The position numbers and the translations under genes are program-made. A DNA stretch of 64,000 bases from Deuterostichococcus epilithicus (lineage: Eukaryota > Chlorophyta > Trebouxiophyceae > Prasiolales > Stichococcaceae): assembly GCA_033439295.1 (NCBI GenBank), contig JAVTLE010000008.1, positions 2,170,001-2,234,000 on the forward strand, given 5' to 3'. Under the pieces are notes generated by a model that made no database searches, was not told the origin of the DNA, and worked only from the letters and a program-made list of their open reading frames with translations. Shown here in pieces: positions 1-64,000 of this stretch. Numbering within the stretch: position 1 is the stretch's first letter; every line of letters starts with the position of its first letter.

Positions 1-3000
1 GCTAGATTTTATGCTGCTGTTGTCATTGCGCCAATTGAGCAGTCAGCATGACTGTGTGTCAGCATGCATGCTGATGTGAACGGCAGATCGCTGGGCACAA
101 CATGGGGTGTCAATAGCCTTTGGGCTCCTCGCACTGCGCAGGTGCGGCAGTTTGAGTCGCTGCTGCATGCCCCGCCGGCGCTCGCGCACGCGCCGAACAT
201 CAATGCGCTCGCGGCGCGGATGGCCGTGGAGGAGCTGTGCCGCCTGGGCATCTCAACCTTTGCCATCGCCCCTGGTGCGCACTTTTTCACACGTCCAGCT
301 GCAGGCACCTTGGGAAGGGGGGATGCAGGCCAACCCCTCGGTGCAATGTGTGCTCTTTCACCTCGGGTCTGTTACATCGCTGCTTGCAACACAGCAGCGT
401 CGCATGCCTGCAAATTCAGCGGGAGTGACCCTGCCATGGTCGTCAGCCAGAGACGGTCCAGGACCCACACGTTCCCCCGCCAGCAGGCTCGAGGTCGTCG
501 CCGCTGGCGCTGGCGGCGGCGCAGCACCCCCGCGCCCGAGTCACCTGCTGCATCGATGAGCGTTCGCTGGCGTTCTGGGCCCTCGGCTTCGGCCGCGCCA
601 CAGGGTGCGCTCTGCTGCACGTTGAAGGGCGAGACCATTGAGAAAGGCACACGAACAAGCAATATCCCCAGCGCCTGCTGCCGGCGCCAGTGCAGTGTCC
701 AGGTTCCCAGGCAAAGCCGCTTGCCCCCGAGCTCGAGCCGCCGATCCTGCGAGCTTGCGAGGCCTCCACCTACACCTGCGACACCGCCAGGCAGCCCCCT
801 GAGCGGCGTTGATAATCACTCCACCAGCCCGTGATCGCCAAGCTCACACGCGCATGCGGCAGGGTGCCGGCGGCAGTAGTCACCAGCAGCGGCACGGCGG
901 TGGCCAACCTCCTGCCGGCGGTGGTGGAGGCGTCGCAGGCGGGTGTGCCGCTGCTGCTGCTCACGGCGGACCGGCCGGGGGAGCTGCGCGGCTGCGGCGC
1001 CAACCAGACCATCGACCAGGTGCCCACCCAGCAGCGCTGGTCGAATCTGGACCCTTTCCAGAGCTTCGCTCGGCTCGGTCTCAGGCGTCAGCCGCCGGCT
1101 GCGCACGGCCAGCATGCTAGCGTCAAGGCCAGGCGATCCGGTGCATCATTCGCGGCGATCACACCTCTCGCCAAGGGTGCAGCTGCCCACCGTCTCCGCG
1201 CCTGCGCAGGTCAAGATCTTTGGCGGGTACACCCGCTGGGCGGCGGACCTGGCGCCCCCCGACGGCGCCGCGCCGGCACGCGCGCTGCTGACGGCGCTTG
1301 TCGCCTCGGCCGCGGCCGCCGCCGGCCCCGCCGCCGGGCCGGTGCACGTCAACTGCCAGTTCCGGGAGCCGCTGGGCCCCGCGCCCGTCGACTGGCCGCG
1401 CTCCGTCCTTCAAGTGAGTGCCCGTNTCGNGGGGGTCGNTTTGCACTTGGTGGCCCCCAGGCACCCCCGTCCTTACTCGCACACGTCCGCTGGGCTGCTT
1501 GGGCACCCGTCGGCAGTTCGCCTGCAGCCCAGGCCGGGTACGGCGGCTACAACGTCGCTGGGAGGCCGCAGCAAGAGCGCACGGTCCTGCCTGCAAGAAA
1601 TTCTGGAGTTGACCGACTGAGCAGCGCAGCCCTGGCGTCCAGCGCCTCCCCATGAACGCGTGCGGCATAAGCCTTTTTGACACGCGTGCGCCCGACGTGC
1701 TGCAGGGCTTGGAGCAATGGGAGGCGGGCACAGCGCCGTTCACGCAGTACGAACGAGCTGGGCCTGCGCTGCCCGTGCCCTACGGCGGCCTGCAAGCTGC
1801 AGTGGCTGAGCTACGCTCCGCTCGCAGGTGTGCTGTTGGTGTACTGTTGGTGTGCGACTGCACCATAGAAACATTCCCGGTGACAGGGGGCTCCAACATC
1901 GCATCGCAGTTTCGCATCGTGGCCTTCACTGCCATTGCCGCCCAGAGCCTGCTTGCCCAAGCATGTCATTGCCAGCGCTGGAAACCCTAAACCCTAACTT
2001 TTCCTTGTGGGACTTCTGCGGCGTCGGTATCTGCAGCTCACTATGCAATTCCTTGCAGCACAGACCGCAAGCTCCTTGGAGCAGTGCCTTAGTGGTGTTT
2101 GCCAACGCTCGCAAATCAGTCCAGCGCTCATGCTGCCGCCTCCCTTGGCGCAGGGGGCTGGTGGTAGTGGGCGAGCTGCAGGGCGGCGAGCAGGCCGCCG
2201 CCGCGCGCCGCATCGGCGCCGCGCTCGGCTGGCCCGTCGTTGCTGATGTCCTGTCGGGTAAGCATACTTCACCCTTGGCTCGCTCCTGGGTGCCAGCATG
2301 CTGCGCAGCCTGTGCCACACGCCTCACGGACAAGATGGCGAATGTCTGTGGCGAGGTGTGCGACCGTCCGTGCGACGACCTCGTGCGAAGACCTGAACAG
2401 CGAACCTGCTGCTTGCAGGTCTGCAGGACCGGTCAGAATCACGTCCGCTGAGGCAGAAACACCCACATGACATTCGTTGATGCGCCGCAGGGCTCCGGCT
2501 GGGCGGCACGGGCGGCGTCAGCCACGCGGGCTCGCCGCTGATAGCGCACATGGACCATCTGCTGCTGCTGGAACGGGAGGGTCTCGGCTGGCCGCTGCTG
2601 GCGCCGGACTGCATCCTGCAGCTGGGCGGCCACCTGACGTCCAAGCGCCTGGGCCAGTTCCTCGACTGGGCCGCCCTGGGCGCTGCTGACAGGTGTGAAC
2701 CCTCAGTCGAGATCCGCACATCGTGCCTGTGCGTTTTGCAACAGCATTCCGCCTCCTAAAAACCAACGGTTTGCAGGAACAGCAGCCAGGCGGACAGGCT
2801 GCCTTGCCTCCAGCTTCGAGGCTCGCCCTCAGAGAAAGCGCCGGCAAGGCTGCATCTGCCAGCTGAGTTGGCAACCAAATTTGCAAGCGCACGTGCCGGC
2901 AGGCGCAGGCCTGCGGCGCGACGCAGGCGCTGCTGACGAGAGAAGCCCCTTTGTCGCAGGCCGCCGGCCAAGTGGGTGTATGCGGACGCTGGTGCGGCGC

Positions 3001-6000
3001 GACAGGACCCCTCGCACCTGCTCAGCCGCCGGGTGCAGGCGCCGCTGGCGGCGCTGGCGGCTGCCCTGGAGGTTGGCACCCGCGCCGCTGACGACCGACA
3101 GCACCCTGCCGAGCCAGCAGCAGCGGCAGCAACGAGACCAGCAGCAGCAGGAACGAGCCCAGCGGCGGCAGCGGGCCGGCCAGTGGCTGTGGGCCTCTCC
3201 CCGAAACCCTCGGCGGAGCAGGGGGAGTATGGAGCCCTTGTGAGTCTGCTGGACTCTGTGGCGTCCCGAGAAATCGATATCGCGCTGGCGGCGCAGGGCG
3301 AGCAGCTGACGGAGCCACATGTGGCGCGCGTGCTGTCGCAGAACCTGCCCCCAGGCGAGCTCCTCTGTCTTTCCTTCCGCTCTCGACGGGGCACTGCAGC
3401 CGCTCAATGGGTCGTTCCGCGCTCTCCAATGCTGGGACGCCTTGCATGTCGAACGCCACGCTGTGCGCGTGTCAGGGCAGACCCTGCCGGCAGGCCTTGC
3501 CGCTGCTGTCAGCAGCACGCTAGCTGTGTGGCACAAACCAGCAGCAAAACCTGCAACTCGGTTTCGCAGCAACATGCTCGCATTGACATTCTCAGCACCA
3601 CTGGCGGTACCGGCGCCGATTCGCTGCTGGTGTGCGCAGGCGACGGCCTGTTCCTGGGCAACAGCATGCCAATCCGGGACATGGACATGTATGCTGACGC
3701 GGCCAGCGCGTCCACCCGATCCTTTGGCGGCGACGCAGCATCTGAGCCGCAGCCGCTGCTGCCTGCGCACGGCTTCGGCGTCGTCAGGGGCGCTGGTGGG
3801 CAAGTGAACTTGCTGGCGTGCTTTGTTTTTGTGCAGACCGACAAGTTGATCTGTTTTGTTGACCTGGTGCGTTGTGCCTTGCGGCTGTCAAGCTGGCAGT
3901 GGGCTGTGTGCCGGGCTTGGACAGACAGCATGTTGGCAGTCCTGCCTTGCGTACATCGCCTTCCTCAGATTCGACACTGCTTGCCTGCACACAAGGCGGG
4001 GCGGTGCCGGTGGGCGCCAACCGCGGCGCCTCTGGCATCGATGGTGTGCTGTCGACGGCCGCCGGCTTTGCGGAGGGTCTAGGACGGGGCACCACCCTGG
4101 TCGTTGGCGACATCTCCTTCCTGCACGACGTCAATGGCCTCAACCTGCTGCGCACCTCTGGTGGGGCCTTTTCTCACTGAAGCTGAACTTTGGGCCCAAG
4201 GCATTGACCGCAAACATCCAGTGCATTTCAAGCATTCGCAGCCCCTGCTGCAGACAAGGCCAGCTCACAGCGTCATCCATGCCGACCTGCGACCCGAAGC
4301 AAAATCTACAGCTTCTTTCGAGCTGGCAGCGCAGCGCTGCCTCTGGAGGCGGTTCGTTCTGTGTGCGGCTGCTGGTGCCGTCCCCGGAGCCACATCGCCT
4401 GCTCGTTGCCTGCTCAGGCGCGCGGCCGCCGCTGACGGTGGTGCTGGTGAACAATGGTGGCGGCGGCATCTTCAGCTTCCTGCCGGCAGCCGAGCAGATC
4501 CCGGAGGACGCCTTTACCGAGCTGTGGGCCACCCCGCAGCACGTGGACCTCATGGGTGGGCGTATTCGAGATATCTAGGGCAAATCTGTGCCCTCGCTGC
4601 ACGTGACAGCCCTGCTTTTGCGCAGCTACTATCGCTCCCAAGATTACACGCGCTGAAATGCTAGCACTTGCTTCCTGCATGTGCTGTTTATCCTTGGTCG
4701 ACCTGGGAGCCTGCCGTCCGATCGGCAGCTGTCTCTCCTGCTTGTACCACCCGCGGAATAACACCTGCCCTAACACCTTGATGCAGGCATGTGCCGGGCT
4801 CACGGCCTGGCGCACCAGGCGGTGCGCTGCGTGTCGGAGCTGCCGCGTGCCCTGGAAGCCGCCTGGCGCCTCAACCGCCACTCCGTCGTCGAGGCAAGGC
4901 GTCTCTTCTTTTCCCCAAACTCGCGTGGTGACGTGAAGTGGCGCCTCAAGTGCCGCTCCTTCGACGGGGTGCAGGACCTCCGCGTGCCTGCAACCCGCGG
5001 CATGCCTGGCGACGGCGAGATGTTTTTGCCAAGGGTGCTGCGCCATTGCGGCCGAGCTGTTGTGCCCTAATGTGCCTGACGGCATGGCAAAAGGCGAGGG
5101 ATCAGGCCGGCGTCCACTTCGTGTCGCATTCATCGTCACGCTGCGCGGGCTGGTACGTGCAGGTCTTCACCTCACGCACGGAAAACGTGGGGCAGCACCG
5201 CGCGATCCAGGCGGCCGTGGCCGCCGCTGTGGGCCGCGCCCTGTGCCTGGCGTCAGCCATTGGCGGGCTGCACCCGCCCGTGCAGGGCCCCTCGGCCCGG
5301 CCGCAGTCCAGCCCATCGCAAGGCTTTGGTGCCGGCCCTGAGACCGGCAGCGGCAGCCACGGCAGCGGCAGCGGCAATGGCAGCGGGCTGTACGGAAAGG
5401 CGCCTGTCAGCGGCGGTCAGCAGGCCGACGGCGCAGAGGCGCCCGCAGCTGCGGCGATGCAGCCGCCCGCGCTCGACACCGACAGCCGCCGGCCCTTCAG
5501 CGTGCAGCTGGAGGCGCTGGCGCTGCGCCGCTTCCAGCTGCCGCTGGCAGCGGCGCTGACGACGGGCGCCGGCGGCGGCGAGCGCCACGGGCTGTTGCTG
5601 GAGCTGTCGTGGCGTGCTTGCGGCGGGAGCGGGCGCTCCTTTGGAGAGATCTCCCCGCTGCCAGGTATGCAACACGCTGCTCCACAATGCTGGAGCAAGG
5701 ACCCTGCCTGCAGCGATGTCAGACCAATGCCAGACGCACTGGCACTCATTCATCATTGCGCACGGCTGTCACCTCAGCGACGGTCGGCAGCTGCCTTAAG
5801 ATAAATATACTCCTTGTCGAAACTATCAAACCAGGATCTGGTTGATCTCGCCTTGCTGCGTCAGCAGGCTTGCACAGGGAGAGCCTCGAAGAGGCGGCGG
5901 CGCAGGCGGCACTGCTGTGCGAGCTGCTGCGCCGTGCGGATCTCAACGCCACAGCTGGCCTGCTGGAGGTGAGCCGCGCTGATCATCGTTTGGACCATGC

Positions 6001-8546
6001 CGACGGCGGTCGTAGATGGGTTGCATCCAAGCGCAAAGGCGTGCACAGGAGGTACAGTCGGTGCACCCGCCGCAGGAGAACACAGGGAGCTGACTGCACA
6101 TCGAGCATCGAGATGCTGCTGCGCCACAGGGCCGCCTGGAGGAGTGGCTGCGCGGCGCTGTGGGCGTCAACGCAGCGACGCTGCTGCCGTCTGTGCGCTG
6201 CGGCATGGAGGCCGCGCTGCTGTCGGCGCTCGCCGCCGCCGGCAGCATGTCCCTCGCCGAGCTGCTCGGTGCGCTTGGACGATCCGCCAAAGAGGCCTCC
6301 GCTGCGCCCGGCGCCGGCCCGGCAGCAGGCGGCGGCAGCTTCCCAGCAGACGGCAGCGCCGATGCCGCACAGCAACCAGCCACAGGCGGCCGCGTCGGCG
6401 TCAGCGGCCTTGTGGACGGCTGCGAGTCGGCGGCGGCGACGGCGGCGGCAGCGGCGGCACTGGTGCGGCAGGGCTACACCACGCTGAAGCTGAAGGCGAG
6501 TCAAGTTATGGGGGTTCTGTGACTGACAGTCCGATGCCTCAGCAGAGCCTATCATCTGCATGATCTGCTGCGCAATCCTCACCTCACGACCAGGAGCACC
6601 AGCGCAGCTGCTGGACATGCGCGGCTGCTGGAACAGACCATCGCACTCGTTTCTTTTGCTTCGCTCCCTTTTGCTGTGGCCGACTCGGAACCGCGATTCG
6701 GTCTCGAACAGGTGGGGCGGCGCGCAGACCCGCTGGCTGACGCCGGGGCGGTCCTTGCTGTGCGTGCCGCCGTCGGGCCGCACGTGCAGCTGCGCTGCGA
6801 CGCCAACCGCGCCTGGGACCTGGCATCCGCCACAGCCTTTGGACGCGCGGCGGCGCCCGCCGCGCTGCAGTACCTGGAGGAGCCGGTGGCCGACCCGGCG
6901 GCGGACCTGGCGGAATTCCACGCCGCCACGGGCATGGCGGTGGCCCTGGACGAGAGCCTCGATGCAGGTGGGCTGCCGAGACCGGGGGTGGCGGAGGCTC
7001 AGGGACACGCAACAGGGCGGCTGTTGCTGCCGGGCAGGAAGCAATTGCTTCTTTCGCCGGGGCTCCACACGAGGCGCAGGCAGGGAGCTGCAACAAGCAC
7101 CCTCTGCGCAGCCGTGGCACGGTGCACATCGAGGCGGAACGCAACTCCTCTCACGTTTCCTGCATGATGGCTTTCGTGTTTGTTCTGCAGGACTGGTGGG
7201 CCCGGACGCCCAGAGCGAGGCGCTGCTGCTGGGCAGCGGTGTGGTGGCACTGGTGGTGAAGCCGGCTGTGGTGGGCAGCTTCGAGGCCGCTCTGCGCATC
7301 GCGCATTGGGCGCACGCCCGGCAGCTGCAGGTGCGTCCTGTCGGCCTGCCTCGCTTCGTCTGCTGTTGAGTGTCGTGCCGCAAACTCTCGCGGCTCGAGC
7401 ATGCGCAGGCGCCGTGCTTTGCGATCGTTCAAGCAGAGTGCGATCACTCGGGAGGGCGCCGGCGACTGTGTGGCATTGATCTGCGAGGTCCACCTGATGC
7501 AACCCTGCGCCGCCTGCGGAGCAGGTGGTCATCAGCTCGTCGTTCGAGAGCACGCTGGGGCTGTCACAGCTGGCGCAGCTGGCCGCGGCGGTCGACGCTG
7601 CCTGGGCCGCCAGCCAGCCGTGCGCCGCCGCGCCCACACCGCCGCTGGCGCATGGCCTCGGCACCGCGCACTGGCTGGCCTCGGATCTCAGCACGCCGCC
7701 ACTCGTGGCAGTGGCAGCCGGGGGGGNTCGTCAGCCGCGGCGCCGACACCGCAGCGGCCCTGCCGGCGGCCGCCGGCGCTGGCATCAGCATCGAGGCAGC
7801 TCAGCGGTTTGCAGGCGGGCTTGATGTGCAGGCGGCGCAGCGGCGCGGCGTGCTCAGCGCCGCCTTCGCGCCGGCGCCGGCGACGCCGAACTTGACCGCC
7901 GTCACGACGCCGGCCGGCCGCTACGAGTTCTTCTGGACGTCCACAGAGGCGCCGTTGCCTGCGCTGTCAGCACCACCGGCAGCGTCACCGGCAGCGTCAA
8001 CGACAGCGTCAACGACAGCCGGCGGCGGTGCGGCAGCGGCGGCCGCGGCGCCGCTGACGGTCCTGCTGCACGGCTTCCTGGGTGCTCCGGAGGACTGGGC
8101 GCCAATTGCGCAGTCGCTGGCCATGGGCGGTGGCCGCTGCGTGGCAATTGCGCTGCCCGGCTACAGTGGTGCGAGTGGCGGCACCAACATCGTTCCCACA
8201 GGCACAGGTGCAGACTTATCTCGTGACGTGCGTTCCTCCTGCCGACCGGTGACCCTCAACCTTGTGGTGCATGTAGCTTCTGCATCGGGCAACAGCTGCA
8301 AACACCTGGCGGAGTCCGTCAAGCGGCTGCGCTGCGCCTTGCTTAGCGACCGTCTTTCGTTCATCATTCATCGCACAGTGTTGTCGGCTGCCATTGGCAA
8401 TCAATCCGCCGACACTCCCTCCCACCAATGTATCGTGACTGGGTCAGGAACACAGATGCATGACTGGTGCTGCAGGTGCAGAGGCGTACAGCTTGGAAGC
8501 CATGGCGGATGCCGTTGCCGCACTGATCCGCGTCATCACAAACGCT

Positions 8547-8617
<71 letters not shown>

Positions 8618-9720
8618 CGCGGCATTGCCAGCAGTACGGCTGGTAGGCTACTCGCTGGGGGGCCGCGTGGCGCTCGCGGTCGCATCGCGGCACCCCCAGC
8701 TGGCTGGCAGGGTCGCCGTCATCTCCGGCAGCCCAGGCCTGGCCGGTGCGTCACATTGGGAATGTGGGCGTGCACTTCCCCCTCGCGGGGGGGATTTGGG
8801 CGACTTCTGGTGTGGCTGATGAGAACGCAGCGCAATGGCCGCAATGCTTGGAGGAGGCGCAAGGCAGGTAGTGTAACGTTTGCCTTCTGAGCGTATTTGG
8901 GTCTCTCTGGAGAGCCTGCGCGTCGAGTGTGGAGGTACTGGGTCATGTGCAGGTGAGGCGGAGAGGGGCGTCAGGGGGGCGCGCGACGACCGGCAGGCTG
9001 CCGCGCTGATGCAGGGGGGCCTGCCGGCATTCGTGGACAGCTGGTACAGGGCGACGATGTGGGCCGGGCTGCGCACGCACCCCCGCTTCGGCCGCATCGC
9101 GCGGTTGCGCTCCAACACAGGTGCTGCGAGGCGGCTAGCTCGCATTCCTCCTTTGGGCGCCGCTTCCTGTTTCTGACACTCGAGTCGCCGCACGCCGCTG
9201 AGACACCTACACTCGTGATGAGATCCGCCTCCTCCGGCCTGAGCATCCCTCCTGCCTGAGCATGGTCTGCACTGTCAGACAGGGGTATCATACGACCCGC
9301 TCGAAGTCTTGCGCATAATTCACCACAGGCGACCCTGCGGCGCTTGCGGCGGTGCTGTCGAGCATGAGTCCGGGGCGGCAGGCGCCGCTGTGGGACGCGC
9401 TGCCGCTGCTGCAGCCGCGCATCCTGTTCGTGGCCGGCGCTGATGACGCCAAATTTGCCGCGCTGGGCCGCCGCATGGCGGCTGCCGCCAGCGGGCAAGG
9501 CGGCGGCGCGCCGGCGGGCAGTGCGGCGAGCGACGTGGGAGGCCATGGCAGCGTCACGGCAACGAACGGCACCCTGCCGGCAGGACCTGCGGGACAGCGC
9601 AGGAGCGGCGGCGAAGGCTCGAAGCAGGCCAATTTTGTGGAGGTACCAGGCAGCGGCCATGCAGTGCACCTAGAGCGGCCCGAGGCCCTCGCGCTACTGT
9701 TACAACAGTTCTTCAGCTGA
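1..9720 (+). CDS. PHYLLO: PHYLLO: fused MenD-MenC-MenH (5' partial), phylloquinone biosynthesis
   Basis: Multi-exon gene, open at the left edge, stop at 9718-9720. It makes the naphthoquinone ring of phylloquinone, presumably in the plastid. MenD (SEPHCHBC synthase) spans about 136-5250; clear exons include 487-604 ([18 protein letters not shown]), 863-1019 ([25 protein letters not shown]), about 2158-2258 ([11 protein letters not shown]), about 2489-2691, about 2960-3356, about 3998-4160 ([29 protein letters not shown]) and about 4420-4556 ([14 protein letters not shown]). A Gly/Ser-rich linker in exon about 5162-5664 joins MenD to MenC (o-succinylbenzoate synthase, to about 7830), which keeps enolase-type residues in [24 protein letters not shown] and VVKPAVVGS. 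MenH (about 7900-9720) has [12 protein letters not shown], nucleophile GYSLGGR, Asp in AGADDAKF and His in [12 protein letters not shown]. The order matches plant/algal PHYLLO, whose MenF part would lie upstream. N bases at 1426-1439 and 7727 disturb the local reading. Confidence 0.93.
1982..1998 (+). repeat. Interstitial telomere-like motif in a PHYLLO intron
   Basis: AAACCCTAAACCCTAAC, just over two plant-type telomere units, inside the intron before the [11 protein letters not shown] exon. Confidence 0.8.
8547..8615 (+). repeat. (CAG)23 run coding polyglutamine in the MenH part of PHYLLO
   Basis: Perfect run of 23 CAG codons. It is in frame between the helix [16 protein letters not shown] and the MenH nucleophile region ([11 protein letters not shown]), so it should be translated as 23 Gln. 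Bacterial MenH has no such insert here. Length polymorphism is likely. Confidence 0.95.
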
Positions 9721-10164
9721 CGAAATTTGGGAACTTTGAGGTACCAAGGAACCTCTACGACAGCATTATCATTGACTTGCAATTTTGTTGCGCAACTTCA
9801 CCATGGCATTTCGGCCTGTCCACTGCTGTCGACATGCTCGCCAGCTGGCAAGATCTCGATTGAAGCAGCCGAGCACTTGCCCATATACCAGTCTCGTCGA
9901 TTGCCGGCAGCGATGCCTAGACGCTTCGGACGTCGACTGCCTTCATGACGGACATCGATGAGCTGTGTTGGATCGATTTTTATCCGCTGCTGCAATATCG
10001 CTTCTGCTGTTGGAACCGCCGAGGTGCAGCGACTTCGGGTCAGCGCGCCAAACGCGCAAACAGTTGCTGCACTTCTGTTTGCTGCGCTGTGAAATCATCA
10101 ACCCTCACCTCGCGCTTGCGGCGCCCCGAAACTGCATCAGGCTAACAAATCGTTCCACAGCGCG
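9721..10164. other. Intergenic: PHYLLO 3' flank / patatin-1 5' flank
   Basis: 444 bp between the PHYLLO stop and the first patatin ATG. It is AT-richer than the flanking exons. I see no recognisable gene or RNA. Confidence 0.6.
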
Positions 10165-12281
10165 ATGGGCACTCCTGCGCTGGCATCAGCGTTTCTAAAA
10201 TCATTGTTCAAGCGCACTGCAGCAGATCAGCCTGCTGCATCGCAGGCAGCTGGTTCATTGCAAGAGACGCTCTTGGAAGAACCACCTGCTTCAGTGCCGC
10301 CGGAGACCGCGCCACCGGCACCCCTCCTCAGCGGCTCCGGAGGTATGTGCCGGGAACTCGTGCGCATGTTGGTGCTTGTGACATCTGCCGGCGTGTGGTC
10401 GTATAAGCTGTGCAAATGTCAGTTGGGAGGGCCAGGAGCTTGTTGGCAGCCCATGGTTGTTAGCTTTCTGCAGGCGGCATCTTTGCTTTCCACATGCTTG
10501 GTGTGGTCAAGTACTTGGCAGAGCGCTATGACCTCACCCATCCGCGGCTGACGTATCTGGGCGCCTCTGCGGGCAGCCTGGTGGTGACGCTGGCAGCATG
10601 CGGCGTTTCAGCAGGTGAGCACTGCTTCTGGCAGATGAATCTTGCAGAAGTCCGCAACCTGCCAGCCCATGCCTTGTATCTAATTTTCTCGTGACGGTGT
10701 GTGCATCTTGTCTTGCCCGTCAGCATCTGATTCAAAGTGTGGTTCTCTTGCACTCAGCCACGCCAGCCACGAGCTAGAGGCGGCGAGGCTCACCCGCTGA
10801 CCTCGGAAGCGCTGCTGGACCCTGCCACATAGCAGCACTCTCAACACCTCTCAACACCTCTCATCAAAGCCTCACTCATCCTCATCGCAGACGATGCGCT
10901 GGAGTCTGCACACCGGCTGGCGCAAGAGCACAGCATCTTTGAGCGGCCGCTGGGTGTGACGGGCATCTGGGGCAGCCTCATACGGCAGTGGCTGGACGGC
11001 CTGCTGCCACCAGATGCCCTGGAGCGCTGCCGCGGTCGCGTCAAACTGGTCGTCACAGAGGTGGGCACTCGCCCAGCTGGCAGGCGGCTTGTGCAGGCTT
11101 TGTGGCACATGCAGCAGGCGCAGGACCTTGGCGCCGTAATCATTGTGTTCTCTCGCGCAGCGCAGCAGCTTGTACTTGCACCACCAAGAACGTTGGCACA
11201 TAGAGGCGGCCGACAGGCGGCTCGACGTCATGGTGTGTCAAGCGGATGGAGGCAGCAGTTGTCTTGCCCAGCTGAAGAACAGGTACTGGGTCTTCTCATT
11301 TGCAGGTGCCCTCCCTCAGGCAGTCGTGCTTGGACGACTTCAAGTCTCGAGACGATCTGCTGGACGCCGCCCTCGCCTCGTCACATGTCCCGTTCCTGCT
11401 TGACTGGCACGCCACCGCGAAGGCACGGGGCAAAAACTTCCTGGGTAGGCGCCGCTTGGTTGTAATTAGCGTTGTGTGGGCGTCATCGTCGCAGTTTTTG
11501 CATGCTGTGTGCATGACAGGCAAACACCTCCTGCTTGAGGCGAGGATGCAGCTGTTGGGCTGCCACACGTTTGGGGGTTGGCCCTTCACCTGATAACCAA
11601 TCTGCAGCTGTTTTCCCGGTGCTGCAGATGGCAGCCTGCGACAGTTTTGCCAATGGACCAACAGCGACCTGCTGACGCAAAAGGGCGCGGCCTTCGTCGT
11701 CGACTATAGCCAGGTAGGAACCTGCTGTAAGAGATGCGACCAATTGCTGCTAAGTGCTGCTAGGTCTGGGTCGCCTTGAGTGCGGCGGACAAGCTGACGT
11801 TGAACATGAGGTGAATTGGCGCCCGATCGGTCCAGGACGAGAAGCTGAAGACCAAGCGGCTGGACTTCGTCAGGCTTAAGGGTCGCGATGAGGTAGGCAG
11901 CGCAAGCCAGAAATTATGCTGTCTTGACCGTCTGGATGTGTTGCAGCAGTGTTGCATCAGTGAACAAGTATGCGATAGCTGACAAGTATCAGCACACGCA
12001 CACTGCTTGTCCAGCGCGTCGCATCCCACAGAGAAGCCGATTGCAGAGTTCTTTGTGCGGGCGTTCGACTTCAGCAGGCTGTCGAGCTGATGGTCCTAGG
12101 CTACGACTACGCCGCGCGGCAGGATGCACACGGCAGGCTCAACCCGCACTTTGGTGTCGCGGCTCATGCCGGTCGTGCAGCAGGGCAGCGCAGCGGTTGC
12201 AATAGCATGCAAGGAAGCTCGATTTCCTCGCAAGCGACGTGCTCAGCAGAGGATAGCAGGAGCAGGCCTGGAGCCTCATGA
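10165..12281 (+). CDS. Patatin/PNPLA-like lipid acyl hydrolase, copy 1
   Basis: Serine acyl hydrolase of the patatin superfamily; the layout recalls the ATGL/PNPLA2-4 branch. Exon 1 starts MGTPALASAFLKSLF and ends at the oxyanion-hole glycines LLSGSGG. Next come GIFAFHMLGVVKYLAERYD and the nucleophile elbow LGASAGSLVVTLAACGV, then ERPLGVTGIWGSLIRQW, LLPPDALERCRGRVKLVVTEV, and the exon with LRQSCLDDFKSRDDLLDAAL and SSHVPFLLDWHATA. The catalytic-Asp motif reads DGS (FLDGSLRQF) rather than the usual DGG/DGA. Later exons are LKTKRLDFVRLK and a last exon with MVLGYDYAARQDAHGRLNPHFG, ending about 30 residues beyond the conserved part. Substrate cannot be inferred; storage or membrane lipid is likely. 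Tandem paralogue of the next gene. Confidence 0.85.
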
Positions 12282-12721
12282 GTGTCGGCCCAGCAGTCCT
12301 CCGGAACATGTTGACATCTTGGTCTGGTGACCGGTGTGATGTGCCTTGCATTGTGTTGGACGCGTGACAGCTTCCTGTCACCAGTATTTGATTTGTCCAA
12401 CAGCAATCAGCACTCCATCAAAGCAAGCTCGCAGCCACATGTTGCAAAGAAACCCGCCGCCGCTACCCGCCACCAATCATCGAGATTGTCCAACTGTTGC
12501 CGTCGATTGAAACACAAATATATGGAGCAATACTGATCGGCTGGACTCCGGACAGTCGTGAGCATACAGCTTGGCGTAGCTTCCATCAGCTACCCCTCGT
12601 GCCAGCGACAGCAGTAGCATTCTTGCAATTGAGTTTCACACACATTCTGAATGTCGCAGTGTGGCTCCAGGTTCCTTCCGTGGTGAGATTGTCCCATTAG
12701 CTAGGAAAAACACCCACTTGT
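12282..12721. other. Intergenic between the two patatin-like genes
   Basis: 440 bp. No coding sequence recognised, and no remnant of a third patatin copy was seen. Confidence 0.6.
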
Positions 12722-15032
12722 ATGTGTGCGATGGAACATTGCCTCGGACATATACATGTCAGGTGCAATGCATCTGCCCAAGCGCGTAACAGAGCACACA
12801 GCCTGAGATTCCTACCAACGTCCCCGCTACATCTAGCACGATGTCCATCGGCCACATCACGGCATCTCATAGGCCGGCGGTGCAGCAGCACAGCAGCGCC
12901 GGCTTTTCTCAGGTCGATCCTCGGGCGAAGCCGGGAGGCTGAGCCCGCGCAGGCAGAAGCGGCCGCATCGCTTGAGGAGTCGCTGCTGTCCCGGCCGCCC
13001 GCCACCTCGCCGCCTCAAACGGCGCCGCCGGCGCCCCTGCTCAGCGGCTCCGGCGGTGGCATATTCTACTTCTGGCAGCTGGTGAGGCCGCAGCCTGTCG
13101 GTCGAGAGGCATGTCGTGCGGGAACTCCACAGCAGCGCGGAAGTGGCGTGCTGTCCTGGTCACAGTGTGTCCGTTCGCTTGCGGTGCCTTGCATCAGCCT
13201 GCGAAACCATTCTGCTTGCAGGGCGTCATCAAGTACCTTGCAGAGCGGTACGACTTGACCGACCCGCGGCTTGCGTTCCTTGGTGCTTCCGCCGGCAGCC
13301 TGGTGGTCACGCTCGCCGCGTGCGGCGTGCCTGCAGGTGAGCTTTACAACAGCATCTAGAGTATGCTCCGGAGCCTTTGCCTGCTGCAACGAGGGATCAT
13401 GTCATGCTGGGACATGTCTGGCCCTGGTCATCAAGACTAGGACTGCTGCCACGAACGATTTACAGCCTGGTACAACATGATCCAATCGTATGACTCCAGC
13501 CACCTCTGAAGCATAAACGAACCCAACACACTCCAGACAGTGCACATCTCGCTCGGCAGATGACGCGTTGGCGGCAGCGCACTCGCTGGCGCTGGAGTAC
13601 GGCATCTTCGAGCGGCCGCTGGGCGTCGCTGGCATCTGGGGCGGCCTCATCCGCCAGTGGCTGGACGGCCTGCTGCCGGAAGATGCCCTGGAGCGCTGTC
13701 GCGGCCGTGTCAAGCTGGTCGTCACCGAGGTGGGCGGGACCCCCTTCGGGATCCCCACGCACGTGGAGGATTCTGTCGCTGCCTCGAGCATCGAAGGGCG
13801 GGCAGCAGTGAAGGGTGCTCCTGCATGTGGTGGCGCCTGCGGCACGTCGATTGTGTTGCAGCACAGCATACCCTGGGGCCGCCAAGCAGGGACCTGCCTT
13901 CTCGACGCGGCACATCGGTCGTGCGCAGGCTGCCGGCTCCTGTGCCGCAACCGCCGAGGCAGGCATTCTTTCAGGTGGAGAGAAGGGGGGTCGGGTGCTG
14001 CATACGACGGCTTCTTGTTTTCCTCCCATGTGGGGGGCAATGACACCGCTGTCGCACACCCACACAGGTGCCTTCCTTTAGGCAGGTCTACCTCGAGGAC
14101 TTTGAGACGCGGGACGATTTGTTGGACGCCGCGCTTGCATCGGCGCATATACCTTTCTTGCTCGACTGGCGGCCTACAGCGACGGCGCGCGGGAAGTGGT
14201 TCGTGGGTGGGTATTCTCGTGTGGGCCGCTGCTGAGACACGTTCCGAGGACCTCGGAACATGCCACCAGGAGGCATGTTGTGAAGCGTGTTGTGATTGCT
14301 GGCAGCACAATCAGGCTGACTGAACTGAAAGGTTGTTGTGGTTGTGCAGATGGCAGCCTTCGCGACTTCATAGGTGGGAGTGCTTAGGGTCTTCAACAGA
14401 ACATGATGCGCACTTCCACTTGCAGCGCCGAGCGCCCCTGTGTGATGCATGCCATGATCGTGCATCCAGAACCGTATCAACGACCCACCTCCTTGCTGTG
14501 CAACAGAGTGGAAGAACAGCGACCTGCTGACGTGCAACGGTGCCGCCTTTGTGGTCGATTACAGCCAGGTATTCCAGCCGTGCTGTATCTGCTTAACACA
14601 TGATCGAAAAAATTAAACTTGGGACAGAAGTAAACATCGTGGTTTTTCTGAAAAATGCAGGACGTTGAACTCAAGACGGCGCGGCTGGATTTCGTCAAGC
14701 TTAAGCGGTATGAAGAGGTACGGTGCACACGCTAATGTGCTTGCTACCCGAAAAATGCCCCGCCTGGAGTTGCTCTCATCTTAGACTGTGGCGATCATGC
14801 CGGTGCTGCCCCAGGCTAGTATCAGAATGGAAGCTGAGGGTCATCAGGATTTAAATTGTGGGTGACTGCAAGTCCTCAATATTCTGCGCAGGTGGTGCAG
14901 CTCATGGACATGGGTTACAAGTACGCAGAGCGGGAGGACGCTCGCGGCCGGCTAGACCCGCACTTTGGGGTCGTGGCACGCCCAGACTTCATGCCAAGGA
15001 GCGGAGCCCCGCCGGCAGCGGCCTCCGCATGA
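12722..15032 (+). CDS. Patatin/PNPLA-like lipid acyl hydrolase, copy 2
   Basis: Tandem paralogue of the preceding gene, same domain order and high identity. It has SLEESLLSRPPATSP (copy 1: SLQETLLEEPPASVP), TAPPAPLLSGSGGGIFYFWQL, then GVIKYLAERYDLTDPRL, nucleophile elbow LGASAGSLVVTLAACGV, SLALEYGIFERPLGVAG, LLPEDALERCRGRVKLVVTEV, FRQVYLEDFETRDDLLDAAL, AHIPFLLDW and VDGSLRDFIEWKNSDLL, ending in MDMGYKYAEREDARGRLDP, HFGVVARPDFMPRSG and TGA at 15030-15032. The upstream ATG at 12722 gives a longer N-terminus than copy 1, so the start is uncertain. The first intron falls after FWQL instead of after GSGG, and intron 14374-14506 (133 bp) between DFI and EWKNSDLL is absent from copy 1. Confidence 0.85.
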
Positions 15033-15906
15033 CCCTGCCAAGGCCTGGGGCAGGCGGCTGTGACACCATGCGGCGTCAGGTGCAGGTAGCCGCAGCAGCC
15101 TGGCTGCGGCGGCGGCAACCGAAGCAGCAACAGCGACGCCACCGGCTGTGGCGCCCTGCGGCTTTACAACGGTGTCTGTGAGGCCTTCATAAAGCCCACG
15201 CGCAGCCCCGCGCGGCGCCATGGCTGGCTGGCTCGCTCGTGGCTGGGCAAGCAGCATCTCTGCACTCCCGAAAGGCGGGGATCGAGAACCACGCAGGCCG
15301 ACAGCCGCGCTTTTGCGCAGTTGGCGCTGTTGACTGCCGGCATGCACCAGCACAGCAGCGGCAATTGGGATTGATGTATCAGTTTGGATATCACAGGGGT
15401 GCAACATTCGAGGAGGCCGCTAGGAGGTACGCCAGTCTGGATTGGTTTGCAGCACTCGACATTCTTTCGGCACAGGCGAATGATTAGTTTCTGACACCCA
15501 TCCGTACGTGCGGTGCATCTCTTCCCTTCTAGGTTTAAGGACAGTACCTTTGCAGACTGAATCATCGTTCTGTGGCTCCACAGCGCGGGTGGTCCTGCTG
15601 CGCTTTTTAGTGCGCACCCCTTCACGCGTAATGGAGCAACGCCTCTAGAGACCGTTCTACACTCATCAATTAACTCAAATAATAGTGCTGACCCCAAACA
15701 GTTGTACAGCCCACAAGCTTTATGGCATGTGCCGACGGACACTGCGCTAGCTGTCACTTTCATATCCCTTCACGGCAACAGGATCGGATTGCTTTCGCGT
15801 CATTGACGCACATCTCACGCCAGTTGGCCGCACACAGGCAACGCTGGCTCACGTCTCTGCAGGGTCTGCAAACGGCCCAAACAGCACACGGGCCCGCCCC
15901 TCCCGC
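15033..15906. other. Intergenic between convergent genes
   Basis: About 870 bp between the ends of patatin-2 (+) and the quinone reductase (-). It should hold both 3' UTRs. No domain was recognised in the short open frames here. Confidence 0.55.
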
Positions 15907-17360
15907 TCACTTTTGCAGCTGGCGTGTCCAGGCCACCAGCGCCTGCACCACCGACCTGAGCCGCTCCCGTGTGGTATGGTCCAACAGCTCGCCAGTCTCT
16001 TCGTCGAAGAATGGGCCGTCTTTCAGACTCAGCCACAGGCCTGCAGCACGGCAGGGCATATTTCAGCAGGAGGGTGCATTGGGTTTCAATGTGGTTTGGA
16101 ATGCAACATTGCTGACTGGCTGGAGGTCTTGGCCACTTGCTGCAAAACATGCGCCAGCATGGGAAACACTGATCGGAACAACAACGTGGGTATGATCTTG
16201 CACCTGGCTTCTGGATGAATTGTAGGTCCAAGAAAACGCCTGCGCATATCATCAGAGGCTTGCAGCTAGCTGTCGGCCGCGCGTGCCACACCAGAGCAAC
16301 ACCGTTGACCGCCACCAAATGAAAGTCGACAGAGTCTTTCACTGGCTGCAAACGCGCACAAGTATCATGAGCGCCGGCGAGTAGCTACGTACCGCTCTGC
16401 CGCAGGGCTGACTGCCCCAGAATGCCGCTGAACGTGCCGGCGACGCTGACGACTGCCGCCGGCTTACCGCCCCACTCGTTCTTGGGCATAGGGCGGGACG
16501 CCCAGTCGATGGCGTTCTGCAGGCGGACTTGCAGAGTTGGCCAAGGCGCGCAGACGGTAATATCAGCGTCTGAGGCGGTCACGCTCAACATTTTCCCCAT
16601 GAGTCAGCTGCCCAATGCAGGACTTCTTGGCGCTGTTTAGCCGGATCTGATGCAGCAGCAGTATGCAGACGACCAGACTGTGCACCCTAACGACTCGCCT
16701 TCATTGGCGCCGCGATGCTGTAGTTGTACTCCGGGTTGGCAAACAGAATCGCGTCCGCCTCCCTCACCTCCTTCCGCAACCGTTCCACGGGTGCCGGGAA
16801 CCTGTTGTGCATGAGTGCCCTCTGTTCAACTGCTGCTGATACTGCACAGACATTTGGCAGCTTTGTAATGGCAGTCCTGCAACAGCAAACGGCTGGCCTC
16901 GTGGTCGGCGCCCTGGGGGTTCGGCATGTGCGGAAAACTCACTTTGCGCCACCCTCCACCCGCTCCTCCAGGTCCGTGTTGAGCAGCGGCAGGTCGTCGA
17001 TCCGGGCGATCTCCAGCGTCACGCCCTCCGGCAGCACCTGCGTGATGCATTAGGCATCTATCAAGCCGAGAGCTTAAATCAGCGCAAGAGTGTGAGGTTC
17101 CCTGAGACTGTGGCAGCGATGCGCCATGCCTAACCTCGTGACGAGCAGCCTGGCTCAGGGATGCTGGCAGGAGTCCGCACTTGTCAGATAATACAATTGC
17201 ATGCAAGTATCAGGCCGGACTGCTAGGGAGCATAACGAAGCAATACGATCTGATGCCACCCAACTCTTGAATATGATCTGACCACCTTCTTTGCTGCTTC
17301 GAGCAGCTTTGTATTCTGTGAGCCGCTCCTGATGGAGCCGCTGACCCCCAGGATGCGCAT
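15907..17360 (-). CDS. NAD(P)H-dependent FMN reductase / quinone reductase
   Basis: Flavodoxin-fold, FMN-dependent NAD(P)H oxidoreductase of the plant NQR/bacterial chromate-reductase type; it should reduce quinones by two electrons. Six exons read on the minus strand. Exon 1 (17360 to about 17285) MRILGVSGSIRSGSQNTKLL carries the phosphate-binding loop. Exon 2 (about 17041-16942) VLPEGVTLEIARIDDLPLLN. Exon 3 (about 16800-16699) VREADAILFANPEYNYSIAA. Exon 4 (about 16520-16391) NAIDWASRPMPKNEW and GKPAAVVSVAGTFSG. Exon 5 (about 16240-16206) GVFLDLQFIQKP. Exon 6 (about 16046-15907) DGPFFDEETGELLDHTTRER to TRQLQK-stop. The order and the LFANPEYN and KPAAVVS blocks are diagnostic. The start at 17360 fits the family, though a short upstream targeting exon cannot be excluded. 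Confidence 0.85.
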
Positions 17361-18181
17361 GGGGAGCGAGCTGCAGGTGGTCAGTCGTCGACAGGAGCGC
17401 GGACTCAGGTGTGCCGGCCGCAGCGGCCGCGCGGTTCTCAGCAGCTGCACGCTCATGGGGGTGGCACACACGATCTTGATCGATGGGTGGCTTGGAGAAG
17501 AGCAGAATGCGATGCAAACTTGGTGCATGCGCTGACCATGTCACTGCTGCACATCTGACGAGATCTCGGCACTTGCAAGCGTAATTCGTCCAAGGGCTAG
17601 GAAAACTTTCGTTTTGCTCTTTCGTTCCCCTTATTTTGTCGAAAACAGAAAACCAGTTGGGAATCCAGCCGCGGTGTTGGAAAACTCGTAGCAGTCACGC
17701 ACATCATGTGCATCTGGCGCAGGGTGTCCCAGGCACGTCTGTCGCGCTTTTCGAAAGGGCTATTCTTTCGAAATTTTGCCCCTTCCATGGAAGCAGGTAG
17801 GCGTCAAGCCGCGCCTTCCTTCGGCGCACCTTCGCTCGTCCCAGGACGACCGCTGCGCGCGTATTATAGATGAAGCACTGCGCCAGCGAGCCTTCACTTG
17901 CTGCTTACAATCTGTCGCATTCGATTGTTCATTTCCAGCGTTGCCGCCTGGTTGCCGCGCCGTTTGCGGAATTTGGTTGCCAACGAGCTGCAGTCGCTCG
18001 TCGCACTGCGCCTGAGTTGCAGTCCAGCGCTTGAAACAGTCCAGGTCGACATCGATTGTGGCTCAGAATTACATCAAATCTTTGATTGCTGCCTTGATCA
18101 GAGCACCACCGCACCACCGAGCAGGGCGCTGACCAGTGACCACAGCACGGCAAAACAGCAGAGCACGTTCCGGCCCGCAAC
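17361..18181. other. Divergent intergenic region
   Basis: 820 bp between the starts of the quinone reductase (-) and the KH-like gene (+). Positions 17595-17785 are AT-rich with repeated TTTCG/CGAAA motifs and may be promoter. An ATG near 17790 followed at once by a GTAGGC donor could be a first exon of the right-hand gene; this is unproven. Confidence 0.4.
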
Positions 18182-21100
18182 GATGCGTTTCAAGGACATC
18201 GCAGCGGCGGCAGCCGGCAGCAACATGGGCAGCAGAGCCTTAAACAACGACCAGCAGAGCAGGCACGCGCTGCAACTCGCTCCACCGCAGACTTATATGG
18301 CGGTATTCGTGCTCAATGGCTTTGTGGTGGCTGGAGGCGGCTCCCTCAGCGGTCGTGCTTGGCGCACATGGCTGGACGCAATCGATTTGCTTTGGTGTTG
18401 TATACCACCTCTGATGTGCGGCTTGGCGCGCCTGAGCCGTATCAGGCCGTGCAGCCGCCAGAGTGTGTGATAATGAAGGAGAGTCTGCAGTCTGCGCAGC
18501 AGACTCCACGCACAGGTCCAGCAGAAGCGGATTGCAGCTCGCTGTGCCGCGCAGTGGCACGGCAGTACTTGCGCGAGCAAATTTGGCCTGCAGCCCGCCC
18601 GTCCAGCTGGAAGTGCCGACCATGGCTGACCAGCCCGTTATCAGCGCCTCCCGGGCACCTTGCGCGGCAGCCAACAGCACTAAGTACAGCAGCGCCGCCA
18701 GCAGTGCCTAACAGATGGCGGACCGACGATCTGATGCTGCTGTCTGGGGTTCGGCCGCCGGCTTCGGGCTGCTGACCCAGGCACTCGAGATGAGGACGGC
18801 AATATGGATGCCCTGTGCCCTCAGAGCGGCAGTCATCTTGTTCACAAGGCCAAGCTGATGTCGGCAGTGATGTGCTCTATTGCAGGTGGCACCAGGACAA
18901 CGGCTGGGCCAGCATGCGCTACGGCTCCAGTGACGGCAGCAGCACCAGCAGCGCCGCCTCGAGCGCCGACGACGTCCAGTTCTGCGACGGCAGCAGCAGC
19001 AGCAGCAGCGCCTTTCAGCAGCCTGCCGCTTCCAAGATGAAGAAGCAGTGGCAGCAGCCCTTTGGCGGTGACCATGCGCAGAGCAGCATCGCCGCCGCAT
19101 CTGGTGGCAGCAGCAAGCCCGGCAGCAGCCTCAGCGGCCGCGCCCCCAGCAACCTGAGCGAGGTGGCCTCTTTGGCATTCAGCGATGCCAGCCCAGCACC
19201 CAGCGGCTGCCCCAGCCCTCGCCAGGTTTGCACTTTTATGGCTGTTGGCATGTCAACGCGGCACGATTCCTGTGTCGAAGCCTGGATGTCAGCTGCTGGA
19301 GCAACTTCGAGAACACTGTCCGCACCTCCAGCTTGCTATAGAAAGGCTGCCCTTGAGCCCTCGCCACCCATATGCACGCAATCTGACCACGGCACTTCCA
19401 CACCGCATTTGCAATCACAGGTGCTGCCGCAGCCGGGTGGCTGCGCGATGCCGCCGCCGGTGGCGATGGTGGCGCCCTCCGGCAAAGGCGCCATGCTGGT
19501 CGACGCCGTCTCCGGCCGCCTGGACTGGGTGCAGCCCAGCGGTAAGCAGCTGCAGTGTCCCTGTCTGGCACAACTCGACGCTCGTGCACAGCAGGATGTG
19601 CCAACATTTTGCCTCAGGCCAGCCGACATCGCTCTGTCAGGCAGCGGCAGCGTCTGCATCCGAGTGCGAGTGGGCCTGCTCAAAGACTTCTAGGATGCTT
19701 TCTACACACTGGTCATTGCCGGCGCAGTCAGCGGGACAGCTGGATCGATGGCCGGTCTGCTGCGCCGCAGAGGCCCAAACATCACACACATCAGCCTGAC
19801 AAATTTGTGTTGATCAACCTGCCGCAGGACCGCGCAGAATGGGGGAGGGCACCGAGGCGGAGGAGCAGGGCATCATCAGCTTCGCCGTGCTGCCGCAGGG
19901 GTGCGCACCCTCAATTCAGATGCTGCATAGTGGTAGACACCTGCCGTTTCTGTGCGCCGCACGCATCGCAGCTTGTCGTGCAGGAAGCCTGCTTGGCGCC
20001 AGGCTGCAAGGCCAACAGCACCTGCTGCTTGGTTCGGAGTTGCATTCTGCCTCGTTACTGGCTTCAGCAGTTCCACTGCAAAACTCGCAGGGGCGTCACC
20101 ATGTGCATCACGCTGCTGGCCAGCGGCTTCGTCATCGGTGCGCTTAGCTGCGCCTGTTGCGTGCATTGCGCAGCGCCAGCTGACTGATGCCTTGACCCCT
20201 TGACCCCTGAGTGCTCTGACTCTATATGCGCAAACTCCTTCCATGTCATCAGGTCTGGACGATGCACACAACATGCCTCGGCGCCTTGTCATTCACCTGC
20301 TGGCTTCTTTGCTGTCACACTAGACCGGGCCATGCCTCCATGTCAGCGCCTCGGTTGCTTGTCCTCGGCGCGCAGGCCCTGCGGGGACCTCTGTGCGGGA
20401 GCTGGCCCGCGTCACCGGCTCCGACATCAAGTCCTGGTCCGACGCTGCGTTGTCCGGCGGCCGCGCGCGGCCGGCGCGCACCTTCCTGATCACGGTAGTA
20501 CTACACCCTGGACCCTAAAGCCACTAGTGGGATCTTTGCGGAAACTGCTTTTGCCGCGTGCTGCACACGGCAGCTGTCATCAGAGCCGCTGCTCACAAGT
20601 GCGAGAGACCTCCCTGCAGCAGCGGTCATGCGCCGTAGTCTGGTATGAATTCAGTACAGCACTCGCCCTGCAGCTCTCGACTCGGGAGTCGAGACCCTGT
20701 CGGGAAGGGGTGGTGGCGCTGTCACGCATCAGTTGCACTGACAGTGATGCCGGCTGCAACACTACAGGGCAGCCAGGCGGCAGTGCTGGCGGCCTCGGAG
20801 GTGCTGGCGGCGGCAGTGGCGCGCTACAAAACCCTCTGCGAGGGCGCCTGCTTCGGTGCGTGTTTTTCACGCTGTCATGCATGCGCCCGAGCAAGCAGCT
20901 GAGAAACCAGATGCCATTGCCTCGGCTGGGTGCCTTGCATTCGGCAGGCGGATGACATGTCCTGTACAGCCGCCCTGCAAGGAAGCGGTAGTCATTTGTT
21001 AAAAGCCAGAAATTCCTAGGAGGCTGACTTGAAAATGCCAGCCATCGCAGTAGCACGGCATGTGCCGATCGCAACACCATCTGATTGCTGAGCAAGCGAC

Positions 21101-21807
21101 CAGGAGCTCATAGTCATGTTGTACTCAATCAGCCCAATCTTGATTCGTCTTCACTTCATGCGCAGGCCAGCAGGTGTCGCGCCAGCAGGTGGTGCGGGGC
21201 CTCATTTTCAACTATTCGCCGCCCCCACGGCGCAAGGTCCCGTTTGCAGCCAGCATCGCGTCCGCGCCGCCGAGGTCAGCGCCACGTGTGCCACCTCGAT
21301 TTACCTCGCTGCTGGCTGCTCTGTATTGCACGGGAGTCCCAGGGTGACGCCGTCAAGATATTTTCTCCATGCTGCTACTGTCAAGGGTCATACGTGTACA
21401 TCATGTCTGCTTCCTAGATCCTTGCGCGCTGCCATGCACATGGGGAGCCACACGCCTGTCACTGCACCGAGAAGTCAAGTCTTCCCGTTGACCAGTTCAA
21501 CATGCAGGTGTTCCGTCATTCTGGTCCCTGCTGTGCCGTAGGACGCTGGCCATTGCCGCATGCGCGCCGCAGCCCCAGCCGACGCGCCTCAACCCCTCCG
21601 CGCGCGCCTGGACCGCCAGCGACACGCCCCGGCACAGCTGCACAGCCGGCGGCGTGGCCACAAGCAACAGCGGCGGCGCCGCACCCCGCTGCCGGCCGCT
21701 ACGGCGGCGCCGCCGCGGCGGCCGATGCCCCTCTTCCCGGCAGCCAGCATCTGGGCGCCGCAGATCGGCTGCGGCGCCGCAGCCTGGTGATCTTGCACGA
21801 AGTGTAG
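18182..21807 (+). CDS. Probable KH-domain RNA-binding protein with Ser-rich N-terminal region
   Basis: The exon chain is incomplete. A possible first exon starts MRFKDIAAAAAGSNMG. Next is a Ser/Ala/Gln-rich exon (about 18885-19225; DNGWASMRYGSSDGSS, SGRAPSNLSEVASLAFSDAS), then VAMVAPSGKGAMLVDAVSG (about 19422-19541), MGEGTEAEEQGIISFAVLPQ (about 19839), CITLLASGFVIG (about 20095) and LDDAHNMPRRLVIHL. The best-supported part is a KH fold split over two exons: about 20390-20491 (TSVRELARVTGSDIKSW, PARTFLITG) and about 20766-20855 (SQAAVLAASEVLAAAVARYK). Exon about 21165-21273 follows (QVVRGLIFNYSPPPRRKVPF), then a low-complexity Ala/Pro-rich end whose frame is uncertain. The role would be binding of single-stranded RNA. 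Start, stop and several joins are guesses. Confidence 0.45.
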
Positions 21808-22832
21808 TAAAGAAGTGTACACCATCGCAGCAGGAGGCGACAGATGTTGCCGCTGATGCACACATGAAGCGGTTGAGCAGGGGACATGCAGGCTAGGTGC
21901 CGGCTGCTATTATTGCACAGGTAGCACCTAGCCCAAGACCACAGCTGAGCCGCAGCTACAAGGAACCAAGCCAACAGGAACAATGTTATTGTAGTCTCAA
22001 CTGAGCACGGCATGTTCGGCCACGACTCTAGCGGCATCAGCAGCTGCAGCAGGATCATAGAGTAGGTTGTCAGGATGTGTTGGCGGTTTGAGCCCGTCGT
22101 TTGGTTTGAGCACCCGTCAACGTTGTGGGTTGCATTGCGCCTGGCAGGCGCAAGCGAGCGGGGGCAACTGCGTGTGTGTGCCGCGGCACCTGCCATGACC
22201 GCCTTACTGTCAGAGCATAATGCTGGGTTTGGACGCACCTTGGCACCAGAAACGCAATCCCGGTCTTGGAACGATGATCATGTCGAAGTGCTTAGGCAGG
22301 CTTTGAGGAACAGACCGCTGTATAAATGTGATAGTACTCACAAGTAGTAATAGGAAGATATAGCCCATTGGTTTGACGTTCCAACAGCTCCATTTCTAGC
22401 AGCATGCGGCCGCCGCAAACTCTTGTACAAGTTTCCCCGCCAATCAAGCTCAGTACTGTGCCGAAGGGCAGTTGCTACAACACATTACATTGCACGAACA
22501 GAGTCGAGTACCTAGGGAATCAGCACGGCAGACTGCACAAACTGTGCTCAACTACCGAACTGCACATCTTTAACGCTTGCATGTGCTGCTGAATCCACAA
22601 TGCATCCAAAATTCCTTCATCGGCATGGCACGAAGGTTCCGTTTCGGTTTCGTCAGATGCTGCTGCACTGGGCTGTGTGCCACCAGTATCTGTACCTGCT
22701 CACCACAGTGGCCAGGTGCACAAAATTGACGGCGTGCGTCTCAGCGCTCTGCCGGTTTCGCTCCGTTACGAGCCGATCTCTAAGCACAAACAAATTGTAA
22801 TCCCACCAGAGGGGCCTCCAGTGTTCCGTTTG
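21808..22832. other. Intergenic
   Basis: About 1 kb between the convergent ends of the KH-like gene and the unrecognised minus-strand gene. It is AT-richer than the surroundings. No coding, RNA or repeat feature was recognised. Confidence 0.5.
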
Positions 22833-25013
22833 TCAGCTGCCTGAAGCAGCCGGCCCCGCCACCATAGCGCAGCGAGGAGACGGCCGCAGCGTTTCAGAAA
22901 GTCGTTCCAGGCACAGCCGCACGCTGCGCTGAGCGTTCTTGCCCGTCTTGAAGCTAGAGACTGGCACCACCGCCGCGGCTGTCCAGCGGCTGGAGGCGTC
23001 ACGCCGACGCCGATGCGCTGCGGCCGTGACTCGACTGCTGGCAACCGGGCGGGCCGCATATGCAGTGGCGCCACCCCCCTGCCATAGCCACGCCCGTCTC
23101 GCCGGACCAGGTGCTGCGCTCTCAATGGTGCCTGCCTCCCCACATCTCAGCAGTGCCGCCCCATCTCACGAGCTGCTCGCCGCCGATCGGTGCCGCCGGT
23201 CACGCCCCCCACCGCGCCAGCCGCGCGTGTAGCGCCGCCCAGTCGGCGTCATACGGCCATGACCGTCTTGCCGTGGCCTCATACCGGCGCCCGCTGCTGC
23301 ACCATCCTCGCCAGAATCAATGCCGCTGATCCCGGCTCACCGCACCAGCTGCGCACGCAGCGACGCCTGGCGGCTGACCTGGCGGTGCAGGCTGGACCAC
23401 TCGTCCTCCGTCTGCGCGCGCTGCGAGCGGCCGTGGAAGAAGCGCAGCACCTGCAGCGTGAGCCGGCGGCGGCGGCGGCGTGAGACACCCATCCGGAAGG
23501 CACTCTCTGCAGAGCTTCGGGGGATTGTGGCACAAGCAATCGGTGCAGTCCGAGCCCGGGGCAAGCTGGTCGTGCGGCAAGGCGCTGGGGTGCGTGCGTG
23601 CACTCTGTGGAGATTCCTTATCTCTGAGGTGGTCCACATGCACCGCGGCTCATGGCTGGATGTGCACTCGGGAGGCACACGCATCCGCCAGGACGCAGGC
23701 GGCAGCTGCGCCCAGAGTCTGGGACTGGAGGGGTCAGGACCCAGGGAAACCCACCGCGTCCACAGAGCCGACGACGGAGCCGTCCTCGCCCTTGAGCGCC
23801 AGCGACGCCTCCTCGTGATCTGCCGCCAGCACCTGCGGCAGGTTTGCTGGTGGTTTGGCGCAAGTGGGCAGACGGTTATTTGTCAAGACGATTGTCTGTC
23901 AAGCAGCGGGCTCTGTTGACTTGCGGTCTCCTGCGCCGAGCAGGTTGAGGCACGAAGGTGCCGCTGCGTGGCTGCAGCCACCGCCAGGAAGCAGCTCTTT
24001 CCGCCGGAGGGTCCGCGGCGGCAGCTCAGCGCCCCAGCGCTGCGGCACCACACCCAGCCGGCAGTGCTTCACCTGAGAGCGCTGGTGTCTGTGGCAGCAT
24101 CGCATGATGGCAGTGTCACCTTGTGCAGGGGGTGCTCTGCGGCGCCGAGCATGCCATCAGGGCCCGCAACCGTCACGCGGAGCGTCTTGGCATCGCGCGC
24201 CGCCGGTACCGCCACCCGCTCATTCCAGCCGGCACCCTGCATGCGGAGCCGCCACGATTTGAGGTCGGTGGACTGTAGAGTGGGAGGTTGAGTTTCTGCT
24301 GACAGGTCCGCTTCAGGGAATGGAGCCGGCGGCCCATAGAAGCACGTTGGTGAATTCAATGCCAGGTGGCTGCACATGCAGGCTCAGCTCGGTGTCCATC
24401 GGAAACCCCGCAGCATCCTGACAGCCAATGATCATGTGCTGGGCGCGCAGTTGTGGTGCGTGCCGCAAGCGCATGACATGTGTGATTCATCAAGATGGCT
24501 GCAATGCTCCAGCATGAACGATTCTTGACCTGAATATGCAACTCACTGTCATGCAGCCCTAAGCGACTGTATGTTGGCATCGCAGGCACGGCTGGGTAGT
24601 ATAACAGCAATGCCGGCGTCCGCCACGCCGATGCTCATGCGGCATTGAAGAGACAACACAAGCCGTATTGCGCTGAGCAAAGCCCCAGCTTGGCATCAAT
24701 GGAACGCGATGTCGCGAGATTCGATTCTGACTCGTACCTGCCAGCACCGGCCGGAAGTTGGGTCAGTTGCGGTTGTGCGCAGCGCCTCGACGGTGTGAAG
24801 GGCTCTTTTCGAGCAAAGTATCGCATGCAATCAGCTCAGAAGCGTCGAGCGGGGATCGGAATCAAGAGCACGATCCGCACGCACCGGCCTGGTCTCGCCG
24901 GAAATCTCGGTGCAGGCCGTCTCGCCGGTGCCGATCACCTCCAGTGCCACGTTCTTCGCGCTCTGCAGCTCCGTGCTAGATAGGTGCACCTGAATGCGTC
25001 CAGAAGGCGCCAT
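22833..25013 (-). CDS. Unrecognised multi-exon gene
   Basis: Protein-like segments with plausible GT..AG limits lie in order on the minus strand, but no family was recognised. They are: MAPSGRIQVHLSSTELQSAK (from 25013; donor near 24883); GVADAGIAVILPSRA (about 24630); TELSLHVQPPGIEFTNVLLW (about 24395); GWNERVAVPAARDAKTLRV and VAGPDGMLGAAEHPL (about 24230-24130), which loosely resemble the back half of a C2 beta-sandwich; LGVVPQRWGAELPPRTL (about 24050); VLAADHEEASLALKGEDGSV (about 23840-23760); FFHGRSQRAQTEDEWSSLHR (about 23440); SWPYDADWAALHARLARWG (about 23260); and FKTGKNAQRSVRLCLERLSE, ending at TGA 22835-22833. The exon chain is not assured, and alternative frames exist in several places. 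Confidence 0.27.
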
Positions 25014-25421
25014 CGCTGCTGTACTATGGCTGCACGAAGCTATCGATCCGAGTCCACGAGCCGCCTCTGCTGACGTGTTGTTGGTGCCGGCGATGCTCTG
25101 CGACGCACTCCACCCTGAAACTAGGCAGAAGCGTGGAGCTTGAGAGAGATTTCAAAGCGTGGAAGACAATGAGAGGTCTGTGTCGCAGCGGCGTGAAGCA
25201 CATTACACACGTGCTTCCCGAATCCCGACACGCCCGGGTTAGGACCTAGCAGCCTAACACTAGGCGAATTGCCTTTGCCACATCGGCAACCCATGTCTGT
25301 GCACTGTGCAAATCCTACTTCTGTGAAAAACGACTCGGAACGCTAAGGGGCTGACTGCTTCGAAAAGGACGCTTGCGAAGGACGCCGCCGCCATATTCAT
25401 ATTCATGCTGCCGATTTGCGC
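25014..25421. other. Intergenic between two minus-strand genes
   Basis: About 400 bp from the DDI1 stop to the start of the unrecognised gene. It should hold the DDI1 3' UTR and the neighbour's promoter. Nothing specific was recognised. Confidence 0.5.
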
Positions 25422-28400
25422 TCAGAAGCCCATGGCGGTCTCGAATAGGTAGCTGGCCGCGCGATCCGTGTCTCCATTGCTCACCGACAGCGCCTCCAGC
25501 GCCTGCTGCCGGCTGAAGCCCAGCCCCTGCAGCTGCTGCAGCTTGGCCTCGTCCACCCCAGCAGCCGGCACAGGGCCGCCACCACCTGCTGCTGCGCCGG
25601 GCGCCGGCTGTGCCGNCGGCTGCGCTGGAGGCTGCTGCGGGCCGGCTGCCGCTGGCGCCGCCGCCGCAGGCATGGGGACGCCTGAGGCGGCGCGCGCCGC
25701 CGCGGCCGCCNCGGCCGCNGCGGCCGCGTCCGGCGCTGTGCTGCTGCTGGGTGCTGGCGGAGATGCGACCGCGCTGTCGCCTGCGCAGACGCGGCCTGTC
25801 CATCAATGCCCGCACTTGCATGCATCAATAAACCAGAGGCCCCGGGAGCGCCACAAAGACTGCCAGAGCCCAAACCACCGCAATGCTCTCACACTGCGAG
25901 AGCTTTTTCGGCGAGCTCCTCCGATGGAGTCGCGACTTGCGCGCTGCAAGCCGCACCGGAGGAGGGCACACTGGGCGGCGGGGCGCCCAGGGCGCCGCGT
26001 GCGTTTTCAGGCAGCTCGTGCGGCTGCAGGAAGGGCAGCGCCACGTCCAGGTTCGTGAACCGCAGCACATTGGCCCGCAGGTCGATGAGGCACTGGTGCC
26101 GCCGCAGCATGTCGAGGCCGAAGAGGAAGGGCATGTCGTCGTTGTCCATGACCGTGAGCTGTGTGGCGAGGAACTCGCCGCCGACTTTCATCATGGCCTG
26201 CGAGTTGTTTGGGAGGAGTTGAGGGGGACTGGATGCCCAGGCCGAATGGGACATGCATGCCGCCGCTGTTCAAGCAGGTCGCCAAGTTCTCGCCGCGGCT
26301 CTCATCATTGCCTGCAATATCAGGAAGGCAGCAACATCAGGAGGACGCTGCGTCAGGAAGGCAGCGATATCAGGAAGAGGCTGCGCCAGTAGCCAGGTAC
26401 TCGCCACCCACCTCCATGCCGGTCTGCATTGCATTCAAGGTAGTTTTTGAAAATGATGGCGTGTATGCCAGGGCTGTTGTGATGGCGCCAGCATGCAGGC
26501 GGCCCCAAAAGCTGTGACCACAGGCAGCCTCGAACTGCAGCGCTGAGAGCAGCACAGTCTCAGAGGCAAGCGGGGGCTGTGGCCAGAGTCATGCAAGCCC
26601 TCCCCGTTGCATGCGCCGCAGCACTCCTTAACCCGGCTGCCTTCGGGCCGCCCATCACGGCACAGCAGGCTGAGGTGCGCTTCCAGTAAGCCTTTGAAAT
26701 TGCAAAAGTACAGATCATTATCCAACAGAGTCACTGGGTGGATGCAGAGCCGACGATTATGAGAATCTCCAGTGCCGACGCCCTGGGCACTGGGCGACGC
26801 CCACGAAGCAGCCGTTCCTGGAGAAGAACACGCCACCACGACTGGTACCGTGCATCCAGACTGGAGGGTTAAGAGTATAGGGTGCCGCCAGCCCCGGCCC
26901 ACCTGGTGGATGCGGCCGACGAACTTGCCGGTGCCGACGCCCTTGGCGACGCCCGCGAAGCGGCGGTCGATCAGGTGCGACAGCCCCAGCCGCTCCGCGG
27001 TGCCCGCCCCCACGATGGTCATCTGCGCCCCTGAGTCCACGAACGCCGCCACCGCCTGCCGGTTGATCTCCAGGTTGACGTACAGCATGTCCACGTGCAC
27101 AAACACCTGTGGAAGCAGGAAGCAGGGCGCGGCGTCGGCGGTCGGAGCTCACAGACGCGATTCATTATCTGCCGGGCTCGATTCCCTCCAGCGTTGACTT
27201 GCAGCATGTCCACACGGGCGAACGCCTGCGCGCCAGATGCCCGGCACTCGGAGTCGACATTCGCTGATGTGCATGCTGGGCTCGCTCGGTTGATCTCCAG
27301 GCTTCCATGCAGATGTTCAGTCGGACGAACACCTGATCTGCGCACGCACGCGCAGGGATGGTTGCTTGCAGGGTCATATCTGGACGGCTTGTGGGCTCGT
27401 GGGTCTGCTCTGGCTGCTCACGCGTTGCGTTCTCCATCAGCCTGTCCACGCCTGGCCGATGTGCTCCTCACAGCGCAGCAGTGCTGAGGAAGGCACCCGA
27501 AGCTTGCGGCGCATACCCAGCAGCCTGCAGGATGCGCTGCCTCGACAGCCTCCTCAATCAACAGCTCCTGTTGGACTTCCGCAGAGAAGTGCCTGGCCAT
27601 GGGCAGGCGCCGCCGCCGCCCATTCCGAGGTCGCGCTAGTGAGCTATTCGTGATTGTGCGCCGCACGCTCCTGCGCGGCGCCTGAAAAGATGGGTCGCCC
27701 CAGGCAGCCTGATCCACCATGATGGCCCATCTCGGCACTGTGCCCCGAGGCCTGCCTGTATGCAGGGCCGGGTTGTCCTGGTCATCCCTTGACAACGTTC
27801 CTCCGCCCCCCTCCCTCACCTCGGGGTTGTGCTCCATGGCCTGCTCGTAGTTGTGCGCGACGTGCTCCTCCGCAATGCGCGCCGCAATGCGCGCCTGCGC
27901 CTCCGGGTCGAAGGGATCCGCGTTCCACAGGTCCGCCTCCGCCTGCAGGCGGGCCGCACGGTAAGGTTTTGTCCAAGCAAGGGTCTTGCCGTTCTGGGCC
28001 TTGCGGTTCCGGAGGGCCTCTAGGACAGCCAATCTGGACTGGCACTGCTGCAAGCTAGCTGGAAGACGCAGCCTATTGCGCGTGCTCGCGCCCAGAGTGG
28101 CTCTGGGACAGCGAGAGGCATGTCTGCACCACCCCGACTGAGCCCCGCGAGTGCAGTAGCATCTTGCCCCGTCCGAGCAGCGGCATTCGTGACACACACT
28201 CACTGGAGCGCTCACCTGCCGCGCCCTTTCCGCCTCCGCCTGCCTCTGAACGTGCACCTCCTTCATCAGGGCCGCCAGCCTCGTTGCATCGCTCGCCCTG
28301 CACGGCAGGGACAACACTGCTCGCCACGGGCGCATGGCATCCAGGGCTGCTTGCAGCTGCGGCAGGCGGCATGGAGCGCTCGCCTACGCAAAATTGTGTG

Positions 28401-29476
28401 CAACCGCTCTTGCGGTGGACGCACGCAGCGGGTCCCGCATTTGCTGCCGGAGGTGCGGCGCGCCGGCAGTCGCTGTGCAGGCGTCGCCAGAGGAAAGGAT
28501 AATGAAGCGCATCTGCTCGACGCACCGGCACGTCTGTTATCGGACAGACGGGCCGAGGACTTGTGTCTTGATGGACGCACATGCCAAGCGCTTGCACTCT
28601 CGCCAGCACTGCGCTGACCGCCTCATGTGCATCCTCCAGGCGATGTGCGCTCCGCCCGCACTCGGCATCACAAAGAGCAGGCAGGCATGCACCCTGCATG
28701 CAGTCGAAAGCCCCAGCTCACCTGACGGCCTCGTGCAGGGGCGGGTTGCCCGACGCCAGCTGCGCCATGATCTCCGAGTTTCCGCGGATGGCTTCCAACA
28801 TTGCCTGCGGATTGACGGCGTTGCCCTCGCGGTCCACCGCCATGGGGTGTGCCTCCGGCGGCGCGGCGCCGCCGGCGCCTGCCGCATCGCCGCCGCCGAC
28901 ACGCGCCAGCATCAGCAGGTCGCCCTCCTTGACGCTACTGCCAGCCAGCGTGGCGCTGTGAGCAGCAATGCGGTGCATGCGCGTCAGCAATGCCTCTTTC
29001 CTTGTCTCAGGGGTTTCAGCTCAACATATGGCTGGTCCTGGTGCAGCTGCCGGGTCTTGGCCTGCACAAGAGCAGCGGTGTGTCATCTGGCGAAGGCGCC
29101 TGCCGTCAGCTGTGCTCCATGCGGCCGACACCCGGCGCCTGCGATGGCGGCAGCCGTCCATACAGGGCGGGCCTGCCGCTGTGACTCCATTTGAGGTCTG
29201 TTTGCTGACCTGTCCGCGAGGCCTTTGCCGGTGAAGGACAGCAGCTGCTGGCCAGCCGGGATGCCCGTCTCCGCCTCCAGGATGGCCTTCAGCGTGGACA
29301 CCGTCTCGCCGCCGTCAACCTGAGGCAGTCGAAATTGCCTTGACACGCTCGAAAGTTTTGCCACCAAAGTGCGCGAAGCACACGCTGGCACTGTACATGC
29401 TGGGCTGACAGCACACGCAAAAAACCACCTCGACTGTCACGACTCGCTCATCGTCTAGGACGACGGTCAGGTGCAT
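25422..29476 (-). CDS. DDI1: DDI1-like ubiquitin receptor / aspartyl protease (UBL-RVP-UBA)
   Basis: Shuttle protein of the ubiquitin-proteasome system with a dimeric aspartyl protease core. The first exon (29476 to about 29430) MHLTVVLDDERVVTVE begins the ubiquitin-like domain, which continues with VDGGETVSTLKAILEAETG and IPAGQQLLSFTGKGLAD (about 29320-29215) and SVKEGDLLMLARVGG. Then come NPQAMLEAIRGNSEIMAQLA (about 28800) and the helical DDI stretch NADPFDPEAQARIAARIAEE with EEHVAHNYEQAMEHNPE (about 27930-27825). The protease domain has FVHVDMLYVNLEINRQAVAA, catalytic FVDSGAQMTIVG (about 27035), RRFAGVAKGVGTGKFVGRIH, then VGGEFLATQLTV and FLFGLDMLRRHQCLIDLRAN (about 26190-26060). A C-terminal UBA ends LGFSRQQALEALSVSNGDTD, ASYLFETAMGF-stop at 25422. 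This is the full eukaryotic DDI1 architecture and a host gene, not a retroelement. Several introns hold decayed copies of its own exon edges. Confidence 0.95.
26156..26440 (-). repeat. Three partial copies of a DDI1 protease exon edge
   Basis: The intact exon start (minus strand VGGEFLATQ, 26156-26205) is followed upstream in the gene by two decayed copies, at about 26278-26325 and 26392-26440. The last still reads MEVGGEYLATG. Between them lies a two-unit 33-34-bp minisatellite (26319-26352 and 26353-26385). Confidence 0.75.
26770..26970 (-). repeat. Decayed copy of the DDI1 RRFAGVAKG exon segment
   Basis: The intact segment at about 26928-26970 (minus strand RRFAGVAKGVGTG) has a degraded copy at about 26770-26815 (minus strand CFVGVAQ) inside the downstream intron. 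The shared core is GTGCCGACGCCCT and GGCGACGCCC with few differences. Confidence 0.65.
27052..27335 (-). repeat. Three partial copies of the DDI1 FVHVDMLYVNLEINR exon start
   Basis: The intact copy is at about 27052-27110. Decayed copies lie at about 27177-27229 (minus strand FARVDMLQVN) and 27289-27335 (FVRLNICMEAWRSTER), spaced about 110-120 bp. All three keep the CAGG acceptor-like border at the same edge. Confidence 0.8.
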
Positions 29477-30006
29477 TGTGATGCTTTTGAAAGAGGCCAG
29501 TGACGTCTGTCTCGCTGGCAGCTCGGCGAGGACTGCTTCTCGCTGCTGGCAGATTCGAACTGCAGATGGTTTGAAATCACAACGGTGCCGTCACTGACAA
29601 AACTCAGAAAGATTTTGCAGCCAATCCGAGACGCCGGAAATGCTGCGTGAACGCGAAAGAAGTGCGTCGAAGCGTCCAGCAAATTAGGCGATGCTCCGTC
29701 AGCACACGTGCCTGATTGATTGATGAGCACATCATTCGCGCTGCAGCTTGCAGAGTCGTGTTCGCTGTGCCAGTACTACAGAGGCTGGGAAGGCTTCACC
29801 TGCCAGGCCACGCCTTCGAGCGCGCGTTCTAGTTAACACACACGCATTTTTTTGCGATGCGTTCCGCAGCGCTGCGTCGGCAGTGCAGCGGCTGTTGACT
29901 CTCCAAGTGCTGTGATGACGTTCACGTGGTATTGAAGATTGGAAACGACGCATCATAGAGGGCAGCATCAGGCAAATCCCAAGTGCACTTGGTGCATGGT
30001 TGCGCT
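29477..30006. other. Divergent intergenic region
   Basis: 530 bp between the starts of DDI1 (-) and the hemerythrin-like gene (+). It must contain both promoters. No specific element was recognised. Confidence 0.5.
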
Positions 30007-30670
30007 ATGGACCAATACATGCGGTGGCAGAACACGCTCAAGTTCTTCCACGACAATCTCAGAAAGGGGCTGACTGATCTAATGCAGGTACGGTCTGCGA
30101 CTGCACACGAATGACTCTAGAGTGATGATAATCGGTGGTCACGAGGCTGTGGCCCAGAGCGCACTTAGCGCAAATTTGTGGCGCCTGCAGGCATGCGAGC
30201 GTGATTCGGACAAAAGCTCTCCCTCACTCATCAGGAAGACGGAAATGTACCTGAATCATCTTGAGATGCACCACGGTGGGTTGGCAGCTCTACTGCGACT
30301 GGCATGGCGATGTGAGCTTTTGTGCCCGTTTTGCACTCCTGCTTGAGCGACAGCATGCACATGCACGTCGAGACACTGCGTCACACAAGTTTCAACATCT
30401 CTACGACTGTCAGGCATCGAGGATCGGGCTATCTTTCCGATGCTGGCGGTCAAGATGGATGTCAGCGGCTTGCAGCAGGACCACGTGAAGATGGAGGGCG
30501 TCATCCATGACCTCCGGGAGGCGTGCCGCACCCACAGCGAGCTCCGTGGGCACCTAGTCAGGCTGAGCGAGCTGGTGCTGCCCCACATGCGCCTGGAGGA
30601 GGAACTGACCAGCGCCGAGAAGCTGCGAGCTGCGGGGTTCTCGGCGCAGGAGATTGGACGCTTCGTGTGA
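30007..30670 (+). CDS. Small hemerythrin HHE domain protein
   Basis: Short four-helix-bundle protein expected to bind a di-iron centre through His and acidic residues; roles of such proteins in algae (oxygen, NO or iron sensing) are not settled. Three exons. Exon 1 (30007 to about 30087): MDQYMRWQNTLKFFHDNLRK, GLTDLMQ, then GTACGG. Exon 2 (about 30236-30276): KTEMYLNHLEMHHG. Exon 3 (about 30415-30670): GIEDRAIFPMLAVKMDVSGL, QQDHVKMEGVIHDLREA, LSELVLPHMRLEEELTSAEK, stop at 30668-30670. Candidate ligands are H in FFHDN, HLEMHH and E in GIEDR, H in QDHVKMEGVIHD, and HMRLEEE, the HxxxE-type pattern of HHE proteins. Total length is about 130-140 residues. Confidence 0.85.
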
Positions 30671-31127
30671 GGGTCGCAACCCTTTGGTGGGTTTGGTGCA
30701 CCTCAACTTGGTATGTACACTAGCAGCACCAGTGCATTTTGGTTGGATTGGGCGCATGTCGGCCGCTAAATTCTCCCAGGCTTGCAAATGCAAGCCCTTC
30801 CCCGCTTCGCCAGGGGGCATGGCGTGACTGGGCTCTCGGCCTCTCGCTCCAGCTTCCACCAGCAATCCGCATTCTTGTGTGTCCCTTGAAATTCTTGACC
30901 AGCTTCTGCAAGGAATCAACACAACAGCACGTTCAGCTGAAAGCTGGCTTTCGTCACATTCGTTGCTATCGAGTACTTCAACCCTGGTTGCTTGACAACA
31001 ATCCCAACCACAATACTCTAACTACAGACAAAGCCTGCCAGCTTCCTGTTTACAACCGAGAAAACAGCTGGTTTATCAAACTCGGCAGTGCCGCAGTTGA
31101 TTGTGCTACATAGCACAATCTGTGCGC
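30671..31127. other. Intergenic
   Basis: About 460 bp between two plus-strand genes. No feature was recognised beyond the presumed 3' UTR and promoter. Confidence 0.5.
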
Positions 31128-33385
31128 ATGACGCTGGGCCAGGTCGTCTCCAATGTCCTGTCAGCAGGCCTTGTGGCGGGCTGGGTGGGACTCAGGGCGT
31201 ATGAGATGTACCAGGCATACAACAGGGAGCGGCCGGTGAGCTTTGGAAGCCTCGACGCACCCCAAGCATGCGGTACGATTCCATTTCGTCTATCTGGGGC
31301 CCGGCGCGCCTGTCACACCCCGTACGCATCTGTGCCGTCCAGGAGGACACGGAATCGGACGACGAGGTGGCCTTCCTCCAGCGGCAGGAGCAGCTGCAGC
31401 GGCGTCGCCAGGCGGCCAGCGGCCCTGTCATATTCACCTACAGCAGCTCGCAGGGCGCGCAACTCATCAGTGAGTGCCAGCACTGTGGCTCGGTCTGACC
31501 GGCTTGGACCGCATCGATGTGCAAGGGCATTATTCATGCAGGCAGTATGCATGGGCATATGCCGCATCGACTCAAGTGCGCTGATGTGCACTCTAGGCGC
31601 ACATTGTGGCTCCTGAGCGACAGCATGTGTCCAGTCTAATGCTAAGCGAAGCAACAATGCGCTTGATCCTGCAGGTGGCGAAGAGCTCTTGACGGGCCCG
31701 TCGGAAAATCCCTTTGGCATCGACCTGCTGAACTTGCAGCTGGGGCTGGTGGACCGAGACTTTGACGAGTCTGACTACGAGGTAGGCAATTTGTGTTTTG
31801 TGGTTGCAGCTTTACTCCATATTACTTCATGTCAGGTTGTCGAGAATATTTGGGGTTTTATCAAGTTGCGGAATCGACAGATGCAAATGCTTGCTGAAGG
31901 CTTGACGGCGGCTGCGAAGTGCCACTGCATGGTCGCCCACAGAGGTTGTCTGTGTTTGCAGATGCTGCTGGCGCTGGACCGGGATGGCGCAGGCCGGGGG
32001 GCGCCGGTTTCAGAGGAGCAGCTGTCGGCGCTGCCGCACCACGTGTACAGCCGTGCAGGGAAGCAGGTGAGCTCAGGGATATCAGCCAGAAAACTGAAAA
32101 GCTTGCCTGATTTGTTGCGTCCTTGCTGCCTGGTCGCCCGTGGGTGCAGCCGCACCATGTCTAGAGGAGGGCGGCAGAGCAGGCGAGCTGATGCAAACAT
32201 TGAAAACATATATTTCCACTTCTTAGCTGCTGCTGCGTCGGCGGCGGTCGGCGCTGACGCATCACGCGTACAGCCGTGTGGCAAAGTGGGTGACCTGAGG
32301 AATAAACCCTGGCTGCTGCCTGGGCGCCCGTGGGTGCAGCCGCACCATGTCTAGAGGAGGGCGGCAGAGCAGGCGAGCTGATGCAAACATTGAAAACATA
32401 TATTTCCACTTCTTAGCTGCTGCTGCGTCGGCGGCGGTCGGCGCTGACGCATCACGCGTACAGCCGTGTGGCAAAGTGGGTGACCTGAGGAATAAACCCT
32501 GGCTGCTGCCTGGGCGCCAGCTAACTGGCGCGTACATTCTTGAGCGGCTGGCTCAGCAGCAGGGACGTGGAAACCTGCTGCTGCCCAGCGTCGGCCGGCG
32601 AGTGGGCCCTGTGATGGACCAACTGGCGCACCAGCTGGCTGGCAGCGGATCGTGTGGCCCGAGTGTGCAGAAGGGTGTTCATTAGCAGTGTTTGCGTATG
32701 GAGTTGGTCGCATGCCGGACTGCTGCACGGAGGTGAAGGCTCCGACGTTCAAGGCATGACTGGGGCAATCTTGCCGCTTGACAAGCACCTACGTTTGCTC
32801 TACCATCCTGTTGCCATCTGCGACAGGTGACAGCCAGCGAGAGCGCCAGCTCATACCACAGAGCGCTGCAAGAACAGTATGGCGCAAGCAGCTGCGGTGG
32901 CGGCGGTGGTGGCGGCGGCAATGTCGGCAGCGGCAGCTCGACAGGCAGTGGCGCTGGCCGTCGCGCCAATCTGGCGGCAGCAGAGGAGGAGGTGCCCACC
33001 TGCAGCATCTGCCTGGAGCAGTTTGATGAGGGCGTTCAGGTCAGGCTCCCTAAACCCTGAACCCTGTTGCGGACACGTGCATGCGCACAGTCCTGGCCTG
33101 CCCTGGCCGGGATTCTGCCTGGGAGACATTGTTGCTGGGCGCCTGCAAGCCCAACGTGGGGTTCGACAGGGCTCTCTGTGACGTGTTCAGCTGCCAGAAT
33201 TGGGATCGTTTTCGGTTGCCGTGTTGCCGCATTGGGGTAACCGCGTTATCACATCCATGCAGGTCTCCGCGCTGCCGTGCTTCCACACCTTCCATCAGGA
33301 CTGTGTTGAGCCGTGGCTGCGACAGCAGGGGCGGGCGTCGACTTGCCCCATCTGCAAGACGCCGGTGTTTGGGGGGAGTGCGTGA
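31128..33385 (+). CDS. RING-H2 protein, probable membrane-associated E3 ubiquitin ligase
   Basis: Exon 1 (31128 to about 31233) MTLGQVVSNVLSAGLVAGWV, GLRAYEMYQAYNRERP contains one likely membrane segment. Then come EDTESDDEVAFLQRQEQLQR and RRQAASGPVIFTYSSSQGAQ (about 31342-31470), GPSENPFGIDLLNLQLGLVD (about 31677-31781), and MLLALDRDGAGRG with EEQLSALPHHVYSRAGKQ (about 31963-32066). Next is a Gly/Ser-rich linker with EEEVPTCSICLEQFDEGVQ (about 32827-33040). The last exon (about 33262-33385) VSALPCFHTFHQDCVEPWLR, STCPICKTPVFGGSA-stop completes a C3H2C3 RING (CxxC..CxHxxHxxC..CPxC). RING proteins recruit E2 enzymes; the substrate is unknown. A 190-bp tandem repeat in the intron after HVYSRAGKQ copies the exon end. 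Confidence 0.85.
32131..32510 (+). repeat. Two near-identical 190-bp tandem units built from an exon-intron junction
   Basis: Units 32131-32320 and 32321-32510 are nearly identical. Each contains a degraded version (CGCTGACGCATCACGCGTACAG..) of the upstream exon end at about 32018-32068 (HVYSRAGKQ plus donor), so three copies of that junction stand in a row. The near-identity of the two units points to a recent second duplication. Confidence 0.9.
33048..33066 (+). repeat. Interstitial telomere-like motif in an intron
   Basis: CCCTAAACCCTGAACCCTG lies just inside the RING gene intron after its donor. It is one degenerate step from the plant/green-algal telomere repeat CCCTAAA. Confidence 0.7.
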
Positions 33386-34434
33386 GGCGGATACGGCAGC
33401 AGGGGCAAGCCTCACCGCGCTTCACCTCTAAGACGCCGGATTGTGACGGAATTGCGTGAAGCGGTGGCAGCGGTGTTGCAGCGAAGATTGTCGGTGCGCA
33501 TGCCGTGCCAGTGCTTCGGCAGCCGCTGCACGCTGCCACCCGTGTCTAGTATCGGCAAAGGCGACGGCGGCAAGCTGCAGCTGGTCGCCGCGAGTCTGCT
33601 CCCCTCAGACCACAGTGCAGACCAAGTCGACGAGTTGCAGGGCAGGCACCCGGTAAGCCTTTGCAAATTCAAATCGAGGACGTCGTGTTTGGACGGCATT
33701 GGAGTGGAGTCGAAGTCATTGTACAACAAACATGCGTCGAGGAGACCGACGGCTTGCTTTGAGAGCGTCCGATTGCATGCTGCTTTAGTGTAGGAAATTT
33801 CTTGCCTGATTCCGAAGTCTGTAAGCATTGCATGTAAGGTTTACAACCTTCACCAGTAGGTTTAGAACGGACAAGGCCTTACGAGCTGATACAACGAAAT
33901 TCACAATTTCTGGCTGGAACAACCATTCCTCGCTTAAACTGATTGCATACAGCCTCCTGTCGGACAGATCAGATGCGGTTGCACATCGAGCTGACAGCGG
34001 CCTGGCCTCTCACAACCGACCTAACATCTCGGATACCTCATTTGAGGAAGTCTCTGTCCACTAGTCTTGGGTGTGCACGGTCGCGACAGTGTTCGCATCC
34101 CTCTTGTGGCCCCAGCATGGACAGGTGCCTGCAGCTCAGTCAGCGAGGCGTGAACGTCCGTAGTACGCCTCTACGACGGCTGCAGGTCTGACCACTGCCA
34201 CAGCTGCATTCCTGGACTTGCTTGGCCACTCGAGGGGATGAGCGAGATACAGTCCAGATACACAAACACCTGCATCTCTCAGGTGCAGCCATTCGCCACC
34301 AGGCGCCCGTCGCTTGTACCTGCTGCCCAGTTCAGCGACAGCCTACGGAAGCCGCACAGGTGTGCATGTGCGCACTGTGCCACAGCCTGGTGGAGCTGCG
34401 GCTGCACACCAGCTGCGTCGCCGCCCAGAATTTG
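33386..34434. other. Intergenic
   Basis: About 1 kb between the RING gene and IspF. The stretch 33443-33655 reads protein-like up to a GTAAGC (LQLVAASLLPSDHSADQVDE) but matches no family I know and could be 3' UTR or an alternative terminal exon. Nothing else was recognised. Confidence 0.4.
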
Positions 34435-35977
34435 ATGAATGCCGATGCTTGCACACACGATCTGTGCAGATGCTTTCAACATGCCTTGAGGCATCGTAGT
34501 GCTGCGTGCAGCAGGCATTCACAGCCGCAAGCCTCCAGCAGCCTTGTGCTGGGCACTGTCAGGCAGCAACGCGGGCCTGCGGCGCCAGCGGCCATGAAGG
34601 CAGAAGATGTGCCGGCGCCGCCGGATGTACCAGCGCCGCAGCTGCCCTTCCGTGTGGGCCACGGCTTCGACTTGCATCGCCTGGAGGAGGGGTGCGGCGC
34701 TGCTGCTGCTGCTGCTGCTGCTGGATGTAAAACAGCGGCGCAGATGCAACCTGCTCGTCAGCCTTCTGTCCTGGCTGCGTGCACCGGCACATCTGACACA
34801 CCTCGGCCAGGAAACATGATTCAGGAGTCGCTGGAGCCATGTCACACATCGCTGGCGTTGTGCCAGCACCGCACGTTTTCCTATCCTGCCGGCGATACCA
34901 AGCCCCGCGGCGCCTCCCTGCCACGGCACACAGGTACCCGCTCATCATCGGCGGCGTCGACGTGCCGCACACGCGCGGCTGCGTCGCGCACTCAGACGGC
35001 GACGTGCTGCTGCACTGCATCACGGACGCGCTGCTGGGCGCGCTCTGCCTGCCGGACATTGGGCAGTTGTTTCCGGACAATGACCCGAAGTGGAAGGTGA
35101 GTCACATGATTTCAGCATTGAAACGAAGGCAATTGGCTGACAGCTGGTGAAAGGCGTGACTAGCTGGCGGCGGCCACGTGCGCGGCGGGAGGTGGCAATG
35201 CGGTCGTTGCAAATAGTCCGGCGCACGCCTGGTAGGTCGTCCTGGCTGCGTGCAGACTCCATAGCCGGGCGGCAGGCAGCGCGGCTCGACGGACTGGTTA
35301 TTAGCGGGCAGGCTGTTGACGGCGCAGGGCTGCAACTCGGACGTGTTTGTGCGGGAGGCGATGCGGCTAATGAAGGAGCGCGGCTACTCGCTCGGCAACC
35401 TGGACGCCACCATCATTGCAGAGGTGGGATGTTAAAATGGACCGCAACATTGACGGGCATCTGGGGCAAGGGTTGCATGGCAGGCAACCTGGACACCACC
35501 ATCTCGCCGAGGCGGGAAAATTCTGCCAACGAACAGTTGCAGCGGTCGATGGGTAGTCAGAGATGACGAACATTAGAAAAATGATCAGAAACGTGTCAGC
35601 CGGGTGATATGTGTGCTGCCGTTGCTGACGTGGTCGAGGCGGCCGCGTTCTGAGGACAAGTTTGCCAGAGACTTGGTGGCAGCCGCCCTGCAGCTTGGTG
35701 CAAATGAGATCCTGCAATGGCGCAGGCCATTCATCATGCGCCGCTTAGGAATACAACAGCCTCAACGACATGCAAACCCTGCGCATGCTGTGCTGCCTCG
35801 CAGCGGCCGAAGCTGTCGCCGGTGAAGGACCAGATCCGGGACAACCTGTGTGGGCTGCTGGAGGCGCACCCATCTGTCATCAACCTGAAGGCGAAAACGC
35901 ACGAGAAAGTGGACAGCCTGGGCGAGAACCGCAGCATCGCCTGCCACACCGTGGTGCTGCTCTTACGGGACACGTGA
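34435..35977 (+). CDS. IspF: IspF, 2-C-methyl-D-erythritol 2,4-cyclodiphosphate synthase (plastid)
   Basis: MEP-pathway enzyme converting CDP-ME 2-phosphate to MEcPP with release of CMP; it feeds plastid isoprenoids including the phylloquinone side chain. Exon 1 ends at 34691: an Arg/Ser/Ala-rich leader, then [16 protein letters not shown] with metal ligands D-x-H. Exon 2 (34934-35096): [20 protein letters not shown] with the conserved His, [34 protein letters not shown]. Exon 3 (35328-35423, exactly 32 codons): [20 protein letters not shown] and [12 protein letters not shown]. Exon 4 (35804-35977): [40 protein letters not shown], ending LLLRDT-stop. All core motifs are present. The start at 34435 gives a plausible transit peptide; 34594 (MKAEDV) and more distal in-frame ATGs are alternatives. 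Confidence 0.95.
34699..34722 (+). repeat. (GCT)8 microsatellite in IspF intron 1
   Basis: Eight GCT units begin 7 bases after the exon 1 donor. They lie outside the coding exons. Confidence 0.9.
35178..35516 (+). repeat. Decayed copies of IspF exon 3 edges in both flanking introns
   Basis: Intron 2 (about 35178-35210) holds a degraded copy of the exon 3 stretch coding VFVREAMRL (intact about 35342-35375). Intron 3 (35483-35516) holds a copy of the exon 3 end GNLDATI, reading GNLDTTI and running through the donor region (intact 35394-35430; offset 89 bp). Confidence 0.75.
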
Positions 35978-36461
35978 TGCGATATGAGGCTGAGGCCCCC
36001 CGCCGGGCAGCCTGTCGCTGATGGGAAAACAGGGCGACGGCAGGCGCTTGGCACGGAAGTGCGAGGGTGCTGCAGCGGCTGCTATTTTGTAGCTAGATGA
36101 TAGAGCGTGCCGGGACATCCGTGGTGGTTTCACAAAATGGTCTTGCATCGATTGAGGAGGTGTCAAAGTAAGCGCGGCTACCTACCCTCAGCTCGGAATG
36201 CATTACATAAAAAATGTAGTACAGTGCGGTTGATCGAAGCAGATGCTGCCGCACTTGAGTCGTCAGGGCCAGCATTCAACTGTCCGATACCATCCTCTGT
36301 CACCACGCAGCATCTGCCCAGATGGCGACTGTTCACTTCGAAATCTCGCAAAAGCGCAGTGTCAATTGACGTGAGGCAATTTACAGGCCGCAGCTTGAGC
36401 CGAGAGGACGGCTTGCTTGGGATGGTTCGAGCGGTATAAACACCGCTGTGGCGCAGCCAGA
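35978..36461. other. Intergenic between convergent genes
   Basis: About 480 bp between the ends of IspF (+) and the minus-strand ALDH. It should carry both 3' UTRs. No other feature was recognised. Confidence 0.5.
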
Positions 36462-39400
36462 TCACATCCATGCCGTCTGCTTCAGCGACTGGTACACCGC
36501 CTGGGCATTGCACAGTCGAAAGAGAGTCAGACAGCACAAGGAATGGCGGAGGGAGGAGGGCGCTGGAATTGCAAGCTGCAGAACAGCAGCGCGCAAATCG
36601 AGAGTGCCGTTTGTGCAGGGGACTCATTGCGGAACAACAGGAAACAGAGACAAGCATACAGAAAGCAGGAGAGCACACCTTGACCTGGGTATAATTCTCC
36701 AAAGCGTACCTGTTAGGTAAAAAGGGGAGGGGTCAAAAGGTGTCATGGAACCCTGCTCATGCTTGGAAAGCAGGCTGCGCCATGGGCCTCTGCTAGAAGT
36801 TAAGGAGCTGGCAGCGTCATGTGGGGGAGGGGGGTAAAGAGAGCGTACTCGCCCTTGTCGCGGCCGACGCCTGACAGCTTGTAGCCGCCGAACGGCATTG
36901 CGGCCTGGCGGAGCACAGAAGAGAAGGATGCTCAGCAGCTGTTTCACTTGTAACAGGTTGCGGCAGGACTTGTGGCAGCAGGGAGACAGGAGGCAGCATC
37001 CCAAGCTGCACGTTGAAAGTTGGGCTGCAGCCGACAGAGGCTGTTCCACAAAGGCTCGTCAACGCGCTTGCAGGTGACGACTGCATCGTATCGCATCGAC
37101 AAATAGCAGGAAAGATGCAGGAGAGTGAAGGGGAGGGAGCCGCACGTCGTACACGTTGTACAGGTTCACCTGCATCAACAAATAAGCTGAAGTCAACCTC
37201 TGCTGTCAGATGCACTGCTGCACGACAGGCGGTACGGGGCGAGCAGGTTAGGCACAAGCACGTGCAGAGGCGAGAGTCGCTCACCCAGACGGTGCCGGAC
37301 TTGAGGCCGCGGGAGAGCGTGTTGACCACGTCGACGTCCTTGGCCCAGACGCCTGAATCACAAGGAACGTGTGGTGAGCAGTGAGGCCAGTGCGCAGTGA
37401 CCGGGGTGCCGTGACGCTTGTAAGCAGGCTCGTCAGGGGTGCTGGGTTGTCCACATGTTCCAGGGCCCATCTGGTGGGCTGCAAGACGCCGCACCTGAGG
37501 CAAGGCCGTACCTGCAACAGCATCCGCAAGACGATCGATAAAGCCACGGTCATGTCATAGCTAATGACAAAAAAGTAAACATTTCCAAGTCATCAATGTG
37601 AAACAAAAGGGACAATTGGAGTTTCACAGGGGAACACTCACTCATTAGCATTTGCGCGCTCCAGCACCTGACCGAGGATGCCCAAAACACAAGGTGACAC
37701 CGTGTTTTGGGCGGAAGCATGGGTGGCATGCAGTGCACATGCAGAGCCATGAAGAGCAGCACGCCGCATGCCGCAGCGCCACCTACTGATTCAGGCAAGA
37801 GAGGCGAATGCGCTGCACCTCGTCAAGGGTCTTGTACTTGAGAATTATCTGCACGTCGTGAGGCAACACAACGTTACCCAGTTGAAGTGAGATGAGCAGG
37901 TGATGTGTGGCATTGACAGCCGCCAGAGAAGAATCAGCTGTAAATGAAGAACAGAAAGCTGCTGCCAACGCAACCCTGATGCACCCCTAGTGGTGCACAC
38001 GGCTTGCCATACCTGCACAGGACCGAAAATCTCCTCCTGCGGCACAACCGTAGACATCGACATTAGAGGGCTCCAGGGTCACATAATATAGTCTGCAGCA
38101 GGCACACGCGCTCAGCTGCAGGAAGCTCGCCCAGGCGGCACCTGCGCAATCTTCATGTCGTCCTTGACGTCTGTGAAGACGGTGGGCTCGATGAAGAAGC
38201 CCTTGTCGCCCACGCGGCTGCCGCCTATGCAGTCAGTATTCTCCAGTTCCAGAATTTCTTCCAGGTTTTGCAGGGAAGCGTGTCCAAGCTTTCCCAGGTG
38301 CAAGGGCCCAGACACACTGAGAGGCTCCGCCAGGACGTGACTATGAAACCGCAACGCGCAGACAGGCCCAGGCTGGCACCGCCTCCACAGCTGCTGGCNG
38401 GGAGAGGGAGGGGGGGACACTTGAAGCATGCANNACNCAGGTGCACGGTGTGCGGCGCGAGTTTTGAGGATGAGCAGCATGAGTGTCCAGTGGCTGCACC
38501 GTGCTTGAGGGTGGCACCCTGCTCCTTGCCCGCCTGGATGTATGACATAATCTTCTGGAACTGGTCCGAGTCGATCTGCGCAGCAGAAGCCGAATGCGTC
38601 AGTGATTCCTGTGGGATTCGATTTGGAGGGTGAAGGAGAACCAGGATGTGGGTAGTCTGCATGGCCACGGTGATCCGCAGGGCCTCCACTGCTGGCCCGA
38701 GTCGGTCTGCACGACAATGCAGCCCAGGCAATGAAATTCGATCTTGCTGGGGATGAGGACACCTTGCACCTGCAGGGCCTCTGCGTGAGATGTGGGAATG
38801 CAATAATCTGGCACAGCAGACGACCAGCAGAAGGAGCAACCTGGAGGCCTGCCATGACTGGGGGCCCTGACAGAAGCCCGCGCGGAGAAGGTACTGCTGT
38901 TGTTGCCACAGCAACCAGCAGCGCACGGCCAAATTTCGCATCGTCGGTTTTGCGAAAAGTGGATCTGGGAAACGGAACAGCTGTGGCAGCAGAAATGCTG
39001 GCGGAAGCTAGGGCCTCTTGTCGAAGAGAAGCGGACGCCGAAAGTGCCGGAGCACCCCAACCGGCATCGCATGGAAAATGGCATAGCTGTGGTGTAGCAC
39101 CTGGCGGAATCTGCAAGTGCTCCAAAAGAGAAAAACTATTGCTGGCCGACAGAGCGTTCACGGCACACCTGGGGCCCCTGGTCGAAGCTCTCGGAGGAGA
39201 AGGGGTCGCCGATGGTGCGCTTGCGTGCCAGCTCCACCGTTTTGGCGACGAACTGGTCGTATATGTCTGCAGGGACCGTCGGATAGCGCAGCATTCAACA
39301 GAGGAAGGCACTCGACGTGACTGGTCACCAGTACATCCGTGATGGCACGGCGCAACCTGCTGCGGGTGTGCAGCCCCTCATGCCGATCCGAGGCCGGCGA

Positions 39401-42270
39401 GCGTTCTTGGAAGCAGCTGCTGTCGGCTGCTCTGGATGCGCGGCACATCAGGGACACGAGCAGCGAGCCGAGCGCGAGAGCGCACCCTCGTGCACGAAGG
39501 TGCGGCTGCCGGCTGCGCAGCACTGGCCCATGTTGAACTGGAGGGCGATGAACGCCTCCTCGGCCGCCTGCACAGAGATCCAAAAAATGAGGCTGCAGTC
39601 AGAGGCACCTGCCAGAAACTCTGATGTGCAGTGAAGCGTCTGGCAACAAGCCAGCCGCAATTGCACCGGTCCAAGACGACCCCTCTGCTGCCTGACGCAG
39701 CGTCGGCGGGGTGCAGGCGCCCGCCACGCTCACGCAGCAAGCTCTGCCGTGCCCCACGAAGCCGACGGCACAAGCAGCCACTCCCTCGGCACTTGAGAGC
39801 GGACGTGCCAGGTGCTGCTAAATCCAATTTTCCCTTGATAGTCTCCTGAAATCAGCACGCACCTTGTCAACGTCAACGTCCTTCCACACGATGGCCGCCG
39901 ACTTGCCGCCCAGCTCCAGGGTGACGGGCTTGATGTTCTTCGCGGCCGCAGCGGCAATGATGCGCCCCACCTCCGTGCTGCCGGTGAAGGCGATCTGCGC
40001 AGAAGCGCAGCGGCACGCATGAGTGCCGGCCAGCTCTCAGTGCTGCACACCGAATTTGGTCTTTGCAGTGAAATTAAAACAAGTGTACACCGCCTGCCGC
40101 AAGGTGGCGTGCGCTGTGCATGTGTCTTTGCACAGGCGAGCAGCATGCTCGGGCAGTCCGTTGTTGCAGCACCTTGTCAACGTCCATGTTGGCGGTGAGC
40201 GCAGCGCCGGCGGTCGGGCCATACCTGAAAAACCCAATAACGAGTGGAAATTCGGAACACCCGAAACAGTACACCAGTATTGAAACGAGAGCATACACCA
40301 TTGTGGGGCAACGGCGCATGGCACAGCAGGGCTTGTCCTGCATGCGCCCCAAGAAAGTGCCAAAGGCAAGCCCTTGCGGCGCCTGGTGCCAGCCGTTGGT
40401 GTTTGAAAGCTCTCACCCCTGGATGATGTTGAGGACGCCGGGCGGCACGCCGGCTTCGAGCGCAAGCTCGCCGTAGCGCGCCGCCGTCAGCGGCGTCTGC
40501 TCCGCCACCTGATTCGTGGCAGCGCGAACCAGGGTGTCAACGGGCACTGCACTGCGCAGCTGAGGGCGAGGTCACCGCAGGGCAATGTTCACAGGAACAG
40601 CCGAATGCACTTCACCGGCCGTCGCCCAGGGGCGTGCAGGAGCTGCACGGAAGCAGCGCCAGGATGGCGGAAGCTGGGCGCACCTTGACGACCATGGTGT
40701 TGCCGGCGGCCAGCGCGGGGGCGACCTTCCATGTGAGCATGAGCGCCGGGAAGCTGCGATGGCGACAAGAGGATCAGCTCAAGCATGTACGTTGATCGGT
40801 GAGGTTTGTCGTCGTTCCACAGCAGAGAGGAGACAGCACAAGCAACCACTTGGAAACTCACTTCCAGGGGATGATAGCGCCCACGACGCCGATGGGCTCA
40901 TGCAGGGTGTAGCCCCAGTAGGGGCCGTCCAGCGGAATGGTCTTGCCGCAGATCTTGTCGGCCCACCCAGCGAAGTAGCTGCGGCACAGCAGTGTACGGG
41001 TCAGCCTGCTTTGACGCCGCGCAAAAAGCGCTCGCGATGGCACAGCAGTCAGGCCACAGCTGACTGCGGACCGCACGGTGCGCTCGCCATGGGGACAGGC
41101 AGGGTGGCTTGACCAAAACGAGGTCCAGTGGCACTCTGCGGGGCTTTGCGCAGCTGCATGTGCACACGAGAAAGACCAGCCAGAGAAATCGAGAGATATA
41201 TGGTGCCACGCTCACCGGAAGTGCGCGACGGAAAGCGGGATGTCAGCGGCGCGGGCAACTGCGAATGGCTTGCCGTTGTCCTGTGGCAGGAGCACGAATG
41301 ACAATCATACATGAAGCCGGCAGGTGTGATCCCAGCAGTGAGACGAGCGCATATGCGTCGACACCAATGCGAGTCCATCCATCCATTGAGTGACTGCATC
41401 ATATGTCGTTGAAGGCATGATATGATGCTCAACCATATCCCACCAGCGTCTCCAGGGCGGCCAGCTCCTCCGTGGCGGCCTCCAGCAGGTCGGCAAACTT
41501 GTTGATGACGCGAGCGCGCTGTGCCCCCGTCATCCTCGGCCAGGGGCCCTGGTCGAAGGCCTTGCGCGCCGCCGCCACCGCAGCATCGATGTCTGCCTTG
41601 TCACCCTCGGCAATCTCCGTAATGACCGACTCGTCCTGTGCAAGGCGGGAACGGGGAGATCACACATTGGGGATGTGAAGGGAAAAGAGATGAACAGATG
41701 ACCAGATGAAAGGTGCATGAGCAACGTGAAACGAAGTCGGCAGCTGATGATGTGGGGTGCTGCACCTGCATCGCAGCATCACCCTCGTGGGGCCTTCTGT
41801 TCTGCAGCACGACATGCATTGACTGGCGCACGTGCACGTGCATGAGATCCAGAAGCGCGCACCACCGGATTGATGGTCTTGAAGGTCTTGCCCGACTTTG
41901 CGGGCACGAACTTGCCATCGATGAGCAGCTGCGTGCACAGAAAGTTATGTCAGTCGGCGACATGGGTCGGCACCAGCAGCGCCATCTTTCGGCACTCAAA
42001 TCTGATGCATACTCATCGACACAGTGTCGAGAAGCAAGCAGCACAATGGGCTCGATCAAAATCTGCAGCATTGCGCACCCCAGTCTTCACGTTCTTGAGG
42101 AGCTCATCCTTGCTGAATGTGTTGGTTCTGTGAGTGATGGAACATTATGCAATGAGATGATCACCAACAACAGCATGCAACCAGCGGTGCAACCGTTGAT
42201 GTGTGATACGGATGCAACTTGACGAGCTGACGCCAGCAATCAGGACGACGCACCCGTTGGTCTTCGACAT
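36462..42270 (-). CDS. NAD(P)+-dependent aldehyde dehydrogenase (ALDH2/ALDH1-like)
   Basis: Oxidises aldehydes to acids; compartment unclear. At least 17 short exons on the minus strand. Start at 42270: MSKTNG joins [16 protein letters not shown]. In order: [40 protein letters not shown] and [150 protein letters not shown] with the catalytic Glu; [18 protein letters not shown] with the nucleophile Cys; [160 protein letters not shown]-stop (36462). Length and motifs fit a complete roughly 500-residue ALDH. N bases near 38399-38437 fall in an intron. Confidence 0.94.
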
Positions 42271-42701
42271 GGTGCCCAAGCGTCCGTTAGTACTCAGAAG
42301 GGTTGACCGTGGCAATACTGCGTGGAGTTGCTGCGACTGGGACGATTGCACCTGAGGCGAAGTGAAACAATCGTCCCACGTCAGCTTTACGAATTACGAA
42401 ACTCAGGTTAGCACGAGTCCCCGAACACCGTCACTTCACTTGCAATTTTCCCAAGACTGTTGTCACGACCAATTCTCCGCTTGCTTCAGTGTTCGAAAGC
42501 CTCCAATCATCTCTGCGGAAAGACGCCACCTGTCTGAAGGTGCTTCTGTCGCCGCCAATGCATTTTGCGGCGGCAACGATAACTGCATGCATTGTCGGCA
42601 GAACTCAGACACTATTGCTGTACGTCTCGCCGCCCTACCAATAATCTGCTAGTGCTGCAGGAGGCCCTACACCATCTGACTGGCAGCAACAAGGCTTCAC
42701 G
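42271..42701. promoter_or_regulatory. Shared divergent promoter region of the two ALDH genes, with an 11-bp inverted repeat
   Basis: 431 bp separate the two start codons (42270 on -, 42702 on +), so this must hold both promoters and 5' UTRs. TGGGACGATTG (42338-42348) and its perfect inverse CAATCGTCCCA (42368-42378) form an inverted repeat with a 19-bp spacer. It could be a factor-binding palindrome or a hairpin; function is inferred only. Confidence 0.45.
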
Positions 42702-45700
42702 ATGTCGAAAGTCGACGTCAAGCAACTTTTGGAAAAGGTGCCAAAGAAGGTATGACGTGCTGTTGGCATGCTCGAAACACATCAAGAGCTGCTGCCCTGT
42801 CGTTGGCCTGCATAACATCTACTCCTGCTTGTTGATTCGGTTCTCTTATCAGCTGCCGAGGCAAGAACTTGATGCCTTGTTGCTGCAGCTGCTAATCGAT
42901 GGAGACTGGGTTGACGGCGACTCGAAGAAGACGCTGCAGACGTTCAACCCCTACAACGAGAGCCTGTTGGCAGAGGTATGGCGACTTTCCACCTGGGCAC
43001 CAGAAAAATAGGCTGCGCGCGCCACCATAGACCAGCCGCAGAGAGGTTGCCCACCGCACACACGCTTGTGCGCCGGCCATGATTTTGGGATTCAGCACGA
43101 CCAGCAATAGAAACTCGGGTTCTGCGTGTTGATGTTTACAGGTGGCTGAAGCCGACGTCTCGGACGTCGACAAGGCCGTCAAGGCCGCACGCAAGGCCTT
43201 CGACGAGGGCCCCTGGCCACGCATGTGAGACTCCTGCATCACTGCAAATTGCCGTGCTGCGAATGTCCTGATGGTGCCAAGAAATTGTTGTAGATACATA
43301 CTGAAAAGGTCTTCTGAGCATTGATGATGTGTACAGGACTGGCAAGGTGCGGCAGTGCCTCTGGAGTTGATGCGCCACCAAGAGTTGTTCTGAAAGTGAC
43401 GCCTGAGCGCGTTGTTGCTGTGCTGGAATGTCCTGTCAAAGAAAGACAGTAGTAGTATATATACACTGGTATTTCGCCACGACTTCACGAATCACTGCCC
43501 CATTTGCTGCAGGAGCGGGCGCGCATCATGGGCAAATTCACGGTGCGCGCTAAACTAAAAAAATCTGCTGCACACAATGCAAAATCAATTTGACGATGAA
43601 GGCCGCTGACATCTGTTGGGGGCGTCCTTGCATCACCTGTCCAACAGTGCCCCTCGCACCTGTTTCCAGTAAGAGCCAGTGTGCATCAGGGTGCTGGGCA
43701 CTAGGCCACTGTGCAAGAGTGAGCTGTGACATTGGTGAGTCGCAGAAACTTTGGGAGGACAACCTCGAGGAGCTCGCCTACCTGGAGGCCATGGTACGCA
43801 AGAAAATTGACCCTCAAGACCAGATGCTACCCTTGTGCATATTCGTCTCAAATCTCACACTAGTCACCTTGCCGCATGACTTGGCTAGCGTCTTGCGCGG
43901 CTCTACGTGGCGCTACATTTCCATGTAGATCCGTTCGCAGCCACCTGCTCGTCTCCTCTCTGCTGCGAGTGGCTCCGAAAATCCGGCTGCAAACCCAGAT
44001 GTCGACACCTCATCGTGTGCAACAACGCTGCAGCGAAGCAAAACATGCGAGCGTCTGCTTGGCTGTCTGCTGGGCGCAGGACTCGGGCAAGCCCATCAAG
44101 CAGGCGCGCGAGGTGGACGTCCCATGGTCCATCGACCACATGTGGTACTTCACGGTGCGCTCCCCGCTGCGCGCCACACTCCTCACGAGCAGCCGCGCAT
44201 ATTCCTGCACCTGCGCGGCACCTGCAGGAGAACCTTTGATTCCTCAGTACCCGGAGCATTGCGAATCGCTGGTCGTGCTTTGCGGCACAGGGCTGTGCGT
44301 CAGCCTGGAAGGACAACGACGGATGGTGTCTTGCTGGATTCTGCCAGCACGTCCTGCCATGTATGCTTCATCATTCCTGCAGGGCTTTGCGGACAAGGCG
44401 CTCACTGGCAGGACGATCCCATGCGGCCTCGACAAGCTGTTCGGGTGCGACTCTCTAGAAAGGAGGCGATACCTAATGAATGCTGCAGCTGCCAATCTGG
44501 TTCAGAAGGAGCAGAGTGACTTTCAGAGGGGCCCACCCAGGAAATGCTTTCCGCCATCTGCGCTGCACTGACCGCAGGTACACTCTGCACGAGCCCATTG
44601 GCGTGGCCGGCCAGATTAGTGCGTTGCTTACATCAGCATCATCACTCTCTTATTTCTGCAAGCCTGCCTGAAGCGTGCTGATGGCACGACTCACACGGCG
44701 AACAGACATATGTGCGGCTGACACAGTGATCTTCTGTGCAGTCCCGTGGAATTTCCCCCAGCTGATGGCAAGGTACTGCCTGCCCACAGTTGCCTTGCTC
44801 ACCTGTCTGTGTCCCCCGCCAGGTCACGCATTAAGCCTGCTGCGCTGATGTACATACCCTGCTGGCTGGTAAATATATTTGTGTGCGACGTACATAGAAT
44901 GTTGACAGTCCTGACGTATAGGCTTTTCGTTATGCAGCTGGAAGTGGGGTCCGGCGCTGGCGTGCGGCAATACGGTCGTCATGAAGGCGAGCTGACCATC
45001 TCTGCCAGCTGACAGTTGCATGCAGGCCTCTCATTCCGGTGTCTTGATCTCAGCTGCATTTTGGCTGCATCAGCAGCCTGGCTATCTCAGTAGGCAGCCT
45101 TGACGTGAGACATGAATACCTGTATGTCACTGCGGCGTCGTTAAAACATTGTGTCTTTGTGCCCTAACGTGCCCGTTCAGCCCTGCTGTCACCAAAGGTC
45201 AAGTCTGAGACTCCGCTACCAGCACTGTGGTGCCTCGGCCAAAGGAGGCTGACAGGCACACCCTGTGTCCATATAACCCTGACCACAGTGTCTCATCCTC
45301 TCTCTGTCTCGCAGGTGGCGTCTGAGACGCCGCTATCGGCGCTGTATCTGGGCCGGCTGGCAATCGAGGCGGGCATCCCACCCGGAGTGCTCAACATCAT
45401 CGTCGGCAAGGGCAGCGTCGTAGGCATGGCCCTCGCCAAGCACCCCGACGTCGACAAGGTAGGTGCTGGCTTTCTGCACCGAGTTTAGGTCTGTGAAGGT
45501 GATATCAACTTGTAGGTGCGCGCGGCATGCAGAGCATTTGCCGATGCGTCTGCTTGCGGCGCGTCCAATGCATGCTGTGGGCACGTGGCGATTTATTTTT
45601 ATCAGTGGCAGAGCCATGACAACAACCCTTGGAACCTCGAGATGATATCAGTAGAGGTCAAACTTCGCGATGTTTGTGCGTGCCAGATCGCATTCACTGG

Positions 45701-48700
45701 CAGCACGGAGGTGGGCAAGCTCATCGGCGAGGCGACCGCCAAGAATGTCGTGCCCACCACGCTGGAGCTGGGTGGCAAGAGCCCTGCCATCGTGTGGAAG
45801 GACTACGACCTGGACAAGGTGCCAACTTACTGAATGAGGAAGGAATTTTTGAAATGAGAGATCATGGAAGCATTCAGGGTGAATGAATGCAGGGCCTGCG
45901 TCCAGATGCCAAGTGCTGAGCGAGGAGCTGCCACAGCAGCGTCGAGATGTCAATAGATGTTGGGATGTGCGCTGTACAGTCAGCAGAGTGTTTGGAGGAC
46001 TGGTGGTTGTGGTGCAGGGCTCGCTGGGCTGAGGCAGTGATGCGTGTGCCTGCAGGCAGTGGAGGACGCGGCGATGGCCATCTTCTTCAACACAGGCCAG
46101 GCCTGCACGGCGGTGAGCCAGAACGCCGATTCACCTGCACCATGCCAGGGCACAACTGTGAATTCATCATTGTGCCACTTGCGATGCAATATACAGAAAC
46201 AGCACATGTCGATGCCCCATCTGTAGAGCGCAGTGTCGGCAGATGCGGGCAGGTGCATCAGCACTGAGGGAGGTGCTGCTTCGTGCAGGGCTCCCGCACC
46301 TTTGTGCACGAGGAGGTGTATGACAAGGCGTGTCCCAATCTGCTGTTCCTGAAACGATATTGCGCTCTGAAGCACTAGCCTTGTGTCCGTATTCCTCACA
46401 TCGTTCTGCCGCAACAACGAGCAGCCTGTGCCTGGTCTTCTCCCAGCGTGATCTGATATATAGCCGCTGATGCTGCTTGCACGCAGTTCGTGGAGAAGGC
46501 GGCGGCCAAGGCCAAGAGCCTGAAGGTCGGCGACACGATGGACCCCGACACCCAAGTTGGCGCCCAGGCATGCGCCCCCACCCAGCACTATTCCGCTGCC
46601 TCAAATGGGCAAACAGCAGTCGTGAGCACCGCAGACGCTGCTAGTCAGGCGCTCTGCAGCAGTCTGCAGTAGTCTGTGGTCTGCTGATGCACAGCATGCT
46701 GGCGGCTCATCAGCCAGATATCGACCCAGTTGGTGTGGCGCATCTGAGCCGCAAGATCGACTGGATAGCCAGCATGGGCGGCCCTCAGCTCCCTATGAGG
46801 GGGAGGGGGGGGACATGATGGCGCTCCAGGGTGTTGTTGGTGACATGGCGCTACTTTACCTCGACCAATTCTGATAAGCCTGCACCGGAACAGTCGCCTG
46901 CAACCTCCTCAGCGTGGGGGTGCAGCACCAGAGTGCACGAGTGGCGTGATGGCATGACAATGATCAATGAGCCAGTGTACCTGAGCTGTCCAGAGAGGGT
47001 CGATTCCAGGGTTTATGGGTGTGTGCCTGGCCGCAAGTCAACGAGAGGCAGCTGAAGAAGACGCCTTTCTCTCTTTTAAAGGATGGCGAGGCCCTCCCAA
47101 AACGTTGATGCAGCGGTGGACTTTCTGGCTGCAGATCAACGGGAAGCAGCTGAAGAAGACGCTGAGCTTCATCGAGAAGGGCAAGCAGCAGGGGGCGCGC
47201 CTTGTGGCTGGTGCACTGTTTTCGACAGATGTGCATGGCTGTGCGCCTGATCAACCTGTCATGCAGCTCTTGATCAATCAGTGCAGTGGCCACTTCACCA
47301 TCATGCACAGTGCACGGCTGTTGCTGGTTGTGGACGCTCCTCATCGACCAGCCTTTCCACGAGAATGGCATATAAGGGATGACGAGACTGCGGTTTGCAG
47401 GCGGCAAGCGCATTGGCGACAAGGGGTGAGCAGCTGCCAGGCCGCTTGCCTTGGACATGCTGCTGCTGCTACATCACCTCTTGCTGGGTCTCGCATGCGC
47501 CAGTGCGCAGAAGCGCAGCAATAGATGATCGTGGGAAGACATGGTCGCTTCTGACACATTCCGCAGGTACCGGGTGGAGCCCACGGTGTTTGCTGATGTC
47601 GCCGATGACATGGACATCGCCAAATTCGAAATCTTTGGGCCCGTCATGTCCATCCTGAAGTACAAGACGTTGGACGAGGTGCGGACCAGCTCTTCTCGTG
47701 CTCCGACTCGTCGTCTATTTTTCAGCTGCGTTAGGCTCTGCGTTTTGATGCACAATTTCATTCATCCCCAGGTATGGCTCGTCTCGGCAATGCTGCGAGA
47801 TTTGATGCCGTGCTGTCGCGTACTTGCCTGTACACGATGCTCGATCACCCTTGCAGCCTGAGGTCGTGTGACGCGGTGCAGGTCCTGGAAAGGGCCAACC
47901 ACAGCAACTACGGCCTCGCCTCAGGCAAGCGCGTGCCAACCGCTCGATGTGTCCTCACTGAGCATGGCGCACCATGTCTGCACAACGTGGCGGAATCTCG
48001 CCAAGTGCTCAGAGATTTCGTCTCCTGCCAAGAATAACGCTGGAGCTTGCCCTGCAGGCCTATGGTGCGCACCCACACACAGTAGGGAGGGATGCCGTGC
48101 ACTGGTGCTGCCTACTGTTGCACATCACGCACCCAGTGCAACATGCACAAAGATCAATTTGATGTAGCATGAAGCCCCTTGATTGCGATCATGCTTCCGG
48201 CGCAGGGCCAAAGACATCGATGTGGTCAACACTGTGACGCGCAGCCTCAAGGCCGGTGAGCACGACTCGCGTTCATCGCAACTCTTGTCCCATGTCACCT
48301 CCATCTTGCTGAGCCCTGTAAGTTTCTGACATGCTTGCATCGCAGGCAGCGTGTGGGTCAACTGGTGGGTACATGACCTATCTTGCTGGTGCACACGCAA
48401 CACAGCACATCTCAAGCCTTCGGCGCACCAGCAGGGACTGATTCACATCCATTCTTCCGTGGCGTTTCTGCAGCTACAACCTGCTGGACAGGTTGGAAGA
48501 GTTTGACCTCGACACCTAGTTGCCATGCTTCCGCTGCCAGTCGTCACTGCCGTTAAAATTGCCCTCTCGAGCTGGAGGACTCACAACCAGCATGCATTGC
48601 TCCCTTTCACCAGTCGCTAACAAACATGTGTGATCATCAACAGCCGGATGCCATTCGGAGGTGCCGCCTCCCTCTGCCCTCGTGTTTGTTGCTTGAGCTG

Positions 48701-49060
48701 TGCTAGATGAGCAGTCCTGCGCCTCAAGATGGGCAAAATCGGCTTCGTGGAGATCATTGCTGATTGCTGCGTCCTTGCATCTCTTTAGGCTACAAGCAGT
48801 CCGGCATTGGCCGCGAGCGCGGCGAGTATGTGCTGCATCACTACACGCAGGTCCGCAGTGTGCCGCACAGATGGAATTGTTTTGTGTTTTGTTCTGATGT
48901 GGTCACCTCTGCACAAAGCGATGCATGTCTGATGCAAGATGCACCCTATGTCGCGAAGAAGGCTCCATCGTCAACCCTGCCTGAAACGCTTCTTGCTCGT
49001 TCATGATTCTGGCAGACCAAGGCGGTGATCCAGAAGCTGCATCAGACGCCGTGGCTGTAG
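42702..49060 (+). CDS. NAD(P)+-dependent aldehyde dehydrogenase, divergent paralogue
   Basis: Second ALDH of the same class, transcribed away from its neighbour. Exons: [16 protein letters not shown] (42702); [20 protein letters not shown] and [186 protein letters not shown] with the catalytic Glu; [14 protein letters not shown] with the nucleophile Cys; [183 protein letters not shown]-stop (49058-49060). Looks complete. Intron structure is very fragmented, with exons as small as about 20-30 bp, and two introns contain decayed copies of the next exon's start. Confidence 0.94.
45196..45359 (+). repeat. Decayed copy of an ALDH+ exon start in the preceding intron
   Basis: The intact exon start at 45313-45359 ([13 protein letters not shown]) has a copy at 45196-45240: GTCTGAGACTCCGCTACC against GTCTGAGACGCCGCTATC, offset 117 bp. 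The copy also keeps the downstream TGTGGTGCCTCGGCC / TGTATCTGGGCCGG similarity. Confidence 0.8.
47036..47172 (+). repeat. Decayed copy of a second ALDH+ exon start
   Basis: At 47036-47075 the DNA reads VNERQLKKT, against the intact exon [12 protein letters not shown] at about 47134-47172. GCAGCTGAAGAAGACGC is identical and the offset is 98 bp. After the match the copy loses similarity and its frame soon closes. Confidence 0.85.
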
Positions 49061-50591
49061 CGGCGAAAGATGACTGTGTTGCAGACGCTTGTGGCAAAAA
49101 GTGCCGCCACTGGCGGCTGCATGCCACTGTTATGCAGGGAATAGATTGCCAGCAGCTGACGCAGCTTCCTAAATTCGACAAGGCATGAGTACTTCTGTTC
49201 GAGTTGATATAACATCAGAGAGTGTGACCACCGTCTGAAGAGGTGATGCAGAAAGTTGTAGATGTGTTTTGCATGCATCAGTGGCGACCTGTTGCTGAAT
49301 GCCGCTGCACCTTTCGACTTGCGTCGTTCGCGTCGTCGTTTTTCAATGCATAGTACCCTGTAGCAGCCCCGCACGCCCATCACACACCAATGCGCAAATT
49401 TTCGGCGGCATAATGAGCAAGCGGCTGAGGCACGGTGTGGACGAGCTGCATGCAACAACATCCAGGAGGCAGGGATGCCGCCGTTCGGCGATGCTGGGCA
49501 CCTGCTGACAAATCACCATCATCATCGCTCTGCCTTTGACATCAGTGCGACGTCCAATGTTAGTTTGTTCAGCAACATTCATTTCGTGTTATCATGCTGC
49601 CGCCCGACGCCAACGGCGGTGAACACATGTGCTGCAGGGTACGAAGCGACTAGCAGGATTGGACGCGAAACGGGCAGCCCCAATTAGGGCTTGGCGCCAT
49701 ACCTCTCGGTCGAGGCGATTTACCAAACCCTACTCCCTACATGCCATGGCGCTGATGCGGACCGGCAATTGCGCCATGGCTTCGAGCCTCGAAGTTCGAG
49801 GCACATGCAGCAGGCCTGCCGAGCTATGTGTCACCAGCCATGCCCCAGAGTCACAGAGGATCCTCAGCAGATTGGGGAAAGTGCAATTCAGGGCACTGGC
49901 AGCATTGGCGGCGGCTGACCGGCTGCCGTGTGCCAGCCCGCGGCAACTTCCACAGGACATCACTTCAGATGGTTACCCGAGGATACTGTGAAATTGCATG
50001 CTGAGTTGCTGTTGCTGGACGCTGGAAGACTAAAAACTCTCTTGTATCTGCTGGAAATGGTACCGGTCAGCCTGACCCTCGAGCCAGGTGCCTGTTCTGT
50101 CGTGTGCATGCTGCTTGGCCGACCACGCCTGAGGCATTCCACCCGCTCGCACTTTGGTTCTCGTTTCCTTAGTTGCGGGGACAGTAGTACCGGCAGATTG
50201 CCCCCGCTTAAATAAGACAGGGTCGTCGCAGGAAGTTGCAGCAGGAAGCTGAAAGGGGTGTATTAACAGTCAAGGAATTGTGCACGACTTCTGCTGTTGA
50301 TGTTGATGCCATTGCACTATGCTCCACGCTGCCGCATTTGCGATCAATCGCCTGTACCTACTCGCGCAGCTGGGAAGCAAGGACGGTGTTCGCAATCGCT
50401 GAAGTACGCTTCGAAGATTTAAACGCTGCCAAAGAAAGCCCAGTGTCAGCAACAAACGCGGACAATCACGCAGCTGCAGACTGTCGTTTTGCAGCACGTA
50501 CAGTCGTGTCCAGTCGCCCAAGTGGTACGTGCCCACAAAACTGTGAACTAGTTCATTGACCTGCGGCGCTGCTGCGTAAGCGCCACTTTGG
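49061..50591. other. Intergenic, 1.5 kb
   Basis: Largest apparently gene-free stretch. Several open frames of 60-140 codons occur on both strands, none with a recognisable motif or convincing exon chain. I see no RNA gene or mobile element. Confidence 0.45.
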
Positions 50592-53500
50592 ATGGCAGAC
50601 GACGAGAGCCTGCCCTCCGCGGGAGAGGCGGCGCTCGACGACGGTTCCGATGCGAACATGCTGCCTGCTAGCGAAGCGACGCTGCTCGACGAGGAGCGTG
50701 CAAAGCATGCACGCAGGTGCGTCGGCATCACATTCCTGCTGTGGCATGCGATATGCATGCTGTGTGGATCGCGTAGACAAGCTCACACGGTGTATGTCCA
50801 CTGTCCATTCAACGAAGGAGAATGCATTGCAGGGCGGAGAAGTTTGGCGTTGAGTACCGGGAGCCGGAGCGGCGGCGCGACCTGCGGCATGTGGCCCGGA
50901 AGGAGAAGGCGCTCGAGCGGGCTGCAGAGCGCCCTGCCGCCTTCAACCCCGGCATGGACATCTTCTCCGAGGTTTACTACTGGGCGGATTGACAAGATGT
51001 GTGCATTGTGAAGTGCAAAAGGCGGGGAGGGTTGCATTGCAGTAAGACCGTCGCTCTGATGGCTTGTTGCAAAATAACTCACCCATGCCCCGGACTTGCT
51101 TACCCGAAAGGCCATGACCTCAGCCGACACCTGCAGAGGGAGATCCACCAGCGGCTCGAGCCGGCACCTCAAGCGCTGTACATCTATTGCCCAGTTGCCG
51201 CACCCTGTATCCTCCATCTCAACCCTGCGACGATGCTCATGCGCAGGAGGAGATCAAGCGGCTGCAAGGGTGTCAGCGGCGATGCCCAACGGCCGACATC
51301 CTCTCCATGTATTATTTTGGTTTGTCTGCCAATCCGCAATGCATCTGATCGACGATTCTGCTGCACAGGAGGAAACCCAGTGGCGGCGTGAGCGGCGGGT
51401 CAGTGCCTGTCCCGTGGACCTGTTGTGGTTTCAAACTTCGAAATCAAGGTTTGAAACCAACCATCAACTGCAGGAGGAGATCCAGCGGCGGCGGGAGCGG
51501 GCACAGCGCTTCCAGACGGCGGACAGCTTGGCGTCCTACCAGCCAGTGGTGGACCCGGCGGACATCGCAAAGCGCAAGAAGCGCGCGGAAAAGTTTGGCA
51601 TCGAGTACCAGCCGGAGGATGCAGCAGGGCTGATGGATGTCGGTGAACAGAAACAGATGTGTCCTTGCACATGAAAGGAGACCGAGTGGTTTTGCCGGCA
51701 TCTCCGTGCAGCCAGGACCTCCGTGCAGCTGTCAGCGTGGCTGTGGCGCCTGTTGTGCGGCATATAGGTAGTCAAGGCAGTTCGCAGGGTTTATAAAAAA
51801 TACATAGTATTTTTCCAAACCTTATACGTCTGTATGTCTGTGACTGCTTGTGCAGCGCCCCACAGACGTGCTGGAGATGATTGGGGAGGTGCGGGCTCGG
51901 CGAGAATGCAAATCCCTGGTGTCGCAGCAGAGTTCAGACGACGAGGGAGCTCTCCTCTTGGCGCTGCTTCAGACCTACGAAAACCAGGGCGGGGGGTGCC
52001 GGCGGAGGCTGCGCAGCGGTGGGAGGCCATCCATCAAGATCTGAGAGCAGTGACCCGTGCTGCCACAGACCTGCTGGAGACGAAGCGGGAGGTGGCAGCG
52101 GAGGCAGCGCGGCGGCGGGAGGCCATCCACCTGTACGGCGTGGATCTGCTGAACACCAAGGAGGTGGGGTTTTGGAGATCCAGGGCTGGTCCAGGGTGCA
52201 TGACAATGCGCGAGGCAGTGGGGAGCTGGGGAGGGATTTGGGGAGCGCCTGCAGGGGGCAGGATCCATGCCGCCGGCGGCACGGAGCGAGCAGATGGCAT
52301 CCCCGTCCTGAGTCTGTCGGGCTTTGTGGCCGCCCTTTGGGGCGTGGCTGGCATGTCAGCATTCCATGCGCAATGTGGCATATCAGCCGCACCCAATCGC
52401 TGCCGCCTGACAATGTGCACTCCTATTGCCCAACTCCTGGCTCCACCTGTCTGCAGGTCCTGTCCTACTTTGGCGAGTACTCGCCGGTTTATGTGGAGTG
52501 GCTGGACGACTCGTCGTGCAATATCTTGTTCCGGGACGAGTTCACCGCCAAGCGCGCAATCTTCGGCCTTGGCAAGCCGCTGCCGCCAGAGGACATCCCC
52601 GAGGGCCAGGGTGCGATGCTGATCGACGCCTTTCCATCGACATCCTTTCCTACCAGTCGTGACGGCCACCAACATCTTCTGGGAATGAAGTTGCACAAAC
52701 CCGTGCATGCAGCCTCCATGCCCAGCGCTCAGCGCAGCCACTGAGCTGGCATACGGCAGGCGCAACCCACTGCAGCTGCAGAAAGCTGCTCTGCACAAAG
52801 TGCTGCGCAGTCACCTGACGAGAGGTCGGCATTTGTACTGCACGCATATCGCTGAACCTGATCAATATCGCTTTGGCCGTCCGCAGAGCAAGCGGTGCTA
52901 GACGTGACGCAGCTGGAGAAGCTGTGGCACAAGGGTCCAGACTTTGACAAGGCCGGCGCCCAGATACCCCTCATCTTCCGGGTAGCGACCGTCGAGGATA
53001 AGCGGCCGGCGCCGGGCACGCACACCACGCGGCGCCTGTGGCAGAACTCGGCAGCGAAGGTACGGGCCGGCAATGTCGCCCAGCCTTGCTGCATGCAGCT
53101 CCACCTGCATGACTCGCTTTCGATGGCCCTACCGGCTTTATGAAGGGCAGGGGTGCACGGCGGCTGCCAGCTACGCAGCGTACCCTGCCGGTCAGTGGCC
53201 TGCAGAGATGCCATATCGTCCGGAGTGACGCTCGGCGCCTGGCATGCTCAACATCTGTGGCGGGGCGGGCTTTGCCGAGGCAGCTATGGCGGATACCGTC
53301 AGCTGCAAGTCAAGAGGAGGAGCACGAATGGGTTCAGCGCTGCCACCACTGAGCGACTCCTGGTTGCAGAGCAGAGCAATAGAGCCAAGTTCCGACCAGC
53401 TGCCATGGCTGCCGCAGGGCGAGCGGCAACAGCGGCCGCCGCGGGCGCCGCGCGGGGGCGGCGACCCGCGGCTGCACCCCATCGCGGAGGACGAGGAAGG

Positions 53501-54356
53501 ACGCGGCCGCCGGTCCGCCCGCCGCCGCAAGCGCCGCTCTGACGGCGACGTCGACATGGTGGACGCCGAGGACGACGTGAGCGGCTGCTGTTCCTTTTGT
53601 GCTTTCTTGTTGCATCTTTTTGCTGCCTGTTTGCTTGACGGCACGCCGCCTGCTGCAATGCCCTGGTGCCCGATCAGCATGTCGGGAAGGTTTTGTTCCA
53701 CCGTTGGAGATTTGAAAGGCAGTTTGGGAGGACGGTTCCCGTGTTTCCGAGCAGTACAACGACGGCGACGCGGACGACGAAGGGCGGGGGCGTGCCAAGC
53801 AGGCACGGCGCGATGGCGCCGCGGAGCCGCTGCTGGCGGACCCGGGGCGGGAGGGCGGCGCCGAGCTGGACGCCCGGCAGCAGCTGCGCCGCAGCCGGCC
53901 CAGGGTGCGTCACTCGGAACATGTCAAGCTGGATCATGTGCCAAAAGCTCTAGGAAGCTGGCGGTGAGGAAGCTGTCGTGCGTCTTATTCGATGCTCGCT
54001 TTGTGCACTTGCCTCAAGTGGGCGTACCAGCAATGTGCAAGACTCCGGGCAGGTTTCTGTGGCCTCATCCGTGGAAGGCGGCGCAGAGTCATGCCCTTGT
54101 CAGGCCACATCAAACAGGGAACTCAAGCTGACGTGGCATGCGTCATACTCAAGTCATCTCACAGCTGTTGCATGTTGTGCAGGTCGCTGGGCTGTTCTCA
54201 GCCGCGGCAGCCGGCATCACGATGCCAGCGCGGTCACGGTCGAGGAAAGCGGACGGCCCAGCAGAGGTGGACATGGCTGGCGATGCAACGCCGTCAGATT
54301 TTGCAGCAGCATCAATGCAGCCAGAAAGAACGGCTGTGTCATATGCTGACCTTTGA
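50592..54356 (+). CDS. NCBP3: NCBP3-like nuclear cap-binding subunit 3
   Basis: Homologue of the animal NCBP3 (C17orf85), which with CBP80 binds capped mRNA and joins TREX/EJC-linked export. Exon 1 (50592-50716): acidic MADDESLPSAGEAALDDGSD. Exon 2 (50833-50971): RAEKFGVEYREPERRRDLRH and AAFNPGMDIFSE. About 51474-51642: EEIQRRRERAQRFQTADSLA, ADIAKRKKRAEKFGIEYQPE. About 52082-52159: RRREAIHLYGVDLLNTKE. About 52457-52609: VLSYFGEYSPVYVEWLDDSS, CNILFRDEFTAKRAIFGLGK; this RRM-like block closely matches NCBP3 (EWLDD[TS]SCN). About 52891-53059: KGPDFDKAGAQIPLIFRVAT. The tail is charged: DPRLHPIAEDEEGRGR, KRRSDGDVDMVDAEDD, YNDGDADDEGRGRAKQ. The last exon, about 54184-54356, ends RTAVSYADL-stop. RAEKFG[VI]EY occurs twice, an internal duplication. 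Boundaries in 51643-52456 are uncertain because of local repeats. Confidence 0.85.
51247..51515 (+). repeat. Three copies of an EE[IT]xRRRE exon start in NCBP3
   Basis: Copies at about 51247-51285, 51367-51400 and 51474-51515 all begin CAGGAGGA with an acceptor-like CAG (EEIKRLQGCQRR, EETQWRRERR, EEIQRRRERAQR). Only the last continues into an extended conserved exon. Spacing is about 107-120 bp. Confidence 0.8.
52005..52160 (+). repeat. 96-bp tandem duplication around the NCBP3 YGVDLLNTKE exon
   Basis: GGGAGGCCATCCA occurs at 52021 and again at 52117, inside GCGGAGGC[TA]GCGC[AG]GCGG flanks. Likewise GACCTGCTGGAGACGAAG repeats as GATCTGCTGAACACCAAG. The second copy is the conserved one. Confidence 0.8.
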
Positions 54357-54912
54357 GCATGCGCCGGCTGCCTGAGCAGCTTGACCGCCATGCCTGAGAC
54401 TCGTCCGGGCGACGATTGCGCAGCAGCAACTTGCAGGCGTCCTGCGCCGGAGAGACCCAGCACTGGCAGGAAAGTAGGTATCGCAGCTCAGCACTGCAGC
54501 AGGCCGCTGAGTCTTGCCCTGTGCTGGGCTGATATGATCAGGACAAATGCCTCGGCATCCAGAAGAGAAGACCTTCTGAAACGAAAGGGCCTACAACCAT
54601 GACTCAAGTGCACAAGAAGGTTTCATACTTCTGCCCACCCTCGAGCAGAGCATTGCAAAATGCGAGGCATCTAGGGCCCTCCGCATAGATGGTTCCGCAT
54701 ACTGCAGGCTGCATCTATTTGTAAGCCTTCCCGTCTCAGGGTTCACGGCAGTGGTTGCGCGCGTGGGCAGGATCGCCGTCTGCTCATACCAACTTTGGCT
54801 GCACAGCACAATCACTCAGCACAGACTTCCCTGGCGGCACATCAAGCGAGTGACATCTTCTGTTTGGATCCGCCCACTCAGATTGTAGGCCAATATCAGG
54901 CCAGGGCCCACG
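54357..54912. other. Intergenic
   Basis: About 560 bp between NCBP3 and SEC62, presumably UTRs and promoter. Nothing specific was recognised. Confidence 0.5.
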
Positions 54913-57823
54913 ATGGCTCAAGCTCCCAAGGTTCGCTGATGGGAAGTGGTGGCGCACCGGCGCTCTCGTGGTGTGTGCTGTGTTGCGTACCTGTTATTTG
55001 ATCTTCAACGCACCCATACCAATTGCATGACAACCCGCCACAGGCTAAGGATCCGATCCGAGCGATAGCAGACGAGCTACGCGGGCGCCATGGTATCGAG
55101 ACGCGCGCCGGCGTGCAGGACTCTGAGCGAGTCGAGTACTTCAGGTGCTTGAATTATCCGGGGCTATTCATAGTTCAACACACCACTGGGCAGTCCAATC
55201 GAGCAAACGCAACAGTGTAGATCCACACATGGCGGTGGTCGTTCAGGGGCAAAGACTTTGCGGCCTTCTTCAGGAAGCACCCCGACAAGATCATGCAGGG
55301 CATCCTGCCCAGCGGTGCGGCCCTCTCCTGCTGGCCTGCGACTTTTGCAAACACAGTGCATGTATGCATGGGCCCACCGCAATGCCCTGCTTGCTGTGCA
55401 AGGTTGCGTCAGGCCCGCCCTGGCAGGAAAGTCGCCCTGGAAACTGCAAGTATGTTGTTCAATGTCGCAGGCTGGAAAGAGGAGGACGGCATCCGGGAGA
55501 TGCTGCACCTGCTGATGCGGCGGCGGCTGGTGACGCGCACGGAGCGGCTGTACAAAAAGCCCAAGCCGGGCAAGAAGCGCCTCACCAAGTGGCCGCGCAA
55601 GCTGCAGGCAGTGCCTGCGGCGGAGCAGGTGATGCGCTGCAGACTCTGCTGTGCTTGCCGATGGAACGCCAGGATGGCGCACGCCAGCGCGTTCATCAAT
55701 CCAATAGCAGACGGCGGCCGCCTGCAAGCATTCCAGCGCGCCACCTCAGGTGGCATGCAGCTGCTTGCTGGGGTGCTGATACTGGGAGCACTCGCGAAGA
55801 TACTTCAGGAGGCAACTCGAGGATCGTCCAACGCTGTTCCCTGCTTTCCCGCAGCTGCACACGCCTGCTCACCCTGGTGATTGCCGACTCTGTCAACTGG
55901 TACTCCGGGGTAGTTGCTCAGCCTGAAACCTGCTCTTGTCGGCGACCGTGCACACTGGTGACTGCTCACTCAGAACCCCTAAACTCCTACCGCAGAGGTA
56001 CTCGGAGGAGGGCTTCTATGCGTGGACGTACGACCTGCCGACGTCCCCATGGCTGCTCATCGGCTCCATCGGGCTGGCGGCCGTGGTGGTGCTGCTGTGC
56101 CTCTTCCCGCTGGCGCCCTACAAGCTTAAAATCGGCGTCGTGTACGCCAGTCTGGGCTTGGTGAGTGCCAGGCACAGTCGGACCTTCTCGTGTTCAGCTT
56201 GAAGGGAGTTTGCCTCGGTGCACCTTTTGTACAGTTTTTAGGCCAGGCGAGGGACGACAAGCTTCACTTCCTTCCCCATGCGCGCTGGGGCTCCAGCTGC
56301 TGCTGCCGGCGGCGGCGGGGGTTCTTGCGGCCACCAGGCAGCAGCAGATGGCGAGAACTGCCATCTCACGCTCTGGTCTCAGGCAAGCGCAGGCGGGACA
56401 CGGACAGGGTGCCAGAACTGTTGTCCCTGACGCAGTCGTGTCGCACCTCCGCAGGTCGGCGTTCTGTTGGGCCTGGTCCTGCTGCGGTGGGTGGTCGCCG
56501 GCGCCTCGTGGGCCGCCGCAGGGCGCGCCATCTGGTTGCTGCCCAACATGCTCAGCGAGGTGCGCGGCACCGGCAGGCGGGAAGCAGGAACGCTGCGCTT
56601 CTGCATGTAGAGCAGCCAGGATCTCGATGCTGGTCGCGCGCGCCCACTTGGCGCTGCATGGCAGTAGTGTCAGTAGCAGGCATGCTGTCTGAGTCGCTTT
56701 CGGAGCTGGGTGCTGCAGCCACCAGCTCCCGGCGCGGCGCGCACAGCTTCCTCAAACGACTCCTCGACTCCACGCGGCAGACAGCCACGAGTTAGCGTGT
56801 TTTCGAGCTGCAAGTGTCGTGTTTCCTGCGTGCAGACGGTGGGACTGGACGAGGCGTTCTGGCCGCTGTGGGAGTTGGAGGAGGTGGACGGCGACTGGTC
56901 CTGGTGGCGCTCGCATGCCTGGCAGCGACTGGTCTTCGCTGGCACCGTGGCCACCGTGGTGTGGGGCCTACAACGCGTGGCGCCCGGCACGGGTGAGGGT
57001 TGTGCACTGCAAATGTCCGCGGGGGCACATGTCGCTGCAAGGACTCGATGCAAGAGACCTGCTGATGATGTGCCATAAGTGGATTGCAGGCGAGATGGCA
57101 CAGAGGATGTCGCAAAAGATGTCGCACAGCAGCCTCAACCAGCTGCACAGAAGCCCGCATTGCGCTTCGCCCGCTGACGCATTGTGCCGAGACGATGACG
57201 ACGCCTCCATGCTCTGCAACGCCCAGGCGAGCTCACATCGGGGGCAAAGGCCACGCACGACCAGCTGCTGGAGTGGCTCAACCTGCAAGACGCGCAGTTT
57301 GGGCGCCTGGGCGCCGCCGCCGGCGGCAACGGGACGGCGGCGGACGGCGGCGCCATGGCGGCGGCCGCGCCGCCGCCGCCGCGGAAGCCCGCGACAGAGG
57401 AGCGGTCGGCGGCGGCGGCGGTGGCGGCGGCGCGGGCTGCCGCCGTGCAGCCCGCCAAGCCGCCCGAGCCTGAGGTGAGGGCCCTTATGTGAAAGCCGGC
57501 TGACCTGTCTTTCTTGTGGTCTGGCCTCCTGCCAGCACTGGATCGTCGGGCGGTCCTGTCCCAGACTCGCGGCTCTTTCGCAGGTTGCACTCGCCCCTGT
57601 CCCACTGGCTGCTCCGTCTCCATTCGCTCAGGTCATCCCGTCCTTCGAGGAGCTCGTGGACGAGGAGGCGGCGGAGGCAGCGGCGGAGGCGGAAGCAGCC
57701 GCCCGGGCGGCCGGCGGCAGCGAGGAGGAGGTGGCGCAGGCGCGCGAGGCTGCAGCTGCCGCTGTGAAAGCGCGCGCGGCAGCCGCAGAGCAGCCAGCGG
57801 CTGCCGCGGCTGACGAGCTGTGA
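54913..57823 (+). CDS. SEC62: SEC62, ER protein translocation membrane subunit
   Basis: Subunit of the Sec62/63 complex that helps post-translational import at the Sec61 channel in the ER membrane. Exon 1 (54913-54930) MAQAPK joins AKDPIRAIADELRGRHGIET and VQDSERVEYFR (to about 55144). Then come GKDFAAFFRKHPDKIMQGIL (about 55247-55310), ETASMLFNVAGWKEEDGIRE, LHLLMRRRLVTRTERLYKKP and KKRLTKWPRKLQ (about 55430-55628). Exon about 55998-56160 has EGFYAWTYDLPTSPWLLIGS plus the first membrane segment LAAVVVLLCLFPLAPYKLKI. Next is VGVLLGLVLLRWVVAG (about 56456), the second segment, then TVGLDEAFWPLWELEEVDGD, WSWWRSHAWQRLVFAG and ATVVWGLQRVAPG (about 56836-56990), and a Gly/Ala-rich region (about 57225-57474) with QLLEWLNLQDAQFGRLG. 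The last exon (about 57633-57823) starts VIPSFEELVDEEAAEA and ends in an Ala/Glu-rich tail, AADEL-stop. All hallmark Sec62 blocks are present. Confidence 0.93.
55873..56010 (+). repeat. Degraded copy of a SEC62 exon start in the preceding intron
   Basis: CTGGTGATTGCCGACTC..GGTACTCCGGGG (55875-55912) parallels CTGGTGACTGCTCACTC..GGTACTCGGAGG (55955-56007), the acceptor region and start (YSEEGF) of the next exon. Similarity is moderate. Confidence 0.55.
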
Positions 57824-59030
57824 TGCCATGTGTCGGGCGGAGCTTCGCGTTGCGGAGTGGTTCCCAGCCGTCGTTTTGGTGGATAAAAGAATAATAGCAC
57901 CCTGCAGAAAGTTTCGGAATCATGAAATCTTCACAAAATCAGGCAATCTCTCGTGCATTCCACGTGGATCTTGGCTTAGGGTTGGTGAGTCATGGCCGTC
58001 CGGGAAGCCTCGGCAGCGCTCACAAACCAGCAAGCAAACTCTGCCCTCTACCGTTCCACATTCCACCGCGGCTATAGTGTGTGGACCTGCGCACGTTCCC
58101 GCGTCATCGACCCAGCTTCCGGTGGCGTCGTGACGTTTGCCTGCGCAGTTGGACTCTGTCAGCAGGCCTTGCAGCCGGAGTTAAATCGCCTGACACCCTT
58201 TGCCTGGCACCCTTCTGGCGCACCTGGCAACATCGATGCGGAGGCTCTAACAGGCTTCGCGGTCCCAGCCTGCACTCTGCCCTGCTTGTCAGGTGCCGAC
58301 TTTCATATCTCCGACGGCTGGCGTGCATTTGCGCATCTGAAGCGATCCAGGCTGGCGGTTTACAGCAGTCTGGGCGCACCCTGCGCTGCCCGCGTTGGTG
58401 ATGGGTGTTCATCTGTGGTGGCAGCAAAGTTTGCAGGTTTGCAGCTACCGGGTCGTGTCACAACGGGATTGGCAGTACGGCGCAAGCTCAACTGCTGAGA
58501 CACTTCCAGCTACCAGGAATATTTTGCCTTGGGGAGGCTTGCCGGCCCCGGCTCATGCATGTGGCAGGCTGGAGTGCACGCGCTCGAGCATCAACCTAGC
58601 AGTTGCCACTGCTGCAGGTACCACGTCCGGGCGTTCCGGAACCCGCTCTAGCAGCTTGCCTGCGGTATTGAGACGGCCCGGTGGTGCGTTCGCGTGTGGA
58701 TCGAAACTCCAACCCGCCCTGCGGGCAACACGCCGGCGCTGTGCTGCCGCACTTTGCATCATTGTGCATCCAGAATCACCCGCCTTCAGTTCACGTCAGT
58801 ACAAGGCTCTCAAAGACCGTCCACGCACGTTCACGTGCAGGCCGTGACAGCGAATTTGGCGCAGCCAGCACCCGCGCACGCGGCACTGCGTGCGCGAGGC
58901 CCACACTGGCAAGCCTGCGGCGCCGCGGACACGCAGCCNGGGGGNCGGCCGCGGCCGCCACGCGGGCAGCACGATGCACCAGATACCGCGGCAGGACTCG
59001 CGGCGGGGGCCGCCGTCGCACCCAGCCAGC
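57824..59030. other. Intergenic, 1.2 kb, promoter side of the hexose transporter
   Basis: Between the SEC62 stop and the transporter ATG. It contains one intronless open frame (57992-58498, listed separately) and two N bases at 58939 and 58945. No other element was recognised. Confidence 0.45.
57992..58498 (+). CDS. Uncertain 168-codon open frame, unknown product
   Basis: Single uninterrupted frame MAVREASAALTNQQANSALY to RRKLNC-stop in an otherwise empty region. I recognise no motif, signal or membrane segment. In GC-rich DNA a frame of this size can occur by chance, and almost every supported gene around it has introns. It could also be 5' UTR of the hexose transporter. Confidence 0.15.
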   Translation: MAVREASAALTNQQANSALYRSTFHRGYSVWTCARSRVIDPASGGVVTFACAVGLCQQALQPELNRLTPFAWHPSGAPGNIDAEALTGFAVPACTLPCLSGADFHISDGWRAFAHLKRSRLAVYSSLGAPCAARVGDGCSSVVAAKFAGLQLPGRVTTGLAVRRKLNC

Positions 59031-62000
59031 ATGGCTGGCTACCTGCGGCGCGGCGGCAGCGACGGTGGCTGCGGCGGCTCCCGCTGCAATGGCTCGCGCT
59101 CGCCGATTGCGCCGCCGGCCATGCGGGTCAATATGTACGAGAGCCGTTTTACATGGTTCGTGCTCGGCGTGGCGCTTGTCGCGGTAAGTCGCGCCCTCTG
59201 TCCAGGAGACCCTTCATGGGTGTGTGCAAGGTGCGGTGCTTGTGTGCAGCGGGCATCATGCAGACTGGCCTTCAATGAGGTTCTTGCGTGTTCACGTCTG
59301 ATTCTTCTTCCCGCAGGCCAGTGGAGGCCTGATGTTTGGCTATGACAACGGCGTGTCGGGAGGCGTGTCCGGAATGGACCCGTTCCTTGGTCGGTTCTTT
59401 CCGCAAGTCCTGGTGCGCATCATCTTGACAGGCGCTCCCTTCTGAACACTCATGGCTAATGCTGTCTGTTGCAGCTCAGAGGCGGAGAAGGCGGGTGGGA
59501 ACCATGTGCCGTTCCCCCTGCCTCTCACCATGGGTTTTGCGTATCAGACCACTCGTCTCTACAGGCGCTTTTCTTGACAGACAGCTCAGCTCTGGCTGCA
59601 CAGGGGTCGGGCGCTCGAGGGCTGAGGCTGAAGCCGCGGCTTGGTGTGTGCAGGCCAAGAAGTTGGCTGCAGACAATGCACAGGAGGCCGGCACTGGCAG
59701 CCCCTACTGCAAATTCGATGACCAGAAGCTGCAGACGTTCACGTCCTGCCTCTTCCTGGCCGGCCTGCTGGCCAGCTTCCCAGCCGCATGGGTGACGTCG
59801 CACAGGGGCCGAAAAACATCCATGGTGCGGCGTGCCCTGCACTTGTCTCGGCCCCACAGCAGGAGTTGTGTCGTCTGTGTCCAGTCAATGTCAAGTCAAG
59901 CAAACCTGTACGTGTGTGTGCCGTTGACCAAGTTAACTGATTTCGCAACACTGGCGCCTTGAATACTGTGCTCTTGGCTGGCGGCAGCAGCAGGAGCCCC
60001 GCCTTTGAATGACTGATCTGATCGCCTTCCTGGTCCAGGTCATCTCTGGCAGCTGCTACATGGCGGGTACCGTCATCCTGACAGCCGCGATGCATGTGTC
60101 CATGCTGTACGTTGGACGCGTGCTGCTAGGCATAGGCGTTGGTTTCGCCATCCAGGTGATCAAGACATCAGCATGACCTGCTTTGCTTTTCATGACACGA
60201 CGACCCAAGGCTGAACGAAGCATGAGCCACAGGGAAGCGAGGGCATGGTGGCAAGCGGCTGAATCGCCGCAGCTTGACGTGTCGTGCTTTGAGGCCCTGC
60301 TTTGGCTCAGCGATCCAGTGAAAAGCTGGAACATTCTCTTGTCGTGGGGCTGCCATGTACAGCGAGCATATGAAAATGCACTCTGCAAGTTCAATGTGTT
60401 CACTTGTCCCTTCCCCTCGCAGTGTACAACGCTGTACAACAGCGAGATGGCGCCTGCAAGGTTGCGTGGCGCGCTAAACATCCTGTTTCAACTGATGGTC
60501 ACGATAGGTGCGCCGCTTCCGTCGTCATCTGCCCATTTTAGGCCCCAGTATTTGATCGGTGACAACAGGTACTTGGCGGGCATCGATCGGCGTCAGCCTG
60601 GCATACCACTGGGGCACTGGCGGTTGGACATTTACGGCTTTGCCGCCTGCGGCAATGGCCAAGGGCAGTAGTCAGCCTTGGACATCCTGGCAAGCGAGCC
60701 CTGTCAGGCTGCAAAGGTATGGGACGTGGCGTGCACACAGTCCAACCTGCAGACGTGTTTGTTTGGCAGGCATATTGGTATCGCAGCTCATCAATTACGC
60801 CAACCAGCACCTGGAGTGGGGTTGGCGGCTATCGCTGGGCATCGCCTTTGTGCCCGCCTTCGTCCTGTTCTGCGGTGAGCTTTCTGCCTACGGGTGCAGG
60901 CCCTCTCCCAGTGCCGGTGGCATTGGGCTGCTGCTGCAGCGCCGCTGCCAGATGTTTGCTGCGAGTTGCAGCTCAATGCTGCTGGCCGGCGGTGGCCTGC
61001 AATGCCCTGACTGCTGCCCCGCCATCTTCACAAGCCTCCAGGCTGCTATCCCGCGTGCAGCTCCCCACCACAGCCACGCTGGATCCATTTCTGCGCAGGC
61101 GGCATCCTGCTGCCGGAGACGCCCAACTCGCTGATCGAGCGAGGTTACCTCGAGGAGGGTCGCAATGTGCTGAAACGGATCCGAGGCACAGAGGAGATCG
61201 ACATCGAGTACGAGGTCCGCTACACGCCCTGATTCTTTGCGTTGGTTCACCCTCTGCTGCATGACCATGCCACACAAACCCTAAACCCTAAACCCTTAGG
61301 CAGCTCCTTCCAGCTGCCTGCCCTGCTGCTGCAAGCCAATGCAGCCAGGGACCCTGCAGGCGCCCTGCCGACGTCATTCTTGATTGAACTCCTCACCCTG
61401 GTCCCGTGCCCCACCTTGCAGGACATACTGCTGGCGACGCAGCAGGCGAAGCTGATCACGGACAACCCATACGTGACGCTCATGAAGCGGCAGTACCGCC
61501 CGCAGCTGATCATCACCATCCTGGTGCGAGCCTTGTCCATCGTGCCACGGACAAGACAGGCGTTGTGCTATGACGAGCAGCCTGGTTGATGAACTGCGCT
61601 GCACGACTCTGTGAAGCCCTGCATTGTGAAGAATTCTGAAGACCCTCTGACGATGGGATTGCTCCCCGCGATGCCTGCAGATGCCGTTCTTCCAGCAGTT
61701 CACCGGCATCAACGCCATCATCTTCTACAGCCCCGTCTTCTTCTCGTCGCTCGGCTCTGGCGACAAGGCCGCTCTCGAGTCCACGGTGCGTGGCCTCGCC
61801 GCCGCATCCTGGTTGCCAGGGCAGTTGCAGGAACATCCGCCACTGCATCCCGCGCTCGCTGTGGGCACATCGCCGAATGCTGCTGCACCTGCGGCCTGCA
61901 CTGCGGGAGCTCGAGCACGGGCATGTGTCCGCGCTCTCAGGCCTCAGCCGCCAATCACCCTGATGCACGCAGGTCATCGTGGGGGCGGTCAATGTGCTGT

Positions 62001-63372
62001 CGACGCTCGTCGCCGTGTTCGGCGTTGACCGCTTTGGCCGCCGCGCGCTGCTGCTGGAGGCTGGCCTGCAAATGTTTGTGGCCGAGGTCCTGGTCGCCAT
62101 TCTGCTGGGTGCGCAGCTTGCACCTGTGCCACCTTTGCACTCATATGATTTTTATAGACGTTGTCGTTTTTGCCTCCGACTGGCATCCTGCAGGACCGCA
62201 GGCTATTGAGCCGCCCTGACGCTGCCACCCACTGCACCCGCCTCCCATTTCGCGAGTCGAAAAACTTGCTCCATCGCATACATGCAAGCCGCTGTCATGC
62301 TGACCTTCAGCCCTGACCCGCATGTGCCGCAGGCCGCTACTTTGCGGACAGTGCAAAGCTGCCAAACGCCGTGGCCGTCGGCGTCATCGTGCTGATCTGC
62401 TTCTTCATCTCCTCCTTCGCCTGGAGCTGGGGTCCGTTAGGGTGGCTGGTGCCGTCGGAGATTCACCCGCTGGAGACGCGGTCAGCCGGCCAGGGCATCA
62501 ACGTTGCCGTCAACCTGGCTTTCACGTTCCTCATCGGCCAGTCGTTCCTCAGCATGCTCTGCGCAATGGTATGGCCGAACCTGCCTGGACCACACTGTGC
62601 TGGTCTGACGCATGCCGCAGCATGTTGCATGGGATGCGCCAAAGACCTCCTGTCCAGCATGGGCTGCAATACTGTACAGTGCCCTTCATCTATGTCCTTA
62701 CCATCCGTGCAGGAGTACGGCGTGTTCATCTTTTTCGCTTCCTGGGTGAGATCTGCAATCGTTTTGAAAATGAATCGATTAACGTTCAAACTAATTAAAA
62801 ATAGAGTAAACATTGTAACAAATGGGTCACCTAGGGTTTGTCAGCGCTTTGTGATGGTGTCCAGGTGGTTATCATGACCGGGTTTACATATTTGTTCATC
62901 CCGGAGACCAAGGGCCTGCTGATCGAGGACGTGCACGAGGTGTTTGCCGCGCACTGGTTCTGGAAACGCATCGGCGCCGTCGCGCATCACAAGGTGTGCT
63001 GCATGGCGGTTCCCCTTCCACAGAGCGTCAGCTCGAGCGCAGCGCTTGCTCCGTCTCGAGCCGCGTCAGTCCTTCAGCCTGGTTCGTGTCTGCGTGCAAG
63101 CGACAGCAACCGGTTCTGCAGCGTCCGAGCGGCCGCGGTGGAGCAAGTGCAGATTCGCGCCTCACCACAAACCCCGCCGGCACTTCTCCTGTTCCCCCTC
63201 GAGTGCGTGACCCTGATGGATCAGAACCAGCGAAAGAGCCTTACGATCTCTGTGCCTGCTGCAGGACATTGAGGGCCGCCCCAGCATGATCGGAGAGGTT
63301 GATGTGCTGCGAGCCGCCGCCGAGAGCGCTGGCGCGCCACGCAAGCGGAGCTCGTTCAGCGACAAGGTCTGA
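59031..63372 (+). CDS. Hexose/H+ symporter of the MFS sugar-porter family (HUP1-like)
   Basis: Plasma-membrane monosaccharide-proton cotransporter, 12 membrane segments expected, about 14 exons. Start [13 protein letters not shown] (59031), then [37 protein letters not shown] (about 59318); [20 protein letters not shown] and SHRGRKTSM (about 59655-59822); [78 protein letters not shown] with [56 protein letters not shown] (about 61681), the QQFTGIN signature; [40 protein letters not shown] (about 62430); [31 protein letters not shown], the PETKG signature; and a short cytosolic tail ending [12 protein letters not shown]-stop. It follows Chlorella kessleri HUP1 almost block by block. In-frame codons continue upstream (ATG at 58890), but 59031 fits family length. 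Confidence 0.95.
61276..61298 (+). repeat. Interstitial telomere-like motif in a hexose-transporter intron
   Basis: About three units of plant-type CCCTAAA, read as AAACCCTAAACCCTAAACCC and a few more bases, inside the intron after the [11 protein letters not shown] exon. Confidence 0.85.
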
Positions 63373-64000
63373 CCTGGCGCGCACCTGCCCGCTGTGCCGG
63401 GCTCGATACACCCGACGAGGGGAAGCGTCACAGACCAGCAGTGATGCGAGACGGCTTCCGGGCGGTGGCAGCAGCAGTGCGGCGGTCAGCCGCTGGTCAG
63501 GCAGCTGCGGCGGTCCGCGCACAGCGCAGTGAGACAGAGTGAGACGAGGACAGGCGTAATGGCCTCTGCAGTCGCTCGAGAGGGCCCATCCGGACGACCA
63601 GTGGATTTTGATATGGCTTCTTTTCTGGCCGCCGGCATGCTATGCATCCGGCCGGCGATGGCAACCGACAATTGCACGGCGGCGCGCTTCCGAGCGCGCT
63701 GCACATATGCAATAGACTGTCATCGTGATTTCTGCTTGACATCAAGGATTTTGCGTAGGTAGATATGGGATCCTGGCAGTGGATCCTGCAGTGCTTCTGA
63801 CTAAGTGTGTGAGCGTTAGTGCACACATGGGGCAGCGTGCGGCAGCATGTGTGGCTGCAGTTACTCTAACAGTGCAAGTCCTGTTTGCAAGAAGGTAGTG
63901 ATTGAGAACAGTGTTGGAAAATGTGACGGTTCAGCCGTGTCTGTGCAACTTCGCAGCTGCTTTTACCAAAGGTAGCTGCAGCAACCGTGCAGCATCTCGC
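63373..64000. other. 3' flank of the hexose transporter to the window edge
   Basis: About 630 bp after the transporter stop. No gene was recognised; a 77-codon open frame at 63529-63762 has no supporting feature. Confidence 0.5.

Follow-up and report, generated by a model that had tools for sequence, protein, structure and literature searches.

The locus analysed here is a window of 64,000 nucleotides (64 kb) of the Deuterostichococcus epilithicus genome (contig JAVTLE010000008.1), with a GC content of 61% and intron-rich genes. Gene models were built from the sequence alone, using an unsupervised gene finder followed by peptide hints and hand edits, and their frame is broken at several exon joins of ALDH+, ALDH- and NCBP3, all of them away from the junctions discussed below. 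Pfam matches support DDI1 (aspartyl protease, ubiquitin), a RING protein, IspF (YgbB), aldehyde dehydrogenase, NCBP3, Sec62 and an FMN reductase, and the large first gene, called PHYLLO here, has a match to a thiamine-pyrophosphate enzyme domain. The region 36800-49060 contains a head-to-head pair of diverged aldehyde dehydrogenase genes, one on each strand, named ALDH- and ALDH+ in this work. The NCBP3 gene has, at 50833-51642, two similar segments, AEKFGVEY and AEKFGIEY, and also a Tho1/MOS11 C-terminal match.

Within this region, several introns contain degraded copies of the edge of an adjacent exon, in some cases as series of copies (ladders) departing from one junction. The copy-bearing introns and related repeats are the following, with offsets in nt:

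26198..26902, minus strand: DDI1 intron 6, 705 nt (junction test); copies of the exon 7 start at 26243-26315 and 26389-26427 (offsets 114 and 226) and of the exon 6 end at 26732-26815 (offset 152)
27107..27819, minus strand: DDI1 intron 5, 713 nt (junction test); copies of the exon 6 start at 27169-27263 and 27287-27335 (offsets 119 and 226), of the exon 5 end at 27728-27760 and 27608-27676 (offsets 89 and 197), and a weak third copy of the exon 5 end at 27429-27484 (offset 406)
32067..32826, plus strand: RING-gene intron 4, 760 nt (junction test); copies of the exon 4 end at 32140-32189, 32241-32304, 32330-32379 and 32431-32494 (offsets 116, 223, 306 and 413)
32124..32503, plus strand: tandem duplication of a 190-bp unit (99% identity) that includes two rungs of the RING ladder
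33315..33464, plus strand: end of the RING coding sequence and its stop codon, with a tandem copy in the 3' flank, outside the introns
35424..35803, plus strand: IspF intron 3, 380 nt (junction test); copy of the exon 3 end at 35483-35517 (offset 89)
38576..39168, minus strand: ALDH- intron 11, 593 nt (junction test); copies of the exon end at 39015-39047 and 38858-38906 (offsets 171 and 312)
44987..45314, plus strand: ALDH+ intron 10, 328 nt (junction test); copy of the exon start at 45186-45268 (offset 118)
46568..47134, plus strand: ALDH+ intron 15, 567 nt (junction test); copy of the exon start at 47027-47064 (offset 98)
50972..51473, plus strand: NCBP3 intron 2, 502 nt (junction test); ladder of copies of the exon 3 start at 51366-51395, 51243-51298 and 51121-51177 (offsets 105, 227 and 337)
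51643..52068, plus strand: NCBP3 intron 3, 426 nt (junction test); copies of the exon 4 start at 51963-52033 and 51860-51891 (offsets 96 and 203)

The strong copies consist of about 26-79 nt of exon edge plus the splice site, so that they reach the junction, as the first-pass annotation of this DNA had described for most of them. Those on the acceptor side are found in DDI1 introns 5 and 6, ALDH+ introns 10 and 15, and NCBP3 introns 2 and 3, and those on the donor side in DDI1 introns 5 and 6, RING intron 4 and IspF intron 3. In DDI1 intron 5 ladders extend from both ends, and in NCBP3 intron 2 the CAG acceptor is intact in all three ladder copies.

The significance of these matches was evaluated with a junction test on 204 exon edges from 102 introns, each edge comprising up to 80 nt plus 10 nt across the junction, against a null of 2,000 length-matched draws from introns of other genes (p floor of 1/2001); eight introns with non-canonical borders in the ALDH models, some of them due to mistakes in the hand edits, were left out. 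Seventeen edges reach the floor against their own intron, with 0.1 expected, and the predicted excess of exon-edge matches over control introns is thus present. When the introns are reverse-complemented, two edges reach it, visibly those of PHYLLO intron 17 and of the acceptor side of RING intron 4, and when edges were compared with introns of their gene that are not adjacent to them, the own-intron score was attained in 0 of 185 cases. The 17 edges are spread over 15 introns (PHYLLO 3, ALDH+ 3, ALDH- 3, DDI1 2, NCBP3 2, IspF 1 and RING 1). An earlier version of the test, with 100-nt edges, other gap costs and 400 draws, placed 15 of 220 edges at the floor versus 1 with inverted introns, and these were divided into 11 of 106 edges in the six genes named first and 4 of 114 elsewhere. 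Among those six genes, DDI1, RING, IspF, ALDH+ and NCBP3 are upheld by the junction test, but SEC62 had to be discarded: the best matches in its intron 4 (55629..55995, plus strand) score only 13.0 and 12.5, and its 16 edges are all absent from the 24 best of the test (p up to 0.025). Beyond the genes first named, three PHYLLO and three ALDH- edges are at the floor.

A block scan (gapped alignment, score >= 20, direct and inverted, control distance of 1.2-4 kb) detects 33 direct blocks in 26-57.2 kb, versus 0 inverted ones and a mean of 0.0 at the control distance, and self-comparison of the window gives 23 direct versus 0 inverted pairs at 60-240 bp (score >= 18), the former including low-complexity pairs and pairs belonging to the 190-bp duplication. 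By the block scan, the strong short-range excess is confined to 26-57 kb. There is none in 0-26 kb (1 direct and 4 inverted blocks, with a control of 13.0 that is probably raised by kilobase-scale repeats there), and 57.8-64 kb has no blocks of any kind. An ungapped scan (24-nt windows, at least 19 matches) agrees with the strong excess in 26-57 kb and reveals a weaker one at 40-130 bp in 0-26 kb, where 10 matches have a density several-fold that found beyond 500 bp, several of them falling in exons or in low-complexity sequence. The results for PHYLLO are doubtful, since its intron 17 scores 20.5 in the inverted control versus 22.0 in direct orientation and the block scan gives no excess in that part of the window. 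The assertion that this recurrence is not due to chance stands for the genes of 26-55 kb, but its extension to a habit of the genome does not follow from the window, the excess being absent or weak elsewhere.

Chance similarity, or a shared base composition, would be most plausible for one GC-rich PHYLLO intron, which matches nearly as well when inverted; for the genes of 26-55 kb it is refuted by the other-gene, same-gene, distance and inverted controls, and as a general explanation it is extremely unlikely. A check for mobile elements, in pairs more than 16 kb apart, gave 59 direct versus 62 inverted matches at score >= 18. No introner-like family across genes stood out in this single 64-kb window, which is too small to exclude a sparse one, and the blocks of 26-57 kb match nothing at 1.2-4 kb (score >= 20).

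Leaving aside the 190-bp RING unit, the copies are about 64-87% identical to their source, and many carry indels and stop codons. Misassembly does not produce divergence of this type, and an artefact of assembly is therefore a highly improbable origin for them; the 190-bp unit, with its 99% identity, could be either such an artefact or a recent event. Its match runs 15 nt past the unit, as if it had recombined between older repeats, and the RING offsets 306 and 413 are part of it. After merging, 18 local pairs were obtained in 26-57.2 kb, 13 of which are exon-intron and three intron-intron (two of them copy-copy), the remaining two being one exon-exon pair and one between a coding end and its 3' flank, versus about 34% exon-intron and about 38% intron-intron pairs predicted by random placement. 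It has to be noted that this surplus of exon-intron pairs does not prove that junctions are preferred, given that a pair in which both copies are intronic decays at twice the rate of one with a single intronic copy.

The copies are anchored at junctions, directly oriented, adjacent to their source, similarly spaced, associated with long introns and free of coding constraint. We propose, with a probability of roughly 0.55, that they arose by recurrent local duplication spanning the junctions, the outermost splice site being kept and the inner copy decaying. In this process, direct-orientation local duplications with a displacement of typically about 90-120 nt would repeatedly span exon/intron junctions, and each of them would supply a second splice site. 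Splicing would stay on the outermost site, so that the protein would not change and the intron would gain one unit. Within the intron, the inner exon edge that had been displaced would decay together with its splice site, and repeated events at one junction would give rise to a ladder. The duplication events, their order and the site used are what we infer, the latter from conserved protein sequence and not from RNA. The proteins predicted with the outermost sites are gap-free there against homologues of solved structure: across DDI1 introns 5 and 6 against DNA damage-inducible protein 1 (PDB 4z2z), across IspF intron 3 against IspF (PDB 2pmp), and across ALDH+ introns 10 and 15 against mitochondrial aldehyde dehydrogenase (PDB 1cw3), which suggests that the outer splice sites are the working ones. 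That mutations of this type occur here is indicated by the RING gene, with its near-identical 190-bp unit in the intron and the whole-unit tandem at its stop codon (unit of 74 nt, 70% identity, homology across the whole unit).

The intronic flanks of the copies are less easily reconciled with a simple form of this process. Summed homology in them is null (121 versus a control mean of 119.6, P = 0.37, with 19 of 20 copies mapped), and homology does not extend further exon-ward either (17 copies, P = 0.94). Position by position there is some agreement, which extends for about 15 nt at donor-side copies and for about 6 nt at acceptor-side ones. Among 11 acceptor-side copies it amounts to 0.94 in the last three intron bases and 0.45 in the next three, being near background from there on, and unrelated acceptors agree to a similar degree (0.93 and 0.41); among six donor-side copies it descends from 0.78 to 0.43 over 15 bases and then to background. 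Of the four nearest copies with the least divergence, three lack homology in the intronic half, and this counts against simple neutral tandem duplication, from which such an absence is not expected. A first neutral simulation rejected the model for the sum of 17 copies, but it ignored the selection of lucky matches. In a conditioned simulation (60 accepted runs per copy, every copy modelled as acceptor-side), the neutral tandem model is compatible with seven of ten copies, in which the intronic half is expected to be hard to recognise by now, but it fails for IspF (P = 0.03), ALDH+ intron 15 (P = 0.00) and NCBP3 offset 105 (P = 0.00), with a combined P < 0.0002. One possibility is that the piece copied did not span the full displacement; the other is that the splice sites and exon edges of the copies were kept for a while through their use in splicing.

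Short templated insertions have also been considered, in which a polymerase would jump about 100 nt to an exon edge, copy 30-90 nt and return, the copies never having been in tandem and little intron being added. This possibility agrees with the limits that the copies have at both ends: each of the ten nearest ones is separated from the real junction by an unrelated spacer of 35-87 nt. However, only direct copies are seen, when template switching yields inverted ones too, no reason is provided for the anchoring at splice junctions, and the copy at the RING stop codon is tandem over its full unit; templated insertion is therefore rather doubtful.

As for the splice sites of the copies, CAG is present in nine of the 11 on the acceptor side, when free decay at 20-25% divergence would leave it, by a rough estimate, in about half, and four copy acceptors score 9.9, 9.0, 8.8 and 8.4 versus a median of 8.0 for real ones, which favours temporary retention through use in splicing. 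GT or GC is found in four of the six donor-side copies. The mismatch rates by codon position (0.171, 0.231 and 0.255, in 18 copies), together with the stops and frameshifts of several copies, indicate that these were not kept as coding sequence overall, so that retention, if it existed at all, would be limited to splicing.

A stronger version of such retention would be that the copies are present or recent alternative exons or splice sites, derived from old exon duplications, whose edges were preserved by splicing while the introns diverged. Besides the conserved CAG and the four acceptors above the real median, acceptor-side homology ends near the splice site, as expected under this alternative, and the gene finder put exons on three copies (26370-26423, with the acceptor; 51866-51888, with both sites; and 51339-51398, with the donor, as a first exon). 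Furthermore, the NCBP3 copy at offset 105 could be, as read by hand, an in-frame 30-nt exon, and one DDI1 copy, 26389-26427, has five of its seven mismatches at third codon positions. Nevertheless, the codon-position signature is unclear overall and several copies are interrupted, the solved homologues of DDI1, IspF and ALDH lack extra residues at the copy sites, and eight of the 11 copies on the acceptor side have no donor within 95 nt that reaches the 5th percentile of real donors, although five of six donor-side copies have an acceptor above the 5th percentile of real acceptors. Taken as a whole, alternative exons seem an unlikely explanation.

Returning to junction-spanning duplication, the spacing of the copies is quite uniform. 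Offsets had initially been given as about 90-190 bp, which is valid for the nearest copies in ten strong cases (89, 89, 96, 98, 105, 114, 116, 118, 119 and 152 nt), but the ladders reach out to 413 nt. Nine of these ten offsets lie within 85-125 nt, with P = 5e-6, a value that is optimistic because the ten copies were chosen out of 17 significant edges. The offsets left out are those of ALDH- intron 11 (171), ALDH- intron 16 (330), PHYLLO intron 7 (237) and PHYLLO intron 17 (97 or 264), and the set is also without ALDH+ intron 6, ALDH- intron 8 and PHYLLO intron 8; on the donor side of DDI1 intron 5 and in RING, the nearest copy differs from the best-scoring one. The main inter-copy spacings, seven in number and taken from six ladders (five introns, three genes), are 107, 107, 107, 108, 110, 112 and 122 nt, without counting RING 83 and 107, due to the 190-bp duplication, and DDI1 intron 5 209 and NCBP3 intron 3 148, which involve weak outer copies.

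Planted duplications of 50-250 nt were detected at rates of 0.74-0.86, and those of 40 nt at 0.58, background matches included. Given that units of 50-250 nt are found about equally, the step of about 110 nt is not purely an effect of detection. A filter could explain it: short units would leave two splice sites in competition, only units long enough for a complete splice-site region would survive, and long duplications would be rarer, the lower limit on unit length presumably reflecting that the outer site has to function on its own. Repeats with no splice site in them, having units of 33 nt (at 26320), 74 nt (RING stop codon) and 190 (RING intron), are of little help on this account, the first two being shorter but the third longer, and weaker pairs in 0-26 kb occur at 75, 110, 130 and more. 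A bolder alternative to the filter is a fixed mutational ruler, that is, a recurrent process of this lineage with a nearly fixed step of about 108 nt, depositing in old introns one splice-site-bearing rung per event, with rungs that may persist for some time as decoy or alternative sites, and we regard it as speculative and improbable.

Copy-bearing introns have a median length of 426 nt versus 228 nt for the rest (p = 3.7e-6), the junction test behind this comparison having used length-matched controls, and eight of the 12 introns of at least 400 nt hold copies, or seven if the doubtful PHYLLO intron 17 is not counted. Copied offsets add up to 2,059 of 4,381 nt in eight introns, the remainder having a median of 290 nt. 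Local duplication across junctions, as originally suggested, in direct orientation and with the outer site kept, is the best reading, and it would account for the growth of these introns.

It had also been suggested that this would be a route to the birth of introns, through tandem duplication of an exonic segment containing AGGT. The general process is documented elsewhere, as far as the accounts in PMC3443670 and PMC4974935 go, but here its signature (an intron 5' end resembling the downstream exon and an intron 3' end resembling the upstream one) is at the chance level, with one of 102 introns at p <= 0.02 versus 2.04 expected. Moreover, the copies derive from junctions that already existed, and ALDH+ introns 10 and 15 are at positions common to the ALDH- paralogue, according to aligned exons and borders read by hand, and are therefore older than the duplication of the ALDH genes. 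ALDH- intron 11 occupies the position of ALDH+ intron 15 and has donor-side copies of its own. Birth by this route is, then, very unlikely for the introns discussed, and the evidence suggests that small local duplications across splice sites lengthened old introns and did not create new ones. By hand reading, the ALDH+ and ALDH- genes have some introns in common and several that are private to one of them.

Duplicated segments including exon-intron borders were reportedly found in an earlier study of gene-internal duplications. Segments with such borders have been copied here too, but the ladders of common spacing, the retention of the outermost site and growth rather than creation set these introns apart; the class, gene-internal duplication across exon borders, is known, and the ladders and their common step are the unusual part. 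A close case is that set out in part of PMC4974935, where a tandem duplication crosses an intron-exon boundary and most splice signals are inherited from the parental junction, an 83-bp tandem duplication within the first intron being described as well. That case involves a new intron and an inserted exon, recent and of high identity, whereas here old introns were lengthened, the copies are decayed and no exon was inserted. The AGGT tandem genomic duplication model, as sketched in the review PMC3443670, likewise invokes a duplicated splice-site-like sequence that is reused by the spliceosome, but the intron-end signature predicted by it is the one at chance in our introns. Direct repeats at intron splice sites are also the subject of PMC11782384; those it outlines, of 4-30 bp, pair the 5' with the 3' border region, whereas the ones reported here measure about 30-90 nt, pair one border with the intron interior and recur in steps of about 110 nt. 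Ladders of this kind were not described in the literature searched by title and abstract opening, a search with subscription papers mostly outside its reach and thus weak evidence of novelty.

Long introns in compact genomes that contain no obvious inserted element have been poorly explained so far. If the pattern were genome-wide, exon edges would constitute a slow-decaying record with which intron duplications could be dated and counted, dating being feasible because only one of the two copies decays. The growth of introns could then be measured directly, apart from their gain, and splicing would be seen to tolerate several strong competing sites by using the outermost one.

Some other features of the window deserve mention. 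Two patatin-like proteins that resemble each other are predicted at 10494-13814, encoded on one strand at a distance of about 2-3 kb, with a patatin Pfam match that scores under its cut-off. GC-AG introns look frequent, C being at the second donor position in about 15% of cases in the self-trained matrix for the whole window. Finally, a perfect CAG repeat of 23 units (8547-8616) is located within a modelled intron of the large first gene.
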